Source of the DNA: Shinella granuli
GTDB lineage: Bacteria > Pseudomonadota > Alphaproteobacteria > Rhizobiales > Rhizobiaceae
DNA length: 45,350 bases
Assembly: GCF_004341885.1 (NCBI RefSeq)
Contig: NZ_SLVX01000028.1
Coordinates: forward strand, 1 to 45,350
Reading direction: 5' to 3'
Shown here: one piece after another, positions 1 through 45,350 of the stretch
Position numbering within the stretch: the first letter of the stretch is position 1
How the letters are laid out: each line of letters opens with the position of its first letter
The notes under the pieces: generated by a model
Database searches by the model: none
The model's input: the letters and a program-made list of their open reading frames with translations, nothing else
What the model was told of the DNA's origin: nothing
Translations under genes and position numbers: made by a program

Positions 1-95
1 ACCCTACGCCGCATCGCTCAAGGCTGGCCGGCCGCCGACATCGAAGCCCTGATGCCATGGAACTTCAAGCCCGACGCCATCGGCTGACCGCTTAC
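1..95 (+). mobile_element. tnpC: IS66-family element, right end with 3' tip of tnpC
   Basis: The first 87 bases read in frame 1 as the last 28 residues of a transposase ending in ...IEALMPWNFKPDAIG. The pattern 'RIA..W....I..LMPWN' is the usual C-terminus of IS66 TnpC. Directly after the stop codon, CCGCTTAC (88-95) is the reverse complement of GTAAGCGG; IS66 termini usually begin GTAAGCG, so the element probably ends near 95. The rest lies outside the window. Identity rests on a short tail, so confidence is moderate. Confidence 0.6.
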
Positions 96-332
96 TGCTC
101 AATGTATGGACCGGCCGCGTTTCGCAAGTGAGTTTCGCATGAACGTCGGAAGTCGCTGATATGTATCCGGCCTGTTTGATCGGCTTTTGAGCCGTGGCCA
201 TTTTGGAAGTACGCACGCGCTTTTGGTCGCATTAGCGGACAGATTGACGAGCAACCATTTGGGCCATCTGACTCAGGGCGCGTTTATTGATCCGTTCCAT
301 GTCGTGTCTCATTCGCGAACTGTGGATTTCCT

Positions 333-1385
333 CTATATTTTCATGGTCACATGGCAGTCGAACGGCGTCTCGTTGCGCAACACGCTCCAGGCAATGCGTG
401 CCAATTTGTTGGCGAGCGCAACGGCGAGCTTGTTGGCATGCATTCTTGGTGCAGCATTCCGTAACCAAGGCCCGAAGCTGAACCGTTCCCAATTGTGCGG
501 TCGCATCAGGATGACCTTGGCCGCCTGGATGAACAGCGTTCGGAGGTATTTGCTTCCCCGCTTGGAAATCCCACCCAGGATGGAACGGCCGCCGGTGCTG
601 TATTGTCGAGGCACCAAGCCCAACCATGCACCGAAGTCACGTCCCCGCTCGAAAGCCTCGCCGCTGCCGACCGCGGCGACGACAGCAGTGGAAATCAGTG
701 GTCCAACACCGGGTATGCTCATCAGGCGCTGGCTGTTTGCCTCATTCTGACTGATCGTCTCGATCTCGAGCGTGACCGCCTCAATGCGCTCGTCGAGCCG
801 GAGCCAATCTTCATGCAGGCCCATGATCAGGTCGTGCATCCTCTGGGAAATCTCGTCCTTTCGACTTCTCAAAATCTCCAACAGCGAATTGCGCAGGGAT
901 CGGGACCCCGCCCTGACGGCAATGCCTTGTTCGATGAGAAAGGCGCGAATTTGGTTGATCGTCGCCGTGCGGCGAGAGATCAGGCGCGAACGAACTCTGT
1001 GGCAGGCTTGCAGATCGAGCTGGTCTTGCGTCTTCTCCCGCACGGTTCGCAGGTTGGGCCGCAGGGCAGCTTCCGCGATGGCTTCCGCATCATTGTAGTC
1101 GTTCTTCTGCCCCTTCAGGAAGGGCTTCACATAGATCGCCGGAATGATGCGAGGAGTATGACCCAATTGCCGCAGCGCCCGGCTGACAAAATGGGCGCTG
1201 AGGCAAGCCTCCATACCCACGATGCAAGGCGGCAGCTTCCTGAATGTCTCGACAAGCGCCAGGCGCTTGATCTTCCGCCGGAAGGCAATCCGTCCATCCG
1301 TGCCGAAGCCGACAATGTGAAAGACCTCCTTGCCAATGTCGATGCCGATCGAAGCAAGAGAGGTGTGTGAGGAAGTCGTCTCCAT
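333..1385 (-). CDS. IS110-family transposase
   Basis: A 350-residue transposase of the IS110/IS116/IS902 group. The N-terminal RuvC-like DEDD domain starts with 'IGIDIGKEVFHIV', continues with 'CIVGMEAC' and 'KNDYNDAEAIAEA', and the C-terminal Transposase_20 domain has 'LMSIPGVGPLISTAVVAAVG', 'FGAWLGLVP' and 'STGG' motifs. I chose the ATG at 1385 rather than one 45 bases upstream because GGAG lies about 8 bases before it. The gene looks intact. Its 5' side abuts a DUF2971 gene that stops abruptly at about 1445, so the element inserted there. IS110 elements lack classical terminal inverted repeats, so exact borders cannot be read; the left border should lie somewhere between 230 and 330. Confidence 0.9.
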   Translation of the reverse strand: METTSSHTSLASIGIDIGKEVFHIVGFGTDGRIAFRRKIKRLALVETFRKLPPCIVGMEACLSAHFVSRALRQLGHTPRIIPAIYVKPFLKGQKNDYNDAEAIAEAALRPNLRTVREKTQDQLDLQACHRVRSRLISRRTATINQIRAFLIEQGIAVRAGSRSLRNSLLEILRSRKDEISQRMHDLIMGLHEDWLRLDERIEAVTLEIETISQNEANSQRLMSIPGVGPLISTAVVAAVGSGEAFERGRDFGAWLGLVPRQYSTGGRSILGGISKRGSKYLRTLFIQAAKVILMRPHNWERFSFGPWLRNAAPRMHANKLAVALANKLARIAWSVLRNETPFDCHVTMKI

Positions 1386-1444
1386 GGCTGCTTCTCCGAG
1401 TTGGTGATGGTGGCCCGTGCAGACTACCATCTCAGGGGGAGCAG

Positions 1445-1749
1445 CCGGTCCATTCCATTAGCGGGAGAGCCTCGTATGTTCCGGTAAAGGAGACTAGAGC
1501 AAAATTCGCAATCATGTTCTCGAGAAGCTTGTACAGGTCTTTCGTGCTCTTGCTGACCGGTTTGAACATGGCGTCGATTAGGCCGTCTGCGGGGCTGCCG
1601 TTCTCATAAAAGGCTTCCATCGGGTCGTTCATTGCGTGAAACGGCGGCGCATAAAGATAGCTGTTATGAAGGGAATCCATCTCACGGGTGAAGGTGTTCG
1701 CATCCAGCCAACGAAACCGGTAGAGCGTTTGTGGCGTCTTGGTATTCAT
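1445..1749 (-). pseudogene. DUF2971 family protein, 3'-truncated by IS110
   Basis: About 100 codons of a DUF2971-like protein: 'LYRFRWLDANTF', 'YLYAPPFHAMNDPMEAF' and 'ALVSFTGTYEALPLMEW' match the family pattern (Y+Y+R.., ..F+NDP.D, S.S....PLMW). DUF2971 proteins are typically 230-300 residues, so the C-terminal half is missing; similarity stops exactly where the IS110 element begins. The ATG at 1749 is preferred over a TTG at 1764. It begins 11 bases after the stop of the GNAT toxin gene and reads the same way, so it may once have been the last gene of the toxin-antitoxin operon. Function of DUF2971 is not established. Confidence 0.65.
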
Positions 1750-1760
1750 TGAAGGTGAGC

Positions 1761-2237
1761 TCAACTCTGCTTAAGCGACATGACTAGCGTCATGGGTTGT
1801 TTGGGCGACGCGGTGAAACCATATTGTTCATAGAAGGCTTTTGCTTCGTCCGAAATCGCGTGGACAAGGATGCCGCGAATGCCCATGATGTGCGCGGCCT
1901 GTCCGGCGCGTAAGACAGCGTCCTGCAGCAGCCCAGCGCCAAGTCCTCTTCCTTGCCAGGCGCGATCGATGGCGAGACGGCCAAGGATGGCCATGGGGAT
2001 TGGGTCCGGCATGTTGCGGCGGAGCGAACCCGGCGCATCGCTGGCGGCCATGCCACCGGACGAGAGGCAATAATAGCCGACAACACGCGCTGCCTCACAA
2101 ACGACATAGGTTCGGGACGCACCGCTGATTTGATTGGCGCGAGCACGGCGGCGCAGCCATTCATCAAGGGTGTCGTGTCCGCTGTCGAAGCGTTCGAGAT
2201 CGTGCGCTTCGGTCAGAAGCGTGGGCGCAGACAGCAT
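1761..2237 (-). CDS. GNAT-family toxin of a TacAT-type toxin-antitoxin pair
   Basis: A 158-residue Gcn5-related N-acetyltransferase. The acetyl-CoA binding motif is visible as 'AWQGRGLGAGLLQDA' (about residues 93-107), followed by the C-terminal 'FYEQYGF' with the conserved tyrosine used as general acid in TacT toxins. Known TacT/AtaT enzymes acetylate the amino acid on charged tRNAs and block translation; that this one does so is inferred from family and context. Its ATG overlaps the stop codon of the upstream DUF1778 gene by one base (TAATG), the normal layout for this class. Length is typical (about 160-170). It appears intact. Confidence 0.85.
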   Translation of the reverse strand: MLSAPTLLTEAHDLERFDSGHDTLDEWLRRRARANQISGASRTYVVCEAARVVGYYCLSSGGMAASDAPGSLRRNMPDPIPMAILGRLAIDRAWQGRGLGAGLLQDAVLRAGQAAHIMGIRGILVHAISDEAKAFYEQYGFTASPKQPMTLVMSLKQS

Positions 2238-2521
2238 TACGACTGCCAGGGCTTCGGTGCATTCATCAGGCGGGTGAAGCCTGCACCGCTTGGCGGTCGG
2301 TCGAGCACGTCGAGATAATGCTGAAAACTCTCGGGATCGACGCGGACTAGCGTCTGGTCAAGAAGCGCATCCTCGGCAGCACGGCGCGCCGCATCAATCA
2401 TGAAATCTGAACGCGTTTTTCCATGCGCGCCAGCTGCCCGATCGATCAGGTCGGAGATGTCCTTGCGAATACGCAGTTGGACGGGCTTGGTACGAGATTC
2501 TACTTCTGTCTTTATGGTCAT
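2237..2521 (-). CDS. DUF1778 antitoxin (TacA-like, ribbon-helix-helix)
   Basis: A 94-residue antitoxin. The N-terminal half ('KPVQLRIRKDISDLIDRAA', then 'KTRSDFMIDAARRAAEDAL') is the ribbon-helix-helix DNA-binding domain typical of DUF1778; the C-terminal tail ('FQHYLDVLDRPP') is the region that wraps and neutralises the partner GNAT enzyme in characterised TacAT pairs. It precedes and overlaps the toxin gene. AGAGG lies about 9 bases upstream of the ATG. A perfect 13-bp-armed palindrome lies 30 bases upstream, the likely operator for autoregulation by the antitoxin-toxin complex. Confidence 0.87.
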   Translation of the reverse strand: MTIKTEVESRTKPVQLRIRKDISDLIDRAAGAHGKTRSDFMIDAARRAAEDALLDQTLVRVDPESFQHYLDVLDRPPSGAGFTRLMNAPKPWQS

Positions 2522-2550
2522 GGCTTTTACCTCTCAAATCAGTATAGCCG

Positions 2551-2577
2551 ATTTAGATATACATTGTATATCTAAAT
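2551..2577. promoter_or_regulatory. 27-bp palindromic operator of the toxin-antitoxin operon
   Basis: ATTTAGATATACA (2551-2563), one spacer base, then TGTATATCTAAAT (2565-2577): a perfect inverted repeat with 13-bp arms in an AT-rich patch inside a GC-rich window. It sits 30 bp upstream of the DUF1778 antitoxin start, where ribbon-helix-helix antitoxins commonly bind to repress their own operon. The -10 region is probably embedded in it. Binding is inferred from position and symmetry. Confidence 0.75.
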
Positions 2578-2662
2578 TATTGGCCTGCCCCTCGCAGGGC
2601 TGTGTCGAGCTTTAGATACCTTGGATCAGCCATCAAAGACGGCTTGGCAGCCGTGATCTGGT

Positions 2663-3529
2663 TTAGGCAGGCGCGCGTAGCCAGGCTTTCGTCGCCTTTC
2701 CTGTTCCCGGTGCAAGGGTGGGCAAGGTCGTCTCGTCGGCAAAGACCCGTTCGCCCGCCTTGACGCGCTCGAGGATGTAATCGGCGCATATCTGAAGTTC
2801 GAAGCCAAGATACCCCATCCACTGGGCCATCAGCGATCGGCTGATCTCGACGCCGTCGCGCAGGTAAATCGCCTCCTGCCGATACGGCGGCAGACCGTCG
2901 GCGTATTTGGAGACAGCGATATAGGCGAGCAGCCGCTCTGACGGCAAACCGCTCTCGATGATGTGTGCCGGTGCCGCTGCCTGGATCACACCATCGCGGC
3001 CTCGGAATGCATATTTGGGACGGCGCGTCACGATGACCCGGAACTTCGGCGGCACGACATCCAGTCGCTCGGAGCGGTCTTCGCCGATCAGGACCTTTTC
3101 CAGACCAACACAATCGTCGGGAATATCCGGCTCGATGACTTCTTCGATGCGTTCGAGATGGGCGGCAAACCCCTTTCGTGGCCGGGGTGCTCGTTTCAGC
3201 TTGTCGCCGGCGGCACGATCAAGCTCGCTCTGGATCGCGGAGAGGCCTGTCTCCACCTCCTCGAAAGCAAAGGACACCTGCTCATCGTTGACGCCAAGCC
3301 GCAGCCGCTCGGAACGGGTGCCATGTTGGGTGCGCTGCAGAACCTTCAGGATCGATGTGAGATTGGTGATCCGCTCGTTGGCGCTCTTCTCGACAGCCTC
3401 CAGGCGGGCAATCTCGGCCGTCGCGGTGGCAAGTCGGGCCTCGTTTGCAGCCTGCTCCCGCGCCATCGCAAGGATCATGGCCTTGAGCGCATCGACGTCG
3501 TCGGGCAGGTCGGAAACGGGCAATACCAT
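2663..3529 (-). pseudogene. tnpC: IS66 transposase TnpC, C-terminally truncated
   Basis: 288 residues where a full IS66 TnpC has about 500-540. Visible are the N-terminal leucine-zipper-like helix, 'RTQHGTRSERL' (usually +.+FG..SE+), the ordered 'PDDCVGLEKVLIGEDRSERLDVVP' linker, the central 'VSKYADGLPPYRQEAIYLRDGVEISRSLMAQWMG' (read here in parts) and the first catalytic region 'VFADETTLPTLAPGTGKATK'. After that the frame leaves the family and stops, so the rest of the DDE domain is lost. The 86 bases between this stop and the toxin-antitoxin operator stay open in another frame but match nothing I recognise. It forms a tnpABC set with the two upstream genes. Confidence 0.8.
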
Positions 3530-3604
3530 GGGGATGATTAGAGCATAAAAATAGCCGTTTTCCCAACGGTTACAGCGGCATGATTCATCTTGCCGCAGGC
3601 GCTC

Positions 3605-3949
3605 TCAGCCCGTCAGCAACGGCCGTCGCACTTTGGCTGGGCGGATTTTGCGCCAGTCCATTCCAGCCAGAAGCGCCATGAGCTGCGAGTGATCCAGACG
3701 CACCCGAGCCGCCGATATGCCCGGCCAGTAGAAGGTCTGCTCTTCGAGCCTTTTCGAATAGAGGCAGACCCCTGAGCCATCCCACCAGACGATGCGAACT
3801 CGATCCGCCCGTTTCGATCGGAAGACGTAAAGAGCGCCGTTGAACGGGTCGAGGCCGCCATCTCGCACGAGCGCCATCAAGGAGGCGGCTCCCTTGCGGA
3901 AGTCGACGGGTTGGCAGGACACGTAGACCACAACACCCGAGCCGATCAT
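3605..3949 (-). CDS. tnpB: IS66 accessory protein TnpB
   Basis: A full-length (114 residues) IS66 Orf2-like protein. Diagnostic stretches are 'VDFRKGAASLMALV', 'DPFNGALYVFRSKRADRVRIVWWDGSG' (seen in two parts) and 'KRLEEQTFYWP', all typical of TnpB. Its ATG overlaps the TGA of tnpA (ATGA), the standard translationally coupled layout of the family. TnpB is needed for IS66 transposition although its biochemical role is not well defined. The partner tnpC is broken, so the element is probably no longer autonomous. Confidence 0.92.
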   Translation of the reverse strand: MIGSGVVVYVSCQPVDFRKGAASLMALVRDGGLDPFNGALYVFRSKRADRVRIVWWDGSGVCLYSKRLEEQTFYWPGISAARVRLDHSQLMALLAGMDWRKIRPAKVRRPLLTG

Positions 3950-4332
3950 GCCAGGCGAACCGCCTGCAGAACCTTCGCCAGGTGTTCGGGGGCAACATCG
4001 CTGGCCGCACGAACCAGGATATCGCCGATGACGATCTCCACCACGGGACTCGCCACCGGTTCAACACGCGCGAACCTGACCTCGCTGCCCGTCGCTCCCG
4101 GCAGGGGCGTGACCGCGCCCGAGGAAAGCGCCTTGCGACGCCAGCCGTAGAGTTGCGACGGGTCAACCCCGGCCGAACGCGCGATCCCAGACACATTGGC
4201 ACCAGGCAGGAGCGTCTCGGCTACAAGCCGGGCCTTCTCATCATCTGACCAATCGCGTGGCTTGCGTCGCTTCTTGACCGGTTCGGCAGTCAAAATCTCA
4301 AACGCCCGAGGCTGATTCACCGTGTCGCTCAT
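3946..4332 (-). CDS. tnpA: IS66 protein TnpA (OrfA, helix-turn-helix)
   Basis: A 128-residue IS66 OrfA. The central part 'RDWSDDEKARLVAETLLPGA', 'VSGIARSAGVDPSQLYGWRR' is the IS66/IS3-type helix-turn-helix, and the tail 'IVIGDILVRAASDVAPEHLAKVLQAVR' is the usual C-terminal motif ('G.++.+....+...L..+l.a+r'). I place the start at 4332 because GGGGA lies 5 bases upstream; another ATG is 21 bases further upstream. CGCTCAC at 4375-4381 resembles an IS66 terminus (GTGAGCG read inward), so the element probably ends at about 4381. Confidence 0.88.
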   Translation of the reverse strand: MSDTVNQPRAFEILTAEPVKKRRKPRDWSDDEKARLVAETLLPGANVSGIARSAGVDPSQLYGWRRKALSSGAVTPLPGATGSEVRFARVEPVASPVVEIVIGDILVRAASDVAPEHLAKVLQAVRLA

Positions 4333-4403
4333 AGGATTCCCCACATGATTCATGCAGAAAATGCCCTCTCGGCACGCTCACCCGCCGCCATCGCATTGGG
4401 AAG

Positions 4404-4974
4404 ATGAAGTTCAAGGTGACGAACTGGCCGGAGTATGAGGCCGGTCTTCGCCAGCGGGGCAGCCTGACGCTGTAGGTGTCGGCAGAAGCGCTGTCATCCT
4501 GGGAGGCACCGAAGCGGAGAACACGCGGCGGCCAGCCGCGCTATTCCGATCTGGCAATCGAGACCACCCTGACGTTGGGAGCAGTGTTCGGCCTGCGACT
4601 GCGCCAAATAGAGGGCTTGCTAGCATCGGTTCTGAAACTGATGGGGTCGGCACAGCGCCGATGCTGCCGTCGTCATTCCACCTCGGTCCAACGCGATCGG
4701 CTGCTCGGATACAGAGATTGCCAGTCAGCGGAATTGTCATATCGCGGCGATCAAGGCGCATGGCCGAATGAATTGGCAAGCTGCGACTGGCTATGGCGAG
4801 TGTTCGCTGGTCGAGACCGCCATCGGTCGCTACAAATCGATCATAGGACACCGCCTGCGCGCTCGATCTTTCGGCGCACAGCAGACGGAAGTTGCCATCG
4901 GCTGAGCCGTTCTCAATCGCATGCTCGCTTGTGCACGCCCTAAATCCGTCCGCGGCCAAACCGCTAACGCATAG
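4404..4974 (+). pseudogene. IS5-family (IS903-type) transposase remnant, copy 1
   Basis: The N-terminus 'MKFKVTNWPEYEAGLRQRGS' is followed by an in-frame TAG at 4473-4475 where the second copy has a Trp codon, then 'SWEAPKRRTRGGQPRYSDLAIE', 'GLRLRQIEGLLASVLKLMG'. The middle of the transposase is deleted at about 4655-4670. The last third resumes in other frames: 'HIAAIKAHGRMNWQAATGYG', 'SLVETAIGRYKSIIGHRLRA', 'AVLNRMLACARPKSVRG', ending at the TAG at 4972-4974. This is an internally deleted, inactive relic, related to but distinct from the copy at 7334. Confidence 0.8.
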
Positions 4975-5160
4975 CGGCTGCGTCAAAGACCGAACAGTCG
5001 TTCGTCCCGCGACCCATGCGCGAACGCTAATACATGGCGAACATGCTGATCCCTTGCGGTGACAACTGCCTTTCCCTCCCCGGCAGAAACGACAACAGCA
5101 CGCGCTGCGGGGGCGCCATCCAGACATGACGATGCCTGTGTGTCGTCATCGCCGTCTCGC

Positions 5161-6504
5161 TTATGGACCGGTGGAGGGGCTGCTGTTCGACAGGATACGG
5201 TCGCGTACTTCGGACACCGAATTCGCATGCGCCGCAAAACCCTCGTAGCCAGCGAAGATGCGAGCGGCAGGAGCTAGGCGGTGATAGGCCGCTTGTGAGA
5301 GATAGGCTATCGAAGAGCGTTTCATGAAATCAAACACCGACAGCGGCGATGCAGTGTTGGCCCGGCCACCAGTCGGTAAGACATGGCTAGGCCCAAGCAC
5401 AAAGTTTGCGATCGATATCGCCGAATGCGGCCCTATCAGAATTTCGCCTGCATTTCTGATCCGGGGCAGCAATTCGAAGGCGGAGGTCGACAGGACCGCC
5501 AGGTGTTCGGCAGCATAGTCGTTGATGAAATCGAACGCGGCCTCGATCGAAGGCGCCAGCACGATCCCGCCATTTTGACCGCCCAACACCGTGCGGGAGA
5601 AATCCGCGCGGTAGGCACCCATCGTCGACCAAAGCTCGGGCACGGCGGCCGCGATAGCTTCTGCCAGTGCGCGGTCGGCTGTTACGACGAAGGCCGATGA
5701 GTCAGGGCCGTGTTCAGATTCAACAGTGAGTTCAAGCGCTGCAAGAGCAGCCGGAACCGAATTGTCCGCATAGACAAGCAATTCGCTCGGACCAGCCGGG
5801 CTACCTGGATCGATCCGGTTCGAAAGAAGCTGGCGAGCCGCACTGACCCATGGGCTGCCTGGACCAACCATCTTCGCGCATTTTGGCACTGTCTCAGTGC
5901 CAAAAGCCACCGCGGCCACTGCTTGGGCCCCGCCGCATAGATAGATTTCATCTACACCTATCAGGGAAGCTATGAAGCGTGTGGCGGCGTCAGCCGATCC
6001 GTCCGGTCCAGGCGGAGTAACAATAACCACCCTCCCCACCCCGGCGACCTTCGCCGGCACTGCCGTCATGATTGCACTCGATGGGAAAAAACCTTTGCCG
6101 CGTGGCACGTAACAGGCCACTGAATCGATGGATGTCCATCGGTCGCCGATCAGTGCGCCTTCGGTTTGCTCGCTTAGCCACAACATCTCGGGCATTTGGG
6201 CCAAATGGAAACGTGTGACCTGCTGCACCGAAAGCCTGATCGCATTGACGATCTCGGGATCAAGTTCCTTTTCGGCGTTCGCGATTTGATCGGATGAAAT
6301 CCTTAACGACTCGCGGTCGAGCACCACGCCGTCAAAACGCGCGGCAAGGTCGATGAGAGCGATGTCACCCCTTTCCCGAACCGCAGCGATGATCGGCTCG
6401 ACCTTCTTGATGGTGTCGGCCAAATCGGCTTCCGTCCGCTCCAGGAGCTCCGTGCGTGCCGAAGCAGACATTTTGGCTAGGTCATGAATCGCAACAGGTG
6501 ACAT
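5161..6504 (-). CDS. HisD-family (histidinol dehydrogenase-like) alcohol dehydrogenase paralogue
   Basis: A 447-residue protein of full histidinol dehydrogenase length. Recognisable are 'VACYVPRGKGFFPSSAIMTA', 'LCGGAQAVAAVAFGTETVP', 'IDPGSPAGPSELLVYAD', 'ESEHGPDSSA', 'DYAAEHLAVLS' and 'GPSHVLPTGG'. The catalytic Glu-His pair is present (E333-H334), as are His265 and His426, but two zinc ligands of true HisD differ: Gln is Glu (E262) and Asp is Asn (N367). With no his genes nearby, it more likely oxidises another polyol or alcohol; HpsN (sulfopropanediol 3-dehydrogenase) is a known example of such a paralogue. GAAGGA lies about 7 bases before the ATG. An SDR stub lies directly upstream in the same direction. 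Confidence 0.85.
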   Translation of the reverse strand: MSPVAIHDLAKMSASARTELLERTEADLADTIKKVEPIIAAVRERGDIALIDLAARFDGVVLDRESLRISSDQIANAEKELDPEIVNAIRLSVQQVTRFHLAQMPEMLWLSEQTEGALIGDRWTSIDSVACYVPRGKGFFPSSAIMTAVPAKVAGVGRVVIVTPPGPDGSADAATRFIASLIGVDEIYLCGGAQAVAAVAFGTETVPKCAKMVGPGSPWVSAARQLLSNRIDPGSPAGPSELLVYADNSVPAALAALELTVESEHGPDSSAFVVTADRALAEAIAAAVPELWSTMGAYRADFSRTVLGGQNGGIVLAPSIEAAFDFINDYAAEHLAVLSTSAFELLPRIRNAGEILIGPHSAISIANFVLGPSHVLPTGGRANTASPLSVFDFMKRSSIAYLSQAAYHRLAPAARIFAGYEGFAAHANSVSEVRDRILSNSSPSTGP

Positions 6505-6519
6505 TCTATTTCCTTCGTA

Positions 6520-6720
6520 TTAATTTCTCGGTCGCCGCCCATATGGGGAAACGCGTGCGGCAAGCCAGCCGCCGCCGATGTTGAGAATGTGCCCGGTGAT
6601 GAATTGGGCGTCGTCGCCGCACAGAAACCGAATGCCGCCGGCGACATCCTCTGCCGTGCCAGCACGCCGCATCGGCGTGGGTTCGGTCATGCGCGCCGTA
6701 CCAACGGCGTGAGGTTACGC
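6520..6720 (-). pseudogene. 3' remnant of a short-chain dehydrogenase/reductase gene
   Basis: On the minus strand the frame ending at the TAA 6520-6522 reads 'RMTEPTPMRRAGTAEDVAGG', 'IRFLCGDDAQFITGHILNIG', 'GGWLAARVSPYG'. This is the C-terminal part of a classical SDR: the P+RR.G...DVA..+.FL pattern and the closing G....+.GG. The nucleotide-binding Rossmann half and the YxxxK site are gone; upstream the sequence runs into the inverted duplication of the hydrolase gene at 6828. The stub ends 15 bases before the HisD-like gene, so an SDR-hisD operon once existed here. The left (upstream) border is approximate. Confidence 0.65.
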
Positions 6721-6827
6721 AGAACGCCGGCTGGTTGATCGATACCAGAACTCCTTTCGAGGCGAGCGGACCGCACGGCAATAGAGTGGGGAACGTCACA
6801 GTGCGCTGCGACATTGCCGGTCGGCTC

Positions 6828-7076
6828 TGTTGTCCTCCCCTCCGTCCAGCCCGAGATGATGAGTTCGGCGAGTTCGCCGATATGGTCGTAGTGATGGTGG
6901 GTGATGAAGACTCTGTCGATCGCGGTGATCGGGATGTTCATCCTGGCAAGACTGGAAAGCGTCCCGCGCCCGACATCGAAAAGCAGCCGGCGCCCGTTCA
7001 CCTCCGCCATCGTGCAAGCGCAACTCCTATGGGAGTCGGGAAGGGGCGTTCCTGTTCCAACTGTTGTCACCTTCAT
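6828..7076 (-). pseudogene. Truncated duplicate of the MBL-fold hydrolase gene
   Basis: The first 83 codons of the metallo-beta-lactamase-fold gene at 8253, in inverted orientation. 'MKVTTVGTGTPLPDSHRSCA' and the metal motif 'ITHHHYDHIGELAELII' are identical to the full copy; a few residues differ (A/V23, N/D47, G/S76, T/M78). Homology ends after 'EGRTT', at base 6828, and the frame continues into unrelated sequence. It keeps the first metal-binding motif but lacks the other ligands, so a functional product is unlikely. Confidence 0.85.
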
Positions 7077-7215
7077 GTTTTCTCCCGAGCTTGCGGATGC
7101 TGGTAGCTCCTTATCCCGGCAAGGAGAAAGTGCACCATGAGCCTCAGGCTAGACGTAAGGTCTCAAATGGCGATTCACCCCTACGGGTGATCGACGCTCT
7201 TTTGGCGCGGAGCAA
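6828..7215 (+). repeat. Left arm of a 388-bp inverted duplication
   Basis: This segment pairs with 8114-8501 on the opposite strand (position x pairs with about 15329-x). It contains the start of the MBL-fold gene, its ribosome binding site and about 140 bp of upstream sequence, including a small hairpin around CACCCCTACGGGTG. The arms carry several substitutions and at least two compensating single-base indels, so the duplication is not brand new. Confidence 0.85.
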
Positions 7216-7333
7216 AGCGTTGGTGCACGGATCATTCATCAGCGGTGACGTAGTCGGCTCGGGTGGAAACAACCCAGCTGACGGATTATGCCTTTCAAAC
7301 ACAACGCCTGCCGTCGTCATCATATCGACAAGG

Positions 7334-8041
7334 ATGAAGTTCAAGGTCACGAACTGGTCTCAATACGAGGCTGGTCTTCGTCAGCGTGGTAGACTGACCC
7401 TGTGGATGACGCCAGAGGCCTGTCGTCCTGGCCGGCGCCAAAGCGCACGACACGCGGTGGCCAGCCGCGTTATTCCGATCTGGCGATCGAGAGCGCTCTG
7501 ACGCTGGAACTTATGTTCGGCCTGAGGCTGCGCCAGACGGAAGACTTTCTGGCTTCGGTGCTGCAGCTGATGGGCTTGGGTCTAGCGGCTCCCGATCACT
7601 CGACGCTGAGCCGTCGGGGACGGCAAGCGGCGATCGCCGGACAGGCGGCAAGATGATCGTGGTTGTGTGCCGGCAAAAGGGCCCATCCATGTCCTCATCG
7701 ACAGCACAGGGTTGCAAGTTTACGGCGCTGGCCAATGGCTGGAGGAAAAGCATGGTCTCAAATCTCGTCGGGGCTGGCGCAAGCTGCACCTGGCGCTGGA
7801 TGCCGACAGCGGCGACATCGTCGCACATGTCATGACCGATCAGGATGCCGGCGACGCCTCACAGGTGGAGCCGCTACTCGACCAGATTGAGATGCCGATC
7901 GACCAGTTCACGGCCGATGGAGCCTATGACGGCAACCCTACCTATGAGGTCGTCGCCAGGCATAGCGCCAGCGCCGCGGGCCTGCTCGTCGCGCTCATCA
8001 CGTCCGGTCATCCGTCAACCGTTAAGCCACGGACAACGTGA
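7334..8041 (+). pseudogene. IS5-family (IS903-type) transposase remnant, copy 2
   Basis: It begins 'MKFKVTNWSQYEAGLRQRGR' and 'LTLWMTPEA', then loses one base (a C is missing before CTGTCGTCC) and continues in a second frame with 'SSWPAPKRTTRGGQPRYSDL', 'FGLRLRQTEDFLASVLQLMG', 'APDHSTLSRRGRQAA'. A second frameshift near 7650 leads to 'GPIHVLIDSTGLQVYGAGQW', 'RRGWRKLHLALDADSGDIVA', 'QFTADGAYDGNPTYEVVA', after which it stops. The C-terminal third with the catalytic Glu is absent. It lies inside the inverted repeat of the hydrolase gene. Confidence 0.85.
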
Positions 8042-8113
8042 CAGCTCCGCTGAGCAGCATGGGATGAACGGCCTCAGTCGGAAATGCGAGCCGTCGTTAA
8101 GCCAGAACGTGCC

Positions 8114-8501
8114 TTGCTCCGCGGCAAAGGAGCGTCGATCACCCGTAGGGGTGAATCGCCATTTTGAGACCTTACGTCTAGCCTGAGGCTCATGGTGCAC
8201 TTTCTCCTTGCCGGGAAAGGAGCTACCAGCATCCGCAAGCTCGGGAGAAAACATGAAGGTGACAACAGTTGGAACAGGAACGCCGCTTCCCGACTCCCAT
8301 AGGAGTTGCGCTTGCACGATGGTGGAGGTGAACGGGCGCCGGCTGCTTTTCGATGTCGGGCGCGGGACGCTTTCCAGTCTTGCCAGGATGGATATCCCGA
8401 TCACCGCGATCGACAGAGTCTTCATCACCCACCATCACTACGACCATATCGGCGAACTCGCCGAACTCATCATCTCGAGCTGGATGGAGGGGAGGACAAC
8501 A
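8114..8501 (-). repeat. Right arm of the 388-bp inverted duplication
   Basis: Reverse-complement partner of 6828-7215. Its outer border falls inside the intact hydrolase gene (after GGAGGACAACA at 8501); its inner border is at TTGCTCC (8114-8120). The 898 bp between the arms hold the second IS5 remnant plus short unassigned flanks. The arms are long enough to form a cruciform or to allow inversion of the interior. Confidence 0.85.
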
Positions 8502-9095
8502 CCCGTTTCCGTTTTCGGGCCTCCCGAGACCGGCGCGATCGTCGAGACCATCCTCGGCAAAGTCTATGACAAGGACATCGAGTTCCGGGTGGCCGAGGGC
8601 GGCTGCGGCGACTTCATCACTCCCGAAGTGACCGATGTCAGTGCCGGGAAGGTCTACGACGATGGCGAGATACGGGTCTATGCAGAACAGGTTCGCCACG
8701 GTGACGACCTTCCATTCTTGGACGCATTCCGACAACGCTGGACTTGCCTCGGCTACCGGGTAGAAGCTGAGGGCAAGGTCGTTTCCATCAGCGGGGATAC
8801 GATCGAGTGCCCCGGCGTGCTTCGCCTTGCCGCTGGCTCAGACCTTCACGTCCAATGCTGCTGGATGCCTACCTCACGGGCTCTCGACGCCTTTTCGAAA
8901 CACGTGATCAGGAATGCGCTCGCGTCTTCGGACACAGTGGGGAAGATCGCCACCCAGGCCGGGGTGAAACGCCTCATATTGACCCATTTCCGAAGGATGG
9001 ACCCGGGATTCCTGCCGATCATCGAAACTGAGGTCAGGGCCGATTTTTCCGGCGAACTGCACCTAGCGCAAGACCTAGAGGAATTTTGGGTTTGA
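8253..9095 (+). CDS. Metallo-beta-lactamase-fold hydrolase (RNase Z/arylsulfatase-like)
   Basis: A 280-residue MBL-fold protein with all metal-binding motifs: THHHYDH (residues 59-65, the THxHxDH motif), His149 in 'EQVRHGDD', Asp182 in 'SISGDT' and His245 in 'LTHFRRM'. The fold class resembles RNase Z-like and arylsulfatase-like hydrolases acting on phosphodiester, sulfate ester or lactone bonds; the substrate cannot be named. GGGAGA lies just before the ATG at 8253. It reads towards the tauABC genes about 280 bp downstream, which makes a role in the same pathway possible but unproven. Its 5' 249 bases are also present, inverted, at 6828-7076. Confidence 0.85.
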   Translation: MKVTTVGTGTPLPDSHRSCACTMVEVNGRRLLFDVGRGTLSSLARMDIPITAIDRVFITHHHYDHIGELAELIISSWMEGRTTPVSVFGPPETGAIVETILGKVYDKDIEFRVAEGGCGDFITPEVTDVSAGKVYDDGEIRVYAEQVRHGDDLPFLDAFRQRWTCLGYRVEAEGKVVSISGDTIECPGVLRLAAGSDLHVQCCWMPTSRALDAFSKHVIRNALASSDTVGKIATQAGVKRLILTHFRRMDPGFLPIIETEVRADFSGELHLAQDLEEFWV

Positions 9096-9371
9096 CCGGC
9101 TCCCGAGGGCTGGATCGCCGTCAGAATTCTTCAAGCGAAGATGAACGGGTATCGGAAACGGGTCAGTTTAACCGCCGCCCTGCCGAACTTCGAATTGCGA
9201 GGAAACACCATGACGACCATTCCGGATGCGGGGCGAGTAGCCAGCTACATCTTCAATGAGAATGGCCGAAAACCCTCGAAAATCCCAGCGGGGTTCGGAA
9301 GGCAAGGCTGTGCAATAGCCAGTGTAGCGAAACTGAATGAGTTAGGCCAATATGAAAAGAAGGGGATCACT

Positions 9372-10379
9372 ATGAATCTTGTGAAAATACTCGTTGCTGT
9401 GGGACTGTCGTCATTAGCCTCGAATGCCATCGCTGCTGACGCTGAGGTGACTGTTGGCTGGGTGCCAATCGTCGCGCCCTATATCACCGGTATCTGCGAC
9501 GGTTCGTTCGAGAAAGCGACTGGGGTCAAGGTCAATTTCCAGAAGTTCGATTCGGGCGCGGCTATCCTGAGCGCGCTCGCATCCGGAGCAGTCGACTTTT
9601 CCTCGCTCGGCTCGCCGCCTGCGGCTTCGGCCATCAGCAAGGGCCTCGACGTCGAAGTGATTTGGATGGCCGAATACACGGTTGCCGGCGAAGCGCTGGT
9701 GGGCCGCTCCGACCGTGGAATCGTCGGTCCCCAGGATCTCAAGGGCAAGAAAATCGCCACTCCCTTCGGCTCGACCAGCCATTATCATCTGCTTGTGGCG
9801 CTGAAGAATTTCGGGATCAGCCCGTCGGATGTCGAAATCCTCAACATGACACCGCCCCAGATCGTTGCTGCCTGGAAACGTGGGTATATCGACGCGAGCT
9901 ATGTTTGGGATCCGATCCTGACCAACATAATCCGGGATAACGGCCATCAACTCGTCGATTCAGGCCAGCTTGCCGGATGGGGTGAGGCGATCTTTGACGT
10001 GCTGATCGCCAACAAGGTGTTCGCGAGCGAGAACGGCGATTTCCTCACCAAGTACCTGAAGGAAATGAGCCGCATCAACGGCGAATACAGGCAGGATCCC
10101 GAGAAATGGGCCAGTGACAAGGCCCATTCCGACTGCCTGTCTAACCTGGTCGGCGTCAATCCGGCCGATATCCCCGCGCAGTTGAAGAATTATACATTCC
10201 TGACGGCAAAGGAAGAAATCTCTTCCGACTGGCTGGGCGGCGGCGAGGGGGGGCGGGTGGCCTCCTGGCTCGGCCTGACCGCGAAGTTCCTCAAGGATCA
10301 GGGGATCGTTTCGGCCGCCGACGTGGATTTCAAGAAGGCCGTGAACGATACCTATGCGCGGGCCGCAGCCGGCGAATAA
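9372..10379 (+). CDS. tauA: Taurine/sulfonate ABC transporter substrate-binding protein
   Basis: 335 residues with a signal peptide ('MNLVKILVAVGLSSLASNAI', cleavage probably after AIA-A). The mature part tracks TauA closely: 'FQKFDSGAAILSALASGAVD', 'DLKGKKIATPFGSTSHYHLL', 'PPQIVAAWKRGYIDASYVWD'. TauA-type proteins capture taurine or related sulfonates in the periplasm. I chose the ATG at 9372 because the upstream extension has no signal-like character and AAGGGG sits about 8 bases before it. It is followed by the ATPase and permease genes in the standard order. Taurine itself is not proven; other sulfonates are possible. Confidence 0.88.
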   Translation: MNLVKILVAVGLSSLASNAIAADAEVTVGWVPIVAPYITGICDGSFEKATGVKVNFQKFDSGAAILSALASGAVDFSSLGSPPAASAISKGLDVEVIWMAEYTVAGEALVGRSDRGIVGPQDLKGKKIATPFGSTSHYHLLVALKNFGISPSDVEILNMTPPQIVAAWKRGYIDASYVWDPILTNIIRDNGHQLVDSGQLAGWGEAIFDVLIANKVFASENGDFLTKYLKEMSRINGEYRQDPEKWASDKAHSDCLSNLVGVNPADIPAQLKNYTFLTAKEEISSDWLGGGEGGRVASWLGLTAKFLKDQGIVSAADVDFKKAVNDTYARAAAGE

Positions 10380-10400
10380 TACGGAGAGTGGATAGCGGCC

Positions 10401-11195
10401 ATGATCGATGTTGGGATGACCGGATTGTCGGTCAGACATATGAGTCTCGAATACCGGGTGGCCGGAAGGCCACCCATCATCGCCCTCCGAGATGTGTCAC
10501 TGGAAGCCGAGGCGCAGGAATTCATCGTGGTCCTCGGAGCGTCGGGCTGCGGTAAGACCTCACTCCTCAATCTGATCGCGGGCTTTCTCCATCCGACAAG
10601 CGGCGAAATCCGTGTTGGCGGAAAGCCCGTAACCAGTCCGGGGGCCGATCGCGGCGTCGTTTTCCAGCGAAATGCGCTCATGCCCTGGCTCAATGTGCTC
10701 CACAATGTGGAACTCGGCCTGAAGCTCACGGGCGTACCGCGCGATGCCAGGCGGGAAATCGCCCGGCGCAATCTCGCCCTCGTCGGTCTTGCCGATTTTG
10801 CCTGCTCGCCGATCTACGAGCTGTCCGGCGGGATGCAGCAACGTGTCGGGCTCGCCCGCGCACTGACATGCGATCCCGTCATGATGCTGATGGACGAACC
10901 GCTCGGCGCGCTTGATGAGTTCACGCGCGAAGAGATGCAGGTGCTGATTCTCGATTTGTGGGCGCGCTCGCACAAGCTCATCTTCATGATTACCCACAGT
11001 GTGGAGGAGGCTGTCTTCATGGCCACACAGCTCATCGTCATGTCGCCAAGGCCAGGCCGGATCGTTCAGCAATTCAGGCTCGATTTCGGCCGTACCTATC
11101 TCGAGACGCGGGATGCGCGGGCGGTAAAATCGAGCACCGAGTTCATCGAAATGCGCGAAAACGTACTCGACATCGTCAGGGCGACGACGCGATGA
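10401..11195 (+). CDS. tauB: Taurine/sulfonate ABC transporter ATP-binding protein
   Basis: A 264-residue ABC ATPase. Walker A 'GASGCGKT' is at residues 46-53, the signature 'LSGGMQQR' at 141-148, Walker B 'MMLMDEP' at 161-167 and the H-loop His in 'IFMITHSVEEAVFMA'. The Q-loop region reads 'VVFQRNALMPWLNVLHNVEL', with the 'LMPWLNV' typical of the TauB/SsuB/NrtD subfamily. It starts 21 bases after tauA and precedes the permease, so the three form one operon. It energises import at the inner membrane. It appears complete. Confidence 0.92.
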   Translation: MIDVGMTGLSVRHMSLEYRVAGRPPIIALRDVSLEAEAQEFIVVLGASGCGKTSLLNLIAGFLHPTSGEIRVGGKPVTSPGADRGVVFQRNALMPWLNVLHNVELGLKLTGVPRDARREIARRNLALVGLADFACSPIYELSGGMQQRVGLARALTCDPVMMLMDEPLGALDEFTREEMQVLILDLWARSHKLIFMITHSVEEAVFMATQLIVMSPRPGRIVQQFRLDFGRTYLETRDARAVKSSTEFIEMRENVLDIVRATTR

Positions 11196-11256
11196 CGTAC
11201 TGTCGCCCGGGAATCGACGGCGCAAGCAGAATTCGGAGAAGGCGGAAGGCACCTTG

Positions 11257-12027
11257 ATGATGATGAAGAAGACTAATCCGTTCGCCATCTATACAACCCT
11301 GTTCCTGCTCGCAGTCTGGTACCTGACGACCAGGCTGGGACTGATCAATCCCGTTTTGCTACCCCCACCCGGAGCAGTGTTCAGGCGATTTCTCACTATG
11401 CTTCATTCTGAATATGCGGGAAGCACGCTGTTCGGGCATATCGTGTCGAGCGTCAGGCTTGTGACGATCTCCTTCCTGGGCGCGGCAGCGATCGGAGTTC
11501 CGCTGGGTGTCGCGATGGAGCATAGTCGGATCGTACGCGGGATGGCCGACCCGGTCGTCGAGTTCTACCGGCCACTGCCGCCACTTGCCTACTTACCGCT
11601 AATTATCGTCTGGTTCGGTATCGGCTTTCTGGCAAAGTCGGTTCTGATTGGCGTGGCTGCGCTGGCACCCATCATCATTAGTACGCGGGCGGGCGTCGCC
11701 TCTGTCCCCAACGAGATGAAACACGCGGCACTTTCGATGGGCGCGCGAAAGGTACAGGTGCTTTTGCACGTGGTCTTGCCGGCCGCATTGCCGGAAATCA
11801 TATCGGGCCTGCGCATCGGTCTCGGCGTCGCCTGGTCGACGCTGGTGGCGGGCGAAATGGTAGCCGCCACATCCGGTCTCGGTCATATGGTGTTGACGGC
11901 CTCCAACTATCTGGAGACAGATGCCGTTGTGCTCGGTATCATCATCATCGGTATCATCGCGGTGGCCTTCGAACTGGCAATCCGTGCGGCGCAGCGCAAA
12001 TTCGTTCCCTGGAAAGGAAAAGCTTGA
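11257..12027 (+). CDS. tauC: Taurine/sulfonate ABC transporter permease
   Basis: A 256-residue inner-membrane permease of the BPD_transp_1 superfamily with six predicted hydrophobic segments. The cytoplasmic EAA loop is 'HAALSMGARKVQVLLHVVLP' followed by 'AALPEIISGLRIGLGVAWST', characteristic of TauC/SsuC. Consecutive start codons (TTG ATG ATG ATG) follow GGAAGG; I take the first ATG. It lies about 60 bp after tauB. Downstream it meets a LuxR-type regulator head-to-tail on the opposite strand, with a 55-bp gap containing a short GCCGAG/CTCGGC hairpin but no T-run. Confidence 0.92.
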   Translation: MMMKKTNPFAIYTTLFLLAVWYLTTRLGLINPVLLPPPGAVFRRFLTMLHSEYAGSTLFGHIVSSVRLVTISFLGAAAIGVPLGVAMEHSRIVRGMADPVVEFYRPLPPLAYLPLIIVWFGIGFLAKSVLIGVAALAPIIISTRAGVASVPNEMKHAALSMGARKVQVLLHVVLPAALPEIISGLRIGLGVAWSTLVAGEMVAATSGLGHMVLTASNYLETDAVVLGIIIIGIIAVAFELAIRAAQRKFVPWKGKA

Positions 12028-12082
12028 GCCGAGATGTAGTTCCTCGGCGGAACGTGAAGCCCTGCCCGGATCGGGCTCTCGC

Positions 12083-13120
12083 TCAGGTATGAGCGGAATT
12101 CGTTCTCCGCCTCCCAAAGGCGGAAAGGTAGCGGAAGACATAGGCCAGCAGTTCCCGCTCCGAGGTGATGTCCAGCTTCCGGTAGATGTTTTTCTTGTGC
12201 GTCTTGATCGTATTGTTGGACAGGCTGAGCTTCTGGGCGATCTGCTCGTTGCCGTCCCCCAAAAGCAGCAGTTCGATAATCCGGCATTCCTTGAGGGTAA
12301 GGCCGTGCACCCGGACCAAGCAAGCGATGACCTCCTCTAAAGGGTTGGCGGACCCCGCCGACCAATTGTCGATCCGCCGGCAGATATAACCGCCGGGCGC
12401 AACGGAGAAGGTTTCTGGAAGCTGAGTAACCTCACAGTATCCCGCATCGCCGATCTCACCCGACCAGGGTGAGGCGCTCATGGTGTTGCGCAGAAGGTCC
12501 ATTCCCATAAAGGTGGAAAGCTTTGTCGGGAACAGGCCGTCGCTCCATACAACCGGCTCACCCATCCTGTCGAAGATGACGTAGTCGTTACTCCGGGTTC
12601 CGGGATCCACATTATCCACTGCCTCGGTGAGGTGGTCGATTTCACGCTGATGCATTTCGAAGACGAATGGTGAAACGGTCTTGAAATTATCGAACTTGCT
12701 ATGGCTATAGAGTTCAGGACTTTCAAGAAAAATACCAATGAAGCTCGTCTGCCCGACCGGCAAAAAAAAGGCGATCTCGTCCTTATGCCCACTCTTCCTA
12801 TAGAATTCGACAAAATATCTTCTGTCGTATTTAATGTTGCACTTAACGTGATTCAAATCGACAATGTTTCTCTCTCGGCAAGCGCTCCAGTATTCGCGCA
12901 TTGGGCAGATCTTATAATAGTGGCTCTTGTAGAGTGAACGCACTTCCTTTGGTGTGCGGAAGAAGCTGAGGTAATGAGGTCGGCTCGCTGAATCGAAATA
13001 GATTGCCTGCCCGGAACGAGCGTTAAGAAGCTGGCCGAGTTGGCGAAGAAGAAAATGGTAAAGGCCCTTATCCGCCCTAAGCGGAACCGTGCCAAATACT
13101 TCGTCACCTGCGGGTTGCAT
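12083..13120 (-). CDS. LuxR-family transcriptional regulator
   Basis: A 345-residue regulator with a C-terminal LuxR/GerE helix-turn-helix at about residues 273-329 ('GLTLKECRIIELLLLGDGNE', 'QIAQKLSLSNNTIKTHKKNI'). The long N-terminal part has no domain I can name; it may be a GAF/PAS-like sensor and is not a receiver domain (no DD...K pattern). It converges on tauC and is the only regulator near the HisD-like/hydrolase/tauABC set, so it may control the set. About 200 bp upstream of its start up to the Tn3 remnant hold nothing I can assign. Confidence 0.8.
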   Translation of the reverse strand: MQPAGDEVFGTVPLRADKGLYHFLLRQLGQLLNARSGQAIYFDSASRPHYLSFFRTPKEVRSLYKSHYYKICPMREYWSACRERNIVDLNHVKCNIKYDRRYFVEFYRKSGHKDEIAFFLPVGQTSFIGIFLESPELYSHSKFDNFKTVSPFVFEMHQREIDHLTEAVDNVDPGTRSNDYVIFDRMGEPVVWSDGLFPTKLSTFMGMDLLRNTMSASPWSGEIGDAGYCEVTQLPETFSVAPGGYICRRIDNWSAGSANPLEEVIACLVRVHGLTLKECRIIELLLLGDGNEQIAQKLSLSNNTIKTHKKNIYRKLDITSERELLAYVFRYLSAFGRRRTNSAHT

Positions 13121-13324
13121 GAAAAGCCTTACTCCATCGCCTTGACGACAGCCGGACCAGCGTCGATACGATGGCAGTCACGTGGCTTGTCAAAAGTCGT
13201 CTAACTATAGTCGAATTGCCTGCGCGAGGCCAGCCCGCATCAAAGAGGCTGTGGATTTTGCCGGTGATCTGGCGACCACAGAAGGAATGTTGGGGCACCT
13301 TGGGCATTTCTGCAATAATACCCG

Positions 13325-15020
13325 CTAAGGGAAAGCGAAGTTGTTTGGATTGAGACGGTTAGCGCGGATCGTCCTGAAGCGTTCGAGGGGTCGGTCAATT
13401 TCGTTCCAGAGATAGTCGCCGGTGAGTGCGATATGAGCCCAGGGAAGCGGCGCGACCTGGGAGAGCAGCTCGGCGGGAATATCGATGCCCTGGGTGCGGA
13501 CATAATCGACAGCGCGGCTGAGATAGACGGTGTTCCACAGGATAATGGCGTTGACAACGAGGTTGAGACCTGACGCCCGATAGGCCATGGTTTCCGCCAC
13601 GCGGTTGCGCAGCTCGCCAAGCTGGTGAAGGAAGACCGCCCGGGCAAGGGCGTGACGGCCTTCACCCTTGTTGAGGATGGCTCGCCATTCGGCAAAGCTG
13701 TCAGGGATGGCAAGCCCGAGCCGCCCTTCGGCGCGCATCAGGGCGAGGATCGGTCGAGGCAAAAGATAATCCTCGAAACTGCGCTGCCATGCCCGACTGC
13801 CATCAACCCATATGTCGCCGGCCCGCAGGCGCTCCCGCAGGTGAATGAGCACCGCCACTTCCCAGGCCCGTAGGTCGATGGTGACGCCGTCCGAGCGCAC
13901 ACGTCGCCGCCACTTGCGGGTCATGAACGCGAACGGCGCCTGCGCGGGTAGTTTCCTGCCGCCGTAGAGCGCACGCAGATGATCCACTGCCCTCAAAACC
14001 GGATCATCGGGACGAAACGACCGGAAAGAGAACGCGCCGAACATGAGCCTGCCCAGCTTTCGCAGCGATTTGTGCCGCTCTATGAGCTCATCGAATTCGT
14101 CTCTGCGATCGGGGCGCACGACGGACCTGGCTGCCGCCATGCTGGCGGTCAATCCGTCCTAGCCGAGTGAGGCTGCAATTGCCGATGCGAGATCGGTGTT
14201 GCTCTCACGCGCGGCCAGAAGCGCCTCGCCGAGCTTGAGATGATCAAGCGCCACCCCATCAAGAACCTCGGCTTCTTTCAGCCGACGTTCCGTGCGGCTC
14301 AGTTCAGCCTTGCGACGGGTGCTACCGATCAGTTTGCAGAACATGTCGATCGCAAGGTCGGTGATTGCCGCCTGCCTCTCGATGACGAACGCCGTGAGCG
14401 TGGCGTAGCGGCGCTCGACAGTCAGGCGTCGTATCTCACGGGCATGCAGAATGCGGGCGTCCCGGGCGATGATGCCATACCGGTTGGCGTGGATCGTTTT
14501 ACGCCGCTCATCGGAAATCGCCGGCGAACACAGAACCTCAAGACGGGCGATCAGGCCCTTGGCTCTTCAGTTTAGCCCCTTCCGGCGCTTCCGCTATCCA
14601 GCCGAGATGGCTCCGATCGCCGGACCGATCGATGAGAAGCTGATCAAGCGCCTCGATATACGGTTGCTCCAGGCCCCGGATCAAGCCGCGATAGGCCTGT
14701 CGTCACGCCGCCGCCCGGCCCGCCATTGCCAGACGTATCAGCAGTTCCGGCACGGGAACGAGCAGCTTCCTGTCCTTCAGGGCTTCGATCACGGCCTTGG
14801 TGATCGGCTCGCCTTGTTCGGTCGCGGCTGCCTCGCGTGCCGCCGCGGTGATCAGGGAGCGATAGTCGCTCGCCCGGAGGGGCTGGAGATCCAGTGCGAC
14901 GACAATTTCCCGCGTATGTTCTCGACGGGTTTCCTCCCGCTGGGCATAGAGCGCGAACACCGCAGGATCGATGCCCAGCTGATCGGCGACAACGGAGACG
15001 ACCGCCTGAGACGGAACTTC
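13325..15020 (-). pseudogene. tnpA: Tn3-family transposase, internally deleted and frameshifted
   Basis: Reading leftward, Tn3 TnpA fragments appear in order: 'QAVVSVVADQLGIDPAVFAL' (N-terminal DUF4158), 'AYRGLIRGLEQPYIEALDQL', 'ANRYGIIARDARILHAREIR', 'DMFCKLIGSTRRKAELSRTE', 'FMTRKWRRRVRSDGV', and finally 'LNKGEGRHALARAVFLHQLG' with 'RASGLNLVVNAIILWNTVYL'. Several frame changes interrupt it (near 14155, 14540 and 14700), and the core containing the catalytic aspartates is missing: 'PDSFAEWRA' is joined directly to the C-terminal 'ILNKGEGRH' part. Its N-terminus is cut by the IS6 element at 15020. No resolvase or terminal repeats were identified. Confidence 0.82.
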
Positions 15021-15910
15021 GGCCCTGTCGCAAATTTTCTTGGTTAACCGCGTTTTGACGATCACCGGAGAAATTTCCGCTCCCAAGTCGTGGAGCATAA
15101 AAATGATTCTGAATGCCATTGCCGAGAAGCTGAAGCGCCAGTCGCAGGGTGATTTCAAAGGGCGGCATTTCGAGGCATGGCTGATCGTGCAGGCAGTCAC
15201 GTGGTATCTGCGCTACCCGCTCAGCTACCGAGACCTTGAGGAGATGTTCCAAGAGCGCGGCTTCGAAGTAGACCACAGCACGATCAACCGCTGGGTCCTT
15301 GCCTATGCACCACTCATCGAGAAGCGGCTGCGCCAGTTTCGGCGCCCGCACAGTGGCTCGATCCGCATTGACGAAACCTACGTCAAGATCCGCGGCAAGT
15401 GGCGCTATCTATACCGCGCCATCGACAAGCACGGAAGCCCGATCGACTTCCTGCTCACCGCAAAACGCGACCTCGACGCGGCCAAGCGCTTCTTCCGCAA
15501 AATGCTCAGGGACGAGCCACTCCTCTCACCGGCAAAGATCGGCACTGATGGTGCCAATACCTTCCCCTCGACGATCAAGACGGCCATCGACGATGGTCTG
15601 TTGCATCCAAATCCGGTCCACTATGTTACCAAGCACCTCCAGCAAGGCATTGAGAGCGACCACTTCCGAGTGAAAAAGAACATGCCCAAGATCGGCGGTT
15701 TCCAATCCTTCAAAACGGCACGGCGAACAATCGCGGGTTTCGAAGCGATGCTCTGGCTGAGGAAAGGTTTCGGTTTCACCGGCGATTGGACTGTCAACGA
15801 TCAGAACGATCTGCTCGCGCGCCTCTTCGGACTTCAAAAGGTTAACAAAGCTTGAAGGCAGGCCCCGCTTTGGGGTCATGGTGACATCACTGAAAATTTG
15901 CAACAGGCCC
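15021..15910 (+). mobile_element. IS6-family insertion sequence
   Basis: About 890 bp bounded by imperfect terminal inverted repeats: GGCCCTGTCGCAAATTTTC (15021-15039) and, at 15892-15910, the reverse complement of GGGCCTGTTGCAAATTTTC. These match the GGCACTGTTGCAAA type of IS6/IS26 ends. The flanking octamers (GGAACTTC on the left, GTTTATCG on the right) differ, so there is no 8-bp target duplication. The left flank is Tn3 and the right flank the middle of an IS66 tnpC, so the element marks a deletion or cointegrate junction. Confidence 0.85.
15103..15855 (+). CDS. IS6-family transposase
   Basis: A 250-residue DDE transposase of the IS6/IS26 group. The sequence holds 'FKGRHFEAWLIVQAVTWYLR', 'LSYRDLEEMFQERGFEVDHS', the first catalytic Asp in 'SGSIRIDETYVKIRGKWRYL', the second in 'PAKIGTDGANTFPS', and the Glu/Lys region 'RTIAGFEAMLWLRKG'. 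Length is normal for the family (about 235-260). The ATG at 15103 is preferred over one 63 bases upstream because family members begin close to 'A.....GR+F....I..AV.WYLRY'. It looks intact and potentially active. Confidence 0.92.
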   Translation: MILNAIAEKLKRQSQGDFKGRHFEAWLIVQAVTWYLRYPLSYRDLEEMFQERGFEVDHSTINRWVLAYAPLIEKRLRQFRRPHSGSIRIDETYVKIRGKWRYLYRAIDKHGSPIDFLLTAKRDLDAAKRFFRKMLRDEPLLSPAKIGTDGANTFPSTIKTAIDDGLLHPNPVHYVTKHLQQGIESDHFRVKKNMPKIGGFQSFKTARRTIAGFEAMLWLRKGFGFTGDWTVNDQNDLLARLFGLQKVNKA

Positions 15911-17081
15911 GTTTATCGTGATCGAAACCGTACGCGAGAAATTTAGCTGCCGGGACTGCGAGAAGATCAGCCAAGCGCCGGCACCCTTCCATGCCACGCC
16001 GCGCGGCTTCATCGGTCCTCATCTGCTGGCGACGATCCTCTTTGACAAGTTCGGCATGCATAGCCCGCTCAACCGCCAGAGCACCCGGTTCAAATGCGAG
16101 GGCATCGAGCTTTCGACCTCGACGTTGGCCGACCAGGTCGGGTATGGAACGGCCGCGCTCCTGCCGATCTTTGATCTGATCGAAACGCATGTCTTCGCGG
16201 CCGAGCGGCTTTTTGGCGACGACACCACCATTCCCATCCAGGCCAAAGACAAATGCACGACCGGGCGAATATGGACCTACGTGCGCGATGACCGGTCCTA
16301 CGGCGGAGGGGCGGCGCCGGCGGCGATCTACTATGCGTCGAGCGACCGCCGCGGCGAGCATCCGCAGAAGCACCTTGCCGGGTATGGCGGCATTCTGCAG
16401 AGTGATTGCTACAATGGCTTCGAGCCGCTCAGTGTCGCCGAAAAGAAAGCGGTACCGATCACCTTCGCCTTTTGCCATGCGCATGCGCGGCGCAAATTCT
16501 TTGAACTGGCCGATATCCAGAAAAATGCCCGCGACCGCAAACGCAAGGGCAAGCCAATCTCGCCGATCGCCCTGGAGGCCGTCCAACGGTACGACGCGCT
16601 GTTTGAGATCGAGCGCGAGATCAATGGATTGAGCGCCAAAGAACGACTGGCCGCGCGGCAGGAAAAGAGCAAGCCGCTGTTCGACGACATGCACGCGTGG
16701 CTGAAACGGGAGCGCGCCACGCTCAGCAAATCGTCCGAGGTGATCGAGCCGATCGATTACATGCTGAAGCGATGGGATGGTTTTGCCCGCTTCCTCGAAG
16801 ATGGCCGGATTTGTCTCACGAACAATGCGGCCGAACGCGCTCTGAGAGGAATTGCCCTCGGGCGTCGAAACTGGACCTTCGCCGGCTCCCAGCGTGGGGC
16901 CGATCGTGCCGCCATCATGCTCTCCGTCATCACGACTTGCCGTCTCAACGACGTCGACCCAAAGGCGTGGCTCGCCGATGTGTTCGCCCGCATCGCCGAT
17001 CTTCCCGTCTCCCGCCTGCACGAGCTACTGCCTTGGCAATGGAAGGCCCACAAAGGGACCGCTATTGCGGCGGCCGCGTAA
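15911..17081 (+). pseudogene. tnpC: IS66 transposase TnpC, 5'-truncated by IS6
   Basis: The reading frame runs directly out of the IS6 end and yields about 390 residues, lacking roughly the first 150 of TnpC. It contains the zinc-binding remnant 'EKFSCRDCEKISQAPAP', 'LLATILFDKFGMHSPLNRQS', the first catalytic Asp in 'FGDDTTIPI', the second in 'ILQSDCYNGFEPL', and the Glu in 'LTNNAAERALRGIALGRRNW', closing with 'SRLHELLPWQW'. A GTG at 15918 could restart translation, but a functional N-terminal DNA-binding part is missing. It overlaps the convergent DUF6429 gene by 20 bp. Confidence 0.85.
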
Positions 17082-17295
17082 ACAGCTCCTGGAACAACGC
17101 TTCCGAACGCGCCAAGCCTTCATCGGTCAGGATCAATGACTTTGACTTGTTGACTGGATCGCCGATCAAGCCCTTCTTGTGAAGCCGATCCGTCGTTGCC
17201 CAGTCGAAACCCTTCCAGGCCCAACGCTCGTTATGCAGCGTCAGCCATAGCAACGCCAAAACGGCATCGTCGATCTTGTCCTCATCGATCTCCAT
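17062..17295 (-). CDS. DUF6429 family protein, IS66-associated
   Basis: A 77-residue acidic protein, 'MEIDEDKIDDAVLALLWLTL' to 'LARSEALFQELFTRPP', with a winged-helix look ('DWATTDRLHKKGLIGDPVNK', 'SLILTDEGLARSEALF'). This is the DUF6429 pattern often found convergent to IS66 tnpC, as here, and probably carried by the element. Its role is unknown; a small DNA-binding accessory or regulator is one possibility. The gene appears complete and its 3' end overlaps that of tnpC. Confidence 0.75.
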   Translation of the reverse strand: MEIDEDKIDDAVLALLWLTLHNERWAWKGFDWATTDRLHKKGLIGDPVNKSKSLILTDEGLARSEALFQELFTRPPQ

Positions 17296-17352
17296 GAACC
17301 GACGTTATCACGCGCGGCACCCAAAATCCTGCGGCCCTGCTCGGATGGATAC

Positions 17353-17563
17353 GTCGGATCGTTTGCCGGTGGCGTTGCGAAAGATCTCGACGCCGTGCGA
17401 AACGCAATTCTCTCACCTTGGTCGAACGGACAGACGGAAGGTCAGGTCACACGATTGAAGCTTATCAAACGCCAAATGTATGGGCGAGCCAAACTTGATC
17501 TGCTGCAGGCCCGATTGATCGGTGCAGCGTAAGCTCCGACGCCAGCAAAAGTGCGTCAGAGCC
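17353..17563 (+). mobile_element. ISL3-family fragment (3' end), identical to part of the 40.9-kb element
   Basis: 211 bp identical, base for base by eye, to the reverse complement of 40883-41093. It encodes the last 57 codons or so of the ISL3 transposase ('VAKDLDAVRNAILSPWSNGQ', 'LLQARLIGAA') with the stop at 17530-17532, then runs to the shared terminus ...GTGCGTCAGAGCC. Beyond that base the two copies diverge, which defines the true end of the element (GGCTCTGACGCAC read inward). The upstream part of the element is missing here. Confidence 0.92.
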
Positions 17564-17615
17564 AGATCTCAGTGCAAATCAACACCTGGTCAGAAGACCG
17601 AGCGGAATGCGCGCT

Positions 17616-18455
17616 TCAAACATAGCCCTGTGCGGCAATGTTTTCGGTGATCTCTTTGACCTCCCGGCGCAGGTGATCGAGTAGGACCAAAGCTCGCTCT
17701 TCGGGAATGCGATTGGCAATTGCCGTGATGCTGAGGCCCGCAAATGGGTGCGACGTGTGTCCCGAGATCGCAACAGCGACTGTCTTGATCTCCGGTGTAT
17801 TCAGGACGTCCTGGTAGACGAAGCCTTGCTCTCGGATCTTCTGCACGGCGGCCTGCACCGCTTCGGCGGATGTATTGAACTGCGTGTAGCGATCGCGATT
17901 GTGCTCTATGATGAGCTCGGCTTCACTGGCACTGTGAGCGGCGAGCAGCACCAGGCTGCCAGCGCCAATACCAAGCGGCCGTTTGCGCCCGACATCGACT
18001 GTGCAGGTACGGATAGGGTAGCTGCCTTCCTGTCGCTCGATGCAGATTCCATCAAACCCGCTGCGCACCGTGAGATAGATGGTGTCGCCGAGTTCTTCGG
18101 CCAGCCGCTTCATGGGCGCCAAGCATATCTCCCGAATGTTGAAATGCGGGAACGCCGTCGTGAAGAGTTCGAACAAAAGGGGTCCGAGATGATAACGCCG
18201 GGTTTCGGGATTTCTCGACAAAAAACCCACACTGTGTAGGGCGGTGACGATGCGGTGTGCGGTTGGCTGCTCGAGTTTGGCCAGATCGGCAATCTCACTG
18301 ATTTTCATTCCGCTCGCATTGTGAGCCGCGACGATCCGCAGAAGCGCAGCAATTCTGACCGTGCCCTGCGCGCCCTGCGGTGCAGCTACGTCAAGGTATT
18401 TTTCCCAACCTTTGCTCGATGACAAAGAGGAATTTGCGTCAACTTTTGGCAACAT
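17616..18455 (-). CDS. IclR-family transcriptional regulator of the catabolic operon
   Basis: A 279-residue regulator with the IclR layout: an N-terminal winged helix-turn-helix at about residues 32-97 ('KISEIADLAKLEQPTAHRIV', 'ALHSVGFLSRN'), then the effector-binding domain ('LAEELGDTIYLTVRSGFDGI', 'RPLGIGAGSLVLLAAHS', 'AISGHTSHPFAGLSITA'). It is divergent from the hydrolase gene across a 78-bp gap. A 15-bp motif in that gap recurs twice before the acyl-CoA dehydrogenase gene and is the likely operator. IclR proteins usually sense a pathway acid or intermediate; whether this one represses or activates is not visible, though the motif overlapping a promoter suggests repression. Confidence 0.88.
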   Translation of the reverse strand: MLPKVDANSSLSSSKGWEKYLDVAAPQGAQGTVRIAALLRIVAAHNASGMKISEIADLAKLEQPTAHRIVTALHSVGFLSRNPETRRYHLGPLLFELFTTAFPHFNIREICLAPMKRLAEELGDTIYLTVRSGFDGICIERQEGSYPIRTCTVDVGRKRPLGIGAGSLVLLAAHSASEAELIIEHNRDRYTQFNTSAEAVQAAVQKIREQGFVYQDVLNTPEIKTVAVAISGHTSHPFAGLSITAIANRIPEERALVLLDHLRREVKEITENIAAQGYV

Positions 18456-18498
18456 ATGGGTTGAAAATCCCGCTAGAGCTATGTTAGGTGGTCAAGAA

Positions 18499-18513
18499 AT
18501 TCACATAGTGGAT
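18499..18513 (+). promoter_or_regulatory. Putative IclR operator, site 1
   Basis: ATTCACATAGTGGAT, 21 bases before the start codon of the alpha/beta hydrolase gene and in the divergent gap with the IclR gene. It matches the sites at 20290 and 20343 (consensus A-TC-CACATA-G-TGGA-T, an imperfect palindrome centred on the ATA). Binding by the neighbouring IclR protein is inferred. Confidence 0.6.
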
Positions 18514-18533
18514 ATTTATGATAAGGGAGGAAA

Positions 18534-19436
18534 ATGGTCAAGGACCGGTATCCAATCATGTCTCTTTCTGCTGCGGCCAGTGCCGGCTTCGTTGCAGGCC
18601 ACTTTCCGGTTTCACCGTGCGACGTTGGCGGCGAGGAAACCGGCACCTACCAAACACCCCCATCTTTCATCCACTATGTGGGCACGCCTGACTGGGAAAA
18701 TCAAGCCTCTGGTTGTGTTCTTCTGCATGGTGGAAGTGGTGACTGGCGGCATTTTTGCATTAATTTGAAGCCTTTGTCCGCGCATATTCCAATAGTAGCA
18801 CCTGATCTGCCCGGCTTTGGTCTGTCGGGAGCGGCCAGTGGCGAGGATCTTGCGGCCATCGTCGATCCGCTCGCTGCATTTTTGAGGTCAGTACCCTGGC
18901 GTGACATAACTCTTGTCGGTTTTTCCTTCGGCGCGCTCGCCGCCGCCGCTGCTGCCGTTAAGCGTCCACCCTCCCGGCTGCTGCTAATAAGTCCTGCCGG
19001 GTTCGGCGCGCATACAGCGGAAATGGCATCTGCGCGCGAAGCTGCGGCTCAAGCCGCAAAACTCGAAGGTACGCGCGCGGGACTGGCAGTCAACTTGAAG
19101 CGGACAATGCTCCGCCGCGACTATTCCTTGGGAAGCGAACACTTGCTGGACACGATGGAAGAGATGCTGCGCTCGACGCGAGCGAAGGTCCGCCGGTTCT
19201 CGCGCAGTGAACTAATCCTCGATCGCCTGCGGATGCTCGATTGTCCAGTGCGGGTGCTCTTCGGTGAGGCCGACCCTTATCACGCCTCCGCTCTTGACCA
19301 TCGATATGCCGGGATCGCCGCCGCCTGTTCTGGCGCCGAGATTACGACTGTCGCGGATGCGGCGCATTGGCTGATGTTCGATCGCCCGGACGCTTTTGAA
19401 GAAACCTTGCTGGAATTCGCTCGAAGGGATGTGTAA
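18534..19436 (+). CDS. Alpha/beta hydrolase
   Basis: A 300-residue alpha/beta-hydrolase-fold protein. The oxyanion-hole motif 'VLLHGGSGDW' is at about 62-71, the nucleophile elbow 'GFSFGA' puts the catalytic Ser at 131, and the acid and base are Asp247 ('FGEADPYH') and His278 ('DAAHWLMF'). The fold family includes C-C hydrolases of meta-cleavage products, esterases and lactonases. As the first gene of the operon it could open an ester, lactone or diketone substrate, but the reaction cannot be assigned. AAGGGAGG precedes the ATG at 18534, which decides the start. The MaoC gene follows after 5 bases. Confidence 0.85.
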   Translation: MVKDRYPIMSLSAAASAGFVAGHFPVSPCDVGGEETGTYQTPPSFIHYVGTPDWENQASGCVLLHGGSGDWRHFCINLKPLSAHIPIVAPDLPGFGLSGAASGEDLAAIVDPLAAFLRSVPWRDITLVGFSFGALAAAAAAVKRPPSRLLLISPAGFGAHTAEMASAREAAAQAAKLEGTRAGLAVNLKRTMLRRDYSLGSEHLLDTMEEMLRSTRAKVRRFSRSELILDRLRMLDCPVRVLFGEADPYHASALDHRYAGIAAACSGAEITTVADAAHWLMFDRPDAFEETLLEFARRDV

Positions 19437-19441
19437 CGGCG

Positions 19442-20299
19442 ATGATCGACTACGATCGACTTAAATCGCGGGTCTTTGCACCTGTGGTGCAGGAATACTC
19501 GCGACGGGATTCTATGATGTACGGACTCGGCCTCAACCTCGGAGCCGATCCGCTTGATGCGTATTCACTGCAGTATGTGGCAGCCGATCCGCCTCAAGCC
19601 GAGCCAATGATGGCGATGACGTTGGCGCGGCTGGGACCATGGATGCGTGAGCCGGATGTCGGTATCGATTACCGGCGCATCGTTGTGGGGGAACTTGCTC
19701 TGCGGTTGCACGCGCCACTGCCATGTGAAGGTCGGGTCAGGGGTGATCACCGTGTTATCCGCATCACCGACAAGGGCGAGGGCCGCGGCGCTCTCGTCAC
19801 TGTGCTGCGCGAGCTGCGCAATGACGAAACTGGACAGTTGCTGGCAGAATTCGAGCAGGTCACCTTTTGTCGCGGCGATGGTGGCTTCGCGAAGGATGGC
19901 AGACACGATCCTTCCGCCGCGCCGGCCGGTGGCTTTGCCTGGGAGGCGGGGATGCCCGCTGATTTTGTTTTAGACCTGCCGACCTCGCCTCAGCAGGCGC
20001 TGATCTACCGCCTGTCCGGCGACATGAACCCCCTGCATTCTGACCCGCAAGTTGCGCGGCGAGCCGGGTTCGATAGGCCGATTCTCCACGGACTTGCGAC
20101 GATGGGAATGGCGGGCCACGCAATCGCACGAGTGCTCGGCAAACCCCTCACGGCAATCCGTGGCCGCTTGTCCGCACCTGTTTACCCGGGGGAGCATCTT
20201 CGGATCGAAGGATCGGAATCGAGGGGCGAAGGGGGATTCCGCATAGTGGGCAGCGGAGGCCGCGAAATTCTTTCCAACGGCGGATTTAAATCCACATAA
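19442..20299 (+). CDS. MaoC-like (R)-enoyl-CoA hydratase, two-domain type
   Basis: A 285-residue double hot-dog protein. The C-terminal half carries the hydratase-2 motif 'YRLSGDMNPLHSDPQVARRA' with the catalytic pair Asp194 and His199, followed by 'GFDRPILHGLATMGMAGHA'. The N-terminal half is the degenerate hot-dog of the 2-enoyl-CoA hydratase 2 family seen in MFE-2-type peroxisomal and actinobacterial steroid hydratases. It should add water to a trans-2-enoyl-CoA. It is tightly linked to the hydrolase gene. Together with the SDR and the thiolase-like protein downstream it supplies the hydration step of a beta-oxidation-like route. Confidence 0.87.
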   Translation: MIDYDRLKSRVFAPVVQEYSRRDSMMYGLGLNLGADPLDAYSLQYVAADPPQAEPMMAMTLARLGPWMREPDVGIDYRRIVVGELALRLHAPLPCEGRVRGDHRVIRITDKGEGRGALVTVLRELRNDETGQLLAEFEQVTFCRGDGGFAKDGRHDPSAAPAGGFAWEAGMPADFVLDLPTSPQQALIYRLSGDMNPLHSDPQVARRAGFDRPILHGLATMGMAGHAIARVLGKPLTAIRGRLSAPVYPGEHLRIEGSESRGEGGFRIVGSGGREILSNGGFKST

Positions 20300-20304
20300 T
20301 GGAT
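20290..20304 (+). promoter_or_regulatory. Putative IclR operator, site 2
   Basis: ATCCACATAATGGAT: the most symmetric of the three sites (ATCCA/TGGAT arms, 5-bp centre). It starts inside the last codons of the MaoC gene and its last base is the first T of the TTGACA of the next promoter, so an occupied site would block the -35 element. Confidence 0.6.
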
Positions 20305-20332
20305 TGACAGGCGCCTTATTGGCCCATATTAC
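20304..20332 (+). promoter_or_regulatory. Sigma-70-like promoter for the acyl-CoA dehydrogenase operon
   Basis: TTGACA (20304-20309), a 17-bp spacer and TATTAC (20327-20332, four of six matches to TATAAT). It lies about 37 bases before the ATG at 20369. Two copies of the putative IclR operator flank it, one overlapping the -35 and one just after the expected start site, a layout typical of a repressed promoter. Confidence 0.55.
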
Positions 20333-20342
20333 TGCTGACGAA

Positions 20343-20357
20343 AGCCACATAGTGGAG
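20343..20357 (+). promoter_or_regulatory. Putative IclR operator, site 3
   Basis: AGCCACATAGTGGAG: CCAC and GTGG arms around ATA. It lies 53 bp (centre to centre) downstream of site 2, about five helical turns, and just after the expected transcription start. Same motif as sites 1 and 2. Confidence 0.6.
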
Positions 20358-20368
20358 ATTGTGACTAG

Positions 20369-21541
20369 ATGAATTTCTCTTTTACGGACGAGCAGAACCT
20401 TTTCGCGGAATCGGTCCGCAACTTCGCGCTCAGGAACCTCAAGGACGGCGCGCTTGAGCGAGCCCATCTCGAAGAGTTTCCGCGCGAAATGGCGCGAATG
20501 TTCTACGAGCAGGGCCTGATGGGCATTACGATGCTTGAGGCTGATGGCGGCCAGGGCGGCACGCTGATGGATGCGGTCATCGCGATCGAGCAGATTGCGC
20601 TGGTCTGCCCGCGTAGTGCCGACATCATTCAGGAAGGCAATTTCGGTGCGGTTCGTACCCTGGCGCAATATGCCACTCCGGATCAGAAGGAACGGTTCTT
20701 GAAGCCGGTGTTGGAAGGCCGCGAGATCATTGCGGTCGGCATGACGGAACCTGACGCCGGCTCGGCGACTACCGATCTGAAGACGACCGCGACGCCGGAT
20801 GGCGAGGGTTTTCGCATCAAGGGATCAAAGGTGTTCCCCAATCCTCATGCGGACTTCTATCTTGTCTATGTACGTTTCGGACCTGGCGTCGGCGGCATTG
20901 GATCCGTGATGATCCGCCGTGACGCCCCCGGCTTTTCAATGGGCAAGACGTCGCAGTTCATGTCCGGTGCCGCTTGGGCTCCATTGTTCTTCGACAATGT
21001 CTACGTCGCGCCGGAAGACGTGCTGCTTCCTGCCGGTGGGTTTAAAAAGCAGATTTCCGGCTTCAACGCCGAGCGTATCGGCAACGCGGCTCGCTCTCTT
21101 GCTTACGGGCGCTATTGCTTCAACGAGGCGCGGCGCTACGCGACGGAACGCAGCCAGTTCGGTCGTGCCCTCTGCGAGTTCCAGGGGCTGCAATGGAAGT
21201 TCGCCGACATGAAGGTGGCGATCGAGGCGGCTCAGTTGTTGCTCTACCGTGCTGCAAGCAATGCCGATGATGGTCTGCCTTCTTCGGATGAAACGACCAT
21301 GGCCAAGCTGATGTGCAATCAGGTGGGCTTTAATGCAGCGCATGAGGCGATCCAGATCATGGGTGGTCTCGGTTATTCCCGAGAGGCTCTGATCGAATAC
21401 TGCTTCCGCCGCTCGCGCGGATGGATGATTGCCGGTGGTTCGCTTGAGATGCTGCGCAACCGTATGGCGGAATCCATTTTCGAGCGCCGCTTCCCGCAGC
21501 GCCCGCCTCGGACAGAACCCAAGACGGAGGCGGCGCAGTGA
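20369..21541 (+). CDS. Acyl-CoA dehydrogenase
   Basis: A 390-residue FAD-dependent acyl-CoA dehydrogenase. Visible are 'IIAVGMTEPDAGSATTDLKT' (FAD/substrate loop), 'RSQFGRALCEFQGLQWKFAD', 'AAHEAIQIMGGLGYSRE' and 'RNRMAESIF'. The usual C-terminal catalytic Glu (in YEGTSE) is absent: the spot reads 'IAGGSLEMLRN'. A glutamate at 235 ('FNAERIGNAARS') lies where isovaleryl-CoA and long-chain acyl-CoA dehydrogenases keep their base, so it probably takes over; such enzymes favour branched or bulky acyl groups. Electrons would pass to ETF, encoded 12 kb downstream. It overlaps the next gene by 4 bases. Confidence 0.88.
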   Translation: MNFSFTDEQNLFAESVRNFALRNLKDGALERAHLEEFPREMARMFYEQGLMGITMLEADGGQGGTLMDAVIAIEQIALVCPRSADIIQEGNFGAVRTLAQYATPDQKERFLKPVLEGREIIAVGMTEPDAGSATTDLKTTATPDGEGFRIKGSKVFPNPHADFYLVYVRFGPGVGGIGSVMIRRDAPGFSMGKTSQFMSGAAWAPLFFDNVYVAPEDVLLPAGGFKKQISGFNAERIGNAARSLAYGRYCFNEARRYATERSQFGRALCEFQGLQWKFADMKVAIEAAQLLLYRAASNADDGLPSSDETTMAKLMCNQVGFNAAHEAIQIMGGLGYSREALIEYCFRRSRGWMIAGGSLEMLRNRMAESIFERRFPQRPPRTEPKTEAAQ

Positions 21542-22335
21542 ACGTGGTGGCCCCTTCTTCGGTCGAGGTGCTGCTGTCATCCAAGGGTGATGGTATTGTC
21601 GAAGTGCGCCTCAACCGTCCCGACAAGCTCAATGCGCTCACCGATGACATGTACGCTGTCCTGACTGATCTGTTTGGTCGCCTCCATGAAGATGCGAGCG
21701 TGCGGGCGGTTATCCTGACCGGTGAGGGGAGGGGTTTCTGTTCCGGTTCGGATATCGGCGGGATGCTGAAGACAAGCGGTCCCGCCTCGCGGTTCCGACT
21801 GCAGCGCCGTCACGCCGCCATCCGCGCAATTTACGGCTGCGAGAAGCCCGTGATCGCGGCCGTGCGCGGTCCAGTCGCCGGGATCGGGTTTTCTGTGGCT
21901 ATGGCGTGCGATTTTATCGTGGCGTCCAATACGGCCTATTTCCAGCAGGCATTCCGCAATATCGCTCTTATCCCCGATGGCGGTTCAATCTTCTTCCTTG
22001 GCCAACGGCTCGGGATAGGTCGGGCAAAGGATCTGGTGATGTCCGCCCGCAAGCTCACCGCCGCGGAGGCTAATGACTGGGGACTGGTTTCGCGCCTTGT
22101 CGCCGATAGCGATCTTGAGAGGACCTCGCTCGAACTCGCGGAAGATCTCGCGCGGGCGCCCACCTACATGCTTGGGCTTTCGAAAAAGATGTTCGCCGCG
22201 GCCTGCGCCCCATCCTTGGAGACCGTCCTGGAGATCGAGAGCTATGCAGCAAGCGTCGCGCGTTCGTCCGCCGATCACAAGGAGGGGGTGACGGCGTTCC
22301 GCGAGAAGAGAAAGCCGAATTTTACTGGGGAATAG
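21538..22335 (+). CDS. Enoyl-CoA hydratase/isomerase family protein
   Basis: A 265-residue crotonase-fold protein starting with GTG overlapping the TGA of the acyl-CoA dehydrogenase gene. The oxyanion-hole loops are 'GFCSGSDIGGML' and 'PVAGIGFSVAMACDFIVAS'. In the active-site loop, 'AFRNIALIPDGGSIFFLGQR', the hydratase Glu pair is not complete: there is Ala-Leu-Ile-Pro-Asp, as in PaaG-type isomerases that use the Asp. It may therefore be a delta-isomerase rather than a second hydratase beside MaoC. It is translationally coupled to its neighbour. Confidence 0.85.
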   Translation: MNVVAPSSVEVLLSSKGDGIVEVRLNRPDKLNALTDDMYAVLTDLFGRLHEDASVRAVILTGEGRGFCSGSDIGGMLKTSGPASRFRLQRRHAAIRAIYGCEKPVIAAVRGPVAGIGFSVAMACDFIVASNTAYFQQAFRNIALIPDGGSIFFLGQRLGIGRAKDLVMSARKLTAAEANDWGLVSRLVADSDLERTSLELAEDLARAPTYMLGLSKKMFAAACAPSLETVLEIESYAASVARSSADHKEGVTAFREKRKPNFTGE

Positions 22336-22359
22336 GAAGCGTCAGGGAGGAGTCGTGAC

Positions 22360-23343
22360 ATGGCATTTCTGGGCAAATTGGGTGGTGCGGCCTGCCTTTC
22401 AGTGTTCATTTTTACAGGTGGTGCTTCCGCGCAGGATACTGCAGTGTGGCCGGAACGTGAGATCGTATTCATCGTTCCCTACGCTGCGGGCGGCCCGACC
22501 GATATCCTTGCACGCCTTGTTGGACAGAAACTGCAGGAGCAGTTCGGCAAGAGCGTCATCATAGAAAACAAGCCGGGTGGCAATGGTTCCATCGGTGCGG
22601 TTGCAGCCGCTCGTGCCGATGCTGACGGCTACACCATATATCTCGGTGGCATATCTACAATGTCTGTAGCCCCGGCGTTGAGTGCCGATCTACCCTACGA
22701 TCCAAATAGCGATTTTACGCCAGTATCACTGCTCTCGCGGCAGTCCATTTTGCTGATGGCGCCGCCGGATTTTCCGGTGAAAACGCTCGCGGAGTATATC
22801 GCCGCTGCCAAGGCGGATCCGGGCGGTGTCAGTTATGCGACATCCGGCAATGGCACGTCGGGCCATATGGCCGCGGAACTGTTCCAGCTCGCGGCCGGTG
22901 TCAAGTTGAATCACATTCCGTACAAGGGCTCGTCGCCTGCACTGAATGATCTAATTGGCGGCCAGGTCAACTCGATGTTCGGCACGATGCTTGCAGCGGT
23001 GCCCAACGTTCGTTCCGGTGCGATCAAAGGTATCGCTGTCAGCGGCGAAACCCGCTCTGCGGCACTGCCGGACGTACCGACATTCGCTGAACAGGGATTG
23101 AGCGACTACGAGCCGGGATCCTGGAATGGCATCTATGTGCCGGACGGAACGCCGCCGGAAGTGGTCGACAAGCTGAATGCCGCGATCGCTGTAGCCCTCA
23201 AGTCCACGGATTTGGCCGAAAAACTGGCGGCCGATGGCTCGGTGCCGGCCCATTCCACGCCGGCGGAACTGGGAGAACTTATGCGTGCCGAACAGGCCAA
23301 ATGGAAAGAAGTGGTCGAAAAGGCCGGGGTAACAATACAATGA
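22360..23343 (+). CDS. tctC: TTT-system (Bug family) substrate-binding protein 1
   Basis: A 327-residue periplasmic binding protein with a signal peptide ending ASA-Q ('FIFTGGASAQD'). The Bug/TctC hallmarks are present: 'IVPYAAGGPTDILARLVGQK', 'IIENKPGGNGSIGA', 'ADADGYTIYLGG', 'HIPYKGSSPALNDLIGGQV' and 'LPDVPTFAEQG'. It would hand a carboxylate to the TctAB membrane subunits encoded 7 kb downstream in the same operon. GGGAGGAG lies upstream of the ATG. A second, different binding protein occurs two genes later, so the transporter may use two receptors. Confidence 0.9.
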   Translation: MAFLGKLGGAACLSVFIFTGGASAQDTAVWPEREIVFIVPYAAGGPTDILARLVGQKLQEQFGKSVIIENKPGGNGSIGAVAAARADADGYTIYLGGISTMSVAPALSADLPYDPNSDFTPVSLLSRQSILLMAPPDFPVKTLAEYIAAAKADPGGVSYATSGNGTSGHMAAELFQLAAGVKLNHIPYKGSSPALNDLIGGQVNSMFGTMLAAVPNVRSGAIKGIAVSGETRSAALPDVPTFAEQGLSDYEPGSWNGIYVPDGTPPEVVDKLNAAIAVALKSTDLAEKLAADGSVPAHSTPAELGELMRAEQAKWKEVVEKAGVTIQ

Positions 23344-25427
23344 ATATGATGAGTGCAACGGGGCGTCCGTCCCTGGACGACTGCATGTTTCGCCCGCGCG
23401 CGGTGGCTTTGATCGGCGCGTCCGCCGATCCGGCCAAGAACAATGCGCGGCCGCAACGATACCTGACTGAAGCCGGCTTCACGGGGAAGATTGTCCCCAT
23501 TAATCCGACGCGCAATGAGATCATGGGACTGCCATGCTATCCGGATCTCGCGTCGGTGCCGTTCGATATTGACCATGCTTTCATCATGGTGCCGGCCGCA
23601 GCAATCGAGGATGTGATCGACCAATGCGGCCGCAAGGGCGTGCCGGTCGTCACAATCTTTACCGCCGGCTTCGCAGAGTTGGGTGAGAAGGGACTCGCCC
23701 TGCAACAGCGCATCGTTGAACGCGCTCGTGCAGCCAATGTCCGCATTCTCGGACCGAACTGCATTGGTCTCATCAATGTGCAAGGTAACCTCCCGCTGAC
23801 GGCAAATGCTGCCGTGCAGGAGGAAAAACTGCGACCTGGTCCGGTTTCGGTCGTGTCACAGAGCGGTAGCATGCTCGGCAGCATGCTGACCCGGGCGGCG
23901 GCACGCGGTATCGGCTTTTCCAAGATGATTTCCATCGGCAATGAGGCTGATCTTTCGGTTGGCGAGGTGGTCTCGCTTCTGGCTCGGGATGACGACACCA
24001 AGGTCATTCTGCTGTTTCTGGAAACCATCCGCGACGGTGAGGCCTTGGCCAAAGCCGCGCGCGAGGCCTTCTCCGCAGGCAAGGCCGTCATTGCCTACAA
24101 GCTCGGCCGCTCCGCGCTGGGCCGGCGCGTCGCGGCTTCCCATACCGGAGCCATGGTCGGGGCGGACGAACTGGCGCAAGCCTTTTTCCGCGCCAACGGC
24201 ATTCTTCGCGTCGAGACGCTCGAGGCATTGATCGAACTGCCTCGCCTTATCGAAGGGCACCATCCCCCCAAGGGCCGGCGCGTCGGTATGATGACCGCCA
24301 CTGGCGGTGCTGCGGCGATGATCGTGGACCGACTGGGTGTTTACGGCGACACCGTTCCCGAGCCCCCGGAGGACTTCCGCAACCGGCTCGCGAGCGAGGG
24401 GATCGAGATCTCGGACTCTCCGCTGATTGATCTGCCGATGGGATCGAGCGGCGGTGGACGCTATACGCGCATTCTTTCCGAACTCATGGCATCGGAACAC
24501 TGCGACGCGGTTGTGTCGGTGATGGGGTCGTCGGCGCGGTCGAACCCGAAGATGGTGTGTGAACGCGTACTTGGCGCCCGCCTCGGCGCCAAACCGCTTG
24601 CCGTGTTCCTGGCGCCCCAAGCTGATGAAGGATTGAGCATTCTGCACGAGGCCGGCATCGCCGGTTTCCGGACGCCGGAAAGCTGCGCCGATGCGATCCA
24701 TGCTTATTTGAACTGGCACGAGCCTTCGATCCGGGTTGCAGTGGATGACGAGGAGCTTGTCGAGGCTCGCCGCGTTGCTGCGGAGACAATTGATTGGGAC
24801 GAACGCAAGGCCACTGCGTTGTTCGCGCTGCTTGGCGTACCTGTTGCTGAGAGCCGGATAGTCCCAGCTGAAGGGGGAGCGGTTGAGCCCGTTTCCGGCC
24901 TTGCGGCGGTCAAATGTCTCTCGCCTGACATCCTCCACAAATCCGATGCGGGGCTCGTGGCGCTTGGCGTCACGCCCGATGCGGTGCCGGAGGTGGCCGG
25001 GGAAATCCTGCGTAAAGCCCGTGCTGCCTTCCCCAAGGCCCGCTTGGAGGGGGTACTGGTCCAGAAGATGGAGAAAGGTTTAGCCGAGGTCATCCTCGGC
25101 TACCGCAGGGATCCGGAGGTCGGCCCGGTGGTCGTGCTGGGTATCGGTGGGGTCACTGCGGAACTGCGGCCGAGCATCTCGGTGCGGGCCGCACCGATTG
25201 ATCCGGCTGCTGCGCAAGAGATGATCGCCGAAATTCCGGAACTTCGAAAGCTCGCCGGCTTCCGGAACCTGCCTAAGGGAGATCTTTCGGCGCTTGCCGA
25301 GACGATAGTCCGCTTTTCGAGGCTGGCCTTGGTGGGAGGAGATATCACCGAGGCAGAAATCAATCCGTTGCTCATCAAGGAGGAGAACTATGGTGTCGTC
25401 GCAGTCGATGGGCTTGTCGCCCGCTAA
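23340..25427 (+). CDS. NDP-forming acyl-CoA synthetase (acetate-CoA ligase family)
   Basis: A 695-residue fused ligase. Order: CoA-binding Rossmann domain ('AVALIGASADPAKNNARPQR'), succinyl-CoA-ligase-like domain ('RILGPNCIGLINVQGNLPLT', 'VVSQSGSMLGSMLTRAA'), the phosphohistidine loop 'ASHTGAMVG' with His268, then a C-terminal ATP-grasp domain ('VKCLSPDILHKSDAGLVAL') with the second conserved His, ending 'ITEAEINPLLI'. Enzymes of this kind form acyl-CoA from acid, CoA and ATP with release of ADP and phosphate. Here it most likely activates the imported carboxylate. The ATG at 23340 overlaps the tctC stop (ATGA). Confidence 0.88.
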   Translation: MNMMSATGRPSLDDCMFRPRAVALIGASADPAKNNARPQRYLTEAGFTGKIVPINPTRNEIMGLPCYPDLASVPFDIDHAFIMVPAAAIEDVIDQCGRKGVPVVTIFTAGFAELGEKGLALQQRIVERARAANVRILGPNCIGLINVQGNLPLTANAAVQEEKLRPGPVSVVSQSGSMLGSMLTRAAARGIGFSKMISIGNEADLSVGEVVSLLARDDDTKVILLFLETIRDGEALAKAAREAFSAGKAVIAYKLGRSALGRRVAASHTGAMVGADELAQAFFRANGILRVETLEALIELPRLIEGHHPPKGRRVGMMTATGGAAAMIVDRLGVYGDTVPEPPEDFRNRLASEGIEISDSPLIDLPMGSSGGGRYTRILSELMASEHCDAVVSVMGSSARSNPKMVCERVLGARLGAKPLAVFLAPQADEGLSILHEAGIAGFRTPESCADAIHAYLNWHEPSIRVAVDDEELVEARRVAAETIDWDERKATALFALLGVPVAESRIVPAEGGAVEPVSGLAAVKCLSPDILHKSDAGLVALGVTPDAVPEVAGEILRKARAAFPKARLEGVLVQKMEKGLAEVILGYRRDPEVGPVVVLGIGGVTAELRPSISVRAAPIDPAAAQEMIAEIPELRKLAGFRNLPKGDLSALAETIVRFSRLALVGGDITEAEINPLLIKEENYGVVAVDGLVAR

Positions 25428-26415
25428 AACAACAATCCGCCGCAGAGCGGTCCTCGTGGCGGGGATCGCGTTGAGCCTTGGCCTTTTTGCCGTGACGGGA
25501 CCGGCTCTGGCGCAGGACTATCCGGATCGTCCGATCCAGGTGATCGTGCCCTTCCCGCCGGGCGGGGGGGCGGACACCGTTGCACGGGCCGTCTCGGACC
25601 TCATGGGACGCGAGCTGGGCCAGCCGCTGATCGTCGAGAACCGCGGCGGCGCCAACGGCGCAATCGGTACGCAGATGGCGGCCGCGGCCGAAGCCGATGG
25701 CTATACGCTCTACGTCGGCAATCTTGGAACGATGGCGATCACGCCCAATCTCGATCCGAATGTGCACTACGATCCGGTCAAGGATTTCGTCGCAATCACT
25801 CAGATCAATGCATCCTCGACGGTACTGGTCGTGAATCCGAAGCTGGGTATCAAGACGTTCCAGGAACTCATCGCCTATGCGAAGGCCAATCCGGGCAAGC
25901 TGAACTATGCTTCAAGTTCGCCAGCTACGATTCTGCCCATGGAAATGCTGAAGCAGATGGCCGGCATCGATATGGTCCACATTCCCTACAAGGGCTCCGG
26001 CCCGGCGATGACGGACATCCTTGCCGGACATGTGGATATTATGTTCGGCGGCGCGCTGGCGACGGTGCCCCACGTCAAGAGCGGTGCTCTGGTCGGCCTG
26101 GCCGTTGCCGGTTCGTCGCGAAGCAAGGTGCTTCCCGACCTGCCGACCGTCGCCGAGAGCGGCTATCCGGATTTCGCCGCAGATTCCTGGAACGGAATTT
26201 TCGCCCCCGCGAACACATCGCCCGAGATCGTCGCCAAGCTCAACAAGGCTGCAGTCGTCGCACTGGAAAATCCGGAAGTCGCGGCCCGCATGGAAAACGA
26301 AGGCGCAATAGTGATCGCGAATTCGGCCGAGGACTTCGCGACCTATGTCGCTGCCGAACACGCGAAGTGGAAAGCTGTGATCGCCGCGCTTCCTAGCGGC
26401 ATCAAGTTGGATTGA
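25390..26415 (+). CDS. tctC: TTT-system (Bug family) substrate-binding protein 2
   Basis: A 341-residue Bug/TctC protein with an arginine-rich, Tat-like or long Sec signal ('TIRRRAVLVAGIALSLGLFA', cleavage after ALA-Q). Signature stretches are 'VIVPFPPGGGADTVARAVSD', 'IVENRGGANGAIGTQMAAAA', 'HIPYKGSGPAMTDILAGHVD' and 'LPDLPTVAESGYPDF'. Its start lies 38 bases inside the end of the ligase gene and follows a near-perfect AAGGAGGA, which decides the start. It is clearly diverged from the first binding protein, so it is not a recent duplicate. Confidence 0.9.
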   Translation: MVSSQSMGLSPAKTTIRRRAVLVAGIALSLGLFAVTGPALAQDYPDRPIQVIVPFPPGGGADTVARAVSDLMGRELGQPLIVENRGGANGAIGTQMAAAAEADGYTLYVGNLGTMAITPNLDPNVHYDPVKDFVAITQINASSTVLVVNPKLGIKTFQELIAYAKANPGKLNYASSSPATILPMEMLKQMAGIDMVHIPYKGSGPAMTDILAGHVDIMFGGALATVPHVKSGALVGLAVAGSSRSKVLPDLPTVAESGYPDFAADSWNGIFAPANTSPEIVAKLNKAAVVALENPEVAARMENEGAIVIANSAEDFATYVAAEHAKWKAVIAALPSGIKLD

Positions 26416-26429
26416 GAGGAGGATACGAC

Positions 26430-27827
26430 ATGGCGTTGCCAGTTGAAACAGCAAGCACGGGCTCGGCCGATAGCCTGACCGGCATTCTGGCACGCCATGT
26501 TGCCAACATGAATTTTACCGCTCTGGATGGGGTGGTGATTCACGCCTTCCGGCGGGCGATGGTCGATTATCTGGCTTGCGCCTTCGCCGGATCCGAAATG
26601 CCCGTTACCCAAGCCCTACGGGCTTGGGCTGAAGCCGAAGGCGGTGCATCGGTGGCCTCCGTGATAGGCGCTCAGTTGCGCCTTCCGGCCTCGCAGGCCG
26701 CCTTCGTAAACGGGGCGGCCGCCCACGCACTCGATTTCGATGACGGCTACACCCGCGGCTCCGCTCATCCAGGTGGAGTGATTTTTTCTGCCGCCATTGC
26801 GGCAGCGGAAAAGCGTGGAGCCGGGGCTGAAGATTTCATCGCAGGTGTCGTTGCGGGCTACGATGTGATGCTGCGGATTGCCGGAACCATGCACCCTGCT
26901 TCGGCGAAGCAAGGTTGGCACAATACCGCGGTTGCCGGTGTGTTTGGCGCTGCGGCCGCCGCAGGTCGTGTCTATGGGCTGCCGGCGCAGGAATTGCAGG
27001 ATGCATTCGGGCTTGCGGCCAGCTTCGCCGGCGGCATCCGGCAATATCTGTCGGATGGAGCTGAGGTTAAGCGACTGCATCCGGGCAAGGCTGCGCGCGA
27101 CGGCATTGTCTGTGCTGAGCTGGCCGCCGCCGGCATCACCGGCGCCATAGAGTGCCTCGAAGGTGCCGACGGGCTGTTCAGGGCAATGGTCGACGGGCGC
27201 GTCGACCGGCGGAGTCTCCTGGCCGATTTGGGGCAGAGTTTCTTGATCACTGAAGCCTATTTCAAGCCGTATCCGTGCTGCCGGCATTTCCACGCCGCCA
27301 TTGATGCGACCCTTGCCCTGCGCGACGAAGAGCGGCTGGAACCCGACCAGATCACGGCGATCGACATCGGGCTGTATCAGGTCGGTGTCCATGGGCATGA
27401 TCATCGTACGGCTAACAACCTCCTCGAAGCGCAGATGAGTGCTCCTTGTGCAGTCGTTGGAGCCTTGATCCAGGGTCGTCTGAACGCTGCCGAATTTGAG
27501 CCCTCGTCATTTGCCGGAGCGGAGCCGCAGCGCCTCCTGAACGTGACGCGCGTGCACGTCGATGAGCGCTGCGAGGAGATTTATCCGAAAGTACGCAGCG
27601 GTGTCGTCACGCTGGAACTGACTGATGGCCGGCGTCTCGAACGGCGCATTGTCGAGCCACGGGGCGAGACGGCGGATCCGCTGACGGACGACGATCTTAG
27701 CCGCAAGTTCATGGACAACGTTCCGGGCCATATCGGCGAGGAAAACGCCAGCAGGCTTTTGGAGCAGATCTGGACGATGGATGGTCAGAGCGATCCTTCG
27801 GCGTTCTTTCCGTTGCTTGCCATATGA
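26430..27827 (+). CDS. MmgE/PrpD family protein
   Basis: A 465-residue member of the MmgE/PrpD family, which contains 2-methylcitrate dehydratase, cis-aconitate decarboxylase and iminodisuccinate epimerase. Family marks are 'LDFDDGYTRGSAHPGGVIFS', 'GYDVMLRIAGTMHPASAKQG', 'WHNTAVAGVFGAAAAAGRVY', 'AEVKRLHPGKAARDGI' and 'FKPYPCCRHFHAAIDA'. The reaction is probably a dehydration, decarboxylation or isomerisation of a polycarboxylate, but members are too varied to choose. GAGGAGGAT precedes the ATG at 26430. The next gene overlaps by 4 bases. Confidence 0.87.
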   Translation: MALPVETASTGSADSLTGILARHVANMNFTALDGVVIHAFRRAMVDYLACAFAGSEMPVTQALRAWAEAEGGASVASVIGAQLRLPASQAAFVNGAAAHALDFDDGYTRGSAHPGGVIFSAAIAAAEKRGAGAEDFIAGVVAGYDVMLRIAGTMHPASAKQGWHNTAVAGVFGAAAAAGRVYGLPAQELQDAFGLAASFAGGIRQYLSDGAEVKRLHPGKAARDGIVCAELAAAGITGAIECLEGADGLFRAMVDGRVDRRSLLADLGQSFLITEAYFKPYPCCRHFHAAIDATLALRDEERLEPDQITAIDIGLYQVGVHGHDHRTANNLLEAQMSAPCAVVGALIQGRLNAAEFEPSSFAGAEPQRLLNVTRVHVDERCEEIYPKVRSGVVTLELTDGRRLERRIVEPRGETADPLTDDDLSRKFMDNVPGHIGEENASRLLEQIWTMDGQSDPSAFFPLLAI

Positions 27828-28228
27828 AGGATGAAACGCAGTTGACAGAGAACAGTCTTACACAGTCCCCGCATGGGCGCTTCCTGGAACACGCCGCGCG
27901 CGGCGAATTGGCCTTTCAAAGGGACAGCACCGGGAGAGCCTTCTTTCCGCCGCGTCTGATTGCGCCGAAGGAGGGGACCGATCCCACATGGGACGTCTCG
28001 GTTGGAACGGGCGCGATCCATTCTTTGACCTTGGTGCGCCATAAGGGGGAGGCGCCTCTTGCGCTTGCGATGATCGACCTCGACGAGGGGTTTCGCATCA
28101 TGAGCCATGTGGATGCCGCCGACCCCGAAAACCTGCGTATTGGCGATCGGGTGAAGGTTGCGTTTCGCCCATTGGCGGACGGGCAGCCGCCGATGCCGGT
28201 CTTCGCACTTACAGAGGAACGCGCATGA
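27824..28228 (+). CDS. DUF35 OB-fold protein, zinc ribbon degenerate
   Basis: A 134-residue DUF35 protein. The OB-fold part is visible in 'VGTGAIHSLTLVRH', 'PLALAMIDLDEGFRIMSHVD' and 'RIGDRVKVAFRPLADGQ'. Typical members begin with a rubredoxin-like CxxC ribbon ('+C..CG...+PPR..CP'); here the matching stretch is 'FQRDSTGRAFFPPRLIAP' with no cysteine, so zinc binding is lost. It overlaps both the MmgE gene upstream and the thiolase-like gene downstream by 4 bases. DUF35 proteins work as obligate partners of thiolase-like enzymes, as in ChsH2-DUF35/Ltp2 of steroid side-chain cleavage, so a complex with the next gene product is likely. Confidence 0.82.
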   Translation: MKDETQLTENSLTQSPHGRFLEHAARGELAFQRDSTGRAFFPPRLIAPKEGTDPTWDVSVGTGAIHSLTLVRHKGEAPLALAMIDLDEGFRIMSHVDAADPENLRIGDRVKVAFRPLADGQPPMPVFALTEERA

Positions 28229-29379
28229 TGACGTCCAAACGTGGCAGTGTGGCCGTCGTGGGTGCGGCCGAATCCGATCTGGGTCGGGTCGCGGATCATA
28301 TGACCCCGATCGATCTGATGGCGCAGGCGGTGCAACGCGCCTTGGTCGATTGTGGATTGCGTTTGCAGGATGTGGATGGGCTTTTCACTGCAACCTCGCA
28401 GGTTAGAATGGCTCCTCTAGCCTTGGCCGAATATCTCGGCATCCGCCCTAGCTATTTCGACGGCACGAACATCGGCGGCTCGTCGTTCATGTCGCATCTT
28501 GCCCACGCCCATGCGGCGATCGAGGCAGGTCTCTGCTCGGTGGCAGTGATTGCCTATGGCAGCACACAGCGCTCGGTCAGCCGTGCAGCGGCCTCGCCAA
28601 GGGAATACAATGCCTACGAAACGCCGTATCGGCCGATACTGCCGACCTCGGCCTATGCGCTTTCGGCCGCCCGACACATGCATCTCTACGGCACGACGCG
28701 AGAGCAGATGGCGGAGGTGGCTGTGGCTGCACGGCAATGGGCGCTGATGAATCCCAAAGCCTGGGAGAAAGAACCGCTGACCATCGATGATGTGCTCTCG
28801 GCGCGTATGATCAGCGACCCGTTGACGGTGCGCGATTGCTGCCTCGTTACCGACGGCGGCGGCGCGCTGGTGCTGGTCTCGGCGGAAAAGGCCCGCGACC
28901 TCGATGTTACGCCGATCTACGTGCTGGGCCATGGCGAGACATTGAGCCATGCTTCGATTTCGTCGATGGAGGATCTGACGGTAACGGGCGCGGCGCAGTC
29001 AGGGCCGCAGGCGTTCGCCATGGCCGGCGTCACCCCCGCCGATATGGATGTGACCATCCTCTATGACGCCTTCACCATCACGCCGATCCTGTTCCTGGAA
29101 GATCTGGGTTATTGCCCGAAAGGGGAAGGTGGACGGTTCGTGTCCGGTGGAGCCATTGCCCCTGGGGGTAGCCTCGCTCTCAACACCAATGGCGGTGGTC
29201 TCTCCTACTGCCATCCCGGCATGTACGGCATGCTCGGCATGATCGAGGCCGTTCAGCAACTTCGCGGCCGGTCCGGCAAGCGGCAGGTCGACGGCGCACG
29301 GATGGCGTTAGCTCACGGCAACGGCGGGGTTTTGTCCAGCCAGTGTACCGTCATTTTCGGCACGGCCGATACAGTCTAG
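28225..29379 (+). CDS. SCP2-thiolase-like protein, candidate aldolase
   Basis: A 384-residue thiolase-fold protein of the SCP2-thiolase/Ltp group. The position of the nucleophilic Cys reads 'GTNIGGSSFMSHLAHAH' (Ser86/Ser87, no Cys), so ordinary thiolysis is unlikely. Two tyrosines implicated in the retro-aldolase Ltp2 appear to be kept: Tyr280 in 'ILYDAFTITP' and Tyr328 in 'NGGGLSYCHPG', next to His330. With its overlapping DUF35 partner it may cleave a 3-hydroxyacyl-CoA to acyl-CoA plus an aldehyde or ketone. This function is inferred by analogy. The start overlaps the DUF35 stop (ATGA), implying a fixed stoichiometry. Confidence 0.85.
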   Translation: MMTSKRGSVAVVGAAESDLGRVADHMTPIDLMAQAVQRALVDCGLRLQDVDGLFTATSQVRMAPLALAEYLGIRPSYFDGTNIGGSSFMSHLAHAHAAIEAGLCSVAVIAYGSTQRSVSRAAASPREYNAYETPYRPILPTSAYALSAARHMHLYGTTREQMAEVAVAARQWALMNPKAWEKEPLTIDDVLSARMISDPLTVRDCCLVTDGGGALVLVSAEKARDLDVTPIYVLGHGETLSHASISSMEDLTVTGAAQSGPQAFAMAGVTPADMDVTILYDAFTITPILFLEDLGYCPKGEGGRFVSGGAIAPGGSLALNTNGGGLSYCHPGMYGMLGMIEAVQQLRGRSGKRQVDGARMALAHGNGGVLSSQCTVIFGTADTV

Positions 29380-29391
29380 GAAGGAAGGAAT

Positions 29392-30294
29392 ATGCTTAAA
29401 GGCAAGGTTGCCGTCGTCACCGGAGCGGGACGCGGCATAGGAAGAGACATCGCCTTGGCCATGGCGCGCGAGGGCGCAAAAGTCGTGGTTAATGATCTTG
29501 GCGTACAGTTGGATGGCAGCGACGGCGCCACCAATCCGGCGGATGACGTCGTTGCGGAAATCCGTGCGGCAGGCGGAGAAGCCGTTCCGAATTTCGATAG
29601 CGTGGCTGCCTGGGACAGCGCGCAGCGTGTGGTCGGAACGGCCATCGATGCGTTTGGCCGGATTGACTGCGTCGTCAACAATGCCGGCATCCTGCGCGAT
29701 GTAATGTTCCACAAGATGCCGCCGGAGGACTGGGATCTCGTGATCCAGGTCATGTTGAATGGCGCCTTCTATATGAGCCGTGCCGCAATCACGCATTTCC
29801 GGGCGCAGGAAAGCGGTTCCTTCGTTCATATGATCTCCGCCTCCGGTCTGGCTGGAAATTATGGGCAGGCTGCTTATGCCGCCGCCAAAGCCGGCATGGT
29901 GGGCCTGTCGAAGGCGATCGCCATCGACGCGCAGAAATACAATGTGCGCTCCAATTGCGTTGCTCCATCGGCCTGGACGCGAATGACGAGTTCGATTCCG
30001 GAAACCGAGGCCAATATGGCCCGCATCGCGCAGCGCAAGCAGGTCACCCCCGACAAGAACGCCCCTTTGGTGGCCTTCCTGGCCAGCGATCTGGCGAATG
30101 ACGTCAATGGCCAGATCTTCGCAACTCGCATGAACGAGATCTTCCTCATGGGGCAATCACGTCCTATCCGGAGCATCCACCGCAGCGAGGGATGGACGCC
30201 CGCCACCGTCGCCAACCATGCAATCCCTGCGTTGAAGGCGAGTTTCTATCCCATAGACCGGAACCAGGACGTGTTCTGCTGGGATCCGGTGTGA
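29392..30294 (+). CDS. Short-chain dehydrogenase/reductase (3-hydroxyacyl-CoA dehydrogenase-like)
   Basis: A 300-residue SDR. The nucleotide motif is 'VVTGAGRGIGRDIA' (residues 8-21), then 'NNAGIL' and the active site Tyr162/Lys166 in 'GQAAYAAAKAGMVGLSKAIA' preceded by Ser149 or Ser151. The insertion after 'VVVNDLG' ('VQLDGSDGATNPADDVV') is typical of the SDR domain of peroxisomal multifunctional enzyme 2 and its bacterial relatives, which oxidise (R)-3-hydroxyacyl-CoA. That fits with the MaoC hydratase in the operon. The C-terminal tail of about 50 residues ('PIRSIHRSEGWTPATVANHA') is longer than in minimal SDRs. GGAAGGAA precedes the ATG. Confidence 0.87.
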   Translation: MLKGKVAVVTGAGRGIGRDIALAMAREGAKVVVNDLGVQLDGSDGATNPADDVVAEIRAAGGEAVPNFDSVAAWDSAQRVVGTAIDAFGRIDCVVNNAGILRDVMFHKMPPEDWDLVIQVMLNGAFYMSRAAITHFRAQESGSFVHMISASGLAGNYGQAAYAAAKAGMVGLSKAIAIDAQKYNVRSNCVAPSAWTRMTSSIPETEANMARIAQRKQVTPDKNAPLVAFLASDLANDVNGQIFATRMNEIFLMGQSRPIRSIHRSEGWTPATVANHAIPALKASFYPIDRNQDVFCWDPV

Positions 30295-30325
30295 ACGGAC
30301 CGAGCAACAATCGAGGGAGGAAAAA

Positions 30326-30781
30326 ATGAAACCAAAAAGAGGAAACGTGGACGTCGAAAGCGGCGTCTTCTTTACGCTCAGTGGCTTGATCACCATGCTA
30401 TTGTCGATGAACTACTCGTTTGGGACAGCGGCGCGAATGGGGCCGGGTTTTTTCCCGATCGTTCTGAGCGGACTGCTGACATTCCTCGGGATAGCCATCC
30501 TTGTTTCTGGCCTACGCACGCGAAAGCCGGTCGTGCCGTCTGCCTTCGATCTGAAAAGTGTGCTGATCGTCTGCACCGCCATCGTGCTGTTCGGGCTGCT
30601 ATTGATGCGGGCAGGACTGCTGATCACCGTGCCGCTGACCGTCGTCGTCGCTTCGTTTGCCCAGCATGAGATGAAGTGGAAGCAAACCCTGGTCATCGCG
30701 GTGGCGCTGACCGTGTTCACCTGGCTGGTGTTTATCGCGGGCCTTGACCTGCGTATTCCGTTGCTGCCGAGGTTTGTCTGA
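30326..30781 (+). CDS. tctB: TTT-system small membrane subunit TctB
   Basis: A 151-residue TctB protein with four hydrophobic segments. It opens with 'VESGVFFTLSGLITMLLSMN' and 'ARMGPGFFPIVLSGLLTFLG', the conserved 'G.A..MGPGFFP......L..LG' of the family. GGGAGGAAAA precedes the ATG. TctB is the poorly conserved small subunit needed with TctA for sodium- or proton-coupled carboxylate uptake across the inner membrane. tctA follows after one base. Confidence 0.9.
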   Translation: MKPKRGNVDVESGVFFTLSGLITMLLSMNYSFGTAARMGPGFFPIVLSGLLTFLGIAILVSGLRTRKPVVPSAFDLKSVLIVCTAIVLFGLLLMRAGLLITVPLTVVVASFAQHEMKWKQTLVIAVALTVFTWLVFIAGLDLRIPLLPRFV

Positions 30782-30782
30782 T

Positions 30783-32291
30783 ATGGAAATCCTATCACAT
30801 CTGGCGATGGGCTTTTCCGTCGCGCTCTCCTTCGAGAACCTTCTCTATTGCGTTTTCGGCGTTATTGTCGGAACGGCAATCGGAGTCCTGCCCGGTCTCG
30901 GACCGCTGGCAACGATCGCCATGCTTCTCCCGCTCACTTATACGCTGGAACCAACCTCCGCACTGATCATGTTGTCGGGGATCTATTATGGTGCGCAGTA
31001 CGGGGGTTCCACGACCGCAATTCTCGTCAATTTGCCGGGCGAATCCGCGTCGGTTGTGACCTGTCTTGACGGGCACAAGATGGCGCAGAAAGGTCGTGCA
31101 GGCGCAGCGCTCGCGATTGCCGCCCTTGGCTCATTCTTTGCGGGAACCGTCGGGACCGCGCTCATTGCAGGTTTCGCACCAGTACTGGCAACCTTCGCAT
31201 TCAATTTCGGTCCGGCCGAATATTTTGCGCTCATGGTGCTTGGGTTAGTCGCGGCGGTCACACTTGCTCATGGCTCGCTTCTCAAGGCGCTGGCGATGGT
31301 CGTCTTCGGTCTTGTCCTCGGTTGCATCGGCATCGATGTCAACAGTGGCGTGGCGCGTTTGGATTTCGGCTTCCTGGAACTGGCTGAGGGTATCGAGTTC
31401 GTCGCCATCGCCATGGGCGTGTTCGCCTTCACGGACATTATTGTGAACTGGCGTAAGAAGCAAACGGAACCGGTGCTGGCGGCGAAAGTGACCTCGCTCA
31501 TGCCGACCAAGCAGGAGTTCAAGGAAAGCTGGCCCGCCGCTATTCGTGGGACCGCGCTCGGCTGTGTCCTTGGACTTCTGCCAGGCGGTGGCGCGACCCT
31601 TTCCTCCTTTGCGTCCTACACCATCGAAAAGCGCATCGCCCGTAATCCGGAGAAGTTTGGCCATGGTGCGCCCGCAGGTGTCGCCGGCCCGGAATCCGCG
31701 AACAATGCCGGTTCCCAGTCTTCATTTATCCCGATGCTGACACTTGGCATTCCCTCCAATGGTGTCATGGCGCTCATGATCGGTGCCATGATGATTCATG
31801 ACATCGTGCCCGGTCCGCAGATCATGACCGAGAACGCGCCGATGTTCTGGGGTCTCGTTGTTTCGATGTGGCTCGGCAACCTGATGCTCTTGGTACTGAA
31901 CCTCCCGATGGTCGGTTTGTGGGTGAAGCTGCTGCGTGTAAAGTACGACGTACTCGCCCCGCTTATCCTGATCTTCTGCTTGATCGGACTCTACAGTATT
32001 CACAACCAGTCATTCGAAATCTATCTGGCGGCGATCTTCGCTGTGGTGGGGTACCTCTTCAAGCGCATGCACTGCGAACCAGCGCCTCTGCTGCTGGGGT
32101 TCATCCTCGGGCCAATGATGGAGGAAAACCTGCGTAGAGCCCTGCTGTTGTCGCGTGGTGATGCATTGACCTTCCTGGAGCGGCCGATCTCTGCCGGATT
32201 GCTGGTCGTGGCCGCGGCCATCCTTGCAGTGGTCCTGCTACCAGCGTTGCGGCGCAAGCGCGAAGAAGTCTTCGCTGAGGAAGAGGCGTGA
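30783..32291 (+). CDS. tctA: TTT-system large membrane subunit TctA
   Basis: A 502-residue integral membrane protein of the TctA family. The two conserved glycine-rich motifs are visible: 'GTAIGVLPGLGPLATIAMLL' near the N-terminus and 'GLLPGGGATLSSFASYTIEK' near the middle, the latter followed by 'GVAGPESANNAGSQSSFIPM'. It should have about 12 transmembrane helices and is the channel-forming part of the tripartite tricarboxylate transporter. The ATG at 30783 is 1 base after the tctB stop. The complex would be served by the two TctC proteins encoded upstream. Confidence 0.93.
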   Translation: MEILSHLAMGFSVALSFENLLYCVFGVIVGTAIGVLPGLGPLATIAMLLPLTYTLEPTSALIMLSGIYYGAQYGGSTTAILVNLPGESASVVTCLDGHKMAQKGRAGAALAIAALGSFFAGTVGTALIAGFAPVLATFAFNFGPAEYFALMVLGLVAAVTLAHGSLLKALAMVVFGLVLGCIGIDVNSGVARLDFGFLELAEGIEFVAIAMGVFAFTDIIVNWRKKQTEPVLAAKVTSLMPTKQEFKESWPAAIRGTALGCVLGLLPGGGATLSSFASYTIEKRIARNPEKFGHGAPAGVAGPESANNAGSQSSFIPMLTLGIPSNGVMALMIGAMMIHDIVPGPQIMTENAPMFWGLVVSMWLGNLMLLVLNLPMVGLWVKLLRVKYDVLAPLILIFCLIGLYSIHNQSFEIYLAAIFAVVGYLFKRMHCEPAPLLLGFILGPMMEENLRRALLLSRGDALTFLERPISAGLLVVAAAILAVVLLPALRRKREEVFAEEEA

Positions 32292-32322
32292 GATCGGATA
32301 AGTGCGTCATGAAGGGATGGTC

Positions 32323-33369
32323 ATGAAGCCGTCTGCTTATCTGGCGCGGCTCGTCCTTAGCCTCGCGATCGGTGCGGGCGGCGGCACAATCTTCTATGTG
32401 CTGTCGCTGCCCCTACCATGGATGCTTGGCGCGATGTGCACCGTGCTGGCCGCGGCGCTCGCGGGGCTGCCTGTGGTTTCCGCAAAACGCATCCGCCCTC
32501 CGATGGCGGCGGTAATCGGTGTGATGCTCGGCAGTTCGTTCAGTCCCGACATGATGGGGCGGCTGGATGATTGGATCCCGGTTACAGTGGCGGCCCTGGC
32601 CGCTACCGTGCTGACGGGCGCGATCGGATACCTCTATCTGCGGTATGTCGCGCGGCTGGATCCGATTACGGCTTACTTTGCAGGAATGCCGGCAGGTGTC
32701 TATGAAATGACAGCGCAAGGCGGACGAGCAGGGGGCGACGAGCGACGAATTGCCCTCGTGCAGGCGACGCGGGTCTTTCTTGTGGTGTTCAGCGTCCCCA
32801 TGGTGCTCAATCTCTTTCTGCATTTCGGGTCGACGAGCGGACTATCGATGCGTGCAGGTCATGGCGGATTGACGCTGCCCGACGTAGGTATCCTCATCAT
32901 TTGTGGTGCTGTGGGATGGCCACTTGCTCAGAAGCTGCACCTGCCCAATCCGCCGCTGATAGGTCCTATGCTGATGAGCGCTGCTGCGCATGCTGCTGGC
33001 TTAACCGATGGAGCCCCGCCATACCTGCTGGTGTCGATTGCCCAGGTGGTCCTCGGCACCACCATCGGGGGGCAGTTCCTCGGAGCCGATCGAATGCTGT
33101 TGCTTGGGTCAGCGCTGCACAGCCTCGTCCTGGTACCAGTGATGGTCGCTATTGCTGCTCTGACAGCGTGGTGCGTATCGAGTTGGTCGGGTGGCGGTTA
33201 TCCTGCGATCTTCCTTGCACTGGCACCGGGAGGCACCACGGAAATGTCACTGGTTGCACTGGCGATAAAAGCGGAGGTTGCGCTGGTCGTGTTCCATCAG
33301 ATCTTGCGGCAGGTCAGCATTCATTTGTTCGCCCCCGCCGTCTTCCGTGCGACCCGGCACAGTCGATAG
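32323..33369 (+). CDS. AbrB-family membrane protein (putative transporter)
   Basis: A 348-residue protein with eight to ten hydrophobic segments of the PF05145 'transport protein AbrB' family. It shows the internal repeat 'LPLPWMLGAMCTVLAAALAG' in the first half and 'LPNPPLIGPMLMSAAAHAAG' in the second, and 'FLALAPGGTTEMSLVALAIK' near the end. Despite the family name it has no DNA-binding domain. It is often found beside TTT or TRAP genes, so a carboxylate exporter or auxiliary permease is plausible. GAAGGG about 8 bases upstream favours the ATG at 32323; ATGs at 32302 and 32317 are alternatives. Confidence 0.78.
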   Translation: MKPSAYLARLVLSLAIGAGGGTIFYVLSLPLPWMLGAMCTVLAAALAGLPVVSAKRIRPPMAAVIGVMLGSSFSPDMMGRLDDWIPVTVAALAATVLTGAIGYLYLRYVARLDPITAYFAGMPAGVYEMTAQGGRAGGDERRIALVQATRVFLVVFSVPMVLNLFLHFGSTSGLSMRAGHGGLTLPDVGILIICGAVGWPLAQKLHLPNPPLIGPMLMSAAAHAAGLTDGAPPYLLVSIAQVVLGTTIGGQFLGADRMLLLGSALHSLVLVPVMVAIAALTAWCVSSWSGGGYPAIFLALAPGGTTEMSLVALAIKAEVALVVFHQILRQVSIHLFAPAVFRATRHSR

Positions 33370-33383
33370 ACGCTACGTCATCG

Positions 33384-33407
33384 GCCGCCGACGAGGCCTT
33401 TTTTTGA
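33384..33407 (+). terminator. Possible terminator after the transporter genes
   Basis: GGCC, an 8-base loop (GCCGACGA), GGCC and a run of seven Ts. The stem is only 4 bp but is GC-only and directly followed by the T-run, as in weak intrinsic terminators. It would separate the IclR-controlled operon from the etf genes. Confidence 0.4.
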
Positions 33408-33432
33408 CATCCTGGATCACACCGCCGAGATA
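33404..33432 (+). promoter_or_regulatory. Possible promoter for the etf genes
   Basis: TTGACA at 33404-33409 with a 17-bp spacer to GAGATA (33427-33432, a weak -10), about 40 bases before etfB. The -35 overlaps the T-run of the preceding terminator. Supports separate transcription of the etf block but the -10 match is poor. Confidence 0.35.
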
Positions 33433-33474
33433 GCCCTCGCGGAACGTAGACAGGTCGAGACAACGAGGAACGAA

Positions 33475-34224
33475 ATGAAAATACTAGTCCCAGTCAAGCG
33501 AGTTGTTGACTACAACGTCAAGATCCGCGTCAAGACGGACGGGACCGGCGTGGAGCTGGCCAACGTTAAGATGTCGATGAACCCGTTCGATGAAATCGCC
33601 GTCGAAGAGGCCCTGCGCCTCAAGGAAGCCGGCAAGGCCGAGGAAGTGGTCGTCGTCTCGATCGGACCGGCCAAGGCCGAGGAAACGCTGCGCACCGCGC
33701 TCGCCATGGGCGCCGACCGCGCCGTCCTGGTCGAGACCGACGCTGCCGTCGAGCCGCTCGCCGTCGCCAAGTTGCTGAAGGGCGTGATCGACGCCGAACA
33801 GCCGGGCCTCGTCATCACCGGCAAGCAGGCGATCGACGACGATTCGAACCAGACCGGCCAGATGCTCGCCGCCCTGCTCGGCTGGGGCCAGGCGACGTTC
33901 GCCTCGAAGGTGGATCTTGGCGCGGACAAGGCGACCGTCACCCGCGAAGTCGACGGCGGCCTGCAGACCATCGACGTCAAGCTCCCGGCCGTCGTCACCA
34001 CCGACCTTCGCCTGAACGAGCCGCGCTATGCTTCGCTACCCAACATCATGAAGGCGAAGAAGAAGCCGCTCGACAAGAAGACCCCGGCCGACTTCGGCGT
34101 CGACACGACGGCGCGCCTCAAGGTGCTGAAGACCGAGGAGCCTGGCGGCCGCAAGGCGGGCGTCAAGGTCAAGTCTGTCGCCGAATTGGTCGACAAGCTG
34201 AAGAACGAAGCCGGCGTGCTGTAA
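33475..34224 (+). CDS. etfB: Electron transfer flavoprotein beta subunit
   Basis: A 249-residue EtfB of normal length. It begins '[20 protein letters not shown]' and carries the AMP-binding/family signatures '[20 protein letters not shown]', '[11 protein letters not shown]', '[20 protein letters not shown]' and the recognition loop '[20 protein letters not shown]'. EtfB with EtfA accepts electrons from acyl-CoA dehydrogenases. Codon use here is distinctly more GC-biased than in the operon upstream, as in rhizobial chromosomal genes. It is followed by etfA after 26 bases. Confidence 0.95.
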
Positions 34225-34250
34225 TCGGACCGGGATAGGAGACTAGAGAT

Positions 34251-35183
34251 ATGGCCATTCTTCTTCTGGCAGAACACGACAACGCAACCCTGTCCGACCA
34301 GACCGCCAAGGCGCTGACGGCCGCCACCAAGATCGGCGGCGACATTCACGTGCTGGTTGCCGGCTCCGGTGCCAAGGCCGCCGCCGACGCCGCCGCCAAG
34401 CTTTCGGGCGTTTCCAAGGTTCTGCTCGCCGACGATGCGAGCCTTGCCAACAACCTCGCCGAACCGCTCGCCGCCCTGATCATCGGCCTCGCCGACGGCT
34501 ATGACACGATCATCGCGCCCGCGACCTCCTCGGCCAAGAACGTCATGCCGCGCGTTGCGGCCCTGCTCGACGTGATGCAGGTCTCGGAGATTACCGAGGT
34601 CGTCTCGGCCGACACCTTCAAGCGCCCGCTCTATGCCGGCAACGCCATCCAGACGGTGCAGTCCACCGACGCCAAGAAGGTTATCACGGTGCGCACCGCG
34701 TCCTTTTCCCCCGCCTCCCAAGGCACGCCTGCTGCCGTTGAGTTAATCTCAACGGCAGCCCTTTCTTCACATCTTTCGAGGTTTGTTTGTGACGCCCTGT
34801 CCACCTCGGATCGTCCGGACTTGACCTCGGCCAAGATCATCATCTCGGGGGGGCGTGCGCTCGGCTCGTCGGAGAAGTTCAACGCTGTCATCCTGCCCGT
34901 CGCCGACAAGCTCGGTGCCGCCGTCGGTGCGAGCCGCGCTGCCGTCGACGCGGGCTACGCCCCGAACGACTGGCAGGTCGGCCAGACCGGCAAGGTGGTC
35001 GCGCCGCAGCTCTACATCGCGGCCGGCATTTCCGGCGCCATTCAGCATCTCGCCGGCATGAAGGATAGCAAGGTCATCGTCGCGATCAACAAGGACGAAG
35101 AGGCACCGATCTTCCAGGTCGCCGACTACGGCCTGGTCGCCGACCTGTTCGAAGCCCTGCCGGAACTGGAAAAGGCGCTCTGA
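34251..35183 (+). CDS. etfA: Electron transfer flavoprotein alpha subunit
   Basis: A 310-residue EtfA. The C-terminal FAD-binding domain is well conserved: 'TSAKIIISGGRALGSSEKFN', 'LGAAVGASRAAVDAGYAPND', 'QVGQTGKVVAPQLYIAAGIS', 'KDEEAPIFQVADYGLVADLF'. The linker between the two domains ('SFSPASQGTPAAVELISTAA', 'LSSHLSRFVCDALSTSDRPD', about residues 151-190) is unusual: base composition drops and the DNA contains a perfect 12-bp inverted repeat. The frame is intact, so the protein should fold, but this stretch looks like a replaced or drifting tract. It acts as electron shuttle with EtfB. Confidence 0.93.
   Translation: MAILLLAEHDNATLSDQTAKALTAATKIGGDIHVLVAGSGAKAAADAAAKLSGVSKVLLADDASLANNLAEPLAALIIGLADGYDTIIAPATSSAKNVMPRVAALLDVMQVSEITEVVSADTFKRPLYAGNAIQTVQSTDAKKVITVRTASFSPASQGTPAAVELISTAALSSHLSRFVCDALSTSDRPDLTSAKIIISGGRALGSSEKFNAVILPVADKLGAAVGASRAAVDAGYAPNDWQVGQTGKVVAPQLYIAAGISGAIQHLAGMKDSKVIVAINKDEEAPIFQVADYGLVADLFEALPELEKAL
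34731..34759. repeat. Perfect 12-bp inverted repeat inside etfA
   Basis: GCTGCCGTTGAG (34731-34742), loop TTAAT, CTCAACGGCAGC (34748-34759), followed by a pyrimidine stretch CCTTTCTTC. It looks like an intrinsic terminator without a clean T-run and lies in the middle of the etfA frame. Confidence 0.75.
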
Positions 35184-35188
35184 TTAGT

Positions 35189-36853
35189 ATGGAGTTGATG
35201 AAGGAACTGCCCGAACGCGAGAGCATGGAATTCGACGTGGTGATCGTCGGTGCCGGGCCTGCCGGTCTGTCGGCGGCGATCCGCCTGAAACAGGTCAATC
35301 CGGATCTGACCGTCGTCGTGCTGGAGAAGGGCTCGGAAGTCGGCGCGCACATCCTGTCCGGCGCCGTGGTCGATCCGATCGGCGTCGACAAGCTCTTGCC
35401 CGGCTGGCGCGAAGAGGCCGAACATCCGTTCAAGACCAAGGTCAAGGACGATCAGTTCCTCTTCCTCGGGCCGGCCGGGTCCATCCGTTTGCCCAACATG
35501 TTCATGCCGCCGCTGATGAACAATCACGGCAATTACATCGTCTCGCTCGGCAATGTCTGTCGCTGGCTCGCCACCCATGCCGAGGCGCTGGGTGTCGAGA
35601 TCTATCCGGGCTTTGCCGCCACCGAGCTGCTCTACAACGATGAGGGCGCGGTGATCGGCGTCGCCACCGGCGACATGGGCATCGAGAAGAACGGCGAGCC
35701 GGGCCCGGCCTATACGCGCGGCATGGAACTGCTCGGCAAGTACGTGCTGATCGGCGAGGGCGTACGCGGTTCGCTCGCCAAGCAGCTGATCGCCAAATTC
35801 GACCTGCAGAAGGATCGCGAGCCACAAAAATTCGGCATCGGTCTCAAGGAACTCTGGCAGGTCAAGCCGGAGCACCACAAGCCGGGTCTGGTACAGCACT
35901 CCTTCGGCTGGCCGCTCGACATGAAGACCGGCGGAGGCTCCTTCCTCTACCATCTCGAAGACAATCTCGTCGCGGTCGGTTTCGTCGTCCACCTGAACTA
36001 CAAGGACCCCTATCTCTATCCGTTCGAGGAGTTCCAGCGCTTCAAGACCCATCCGACGATCGCCCCGACCTTCGAAGGGGCCAAGCGCCTGTCCTATGGC
36101 GCCCGCGCCATCACCGAAGGCGGCTACCAGTCGGTGCCGAAGCTCTCCTTCCCGGGCGGCGCGCTGATCGGCTGTTCCGCCGGTCTCGTCAACGTGCCGC
36201 GCATCAAGGGCAGCCACAATGCCGTGCTGTCGGGCATGCTGGCGGCCGACAAGATCGCCGAAGCCATCGCGAGCGGCCGCGCCAATGACGAGCCGGTCGA
36301 GATCGAGAACGAATGGCGCGCAACCGATATCGGCACGGACCTGAGGCGCGTCAGAAACGTGAAGCCGCTGTGGTCGAAGCTCGGCACCGCGCTCGGCGTC
36401 GGTCTGGGCGGTCTCGACATGTGGACCAATACCCTGTTCGGCTTCTCCTTCTTCGGCACGCTGAAGCACGGCAAGACCGACGCGGCCTCGCTTGAACCGG
36501 CCGCCAAGCACAAGCCGATCGCCTATCCCAAGCCCGATGGCGTGCTCACCTTCGACCGCCTGTCGTCGGTGTTCCTGTCGAACACCAATCATGAGGAAGA
36601 CCAGCCGGTTCACCTCCAGGTCAAGGACATGGATCTGCAGAAGCGTTCGGAACTCGGCGTCTTCGCCGGTCCGTCGACCCGCTATTGCCCGGCCGGCGTC
36701 TATGAATGGGTGGAGAAGGATGGCGAACAGGTCTACGTGATCAACGCGCAGAACTGCGTCCACTGCAAGACCTGCGACATCAAGGACCCGAACCAGAACA
36801 TCAACTGGGTCCCGCCGCAGGGCGCGGAAGGTCCGGTTTATCCGAACATGTGA
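35189..36853 (+). CDS. etfQO: Electron transfer flavoprotein:ubiquinone oxidoreductase
   Basis: A 554-residue ETF-QO, full length. N-terminal FAD motif 'VVIVGAGPAGLSAAIRLKQ' (about 18-36); 'GGGSFLYHLEDNLVAVGFVV' and 'FPGGALIGCSAGLVNVPRIK' mark the second FAD segment; the [4Fe-4S] cluster ligands are Cys500 ('YCPAGVYEW') and Cys523, 526 and 529 ('CVHCKTCDIKDP'). It is a peripheral inner-membrane protein that oxidises reduced ETF and reduces ubiquinone. It starts 5 bases after etfA. Having all three genes together next to an acyl-CoA dehydrogenase operon gives the island its own electron outlet. Confidence 0.95.
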   Translation: MELMKELPERESMEFDVVIVGAGPAGLSAAIRLKQVNPDLTVVVLEKGSEVGAHILSGAVVDPIGVDKLLPGWREEAEHPFKTKVKDDQFLFLGPAGSIRLPNMFMPPLMNNHGNYIVSLGNVCRWLATHAEALGVEIYPGFAATELLYNDEGAVIGVATGDMGIEKNGEPGPAYTRGMELLGKYVLIGEGVRGSLAKQLIAKFDLQKDREPQKFGIGLKELWQVKPEHHKPGLVQHSFGWPLDMKTGGGSFLYHLEDNLVAVGFVVHLNYKDPYLYPFEEFQRFKTHPTIAPTFEGAKRLSYGARAITEGGYQSVPKLSFPGGALIGCSAGLVNVPRIKGSHNAVLSGMLAADKIAEAIASGRANDEPVEIENEWRATDIGTDLRRVRNVKPLWSKLGTALGVGLGGLDMWTNTLFGFSFFGTLKHGKTDAASLEPAAKHKPIAYPKPDGVLTFDRLSSVFLSNTNHEEDQPVHLQVKDMDLQKRSELGVFAGPSTRYCPAGVYEWVEKDGEQVYVINAQNCVHCKTCDIKDPNQNINWVPPQGAEGPVYPNM

Positions 36854-36942
36854 GGCACTCACTGGGCATCAAAGCATTACGCGTCTATGGCGCAAGGGCT
36901 GTATGTTGACACAAAGCGAAGCGCAAAGCGGGAGCGCATGGA

Positions 36943-37878
36943 TTGGAACTTAGGCAGCTAAGATACCTCGTTACCGCGGTCGAATGTGGAAGCCTGGGCA
37001 AGGCGGCGGCGCAGCTTGGAATGGCAACGTCAGCCTTGAGTCAACAGATAAGTCGTCTTGAAAGCGAGTTGTCGGTACGTCTGCTTGTACGGGGGGCTTC
37101 GGGTGTTACGACAACAGAAGCAGGCGCTACGTTCTGTCAACATGCCACGCTGGCGCTTCGACATATCGATGCTGCTGCGGTGACGGCCCAGGGCGCGCGC
37201 CTCGCGGGTGTCGTCTCGCTGGGATTGGCGCCGACTACGGCTTCGGTTTTAGCGCTGCCGCTCATTAAAGCGATGGCGCGCCATTACCCGAACATCCGTC
37301 TGCAACTCGTCGAGGGCATGTCGGGTCACCTTGCCGGAATGCTTAAACAGCGCCAGATCGATCTCGCCATTCTCTTTAATCACGAGACGGTGACGTTCGC
37401 AAAAAGTGAAGCCATTCCTCTGCTTGACGAGAGCCTTTTTCTCATCGGCCCGGCAGGCGAAGAAGGAGCTGAAGGCACAGAGAATCGCGTTACTCTTGCG
37501 GAACTGTCGGGACTTGCGCTTGTGTTGCCGAGCAAAGGGCATGGTCTGAGAGCAAGTCTTGACCGCGCCTTCGCTGCCGCAAAAGTGACACCTAATATTG
37601 TCATGGAAATAGACTCCCTGGCTGTCATCATGGATGTCGTGTCTTCCGGGCTTGGGCACACCATCCAGCCTGGAGCCGCGCTCGCCCGTTCACCAGTACG
37701 AAGCTTATCCGTTCGCGCAATTTCCGATGCGGGTGTTCATCGAACCAATCTCCTGGCCAACCTGCCCGAGCACGAGCTCTCCCCTGCCTCGCTCGCGTTG
37801 CGAGCGCAATTGCGCAAGGTGGTCGCGGGGCTTGTCCGCGACGGTCGGTGGCTCGGAGCTAGTCTTCATGAACAGTGA
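36943..37878 (+). CDS. LysR-family regulator (TcuR-like)
   Basis: A 311-residue LysR-type regulator. The N-terminal winged helix-turn-helix reads 'MELRQLRYLVTAVECGSLGK', 'LSQQISRLESELSVRLLVRG'; the C-terminal part is the periplasmic-binding-like effector domain. The start is a TTG at 36943: it gives the standard 'M-E-L-R-Q-L-R' opening and GGGAG lies upstream, whereas the nearby ATG at 36938 is out of frame. It is encoded just before tcuA and tcuB on the same strand, as tcuR is in Salmonella, so tricarballylate is the likely effector. About 80 bp separate it from tcuA. Confidence 0.82.
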   Translation: MELRQLRYLVTAVECGSLGKAAAQLGMATSALSQQISRLESELSVRLLVRGASGVTTTEAGATFCQHATLALRHIDAAAVTAQGARLAGVVSLGLAPTTASVLALPLIKAMARHYPNIRLQLVEGMSGHLAGMLKQRQIDLAILFNHETVTFAKSEAIPLLDESLFLIGPAGEEGAEGTENRVTLAELSGLALVLPSKGHGLRASLDRAFAAAKVTPNIVMEIDSLAVIMDVVSSGLGHTIQPGAALARSPVRSLSVRAISDAGVHRTNLLANLPEHELSPASLALRAQLRKVVAGLVRDGRWLGASLHEQ

Positions 37879-37959
37879 AGGTATCTTCATGATTTGCTGA
37901 TGGTCGCGGTCCGCCGGCTTGCCTAAAGGTTGGCCGAGACTTTTCAGGAGATACGAATC

Positions 37960-39348
37960 GTGGTCGACGTTCTTATTGTTGGGGGTGGGAACGCGGCGCT
38001 TTGCGCGGCGCTGATGGCTCGGGAGGCAGGCGCTTCCGTCTTGATGCTGGAGGCGTCGCCAAAGGAGTGGAGGGGCGGGAACTCCCAGCACACCCGCAAT
38101 CTGCGTTGCATGCATGACGCCCCGCAGGATGTTCTTGTTGAGGCCTACCCTGAAGAAGAGTATTGGCAGGATCTCCTCAAGGTGACCGGAGGGGAGACCA
38201 ACGAGCATCTGGCCCGCCTGGTGATCCGCGCTTCCTCGAACTGTCGTGACTGGATGCGGCGGCACGGCGTACGCTTCCAGCCGCCGCTGTCGGGCGCACT
38301 GCACGTCGCGCGGACGAATGCCTTCTTCATGGGAGGCGGCAAGGCGCTTGTGAATGCCTACTACCGAAGCGCCGAGGCCCTGGGTGTGAAGGTGCGCTAC
38401 AACACACCTGTCACAGATGTACTCCTCGAAGGTGACCGGTTCGTGGGCGTTGTCACTGGATCTGGTGAGAGGATCACGGCGAAGGCTTGCGTTCTTGCCG
38501 CCGGAGGCTTCGAATCCAATCGCGAGTGGCTGCGCGAAGCTTGGGGGCGTAATGACCGCGGTGAATGGCCTGCGGACAACTTCCTCATTCGAGGCACACG
38601 CTTCAATCAGGGCGTTCTGCTGAAGTGTATGATGAAAGCTGGGGCGGACATGATCGGCGATCCGTCCCAGGGGCATTGTGTTGCCATAGATGCGCGCGCA
38701 CCGCTTTATGATGGTGGCATCTGTACGCGTATCGATTGCGTTTCGCTGGGCGTCGTCGTCAATCAGGAAGGTTGCCGTTTCTACGACGAGGGAGAGGATT
38801 TCTGGCCGAAACGCTATGCTATCTGGGGACGGCTCGTCGCTCAACAGGCGGGTCAGATCGGATACTCGATCATCGACAGAAAAGTGATCGGCAGATTTAT
38901 GCCGCCCGTCTTTCCAGGTGTGATCGCCGATAGCTTGCCCGAGCTTGCGACAAAGCTGGCACTTCCGGTCGAGACGTTCATGCGGACGATTGACGGCTAC
39001 AATGCCGCTTGTCGCCCCGGGGTTTTCGATCACACGGTTCTGGATGACTGCAGGACGGAAGGTGTGGTTCCTGCAAAGACCCACTGGGCCCAGAAGATCG
39101 ATACCCCACCCTTCTATGGCTATGCGCTGAGACCCGGCATTACGTTCACCTATCTTTCCCTCAAGGTCGATGACACTGCCGCAGTGCGGTTCGCCGACAG
39201 GCCTAGCCCGAACCTGTTCGTAGCAGGTGAGATGATGGCCGGAAACGTGCTCGGTAAAGGATACACGGCGGGTGTGGGCATGAGCATCGGCACGGCTTTT
39301 GGCCGGATTGCCGGAACGCGTGCGGCTGCGGCGGCGCAGGCGGCGTAA
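37960..39348 (+). CDS. tcuA: FAD-dependent tricarballylate dehydrogenase
   Basis: A 462-residue flavoprotein of the FAD_binding_2 group. It opens with 'VDVLIVGGGNAALCAALMAR', then 'WRGGNSQHTRNLRCMHDAP', which is characteristic of TcuA, and closes with 'PNLFVAGEMMAGNVLGKGYT' and 'GVGMSIGTAFGRIAG'. TcuA oxidises tricarballylate to cis-aconitate, feeding the citric acid cycle. I place the start at the GTG 37960 because CAGGAG lies 9 bases upstream and the FAD motif then begins at residue 3; a TTG 30 bases upstream is an alternative. tcuB follows after 18 bases. Confidence 0.88.
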   Translation: MVDVLIVGGGNAALCAALMAREAGASVLMLEASPKEWRGGNSQHTRNLRCMHDAPQDVLVEAYPEEEYWQDLLKVTGGETNEHLARLVIRASSNCRDWMRRHGVRFQPPLSGALHVARTNAFFMGGGKALVNAYYRSAEALGVKVRYNTPVTDVLLEGDRFVGVVTGSGERITAKACVLAAGGFESNREWLREAWGRNDRGEWPADNFLIRGTRFNQGVLLKCMMKAGADMIGDPSQGHCVAIDARAPLYDGGICTRIDCVSLGVVVNQEGCRFYDEGEDFWPKRYAIWGRLVAQQAGQIGYSIIDRKVIGRFMPPVFPGVIADSLPELATKLALPVETFMRTIDGYNAACRPGVFDHTVLDDCRTEGVVPAKTHWAQKIDTPPFYGYALRPGITFTYLSLKVDDTAAVRFADRPSPNLFVAGEMMAGNVLGKGYTAGVGMSIGTAFGRIAGTRAAAAAQAA

Positions 39349-39366
39349 ATTACCGGGAGACACAAA

Positions 39367-40527
39367 ATGTCCGCTATCGACACTCTGAGTGACCTCGCTG
39401 ACCAGGCGAAACGCGAACTGGACGCCAATGCGGGCGAGGTCGACCGTATTCTCCACATTTGCAACGCCTGCCGATATTGTGAGAGTTTCTGCGCGGTTTT
39501 TCCGGCAATGACCCGGAGACTGGATTTCAACGTGGCGGACGCGCATTATCTGGCAAATCTGTGCCACAACTGTTCGGCATGTCTATACGCCTGCCAGTAC
39601 GCACCGCCGCATGAATTCGGCGTGAATGTTCCGAAAACCTTGGCCCAGGTCCGCCGGCACACATACATTGAGTATGCATTCCCGAAAGCATTCGGTGAGC
39701 TGTATCGGCGCAACGGCCTGACGATTGCCATGGCGGTCAGTCTGGGCGTTGCGGCGTTCCTGATCGCCACCATCATGATCAGGGGTAGCCTGTTCGTCCA
39801 TGGTCTGGAAGGGGAGTTCTACGCGATCTTTCCGCACAACATGCTGGCTGGGGTGTTCGGGGCAGCTTCATTGTTTTCCGTCGTTGCGCTCGCGATAGGT
39901 GTGACACGTTTCTGGCGGCAGGTCTCCGAACCCGGAAAACCCGTCCCGCTGGCGAACGCGGTCGGTGAGGCGACGAGGTCGGCGTTAACCCTCCGATACC
40001 TGGACGGCGGTCACGGTGATGGCTGTAACAACGAGGACGATGCCTTCACGCTGTGGCGCCGCCGCTTCCACCACCTAACATTCTACGGCTTCATGCTGTG
40101 CTTCGCCTCTACGTCGGTGGCGACACTCTACCATTATATCTTCGGCCTGGAGGCCCCGTATCGGATCAGCAGCCTTCCGGTTGTCCTCGGTACATTTGGC
40201 GGCATCGGCCTCCTAATAGGCCCGGCGGGACTCTTCTGGTTGAATATGCGTCGTAACCCGTTGCAGATCGACGAGAGGCAAAAAACCATGGATCGTGGTT
40301 TCATAGCGCTTCTGTTCTCCATCAGTCTTACGGGCCTGATCCTGCTCGCCTGGCGCGACAGTTCGGCAATGCCGTTGCTTCTCGCCGTTCACCTAGGTTT
40401 TGTGATGGGTCTGTTTATGACGCTGCCTTACGGCAAATTCGCTCACGGGATCTTCCGTTGTGCCGCACTGCTCAAATACAGCATCGAAAAACGGCGGCCG
40501 AACCCCGTGCAGGCAGGTGCCGATTGA
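39367..40527 (+). CDS. tcuB: Tricarballylate utilization protein, Fe-S/membrane electron carrier
   Basis: A 386-residue protein with two cysteine clusters of ferredoxin type (Cys32, 35, 38, 42 and Cys66, 69, 72, 76) in the N-terminal soluble part and five or six hydrophobic segments behind it. The layout and stretches such as '[18 protein letters not shown]' and '[20 protein letters not shown]' match TcuB/CitB. It re-oxidises the FADH2 of TcuA and passes electrons to the quinone pool. No tcuC (transporter) gene follows; the operon ends at insertion-sequence debris, so uptake must rely on another system, perhaps the TTT genes nearby. Confidence 0.88.
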
Positions 40528-40562
40528 CACATGATTAAGGGCCGCTGCTCGGCAGAGCGGCG

Positions 40563-40708
40563 GCCGGGACCTCGTTACCTGAGTCGTTCTGACGCGTGTC
40601 GCCAAGGGTCAGGAACCAGTGCTGGTTCAGGCACTCGGCGCGAAACTTGCCGTTGAACGATTCGATGTAGGCGTTGTCTGTCGGTTTGCTCGGCCGTGAG
40701 AAGTCGAG
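40563..40708 (-). pseudogene. IS3-family transposase OrfB fragment
   Basis: The minus strand reads 'LDFSRPSKPTDNAYIESFNG' and 'KFRAECLNQHWFLTLGDTRQ', the C-terminal part of an IS3 (IS407/IS51-like) OrfB around the catalytic Glu. It has no N-terminal part and loses the frame near 40575. It abuts an IS21 fragment at about 40710. Confidence 0.75.
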
Positions 40709-40718
40709 AACGACAAGC

Positions 40719-40787
40719 GTCTTCGGCGACGCAAAGATGACCACCGCGCTGCTCGACAGGCTCACCCACCACTGCCACATCCTCGAA
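40719..40787 (+). pseudogene. IS21-family IstB fragment
   Basis: 'VFGDAKMTTALLDRLTHHCH' followed by 'ILE' is the C-terminal signature of the IS21 helper ATPase IstB. Only 23 codons remain, wedged between the IS3 fragment and the ISL3 element. The following 95 bases to 40882 hold nothing I recognise. Confidence 0.7.
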
Positions 40788-40882
40788 CAGCTCGGCCCAT
40801 CAGCCCAAAATAACGAAGGAGAAACGCAGGAACTTGACCCCGACCAACAACACGAACGATACCTAAAGGCGGGTCAATTCTC

Positions 40883-42511
40883 GGCTCTGACGCACTTTTG
40901 CTGGCGTCGGAGCTTACGCTGCACCGATCAATCGGGCCTGCAGCAGATCAAGTTTGGCTCGCCCATACATTTGGCGTTTGATAAGCTTCAATCGTGTGAC
41001 CTGACCTTCCGTCTGTCCGTTCGACCAAGGTGAGAGAATTGCGTTTCGCACGGCGTCGAGATCTTTCGCAACGCCACCGGCAAACGATCCGACCAGGCTG
41101 TTCTTGGCAGCTGCAACCCATTCATCCAGCTTTCGCGCTGTTTTCGAACGGATCATGGATTGGAACTCGCCGATGGCCGCACGGGCGACTATCAGTTCCG
41201 GAACGTTCACTTCGATAGCCGCAACCAGGATCGCTTCAGGTTTCGCCAAGTCATCGCGCGCGGTTGTCATCAACCGGGCGATGACCCGGGCCGATGGCGT
41301 TCGCGCAAGCCCGCTCTGGTTGGCTTTCTCCGCAAGACGGCGCCGCTGAGCCCATTGGGAGACGACACCGCTCTGTCCCGGAAAGCCTTTCGCTTTCATC
41401 TCCCGCCAGAGCGCCAAGGCGTTCCGCACGCCTTCGTCCCAGCGGCCGTTGAGCCACGGCAGCCAGCTATCCAATGAGCTGGGCCGTGTCCGGAAGACAT
41501 CGAGGCGCTGGCCCCTCAGAACGTCGCGGACAATCTTCCGACTATGGCCGGTTTGCCGGACTATTTGTCGAATTGAAGTTCCCTTCTTCGACATCTCCCG
41601 GATCGCCTCGTTTGTTTCCTGGCGGCGCAGATATCCCTCGTACTGCAGTTTTTCAGCGTAGGTTAAAAGCTTCGGGTCAACGACATTGCTGCCGACCGCC
41701 TGCCTGATCTGGCGCATCGACTTGCCGACTGCATCGAGGAAGGCCCGGCTGGAATTCTCCATCAGGTGCCAGCGATCGGCGACCTGCTCGGCATTGGGCA
41801 AGGCCTTCGCTATGGCCTCACCATAGCCACCGCCTCGATCGCGAGCGACGATCGATATCGACGGATGCTCGGCAAGCCATCTCCGAGACGTATCCAGCGC
41901 ACGATCCGGCAACAGGGTGACAGGCCTCCGCCGCTCTAGATCACAAACGATCGTTCCATAGGTCTGGCCGCGCCTGAAGGCAAAGTCATCAATGCCTATG
42001 ACGGTGAGTTCATCGTTCTGGTCAGCAATGCGGCGGCGAACCACCCGCAGCAGCGTGTCGTTGCTCACCGGAACCATCAAACGATTGGCAAAGCCGGCAG
42101 CAGGTCTTCCGCCCAGCGCCAAGCCGAGGTGGTGAACAATTGTCTCTAGCCGCTGGGTGCGCCGGCCATACCGAGCCAAGACGCCGCTATCAAACTGCTC
42201 GCAGAAGATGCGCCGTCCGCAAAGAACTGCATCGCACCAGAACCGACGCGCCACGATCGTCAATTCTACTCGCCGGCCGCAGAGGGGAAGATCAGCTGGC
42301 CGTCGCAGATATCTGCTTTGCACCCTCCGGCTTGGTCGTCCGCAGTCCGGACAAGACCCTGAGGGATAGCGTGATCGGAGCCGAACTTGAACGCATTCCC
42401 CAACAACCATCACTTCGTCTACTGCAAAGCCAGGCGGCGCTACCTGCGGTTTCCGTTCCAAGGTGCTTGGACGACAGCTCGTCCGAGGTGAAGCTTGTGC
42501 GCAGAGTGGCT
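40883..42511 (-). mobile_element. ISL3-family insertion sequence
   Basis: The 3' terminus at 40883 (GGCTCTGACGCAC read inward) is fixed by comparison with the fragment at 17353-17563, where homology stops at the same base. The other end is less certain: CCACTCTGCGCACAAGC, read inward from about 42511, shares CTCTG.CGCAC and a later TCGGA with it and may be the opposite inverted repeat. If so the transposase start lies inside this border. Confidence 0.65.
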
Positions 42512-42569
42512 GTTGCCCGATGCGACGAACGCGAACTGGATAACGACAGTAGCATGGTGGATGCCTCAC
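40914..42569 (-). CDS. ISL3-family transposase
   Basis: Up to 551 residues. The N-terminal zinc finger is 'CPDCGRPSRRVQSRYLRRPA' with the second half 'FWCDAVLCGRRIFCEQF'; then 'LALGGRPAAGFANRLMVPVS', the DDE domain starting 'TVIGIDDFAFRRGQTYGTIV', 'ISIVARDRGGGYGEAIAKAL', 'ADRWHLMENSSRAFLDA', and the final 'SPWSNGQTEGQVTRLKLIKR' with the catalytic Glu. These are hallmarks of ISL3. The GTG at 42569 is the furthest start; since the first 40 residues do not look like the family, a start nearer 'PPGFAVDEVMVV' (about 42440) is probable. The gene is uninterrupted and may be active. Confidence 0.9.
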   Translation of the reverse strand: MRHPPCYCRYPVRVRRIGQQPLCAQASPRTSCRPSTLERKPQVAPPGFAVDEVMVVGECVQVRLRSRYPSGSCPDCGRPSRRVQSRYLRRPADLPLCGRRVELTIVARRFWCDAVLCGRRIFCEQFDSGVLARYGRRTQRLETIVHHLGLALGGRPAAGFANRLMVPVSNDTLLRVVRRRIADQNDELTVIGIDDFAFRRGQTYGTIVCDLERRRPVTLLPDRALDTSRRWLAEHPSISIVARDRGGGYGEAIAKALPNAEQVADRWHLMENSSRAFLDAVGKSMRQIRQAVGSNVVDPKLLTYAEKLQYEGYLRRQETNEAIREMSKKGTSIRQIVRQTGHSRKIVRDVLRGQRLDVFRTRPSSLDSWLPWLNGRWDEGVRNALALWREMKAKGFPGQSGVVSQWAQRRRLAEKANQSGLARTPSARVIARLMTTARDDLAKPEAILVAAIEVNVPELIVARAAIGEFQSMIRSKTARKLDEWVAAAKNSLVGSFAGGVAKDLDAVRNAILSPWSNGQTEGQVTRLKLIKRQMYGRAKLDLLQARLIGAA

Positions 42570-42662
42570 CGATCAGTTGCATTGGAGGGGCTTTAAGACC
42601 ATTGAACCTGACGAAACGCACGATAGGATGCGAAACGAAACGAAATCCGGGCCTGCAAGTCA

Positions 42663-43499
42663 TTGGAAAAAAACGGTAAGATTTTTGTCGCGCCGCCTAA
42701 CGACGGAAGCGATTTCAAGGAGCTGTTCAAGCAGATGGCCGCTGCAGGAGCCGGTCGGCCCTTGGGTGATGATGGTTTTCCGCAAGGCCCCTGGACGCCG
42801 GAACTGCTGGCGGATGCCATTTCGAAGATCGACTCCAATCGTAGCGGGGTGGATCTCCGCACGGTCCAGCTCTGGTTTCAGGAGAACGACAAGGGCATCA
42901 GCACCACCAACATCCGCTGGCTCGCACGCATCTTTGGTTGCGGCGACAAGGAGGCGACGAATGATTGGATGAAGGAGCTTAGTGCAGCGCAAGCCCGCCT
43001 GACTGCCAAGCGACGGGATACCAGAAAGACTGGCGGCGCAGCTACTTCGCGAGTGCCGGACATGCCGGCGCCAGCCGCAAACCAGATTCCGCTAACGCCG
43101 GTCGTCTCGGTGGATCTTGAACCCATGTCGACGGAGCGGCCATCTGGTTTGGCGATCAGGACCGAGACGATTTTCTCTCACGGATCACACTTGAATCTGC
43201 CGTCTTCGGTCTTTGCCGGTTCGTCCGCGCTTGGGTCCACCATCGACCGGGACCTGGACATCAAGGTTACACCGTTCGACTCCACAAACGAAAAGGCTCC
43301 GACGCATCGCGTCTATGCCAAGTCACCTCGCGGCTACGACATCGAAGTTGGCGGCATCTGGAAGAAGACCAGCGGCGAAGGGAAGCCCTACTACACGCTC
43401 TCCATCAAGCGCCTCGGCTTCAATGCCAACCTGGGTCGCTATCCCGGCCAAGATGACCTGGCACTGCAGGCCATCATCGAGTGGGAACCGCGCGATTAA
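42663..43499 (+). CDS. Regulator-like N-terminal domain fused to DUF736
   Basis: A 278-residue protein with two parts. Residues 20-115 ('PWTPELLADAISKIDSNRSG', 'TVQLWFQENDKGISTTNIRW', 'LARIFGCGDKEATNDWMKEL') match the N-terminal helix-turn-helix-like region of a rhizobial plasmid protein family that normally continues into membrane helices after 'FSHGSHLNLPSSVFAGSSAL'. Instead, from about residue 190 the chain runs into a DUF736 domain ('VTPFDSTNEKAPTHRVYAKS', 'GYDIEVGGIWKKTSGEGKPY') that lacks its usual first 15-20 residues. The start is a TTG; the first in-frame ATG is at 42735. DUF736 proteins are common on alphaproteobacterial plasmids, role unknown. Confidence 0.65.
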   Translation: MEKNGKIFVAPPNDGSDFKELFKQMAAAGAGRPLGDDGFPQGPWTPELLADAISKIDSNRSGVDLRTVQLWFQENDKGISTTNIRWLARIFGCGDKEATNDWMKELSAAQARLTAKRRDTRKTGGAATSRVPDMPAPAANQIPLTPVVSVDLEPMSTERPSGLAIRTETIFSHGSHLNLPSSVFAGSSALGSTIDRDLDIKVTPFDSTNEKAPTHRVYAKSPRGYDIEVGGIWKKTSGEGKPYYTLSIKRLGFNANLGRYPGQDDLALQAIIEWEPRD

Positions 43500-43619
43500 T
43501 TGCTCTTGGAGGCCCGATCTCTGATCGGGTTTCCACCCTCAAAGAGCCGGATTTCCTCGCTTTCGCTGGATATTCGGCGCGTTTCATGCTAAGTTGAGTA
43601 GTAACTGGAGGCTTTGCCA

Positions 43620-43826
43620 ATGAACGTTCATGCCCCCCGCCCCGATCGCTCTCCGGAAGCTGTTGCTTCCCGGAAGAAGGCCGTCGATCAGGCTCGCGCC
43701 GCCAACATGCGGCAGGGTTACACCGGCGATCCGGTTTTGGAAGAAGCAAACGGCCGTTACGTTGCGGGAGACATCACTTCCGAGGAAATGCGCCAAGAGC
43801 TGCTGGCCCGCTTCAAGCGGGCTTGA
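43620..43826 (+). CDS. VbhA-like antitoxin of a Fic toxin
   Basis: A 68-residue protein of the VbhA antitoxin family ('AVASRKKAVDQARAANMRQG', 'LEEANGRYVAGDITSEEMRQ'). The second half 'YVAGDITSEEM' is the typical C-terminal helix-turn of VbhA. The inhibitory motif (S/T)xxxE(G/N) that blocks the toxin's ATP site appears as Ala28-x3-Gln32-Gly33, i.e. both key side chains are changed. GGAGG lies 9 bases before the ATG at 43620. The toxin gene follows after a terminator-like hairpin. A GCCCGC/GCGGGC hairpin (43806-43822) ends the coding sequence. Confidence 0.78.
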   Translation: MNVHAPRPDRSPEAVASRKKAVDQARAANMRQGYTGDPVLEEANGRYVAGDITSEEMRQELLARFKRA

Positions 43827-43849
43827 TCATCACCTGGAGATTTGTCGCG

Positions 43850-43877
43850 GCCGCCTGTGATCTCAGGCGGCTTTTTT
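43850..43877 (+). terminator. Terminator-like hairpin between antitoxin and toxin genes
   Basis: GCCGCCTG (43850-43857), loop TGATCT, CAGGCGGC (43864-43871), then six Ts (43872-43877): a textbook intrinsic terminator with an 8-bp GC-rich stem. It lies 24 bases after the antitoxin stop, and its T-run ends two bases before the likely ATG of the Fic toxin, so it could attenuate toxin transcription or hide its start region. Confidence 0.8.
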
Positions 43878-43879
43878 GC

Positions 43880-44956
43880 ATGAGGTTTCGCTTGGCCCGC
43901 GATGATGAAGCCAAAGGCTCCTACACCTATCCAAACACTTCAGAGGATAAGGATTTCAGGGATGTTCTGAAGAACAAGCTGGATATCAGAAGCCATTCGG
44001 CGCTGCGTGAGGCCGAATACGCTTTCACGGCTTTGAGGCAAACGGAGCTGGCTGAGGGAAAAGGTCCGACCGGTAATCACGACGCAGCGCATCTGAAGGC
44101 TCTGCACGGCTACATCTTTCAGGATGTCTATGAATGGGCAGGACATACGCGAAATGAAAGTCCTGTCGTCGATGGCCAGCGGGTAGAGCCGGTAGGTGGG
44201 CTTTCGAAGGGCGACACAACTTTCCTCCCCGGCTCGCGCATCGAAATGGGTCTCAACGAGGCGCTGAGGCCCGCCAGAGACGATCAGGGCCTAAGAGCTG
44301 CGACACCTGAGCAATTTGCCGAGAAAGCGGCGCACGTCCTTTCTGAGCTGAATTACGTTCACGCTTTTCGGGAAGGCAATGGAAGGGCAAACGAGGCGCT
44401 AGTGGTCTCGTTGGGCCGCACCTACGGTCATGACATCGATCTTACCGTCATCACCAAGCCTCGCATGATCGAGGCATCCATTGAGACCACCAATGATCCG
44501 TCCAGTCCGGCGATGAAGCATCTCATCCAGGATGCGATGGATCCTAACCGCCGCGAGGCTATCCGCAGTGCCATGTCAGATCTTGAGCAGGCTGGCGAGA
44601 ATCCGTTCGAGCACAACATCCGCACGGCCCGCCCGGGCGAAGTGATCGAAGGGCAGGTTCTCGGGCACGACAATCGCGTGGCGAGCCTCGTGACCGACAG
44701 GGGGATTGTGGCCGTTGACCGCGCTGACCTTCCCGAGCGGATGCCTCCCGACGACGAGGAGGTGAAGTTCACCGCTCGATCTGATTTCAAGACTCTGGGG
44801 CGGCCGGAACAGGTCCAAGATGCCCAATCGCCGCCAGGTCAGCAAAAGGCCCAAGAGCCTCAGTCGCAGCACATCAACGCCGAGCTTAAGGCTATCGAAG
44901 CGCAGCAGCTTGCCGATCGCCAGCGAAACCGCGACCAAGACGACCGAGAGCGCTGA
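43880..44956 (+). CDS. Fic-domain toxin (VbhT-like AMP transferase)
   Basis: A 358-residue protein. N-terminal 'YTYPNTSEDKDFRDVLKNKL', 'HLKALHGYIFQDVYEWAGHT' lead into the Fic core; the active-site motif at 161-169 is HAFREGNGR, i.e. HxFx(D/E)GN(G/K)R with the usual Pro changed to Ala. The part after about residue 230 ('FEHNIRTARPGEVIEGQVLG') resembles the OB-like region before the BID domain of Bartonella Bep/VbhT proteins, followed by a Gln-rich charged tail, with no recognisable BID domain. Fic enzymes usually transfer AMP to a target such as DNA gyrase. No clear ribosome binding site precedes the ATG at 43880; a TTG at 43823 is the alternative. Confidence 0.82.
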   Translation: MRFRLARDDEAKGSYTYPNTSEDKDFRDVLKNKLDIRSHSALREAEYAFTALRQTELAEGKGPTGNHDAAHLKALHGYIFQDVYEWAGHTRNESPVVDGQRVEPVGGLSKGDTTFLPGSRIEMGLNEALRPARDDQGLRAATPEQFAEKAAHVLSELNYVHAFREGNGRANEALVVSLGRTYGHDIDLTVITKPRMIEASIETTNDPSSPAMKHLIQDAMDPNRREAIRSAMSDLEQAGENPFEHNIRTARPGEVIEGQVLGHDNRVASLVTDRGIVAVDRADLPERMPPDDEEVKFTARSDFKTLGRPEQVQDAQSPPGQQKAQEPQSQHINAELKAIEAQQLADRQRNRDQDDRER

Positions 44957-45027
44957 CCTGCGGCCCGGTCGCTGCACAGTGAGGGCCTGTGTCATTGGCC
45001 GAGGTGCCGGAGCTCTGCGCCCTCCCC

Positions 45028-45052
45028 TGTCCGTTGGATGATTTGACGGACA
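45028..45052. repeat. Short inverted repeat upstream of ardC
   Basis: TGTCCGT (45028-45034) and ACGGACA (45046-45052) with an 11-base loop. It lies in the 223-bp gene-free stretch between the Fic toxin and ardC, about 130 bp before ardC. Possible regulator site or weak hairpin; no T-run. Nothing else was recognised in this stretch. Confidence 0.3.
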
Positions 45053-45179
45053 AACTACGATAGCCCCTCCCCCATTCAACCGCTTGCGCGGTCCTACACT
45101 CCGTTGCGGCCCTACGGGTGCATGGGGTCGTTTCGCTATCTTCGGATCTTTGCCGTCAACCAACGAACAGGAGACGGCA

Positions 45180-45260
45180 ATGCAGAGCGTAAAGGACACC
45201 TACCAGCGGATCACCGACACCATCATCCAGCAGCTCGAGGCCGGCACCAAGCCCTGGTGA
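45180..45260 (+). pseudogene. ardC: ArdC-type antirestriction protein, truncated after 26 codons
   Basis: The reading frame gives 'MQSVKDTYQRITDTIIQQLE' then 'AGTKPW' and a stop. This is the N-terminus of the ArdC/DUF1738 family ('+++.Y.++T+.II..LE.G..PW.+PW'), single-stranded-DNA-binding antirestriction proteins of conjugative plasmids, normally about 300 residues. GGAGA precedes the ATG. The coding sequence is lost immediately after 'KPW', where IS21-like terminal sequence begins, so the gene was interrupted by insertion; the remainder may lie beyond the window. Confidence 0.75.
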
Positions 45261-45350
45261 GAGCGGCGGTGCAAAAGTCGGCCACGGTAGCGGCGGCATA
45301 ATGCTGCTGCGGGCGGAGTAAAATCCGGCCACCTATTTCCTTTCTGCAAC
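45261..45350. mobile_element. Probable IS21-family terminal region, cut by window end
   Basis: Two direct copies of a 13-bp unit, AAAAGTCGGCCAC (45273-45285) and AAAATCCGGCCAC (45320-45332), 47 bp apart. Repeated short units at the ends are typical of IS21-type elements, and this TCGGCCAC/TCCGGCCAC pattern is one I associate with rhizobial IS21 members. No coding part is visible inside the window. Confidence 0.5.

What the first reader, a model, noticed from the sequence alone, without database searches (positions are those of the whole stretch)
18534..36853. Self-contained carboxylate degradation module with its own transporter and quinone electron outlet
One block encodes uptake (two TctC, TctA, TctB, AbrB-like protein), CoA activation (NDP-forming ligase), desaturation, hydration or isomerisation, an MmgE/PrpD step, a thiolase-like/DUF35 pair, an SDR, an alpha/beta hydrolase, and then EtfBA plus ETF-QO. 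I do not know a described pathway with this gene set. A branched or alicyclic acid is plausible given the acyl-CoA dehydrogenase type and the aldolase-like pair. This is the best candidate in the window for an undescribed system.
Basis: partly seen in the sequence, partly recalled or inferred. Interest (0 to 1): 0.72.

Follow-up and report, generated by a model that had tools for sequence, protein, structure and literature searches.

The report
Unassigned carboxylate catabolism operon in Shinella
A bacterium of the genus Shinella carries a real, intact set of genes for importing and breaking down some unidentified di- or tricarboxylic acid; its parts belong to known enzyme families, but the combination has no assigned substrate, and its likely carbon-carbon-cleaving pair belongs to a group whose small partner protein lacks the usual zinc site.

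Summary
The gene block is real: all 17 listed genes match the named families. The contig belongs to the genus Shinella. The borders were wrong. In Shinella lacus the same 14 genes run from a divergent IclR gene directly into LysR-TcuA-TcuB (tricarballylate dehydrogenase unit), with no EtfBA/ETF-QO between them. S. lacus has one ETF-QO, on another contig; the window's genome has three. So the quinone outlet is an accessory cassette, and the tricarballylate unit is the missed neighbour. ACAD and ligase form a recurring adjacent pair (9 of 13 sampled genomes), with an MmgE match in the fetched stretch in 7 of 13. The ACAD has its likely catalytic Glu at an unusual place (24 of 24 relatives). The thiolase-like protein has Gly instead of the nucleophilic Cys (80 of 80); among characterised proteins it folds closest to steroid retro-aldolases. 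Its DUF35 partner lacks the four-Cys zinc motif, as do 63 of 80 relatives. Best reading: CoA-dependent breakdown of a substituted succinate- or tricarballylate-type acid ending in aldol cleavage. Substrate unproven. New variant of a known kind; moderate interest.

The parts
17616..18455 (-). IclR-family regulator, divergent, likely controls the operon
   Evidence: PF01614/PF09339; 86-87% in S. lacus at the same place
18534..19436 (+). alpha/beta hydrolase (thioesterase, lactonase or C-C hydrolase; undecided)
   Evidence: PF12697, PF00561; no NCBIfam over cut-off
19442..20299 (+). MaoC / hydratase-2 type enoyl-CoA hydratase
   Evidence: PF01575, PF22622; nearest solved are MaoC/MFE-2 hydratases
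20369..21541 (+). acyl-CoA dehydrogenase with Glu235 at the helix-G position and Gly-Gly at the usual EGT site
   Evidence: PF00441/PF02771/PF02770; E235 and G356/G357 in 24 of 24 relatives
21538..22335 (+). enoyl-CoA hydratase/isomerase
   Evidence: PF00378; PaaG-like but below cut-off
22360..23343 (+). TctC substrate-binding protein 1
   Evidence: PF03401
23301..25427 (+). NDP-forming acyl-CoA ligase (alpha and beta parts fused); more likely start near 23340 (own judgement)
   Evidence: PF13549, PF13607, PF13380; 87% in S. lacus, at most 41% in the 7 of 296 other family genomes that match
25390..26415 (+). TctC substrate-binding protein 2
   Evidence: PF03401
26412..27827 (+). MmgE/PrpD family isomerase/dehydratase-like enzyme
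   Evidence: PF03972, PF19305; carboxylate-binding residues mostly kept
27824..28228 (+). DUF35 OB-fold partner without the four-Cys zinc motif (no Cys at all)
   Evidence: PF01796
28225..29379 (+). thiolase-superfamily, aldolase-like catalytic subunit (Gly85 for the nucleophilic Cys, Tyr280-Asp-Ala-Phe, His330)
   Evidence: PF22691, NF004811 628 bits vs 421
29392..30294 (+). SDR, MFE-2-like 3-hydroxyacyl-CoA dehydrogenase type
   Evidence: PF00106; best solved match (3R)-hydroxyacyl-CoA dehydrogenase
30326..30781 (+). TctB
   Evidence: PF07331
30744..32291 (+). TctA; more likely start near 30783 (own judgement)
   Evidence: PF01970
32302..33369 (+). AbrB-family (PF05145) membrane protein
33475..36853 (+). 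accessory cassette EtfB-EtfA-ETF-QO (33475-34224, 34251-35183, 35189-36853); not part of the conserved block
36943..37878 (+). LysR regulator of the tricarballylate unit
   Evidence: PF00126/PF03466; 81% in S. lacus next to TcuA; 50% in C. campinensis near tcuAB
37930..39348 (+). TcuA, FAD-dependent tricarballylate dehydrogenase
   Evidence: NF006130 763 bits vs 369, TIGR02485 681 vs 372.55
39367..40527 (+). TcuB, 4Fe-4S tricarballylate utilisation protein
   Evidence: NF011607 645 bits vs 524, TIGR02484 420 vs 246.6

Best explanation
A patchily distributed catabolic operon for a branched di- or tricarboxylate of the substituted-succinate/tricarballylate type. Inferred route: TctABC (two binding proteins) imports the acid; MmgE/PrpD re-sets the stereocentre (or isomerises) on the free acid; the NDP-forming ligase makes the CoA thioester; the acyl-CoA dehydrogenase desaturates it, electrons leaving through ETF and ETF-QO (any copy in the cell); the MaoC hydratase adds water; the DUF35/thiolase-like pair cleaves the 3-hydroxyacyl-CoA by a retro-aldol reaction into acetyl-CoA plus an oxo acid. 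SDR, ECH and the alpha/beta hydrolase serve a second turn or side products. TcuAB handles tricarballylate, as substrate or product, giving cis-aconitate. Shown here: gene families, the conserved block and its borders, active-site residues, absence of the Etf cassette in the sister species. Inferred: every reaction, the order of steps, the substrate class.
For: Block conserved as a unit with LysR-TcuA-TcuB in S. lacus. TcuA/TcuB over curated cut-offs. ACAD-ligase adjacent in 9 of 13 other genomes found by ACAD in order and phylum samples; an MmgE match in the fetched stretch (up to about 20 kb each side) in 7 of 13, Tct genes in 6 of 13. In one of the 13 (G550) ACAD, ligase, TcuA and TcuB follow one another on one strand. 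MmgE keeps five of seven residues named for P. aeruginosa methylsuccinate isomerase (H, H, H, K, K), with E91 to Asp; [quoted passage not shown] The PA7 ACAD next to that MmgE has Glu at the same place as the window's. Thiolase-like subunit: YDAF and Gly85 in 80 of 80; Gly85 aligns with the nucleophilic Cys of two ordinary thiolases from fetched loci; PMC12329534 (passages) says that Gly there rules out thiolysis in Sal. Foldseek: best characterised matches of both subunits are the Sal-Shy and Ltp2-ChsH2 aldolases.
Against: The ACAD-ligase-MmgE set and the thiolase/DUF35 pair mostly live apart: a thiolase-like match of 60% or more in 1 of 13 ACAD genomes (G547); an ACAD of 50% or more in 1 of 79 thiolase loci other than S. 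lacus (Chelativorans); MmgE in 4 of 79. MmgE lacks the isomerase's Tyr148 (Ala, Lys in the pairwise alignment), so it is not that enzyme. In the aldol route the SDR has no obvious step. The tcu link rests on two sister species, 1 of 13 ACAD genomes, one genome found through the ligase (G252) and two plasmids that I opened because they held both; TcuA alone is in 60 of 397 order genomes. No TcuC gene was recognised. The pair has neither Sal's Cys304 nor Ltp2's Tyr344. The model is of low confidence at 83-86 and 327-331, that is at the active site.
Confidence: 0.37

Rival explanations
1. Benzylsuccinate-like beta-oxidation: ligase, ACAD, MaoC/ECH, SDR to a 3-oxoacyl-CoA, then thiolytic cleavage by the DUF35/thiolase-like pair, giving an acyl-CoA plus a succinyl- or tricarballylyl-CoA that TcuAB finishes after CoA removal by the hydrolase.
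For: Gives MaoC+SDR (MFE-2 type) a step; BbsB shares the DAFTI stretch and the HP motif with the window protein; NF053628 BbsB matches at 147 bits though below its 750 cut-off.
Against: Nucleophile-site residue is Gly in 80 of 80 and the BbsB motif HDAF is YDAF here; solved BbsAB ranks below both aldolases in the fold searches.
Confidence: 0.27
2. Three unrelated units side by side, brought together by mobile DNA: a CoA pathway for an unrelated acid, an Etf cassette, and a tricarballylate unit.
For: Etf cassette absent in S. lacus; IS110, IS66 and ISL3 genes flank the region; TcuA mostly occurs without the ACAD (60 of 397 order genomes hold TcuA, 9 the ACAD); the thiolase-like gene is patchy in the genus (one 94% and one 53% match in 20 other genomes, the rest at most 31%).
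Against: IclR-to-TcuB order kept in two species at 62-95% identity; ACAD-ligase-TcuA-TcuB run in G550.
Confidence: 0.27
3. Side-chain degradation of a steroid-like or alicyclic acid.
For: Both subunits of the cleaving pair match the steroid aldolases best among characterised folds.
Against: No ring-cleavage gene among the 33 window proteins scanned with Pfam; TctABC, MmgE and TcuAB point to small polycarboxylates; the DUF35 protein is not fused to a MaoC domain as in Shy.
Confidence: 0.05

Closest known systems
Itaconate/methylsuccinate cluster of Pseudomonas aeruginosa and Cupriavidus necator (ict, ich, ccl, mcd, mmgE; PMC12290011, passages and section 13)
   Same: MmgE/PrpD enzyme paired with an acyl-CoA dehydrogenase that has Glu at the same unusual place; a hydratase; acetyl-CoA-yielding cleavage (for the window inferred)
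   Different: About 29% identity of MmgE and ACAD to the PA7 copies; ligase instead of CoA transferase; no CitE-type lyase recognised but a DUF35/thiolase-like pair; Tyr148 absent
Steroid aldolases Sal-Shy and Ltp2-ChsH2 (PMC12329534, passages)
   Same: DUF35 plus thiolase-fold pair, Tyr-Asp motif, no nucleophilic Cys
   Different: YDAF instead of YDCY or YDHF; Ltp2 Tyr344 aligns with His330; DUF35 has no Cys and is not fused to MaoC; 34% and 32% identity in the structure alignment
Benzylsuccinate beta-oxidation (bbs) operon (gene roles partly recalled)
   Same: ACAD, hydratase, SDR, OB-fold plus thiolase-like pair
   Different: Ligase instead of CoA transferase, MaoC hydratase, no thiolase nucleophile, DUF35 without the four-Cys motif
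Salmonella tricarballylate operon tcuABC (PMC10468695, passages; the regulator TcuR is recalled)
   Same: TcuA and TcuB, with a LysR gene before them; TcuA 79% identical to plasmid copies
   Different: No TcuC recognised; TctABC and an AbrB-family membrane protein lie upstream instead

Membership tests
Tricarballylate dehydrogenase unit (TcuA/TcuB) | Scores over curated cut-offs for TcuA and TcuB | tested here: met
   763/369, 681/372.55 bits; 645/524, 420/246.6 bits
Tricarballylate dehydrogenase unit (TcuA/TcuB) | Converts tricarballylate to cis-aconitate | not testable with these tools
   needs an enzyme assay
Itaconate/methylsuccinate degradation cluster | MmgE catalytic Tyr148 | tested here: not met
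   not Tyr: Ala165 in the multiple alignment (also Ala in S. lacus), Lys in the pairwise alignment
Itaconate/methylsuccinate degradation cluster | Itaconate CoA transferase and citramalyl-CoA lyase genes nearby | tested here: not met
   no such Pfam match among 33 window proteins scanned
3-Sulfinopropionyl-CoA desulfinase | NF042439 cut-off 600 bits | tested here: not met
   258.8 bits
Sal/Ltp2 steroid aldolase | Catalytic Tyr of the YD motif and no nucleophilic Cys | tested here: met
   80 of 80 relatives; Gly85 against Cys of two ordinary thiolases
Sal/Ltp2 steroid aldolase | Second catalytic residue (Cys304 of Sal or Tyr344 of Ltp2) | tested here: not met
   Ala282 and His330 at those places
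Zinc-ribbon DUF35 protein | Cys-x2-Cys ... Cys-x2-Cys zinc site | tested here: not met
   no Cys in the window protein; motif absent in 63 of 80 partners
Benzoylsuccinyl-CoA thiolase BbsAB | NF053628 cut-off 750 bits for BbsB | tested here: not met
   147 bits
Self-contained module with its own Etf/ETF-QO | Etf genes conserved with the block | tested here: not met
   absent in the S. lacus block, one ETF-QO elsewhere there

The most novel reading that the evidence does not exclude
The block is an undescribed CoA route for a substituted succinate- or tricarballylate-type acid, in which carbon-carbon cleavage is done by a widespread clade of zinc-free DUF35/thiolase-fold retro-aldolases that use a Tyr280/His330 pair in place of the residues known from Sal, Ltp2 and thiolases. 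The clade (61 of 81 tree rows, support 100/99) would then be a new catalytic type in many Pseudomonadota catabolic loci.
Probability: 0.25. Interest if true: 0.6.

Novelty: new variant of a known kind. Interest (0 to 1): 0.4.

Why it matters
If right, it gives a substrate class and a testable reaction for a large group of unassigned TctC-rich catabolic loci, ties the NDP-forming ligase/ACAD/MmgE trio to branched dicarboxylates, and defines a group of thiolase-fold enzymes without the thiolase nucleophile whose DUF35 partners lack the zinc motif.

Tried and rejected
Rejected: methylsuccinate/itaconate cluster (no transferase or lyase gene recognised, MmgE Tyr148 missing); sulfinopropionyl-CoA desulfinase (score far under cut-off; the Advenella cluster of PMC5373536, passages, also has two TctC genes but a CoA transferase and a dioxygenase); Etf genes as a fixed part of the module; a terminator between AbrB and EtfB (weak 4-pair stem, folding z -1.18, 23 of 200 shuffles as good, not in the terminator scan). 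Rfam gave no match over its gathering scores. Promoter- and terminator-like sites were near the shuffled level: 7 found against 5.2 +/- 2.5, and 14 against 16.6 +/- 4.5.

Led nowhere: in the plasmid DNA search of the block, no record of 471 covered 80% of it, and in all 20 listed the match was the Etf stretch. The class-wide MmgE search found no relative over its limit in 384 other genomes, although the protein database holds three relatives at 81-82% from metagenomes and one from a Shinella (120 of 857 listed). Literature searches for the gene set (listings only, open-access library) showed me no described pathway with it; that is no proof of absence. A search for DUF35 listed 40 of 278 papers, many about other DUF numbers; beyond passages of PMC12329534 and PMC2954200 I read nothing on zinc-free members, so I do not claim that zinc-free DUF35 proteins are unreported.
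Full report
Setting. The window is one whole contig of 45,350 bases of a 6.6 Mb genome in 97 contigs. IS110, IS66 and ISL3 transposase genes lie at 333-1430, 2663-3529, 15918-17081 and 40914-42569.

Observation. Ligase, MmgE and ACAD are far below all NCBIfam equivalog cut-offs shown. TcuA and TcuB, just outside the given coordinates, are over theirs.

Borders. In S. lacus the block runs IclR | hydrolase, MaoC, ACAD, ECH, TctC, ligase, TctC, MmgE, OB, thiolase-like, SDR, TctB, TctA, AbrB, LysR, TcuA, TcuB, at 62-95% protein identity, and EtfB, EtfA and ETF-QO are missing between AbrB and LysR. S. lacus has a single ETF-QO, on another contig. The window's genome has three; the one on contig 23 comes with EtfBA and is 84% identical in DNA over nearly the whole cassette. 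Etf stretches 82.7-84.4% identical stand in the 20 plasmid records listed of 471. On the other side, G547 has EtfBA and ETF-QO beside a relative of the thiolase/DUF35 genes, and G278 has EtfBA about 5 kb past its ACAD-ligase pair, its one ETF-QO being elsewhere. So Etf genes sit near such operons more than once but are not needed. Of 20 other genomes of the genus one has a 94% thiolase-like match, one a 53% match, the others at most 31% or none.

Co-conservation by ACAD: 8 other genomes of 396 in the order and 5 other of 397 in the phylum, limit E 1e-125. In the stretches fetched around these 13 (some cut by contig ends) the ligase gene is next to the ACAD in 9, further off in 3 and absent in 1; an MmgE match is present in 7; TctA, TctB or TctC in 6; TcuA in 1 (G550, following ACAD and ligase on the same strand); a thiolase-like match of 60% or more, and Etf genes, in 1 (G547). 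A ligase search of 296 other genomes of the family gave 7 with at most 41% identity; among them G252 has TcuAB beside ligase and ACAD. TcuA itself occurs in 60 of 397 order genomes. Two Cupriavidus plasmids also carry TcuAB near ACAD and ligase, but I opened them because they held both.

Only S. lacus has the full block. Chelativorans sp. J32 has ACAD, ligase, TctB, TctA, a hydrolase, OB, thiolase-like, SDR, MaoC and ECH. Among the 79 other loci matches were: OB 77, TctC 42, ECH 30, SDR 28, ACAD 23 (one at 50% or more), ligase 22, MaoC 14, MmgE 4, EtfB 3, TcuA 1, ETF-QO 0; a closer look beside each thiolase-like gene found an OB partner at all 80 loci. Many contigs are short, so these are lower bounds.

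Enzymes. ACAD: Glu235 in the motif N-x-E-R and Gly-Gly at the usual EGT site in 24 of 24 relatives (24 of 26 loci searched passed the 54% and length filter, the other two had no such ACAD). That this is the base position of isovaleryl-CoA dehydrogenase is recalled. The ACAD beside the MmgE in P. aeruginosa PA7 has the same arrangement; I take that pair for the methylsuccinate pair of PMC12290011 (passages and section 13) from its gene surroundings, judged by eye. MmgE, in that paper's numbering: His88, His102, His152, Lys202 and Lys266 kept, Glu91 is Asp, Tyr148 is not Tyr (Ala, Lys).

The cleaving pair. In 80 of 80 relatives the thiolase-like protein has Gly at 84 and 85, Tyr-Asp-Ala-Phe at 280-283, His330 and Pro331. 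Gly85 aligns with the nucleophilic Cys, and His330 with the GHP His, of two ordinary thiolases from fetched loci. Ltp2 has Tyr344 where the window has His330 (my count on the alignment), and BbsB has His-Asp-Ala-Phe where the window has Tyr-Asp-Ala-Phe. PMC12329534 (passages) names Tyr302 and Cys304 in Sal and Tyr294 and Tyr344 in Ltp2 as catalytic and says that Gly at the nucleophile site rules out thiolysis in Sal. The predicted model (mean pLDDT 82, low at 83-86 and 327-331) matches 4u4e (a putative thiolase) first, then the Sal-Shy and Ltp2-ChsH2 aldolases. The DUF35 partner has no Cys; the four-Cys motif is absent in 63 of 80 partners and present in 17 (alignment). Its model (pLDDT 90) matches the DUF35 parts of the same two aldolases first. 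On a tree of 81 thiolase-like rows the window lies in a clade of 61 rows, support 100/99, all without the motif; the whole tree needs at least three changes of state. The root is drawn at the midpoint, so loss rather than gain is inferred. Loci without the motif more often have a TctC gene (40 of 63 against 3 of 17, Fisher p 0.0009), but kinship is not removed from that test.

Mechanism and limits. The reading under Best explanation joins these facts: MmgE and ACAD as in methylsuccinate degradation, a ligase for the transferase, and a DUF35/thiolase-fold retro-aldolase for the lyase, with TcuAB (tricarballylate to cis-aconitate, as in Salmonella; PMC10468695 passages) beside them. A route of this form would turn R-CH(COOH)-CH2-COOH into acetyl-CoA and a 2-oxo acid. 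That is inference. The SDR fits better in a thiolytic route, which I keep as the main rival. The substrate is not determined.

Noticed in passing
window 5161-6504 (-): Histidinol-dehydrogenase family protein (TIGR00069, 417 bits) with no other his gene among the window proteins scanned; could be a paralogue for another alcohol.
   Followed up: no
window 9141-12027 (+): ABC transporter with an NMT1/OpuAC-type binding protein, an ATPase and a permease.
   Followed up: partly
window 12083-13120 (-): LuxR-type (GerE) regulator on its own.
   Followed up: no
window 34731-34759 (+): Perfect 12-base inverted repeat inside etfA.
   Followed up: no
G000:C24:102897-104264 and L141: A second TcuA/TcuB pair in the same genome, 57-58% and 55% identical, at a contig end.
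   Followed up: partly
window 42663-44956 (+): DUF736 and Fic-domain genes at the contig end.
   Followed up: no
L093 and L095 around 10000-12300: Two consecutive thiolase-like genes of the same family in tandem.
   Followed up: no
L144 22599-31561 (Cupriavidus campinensis): PIG-L, class II aldolase and amidohydrolase-2 genes near tcuAB, which recall gallate/protocatechuate meta-cleavage genes (resemblance recalled).
   Followed up: partly
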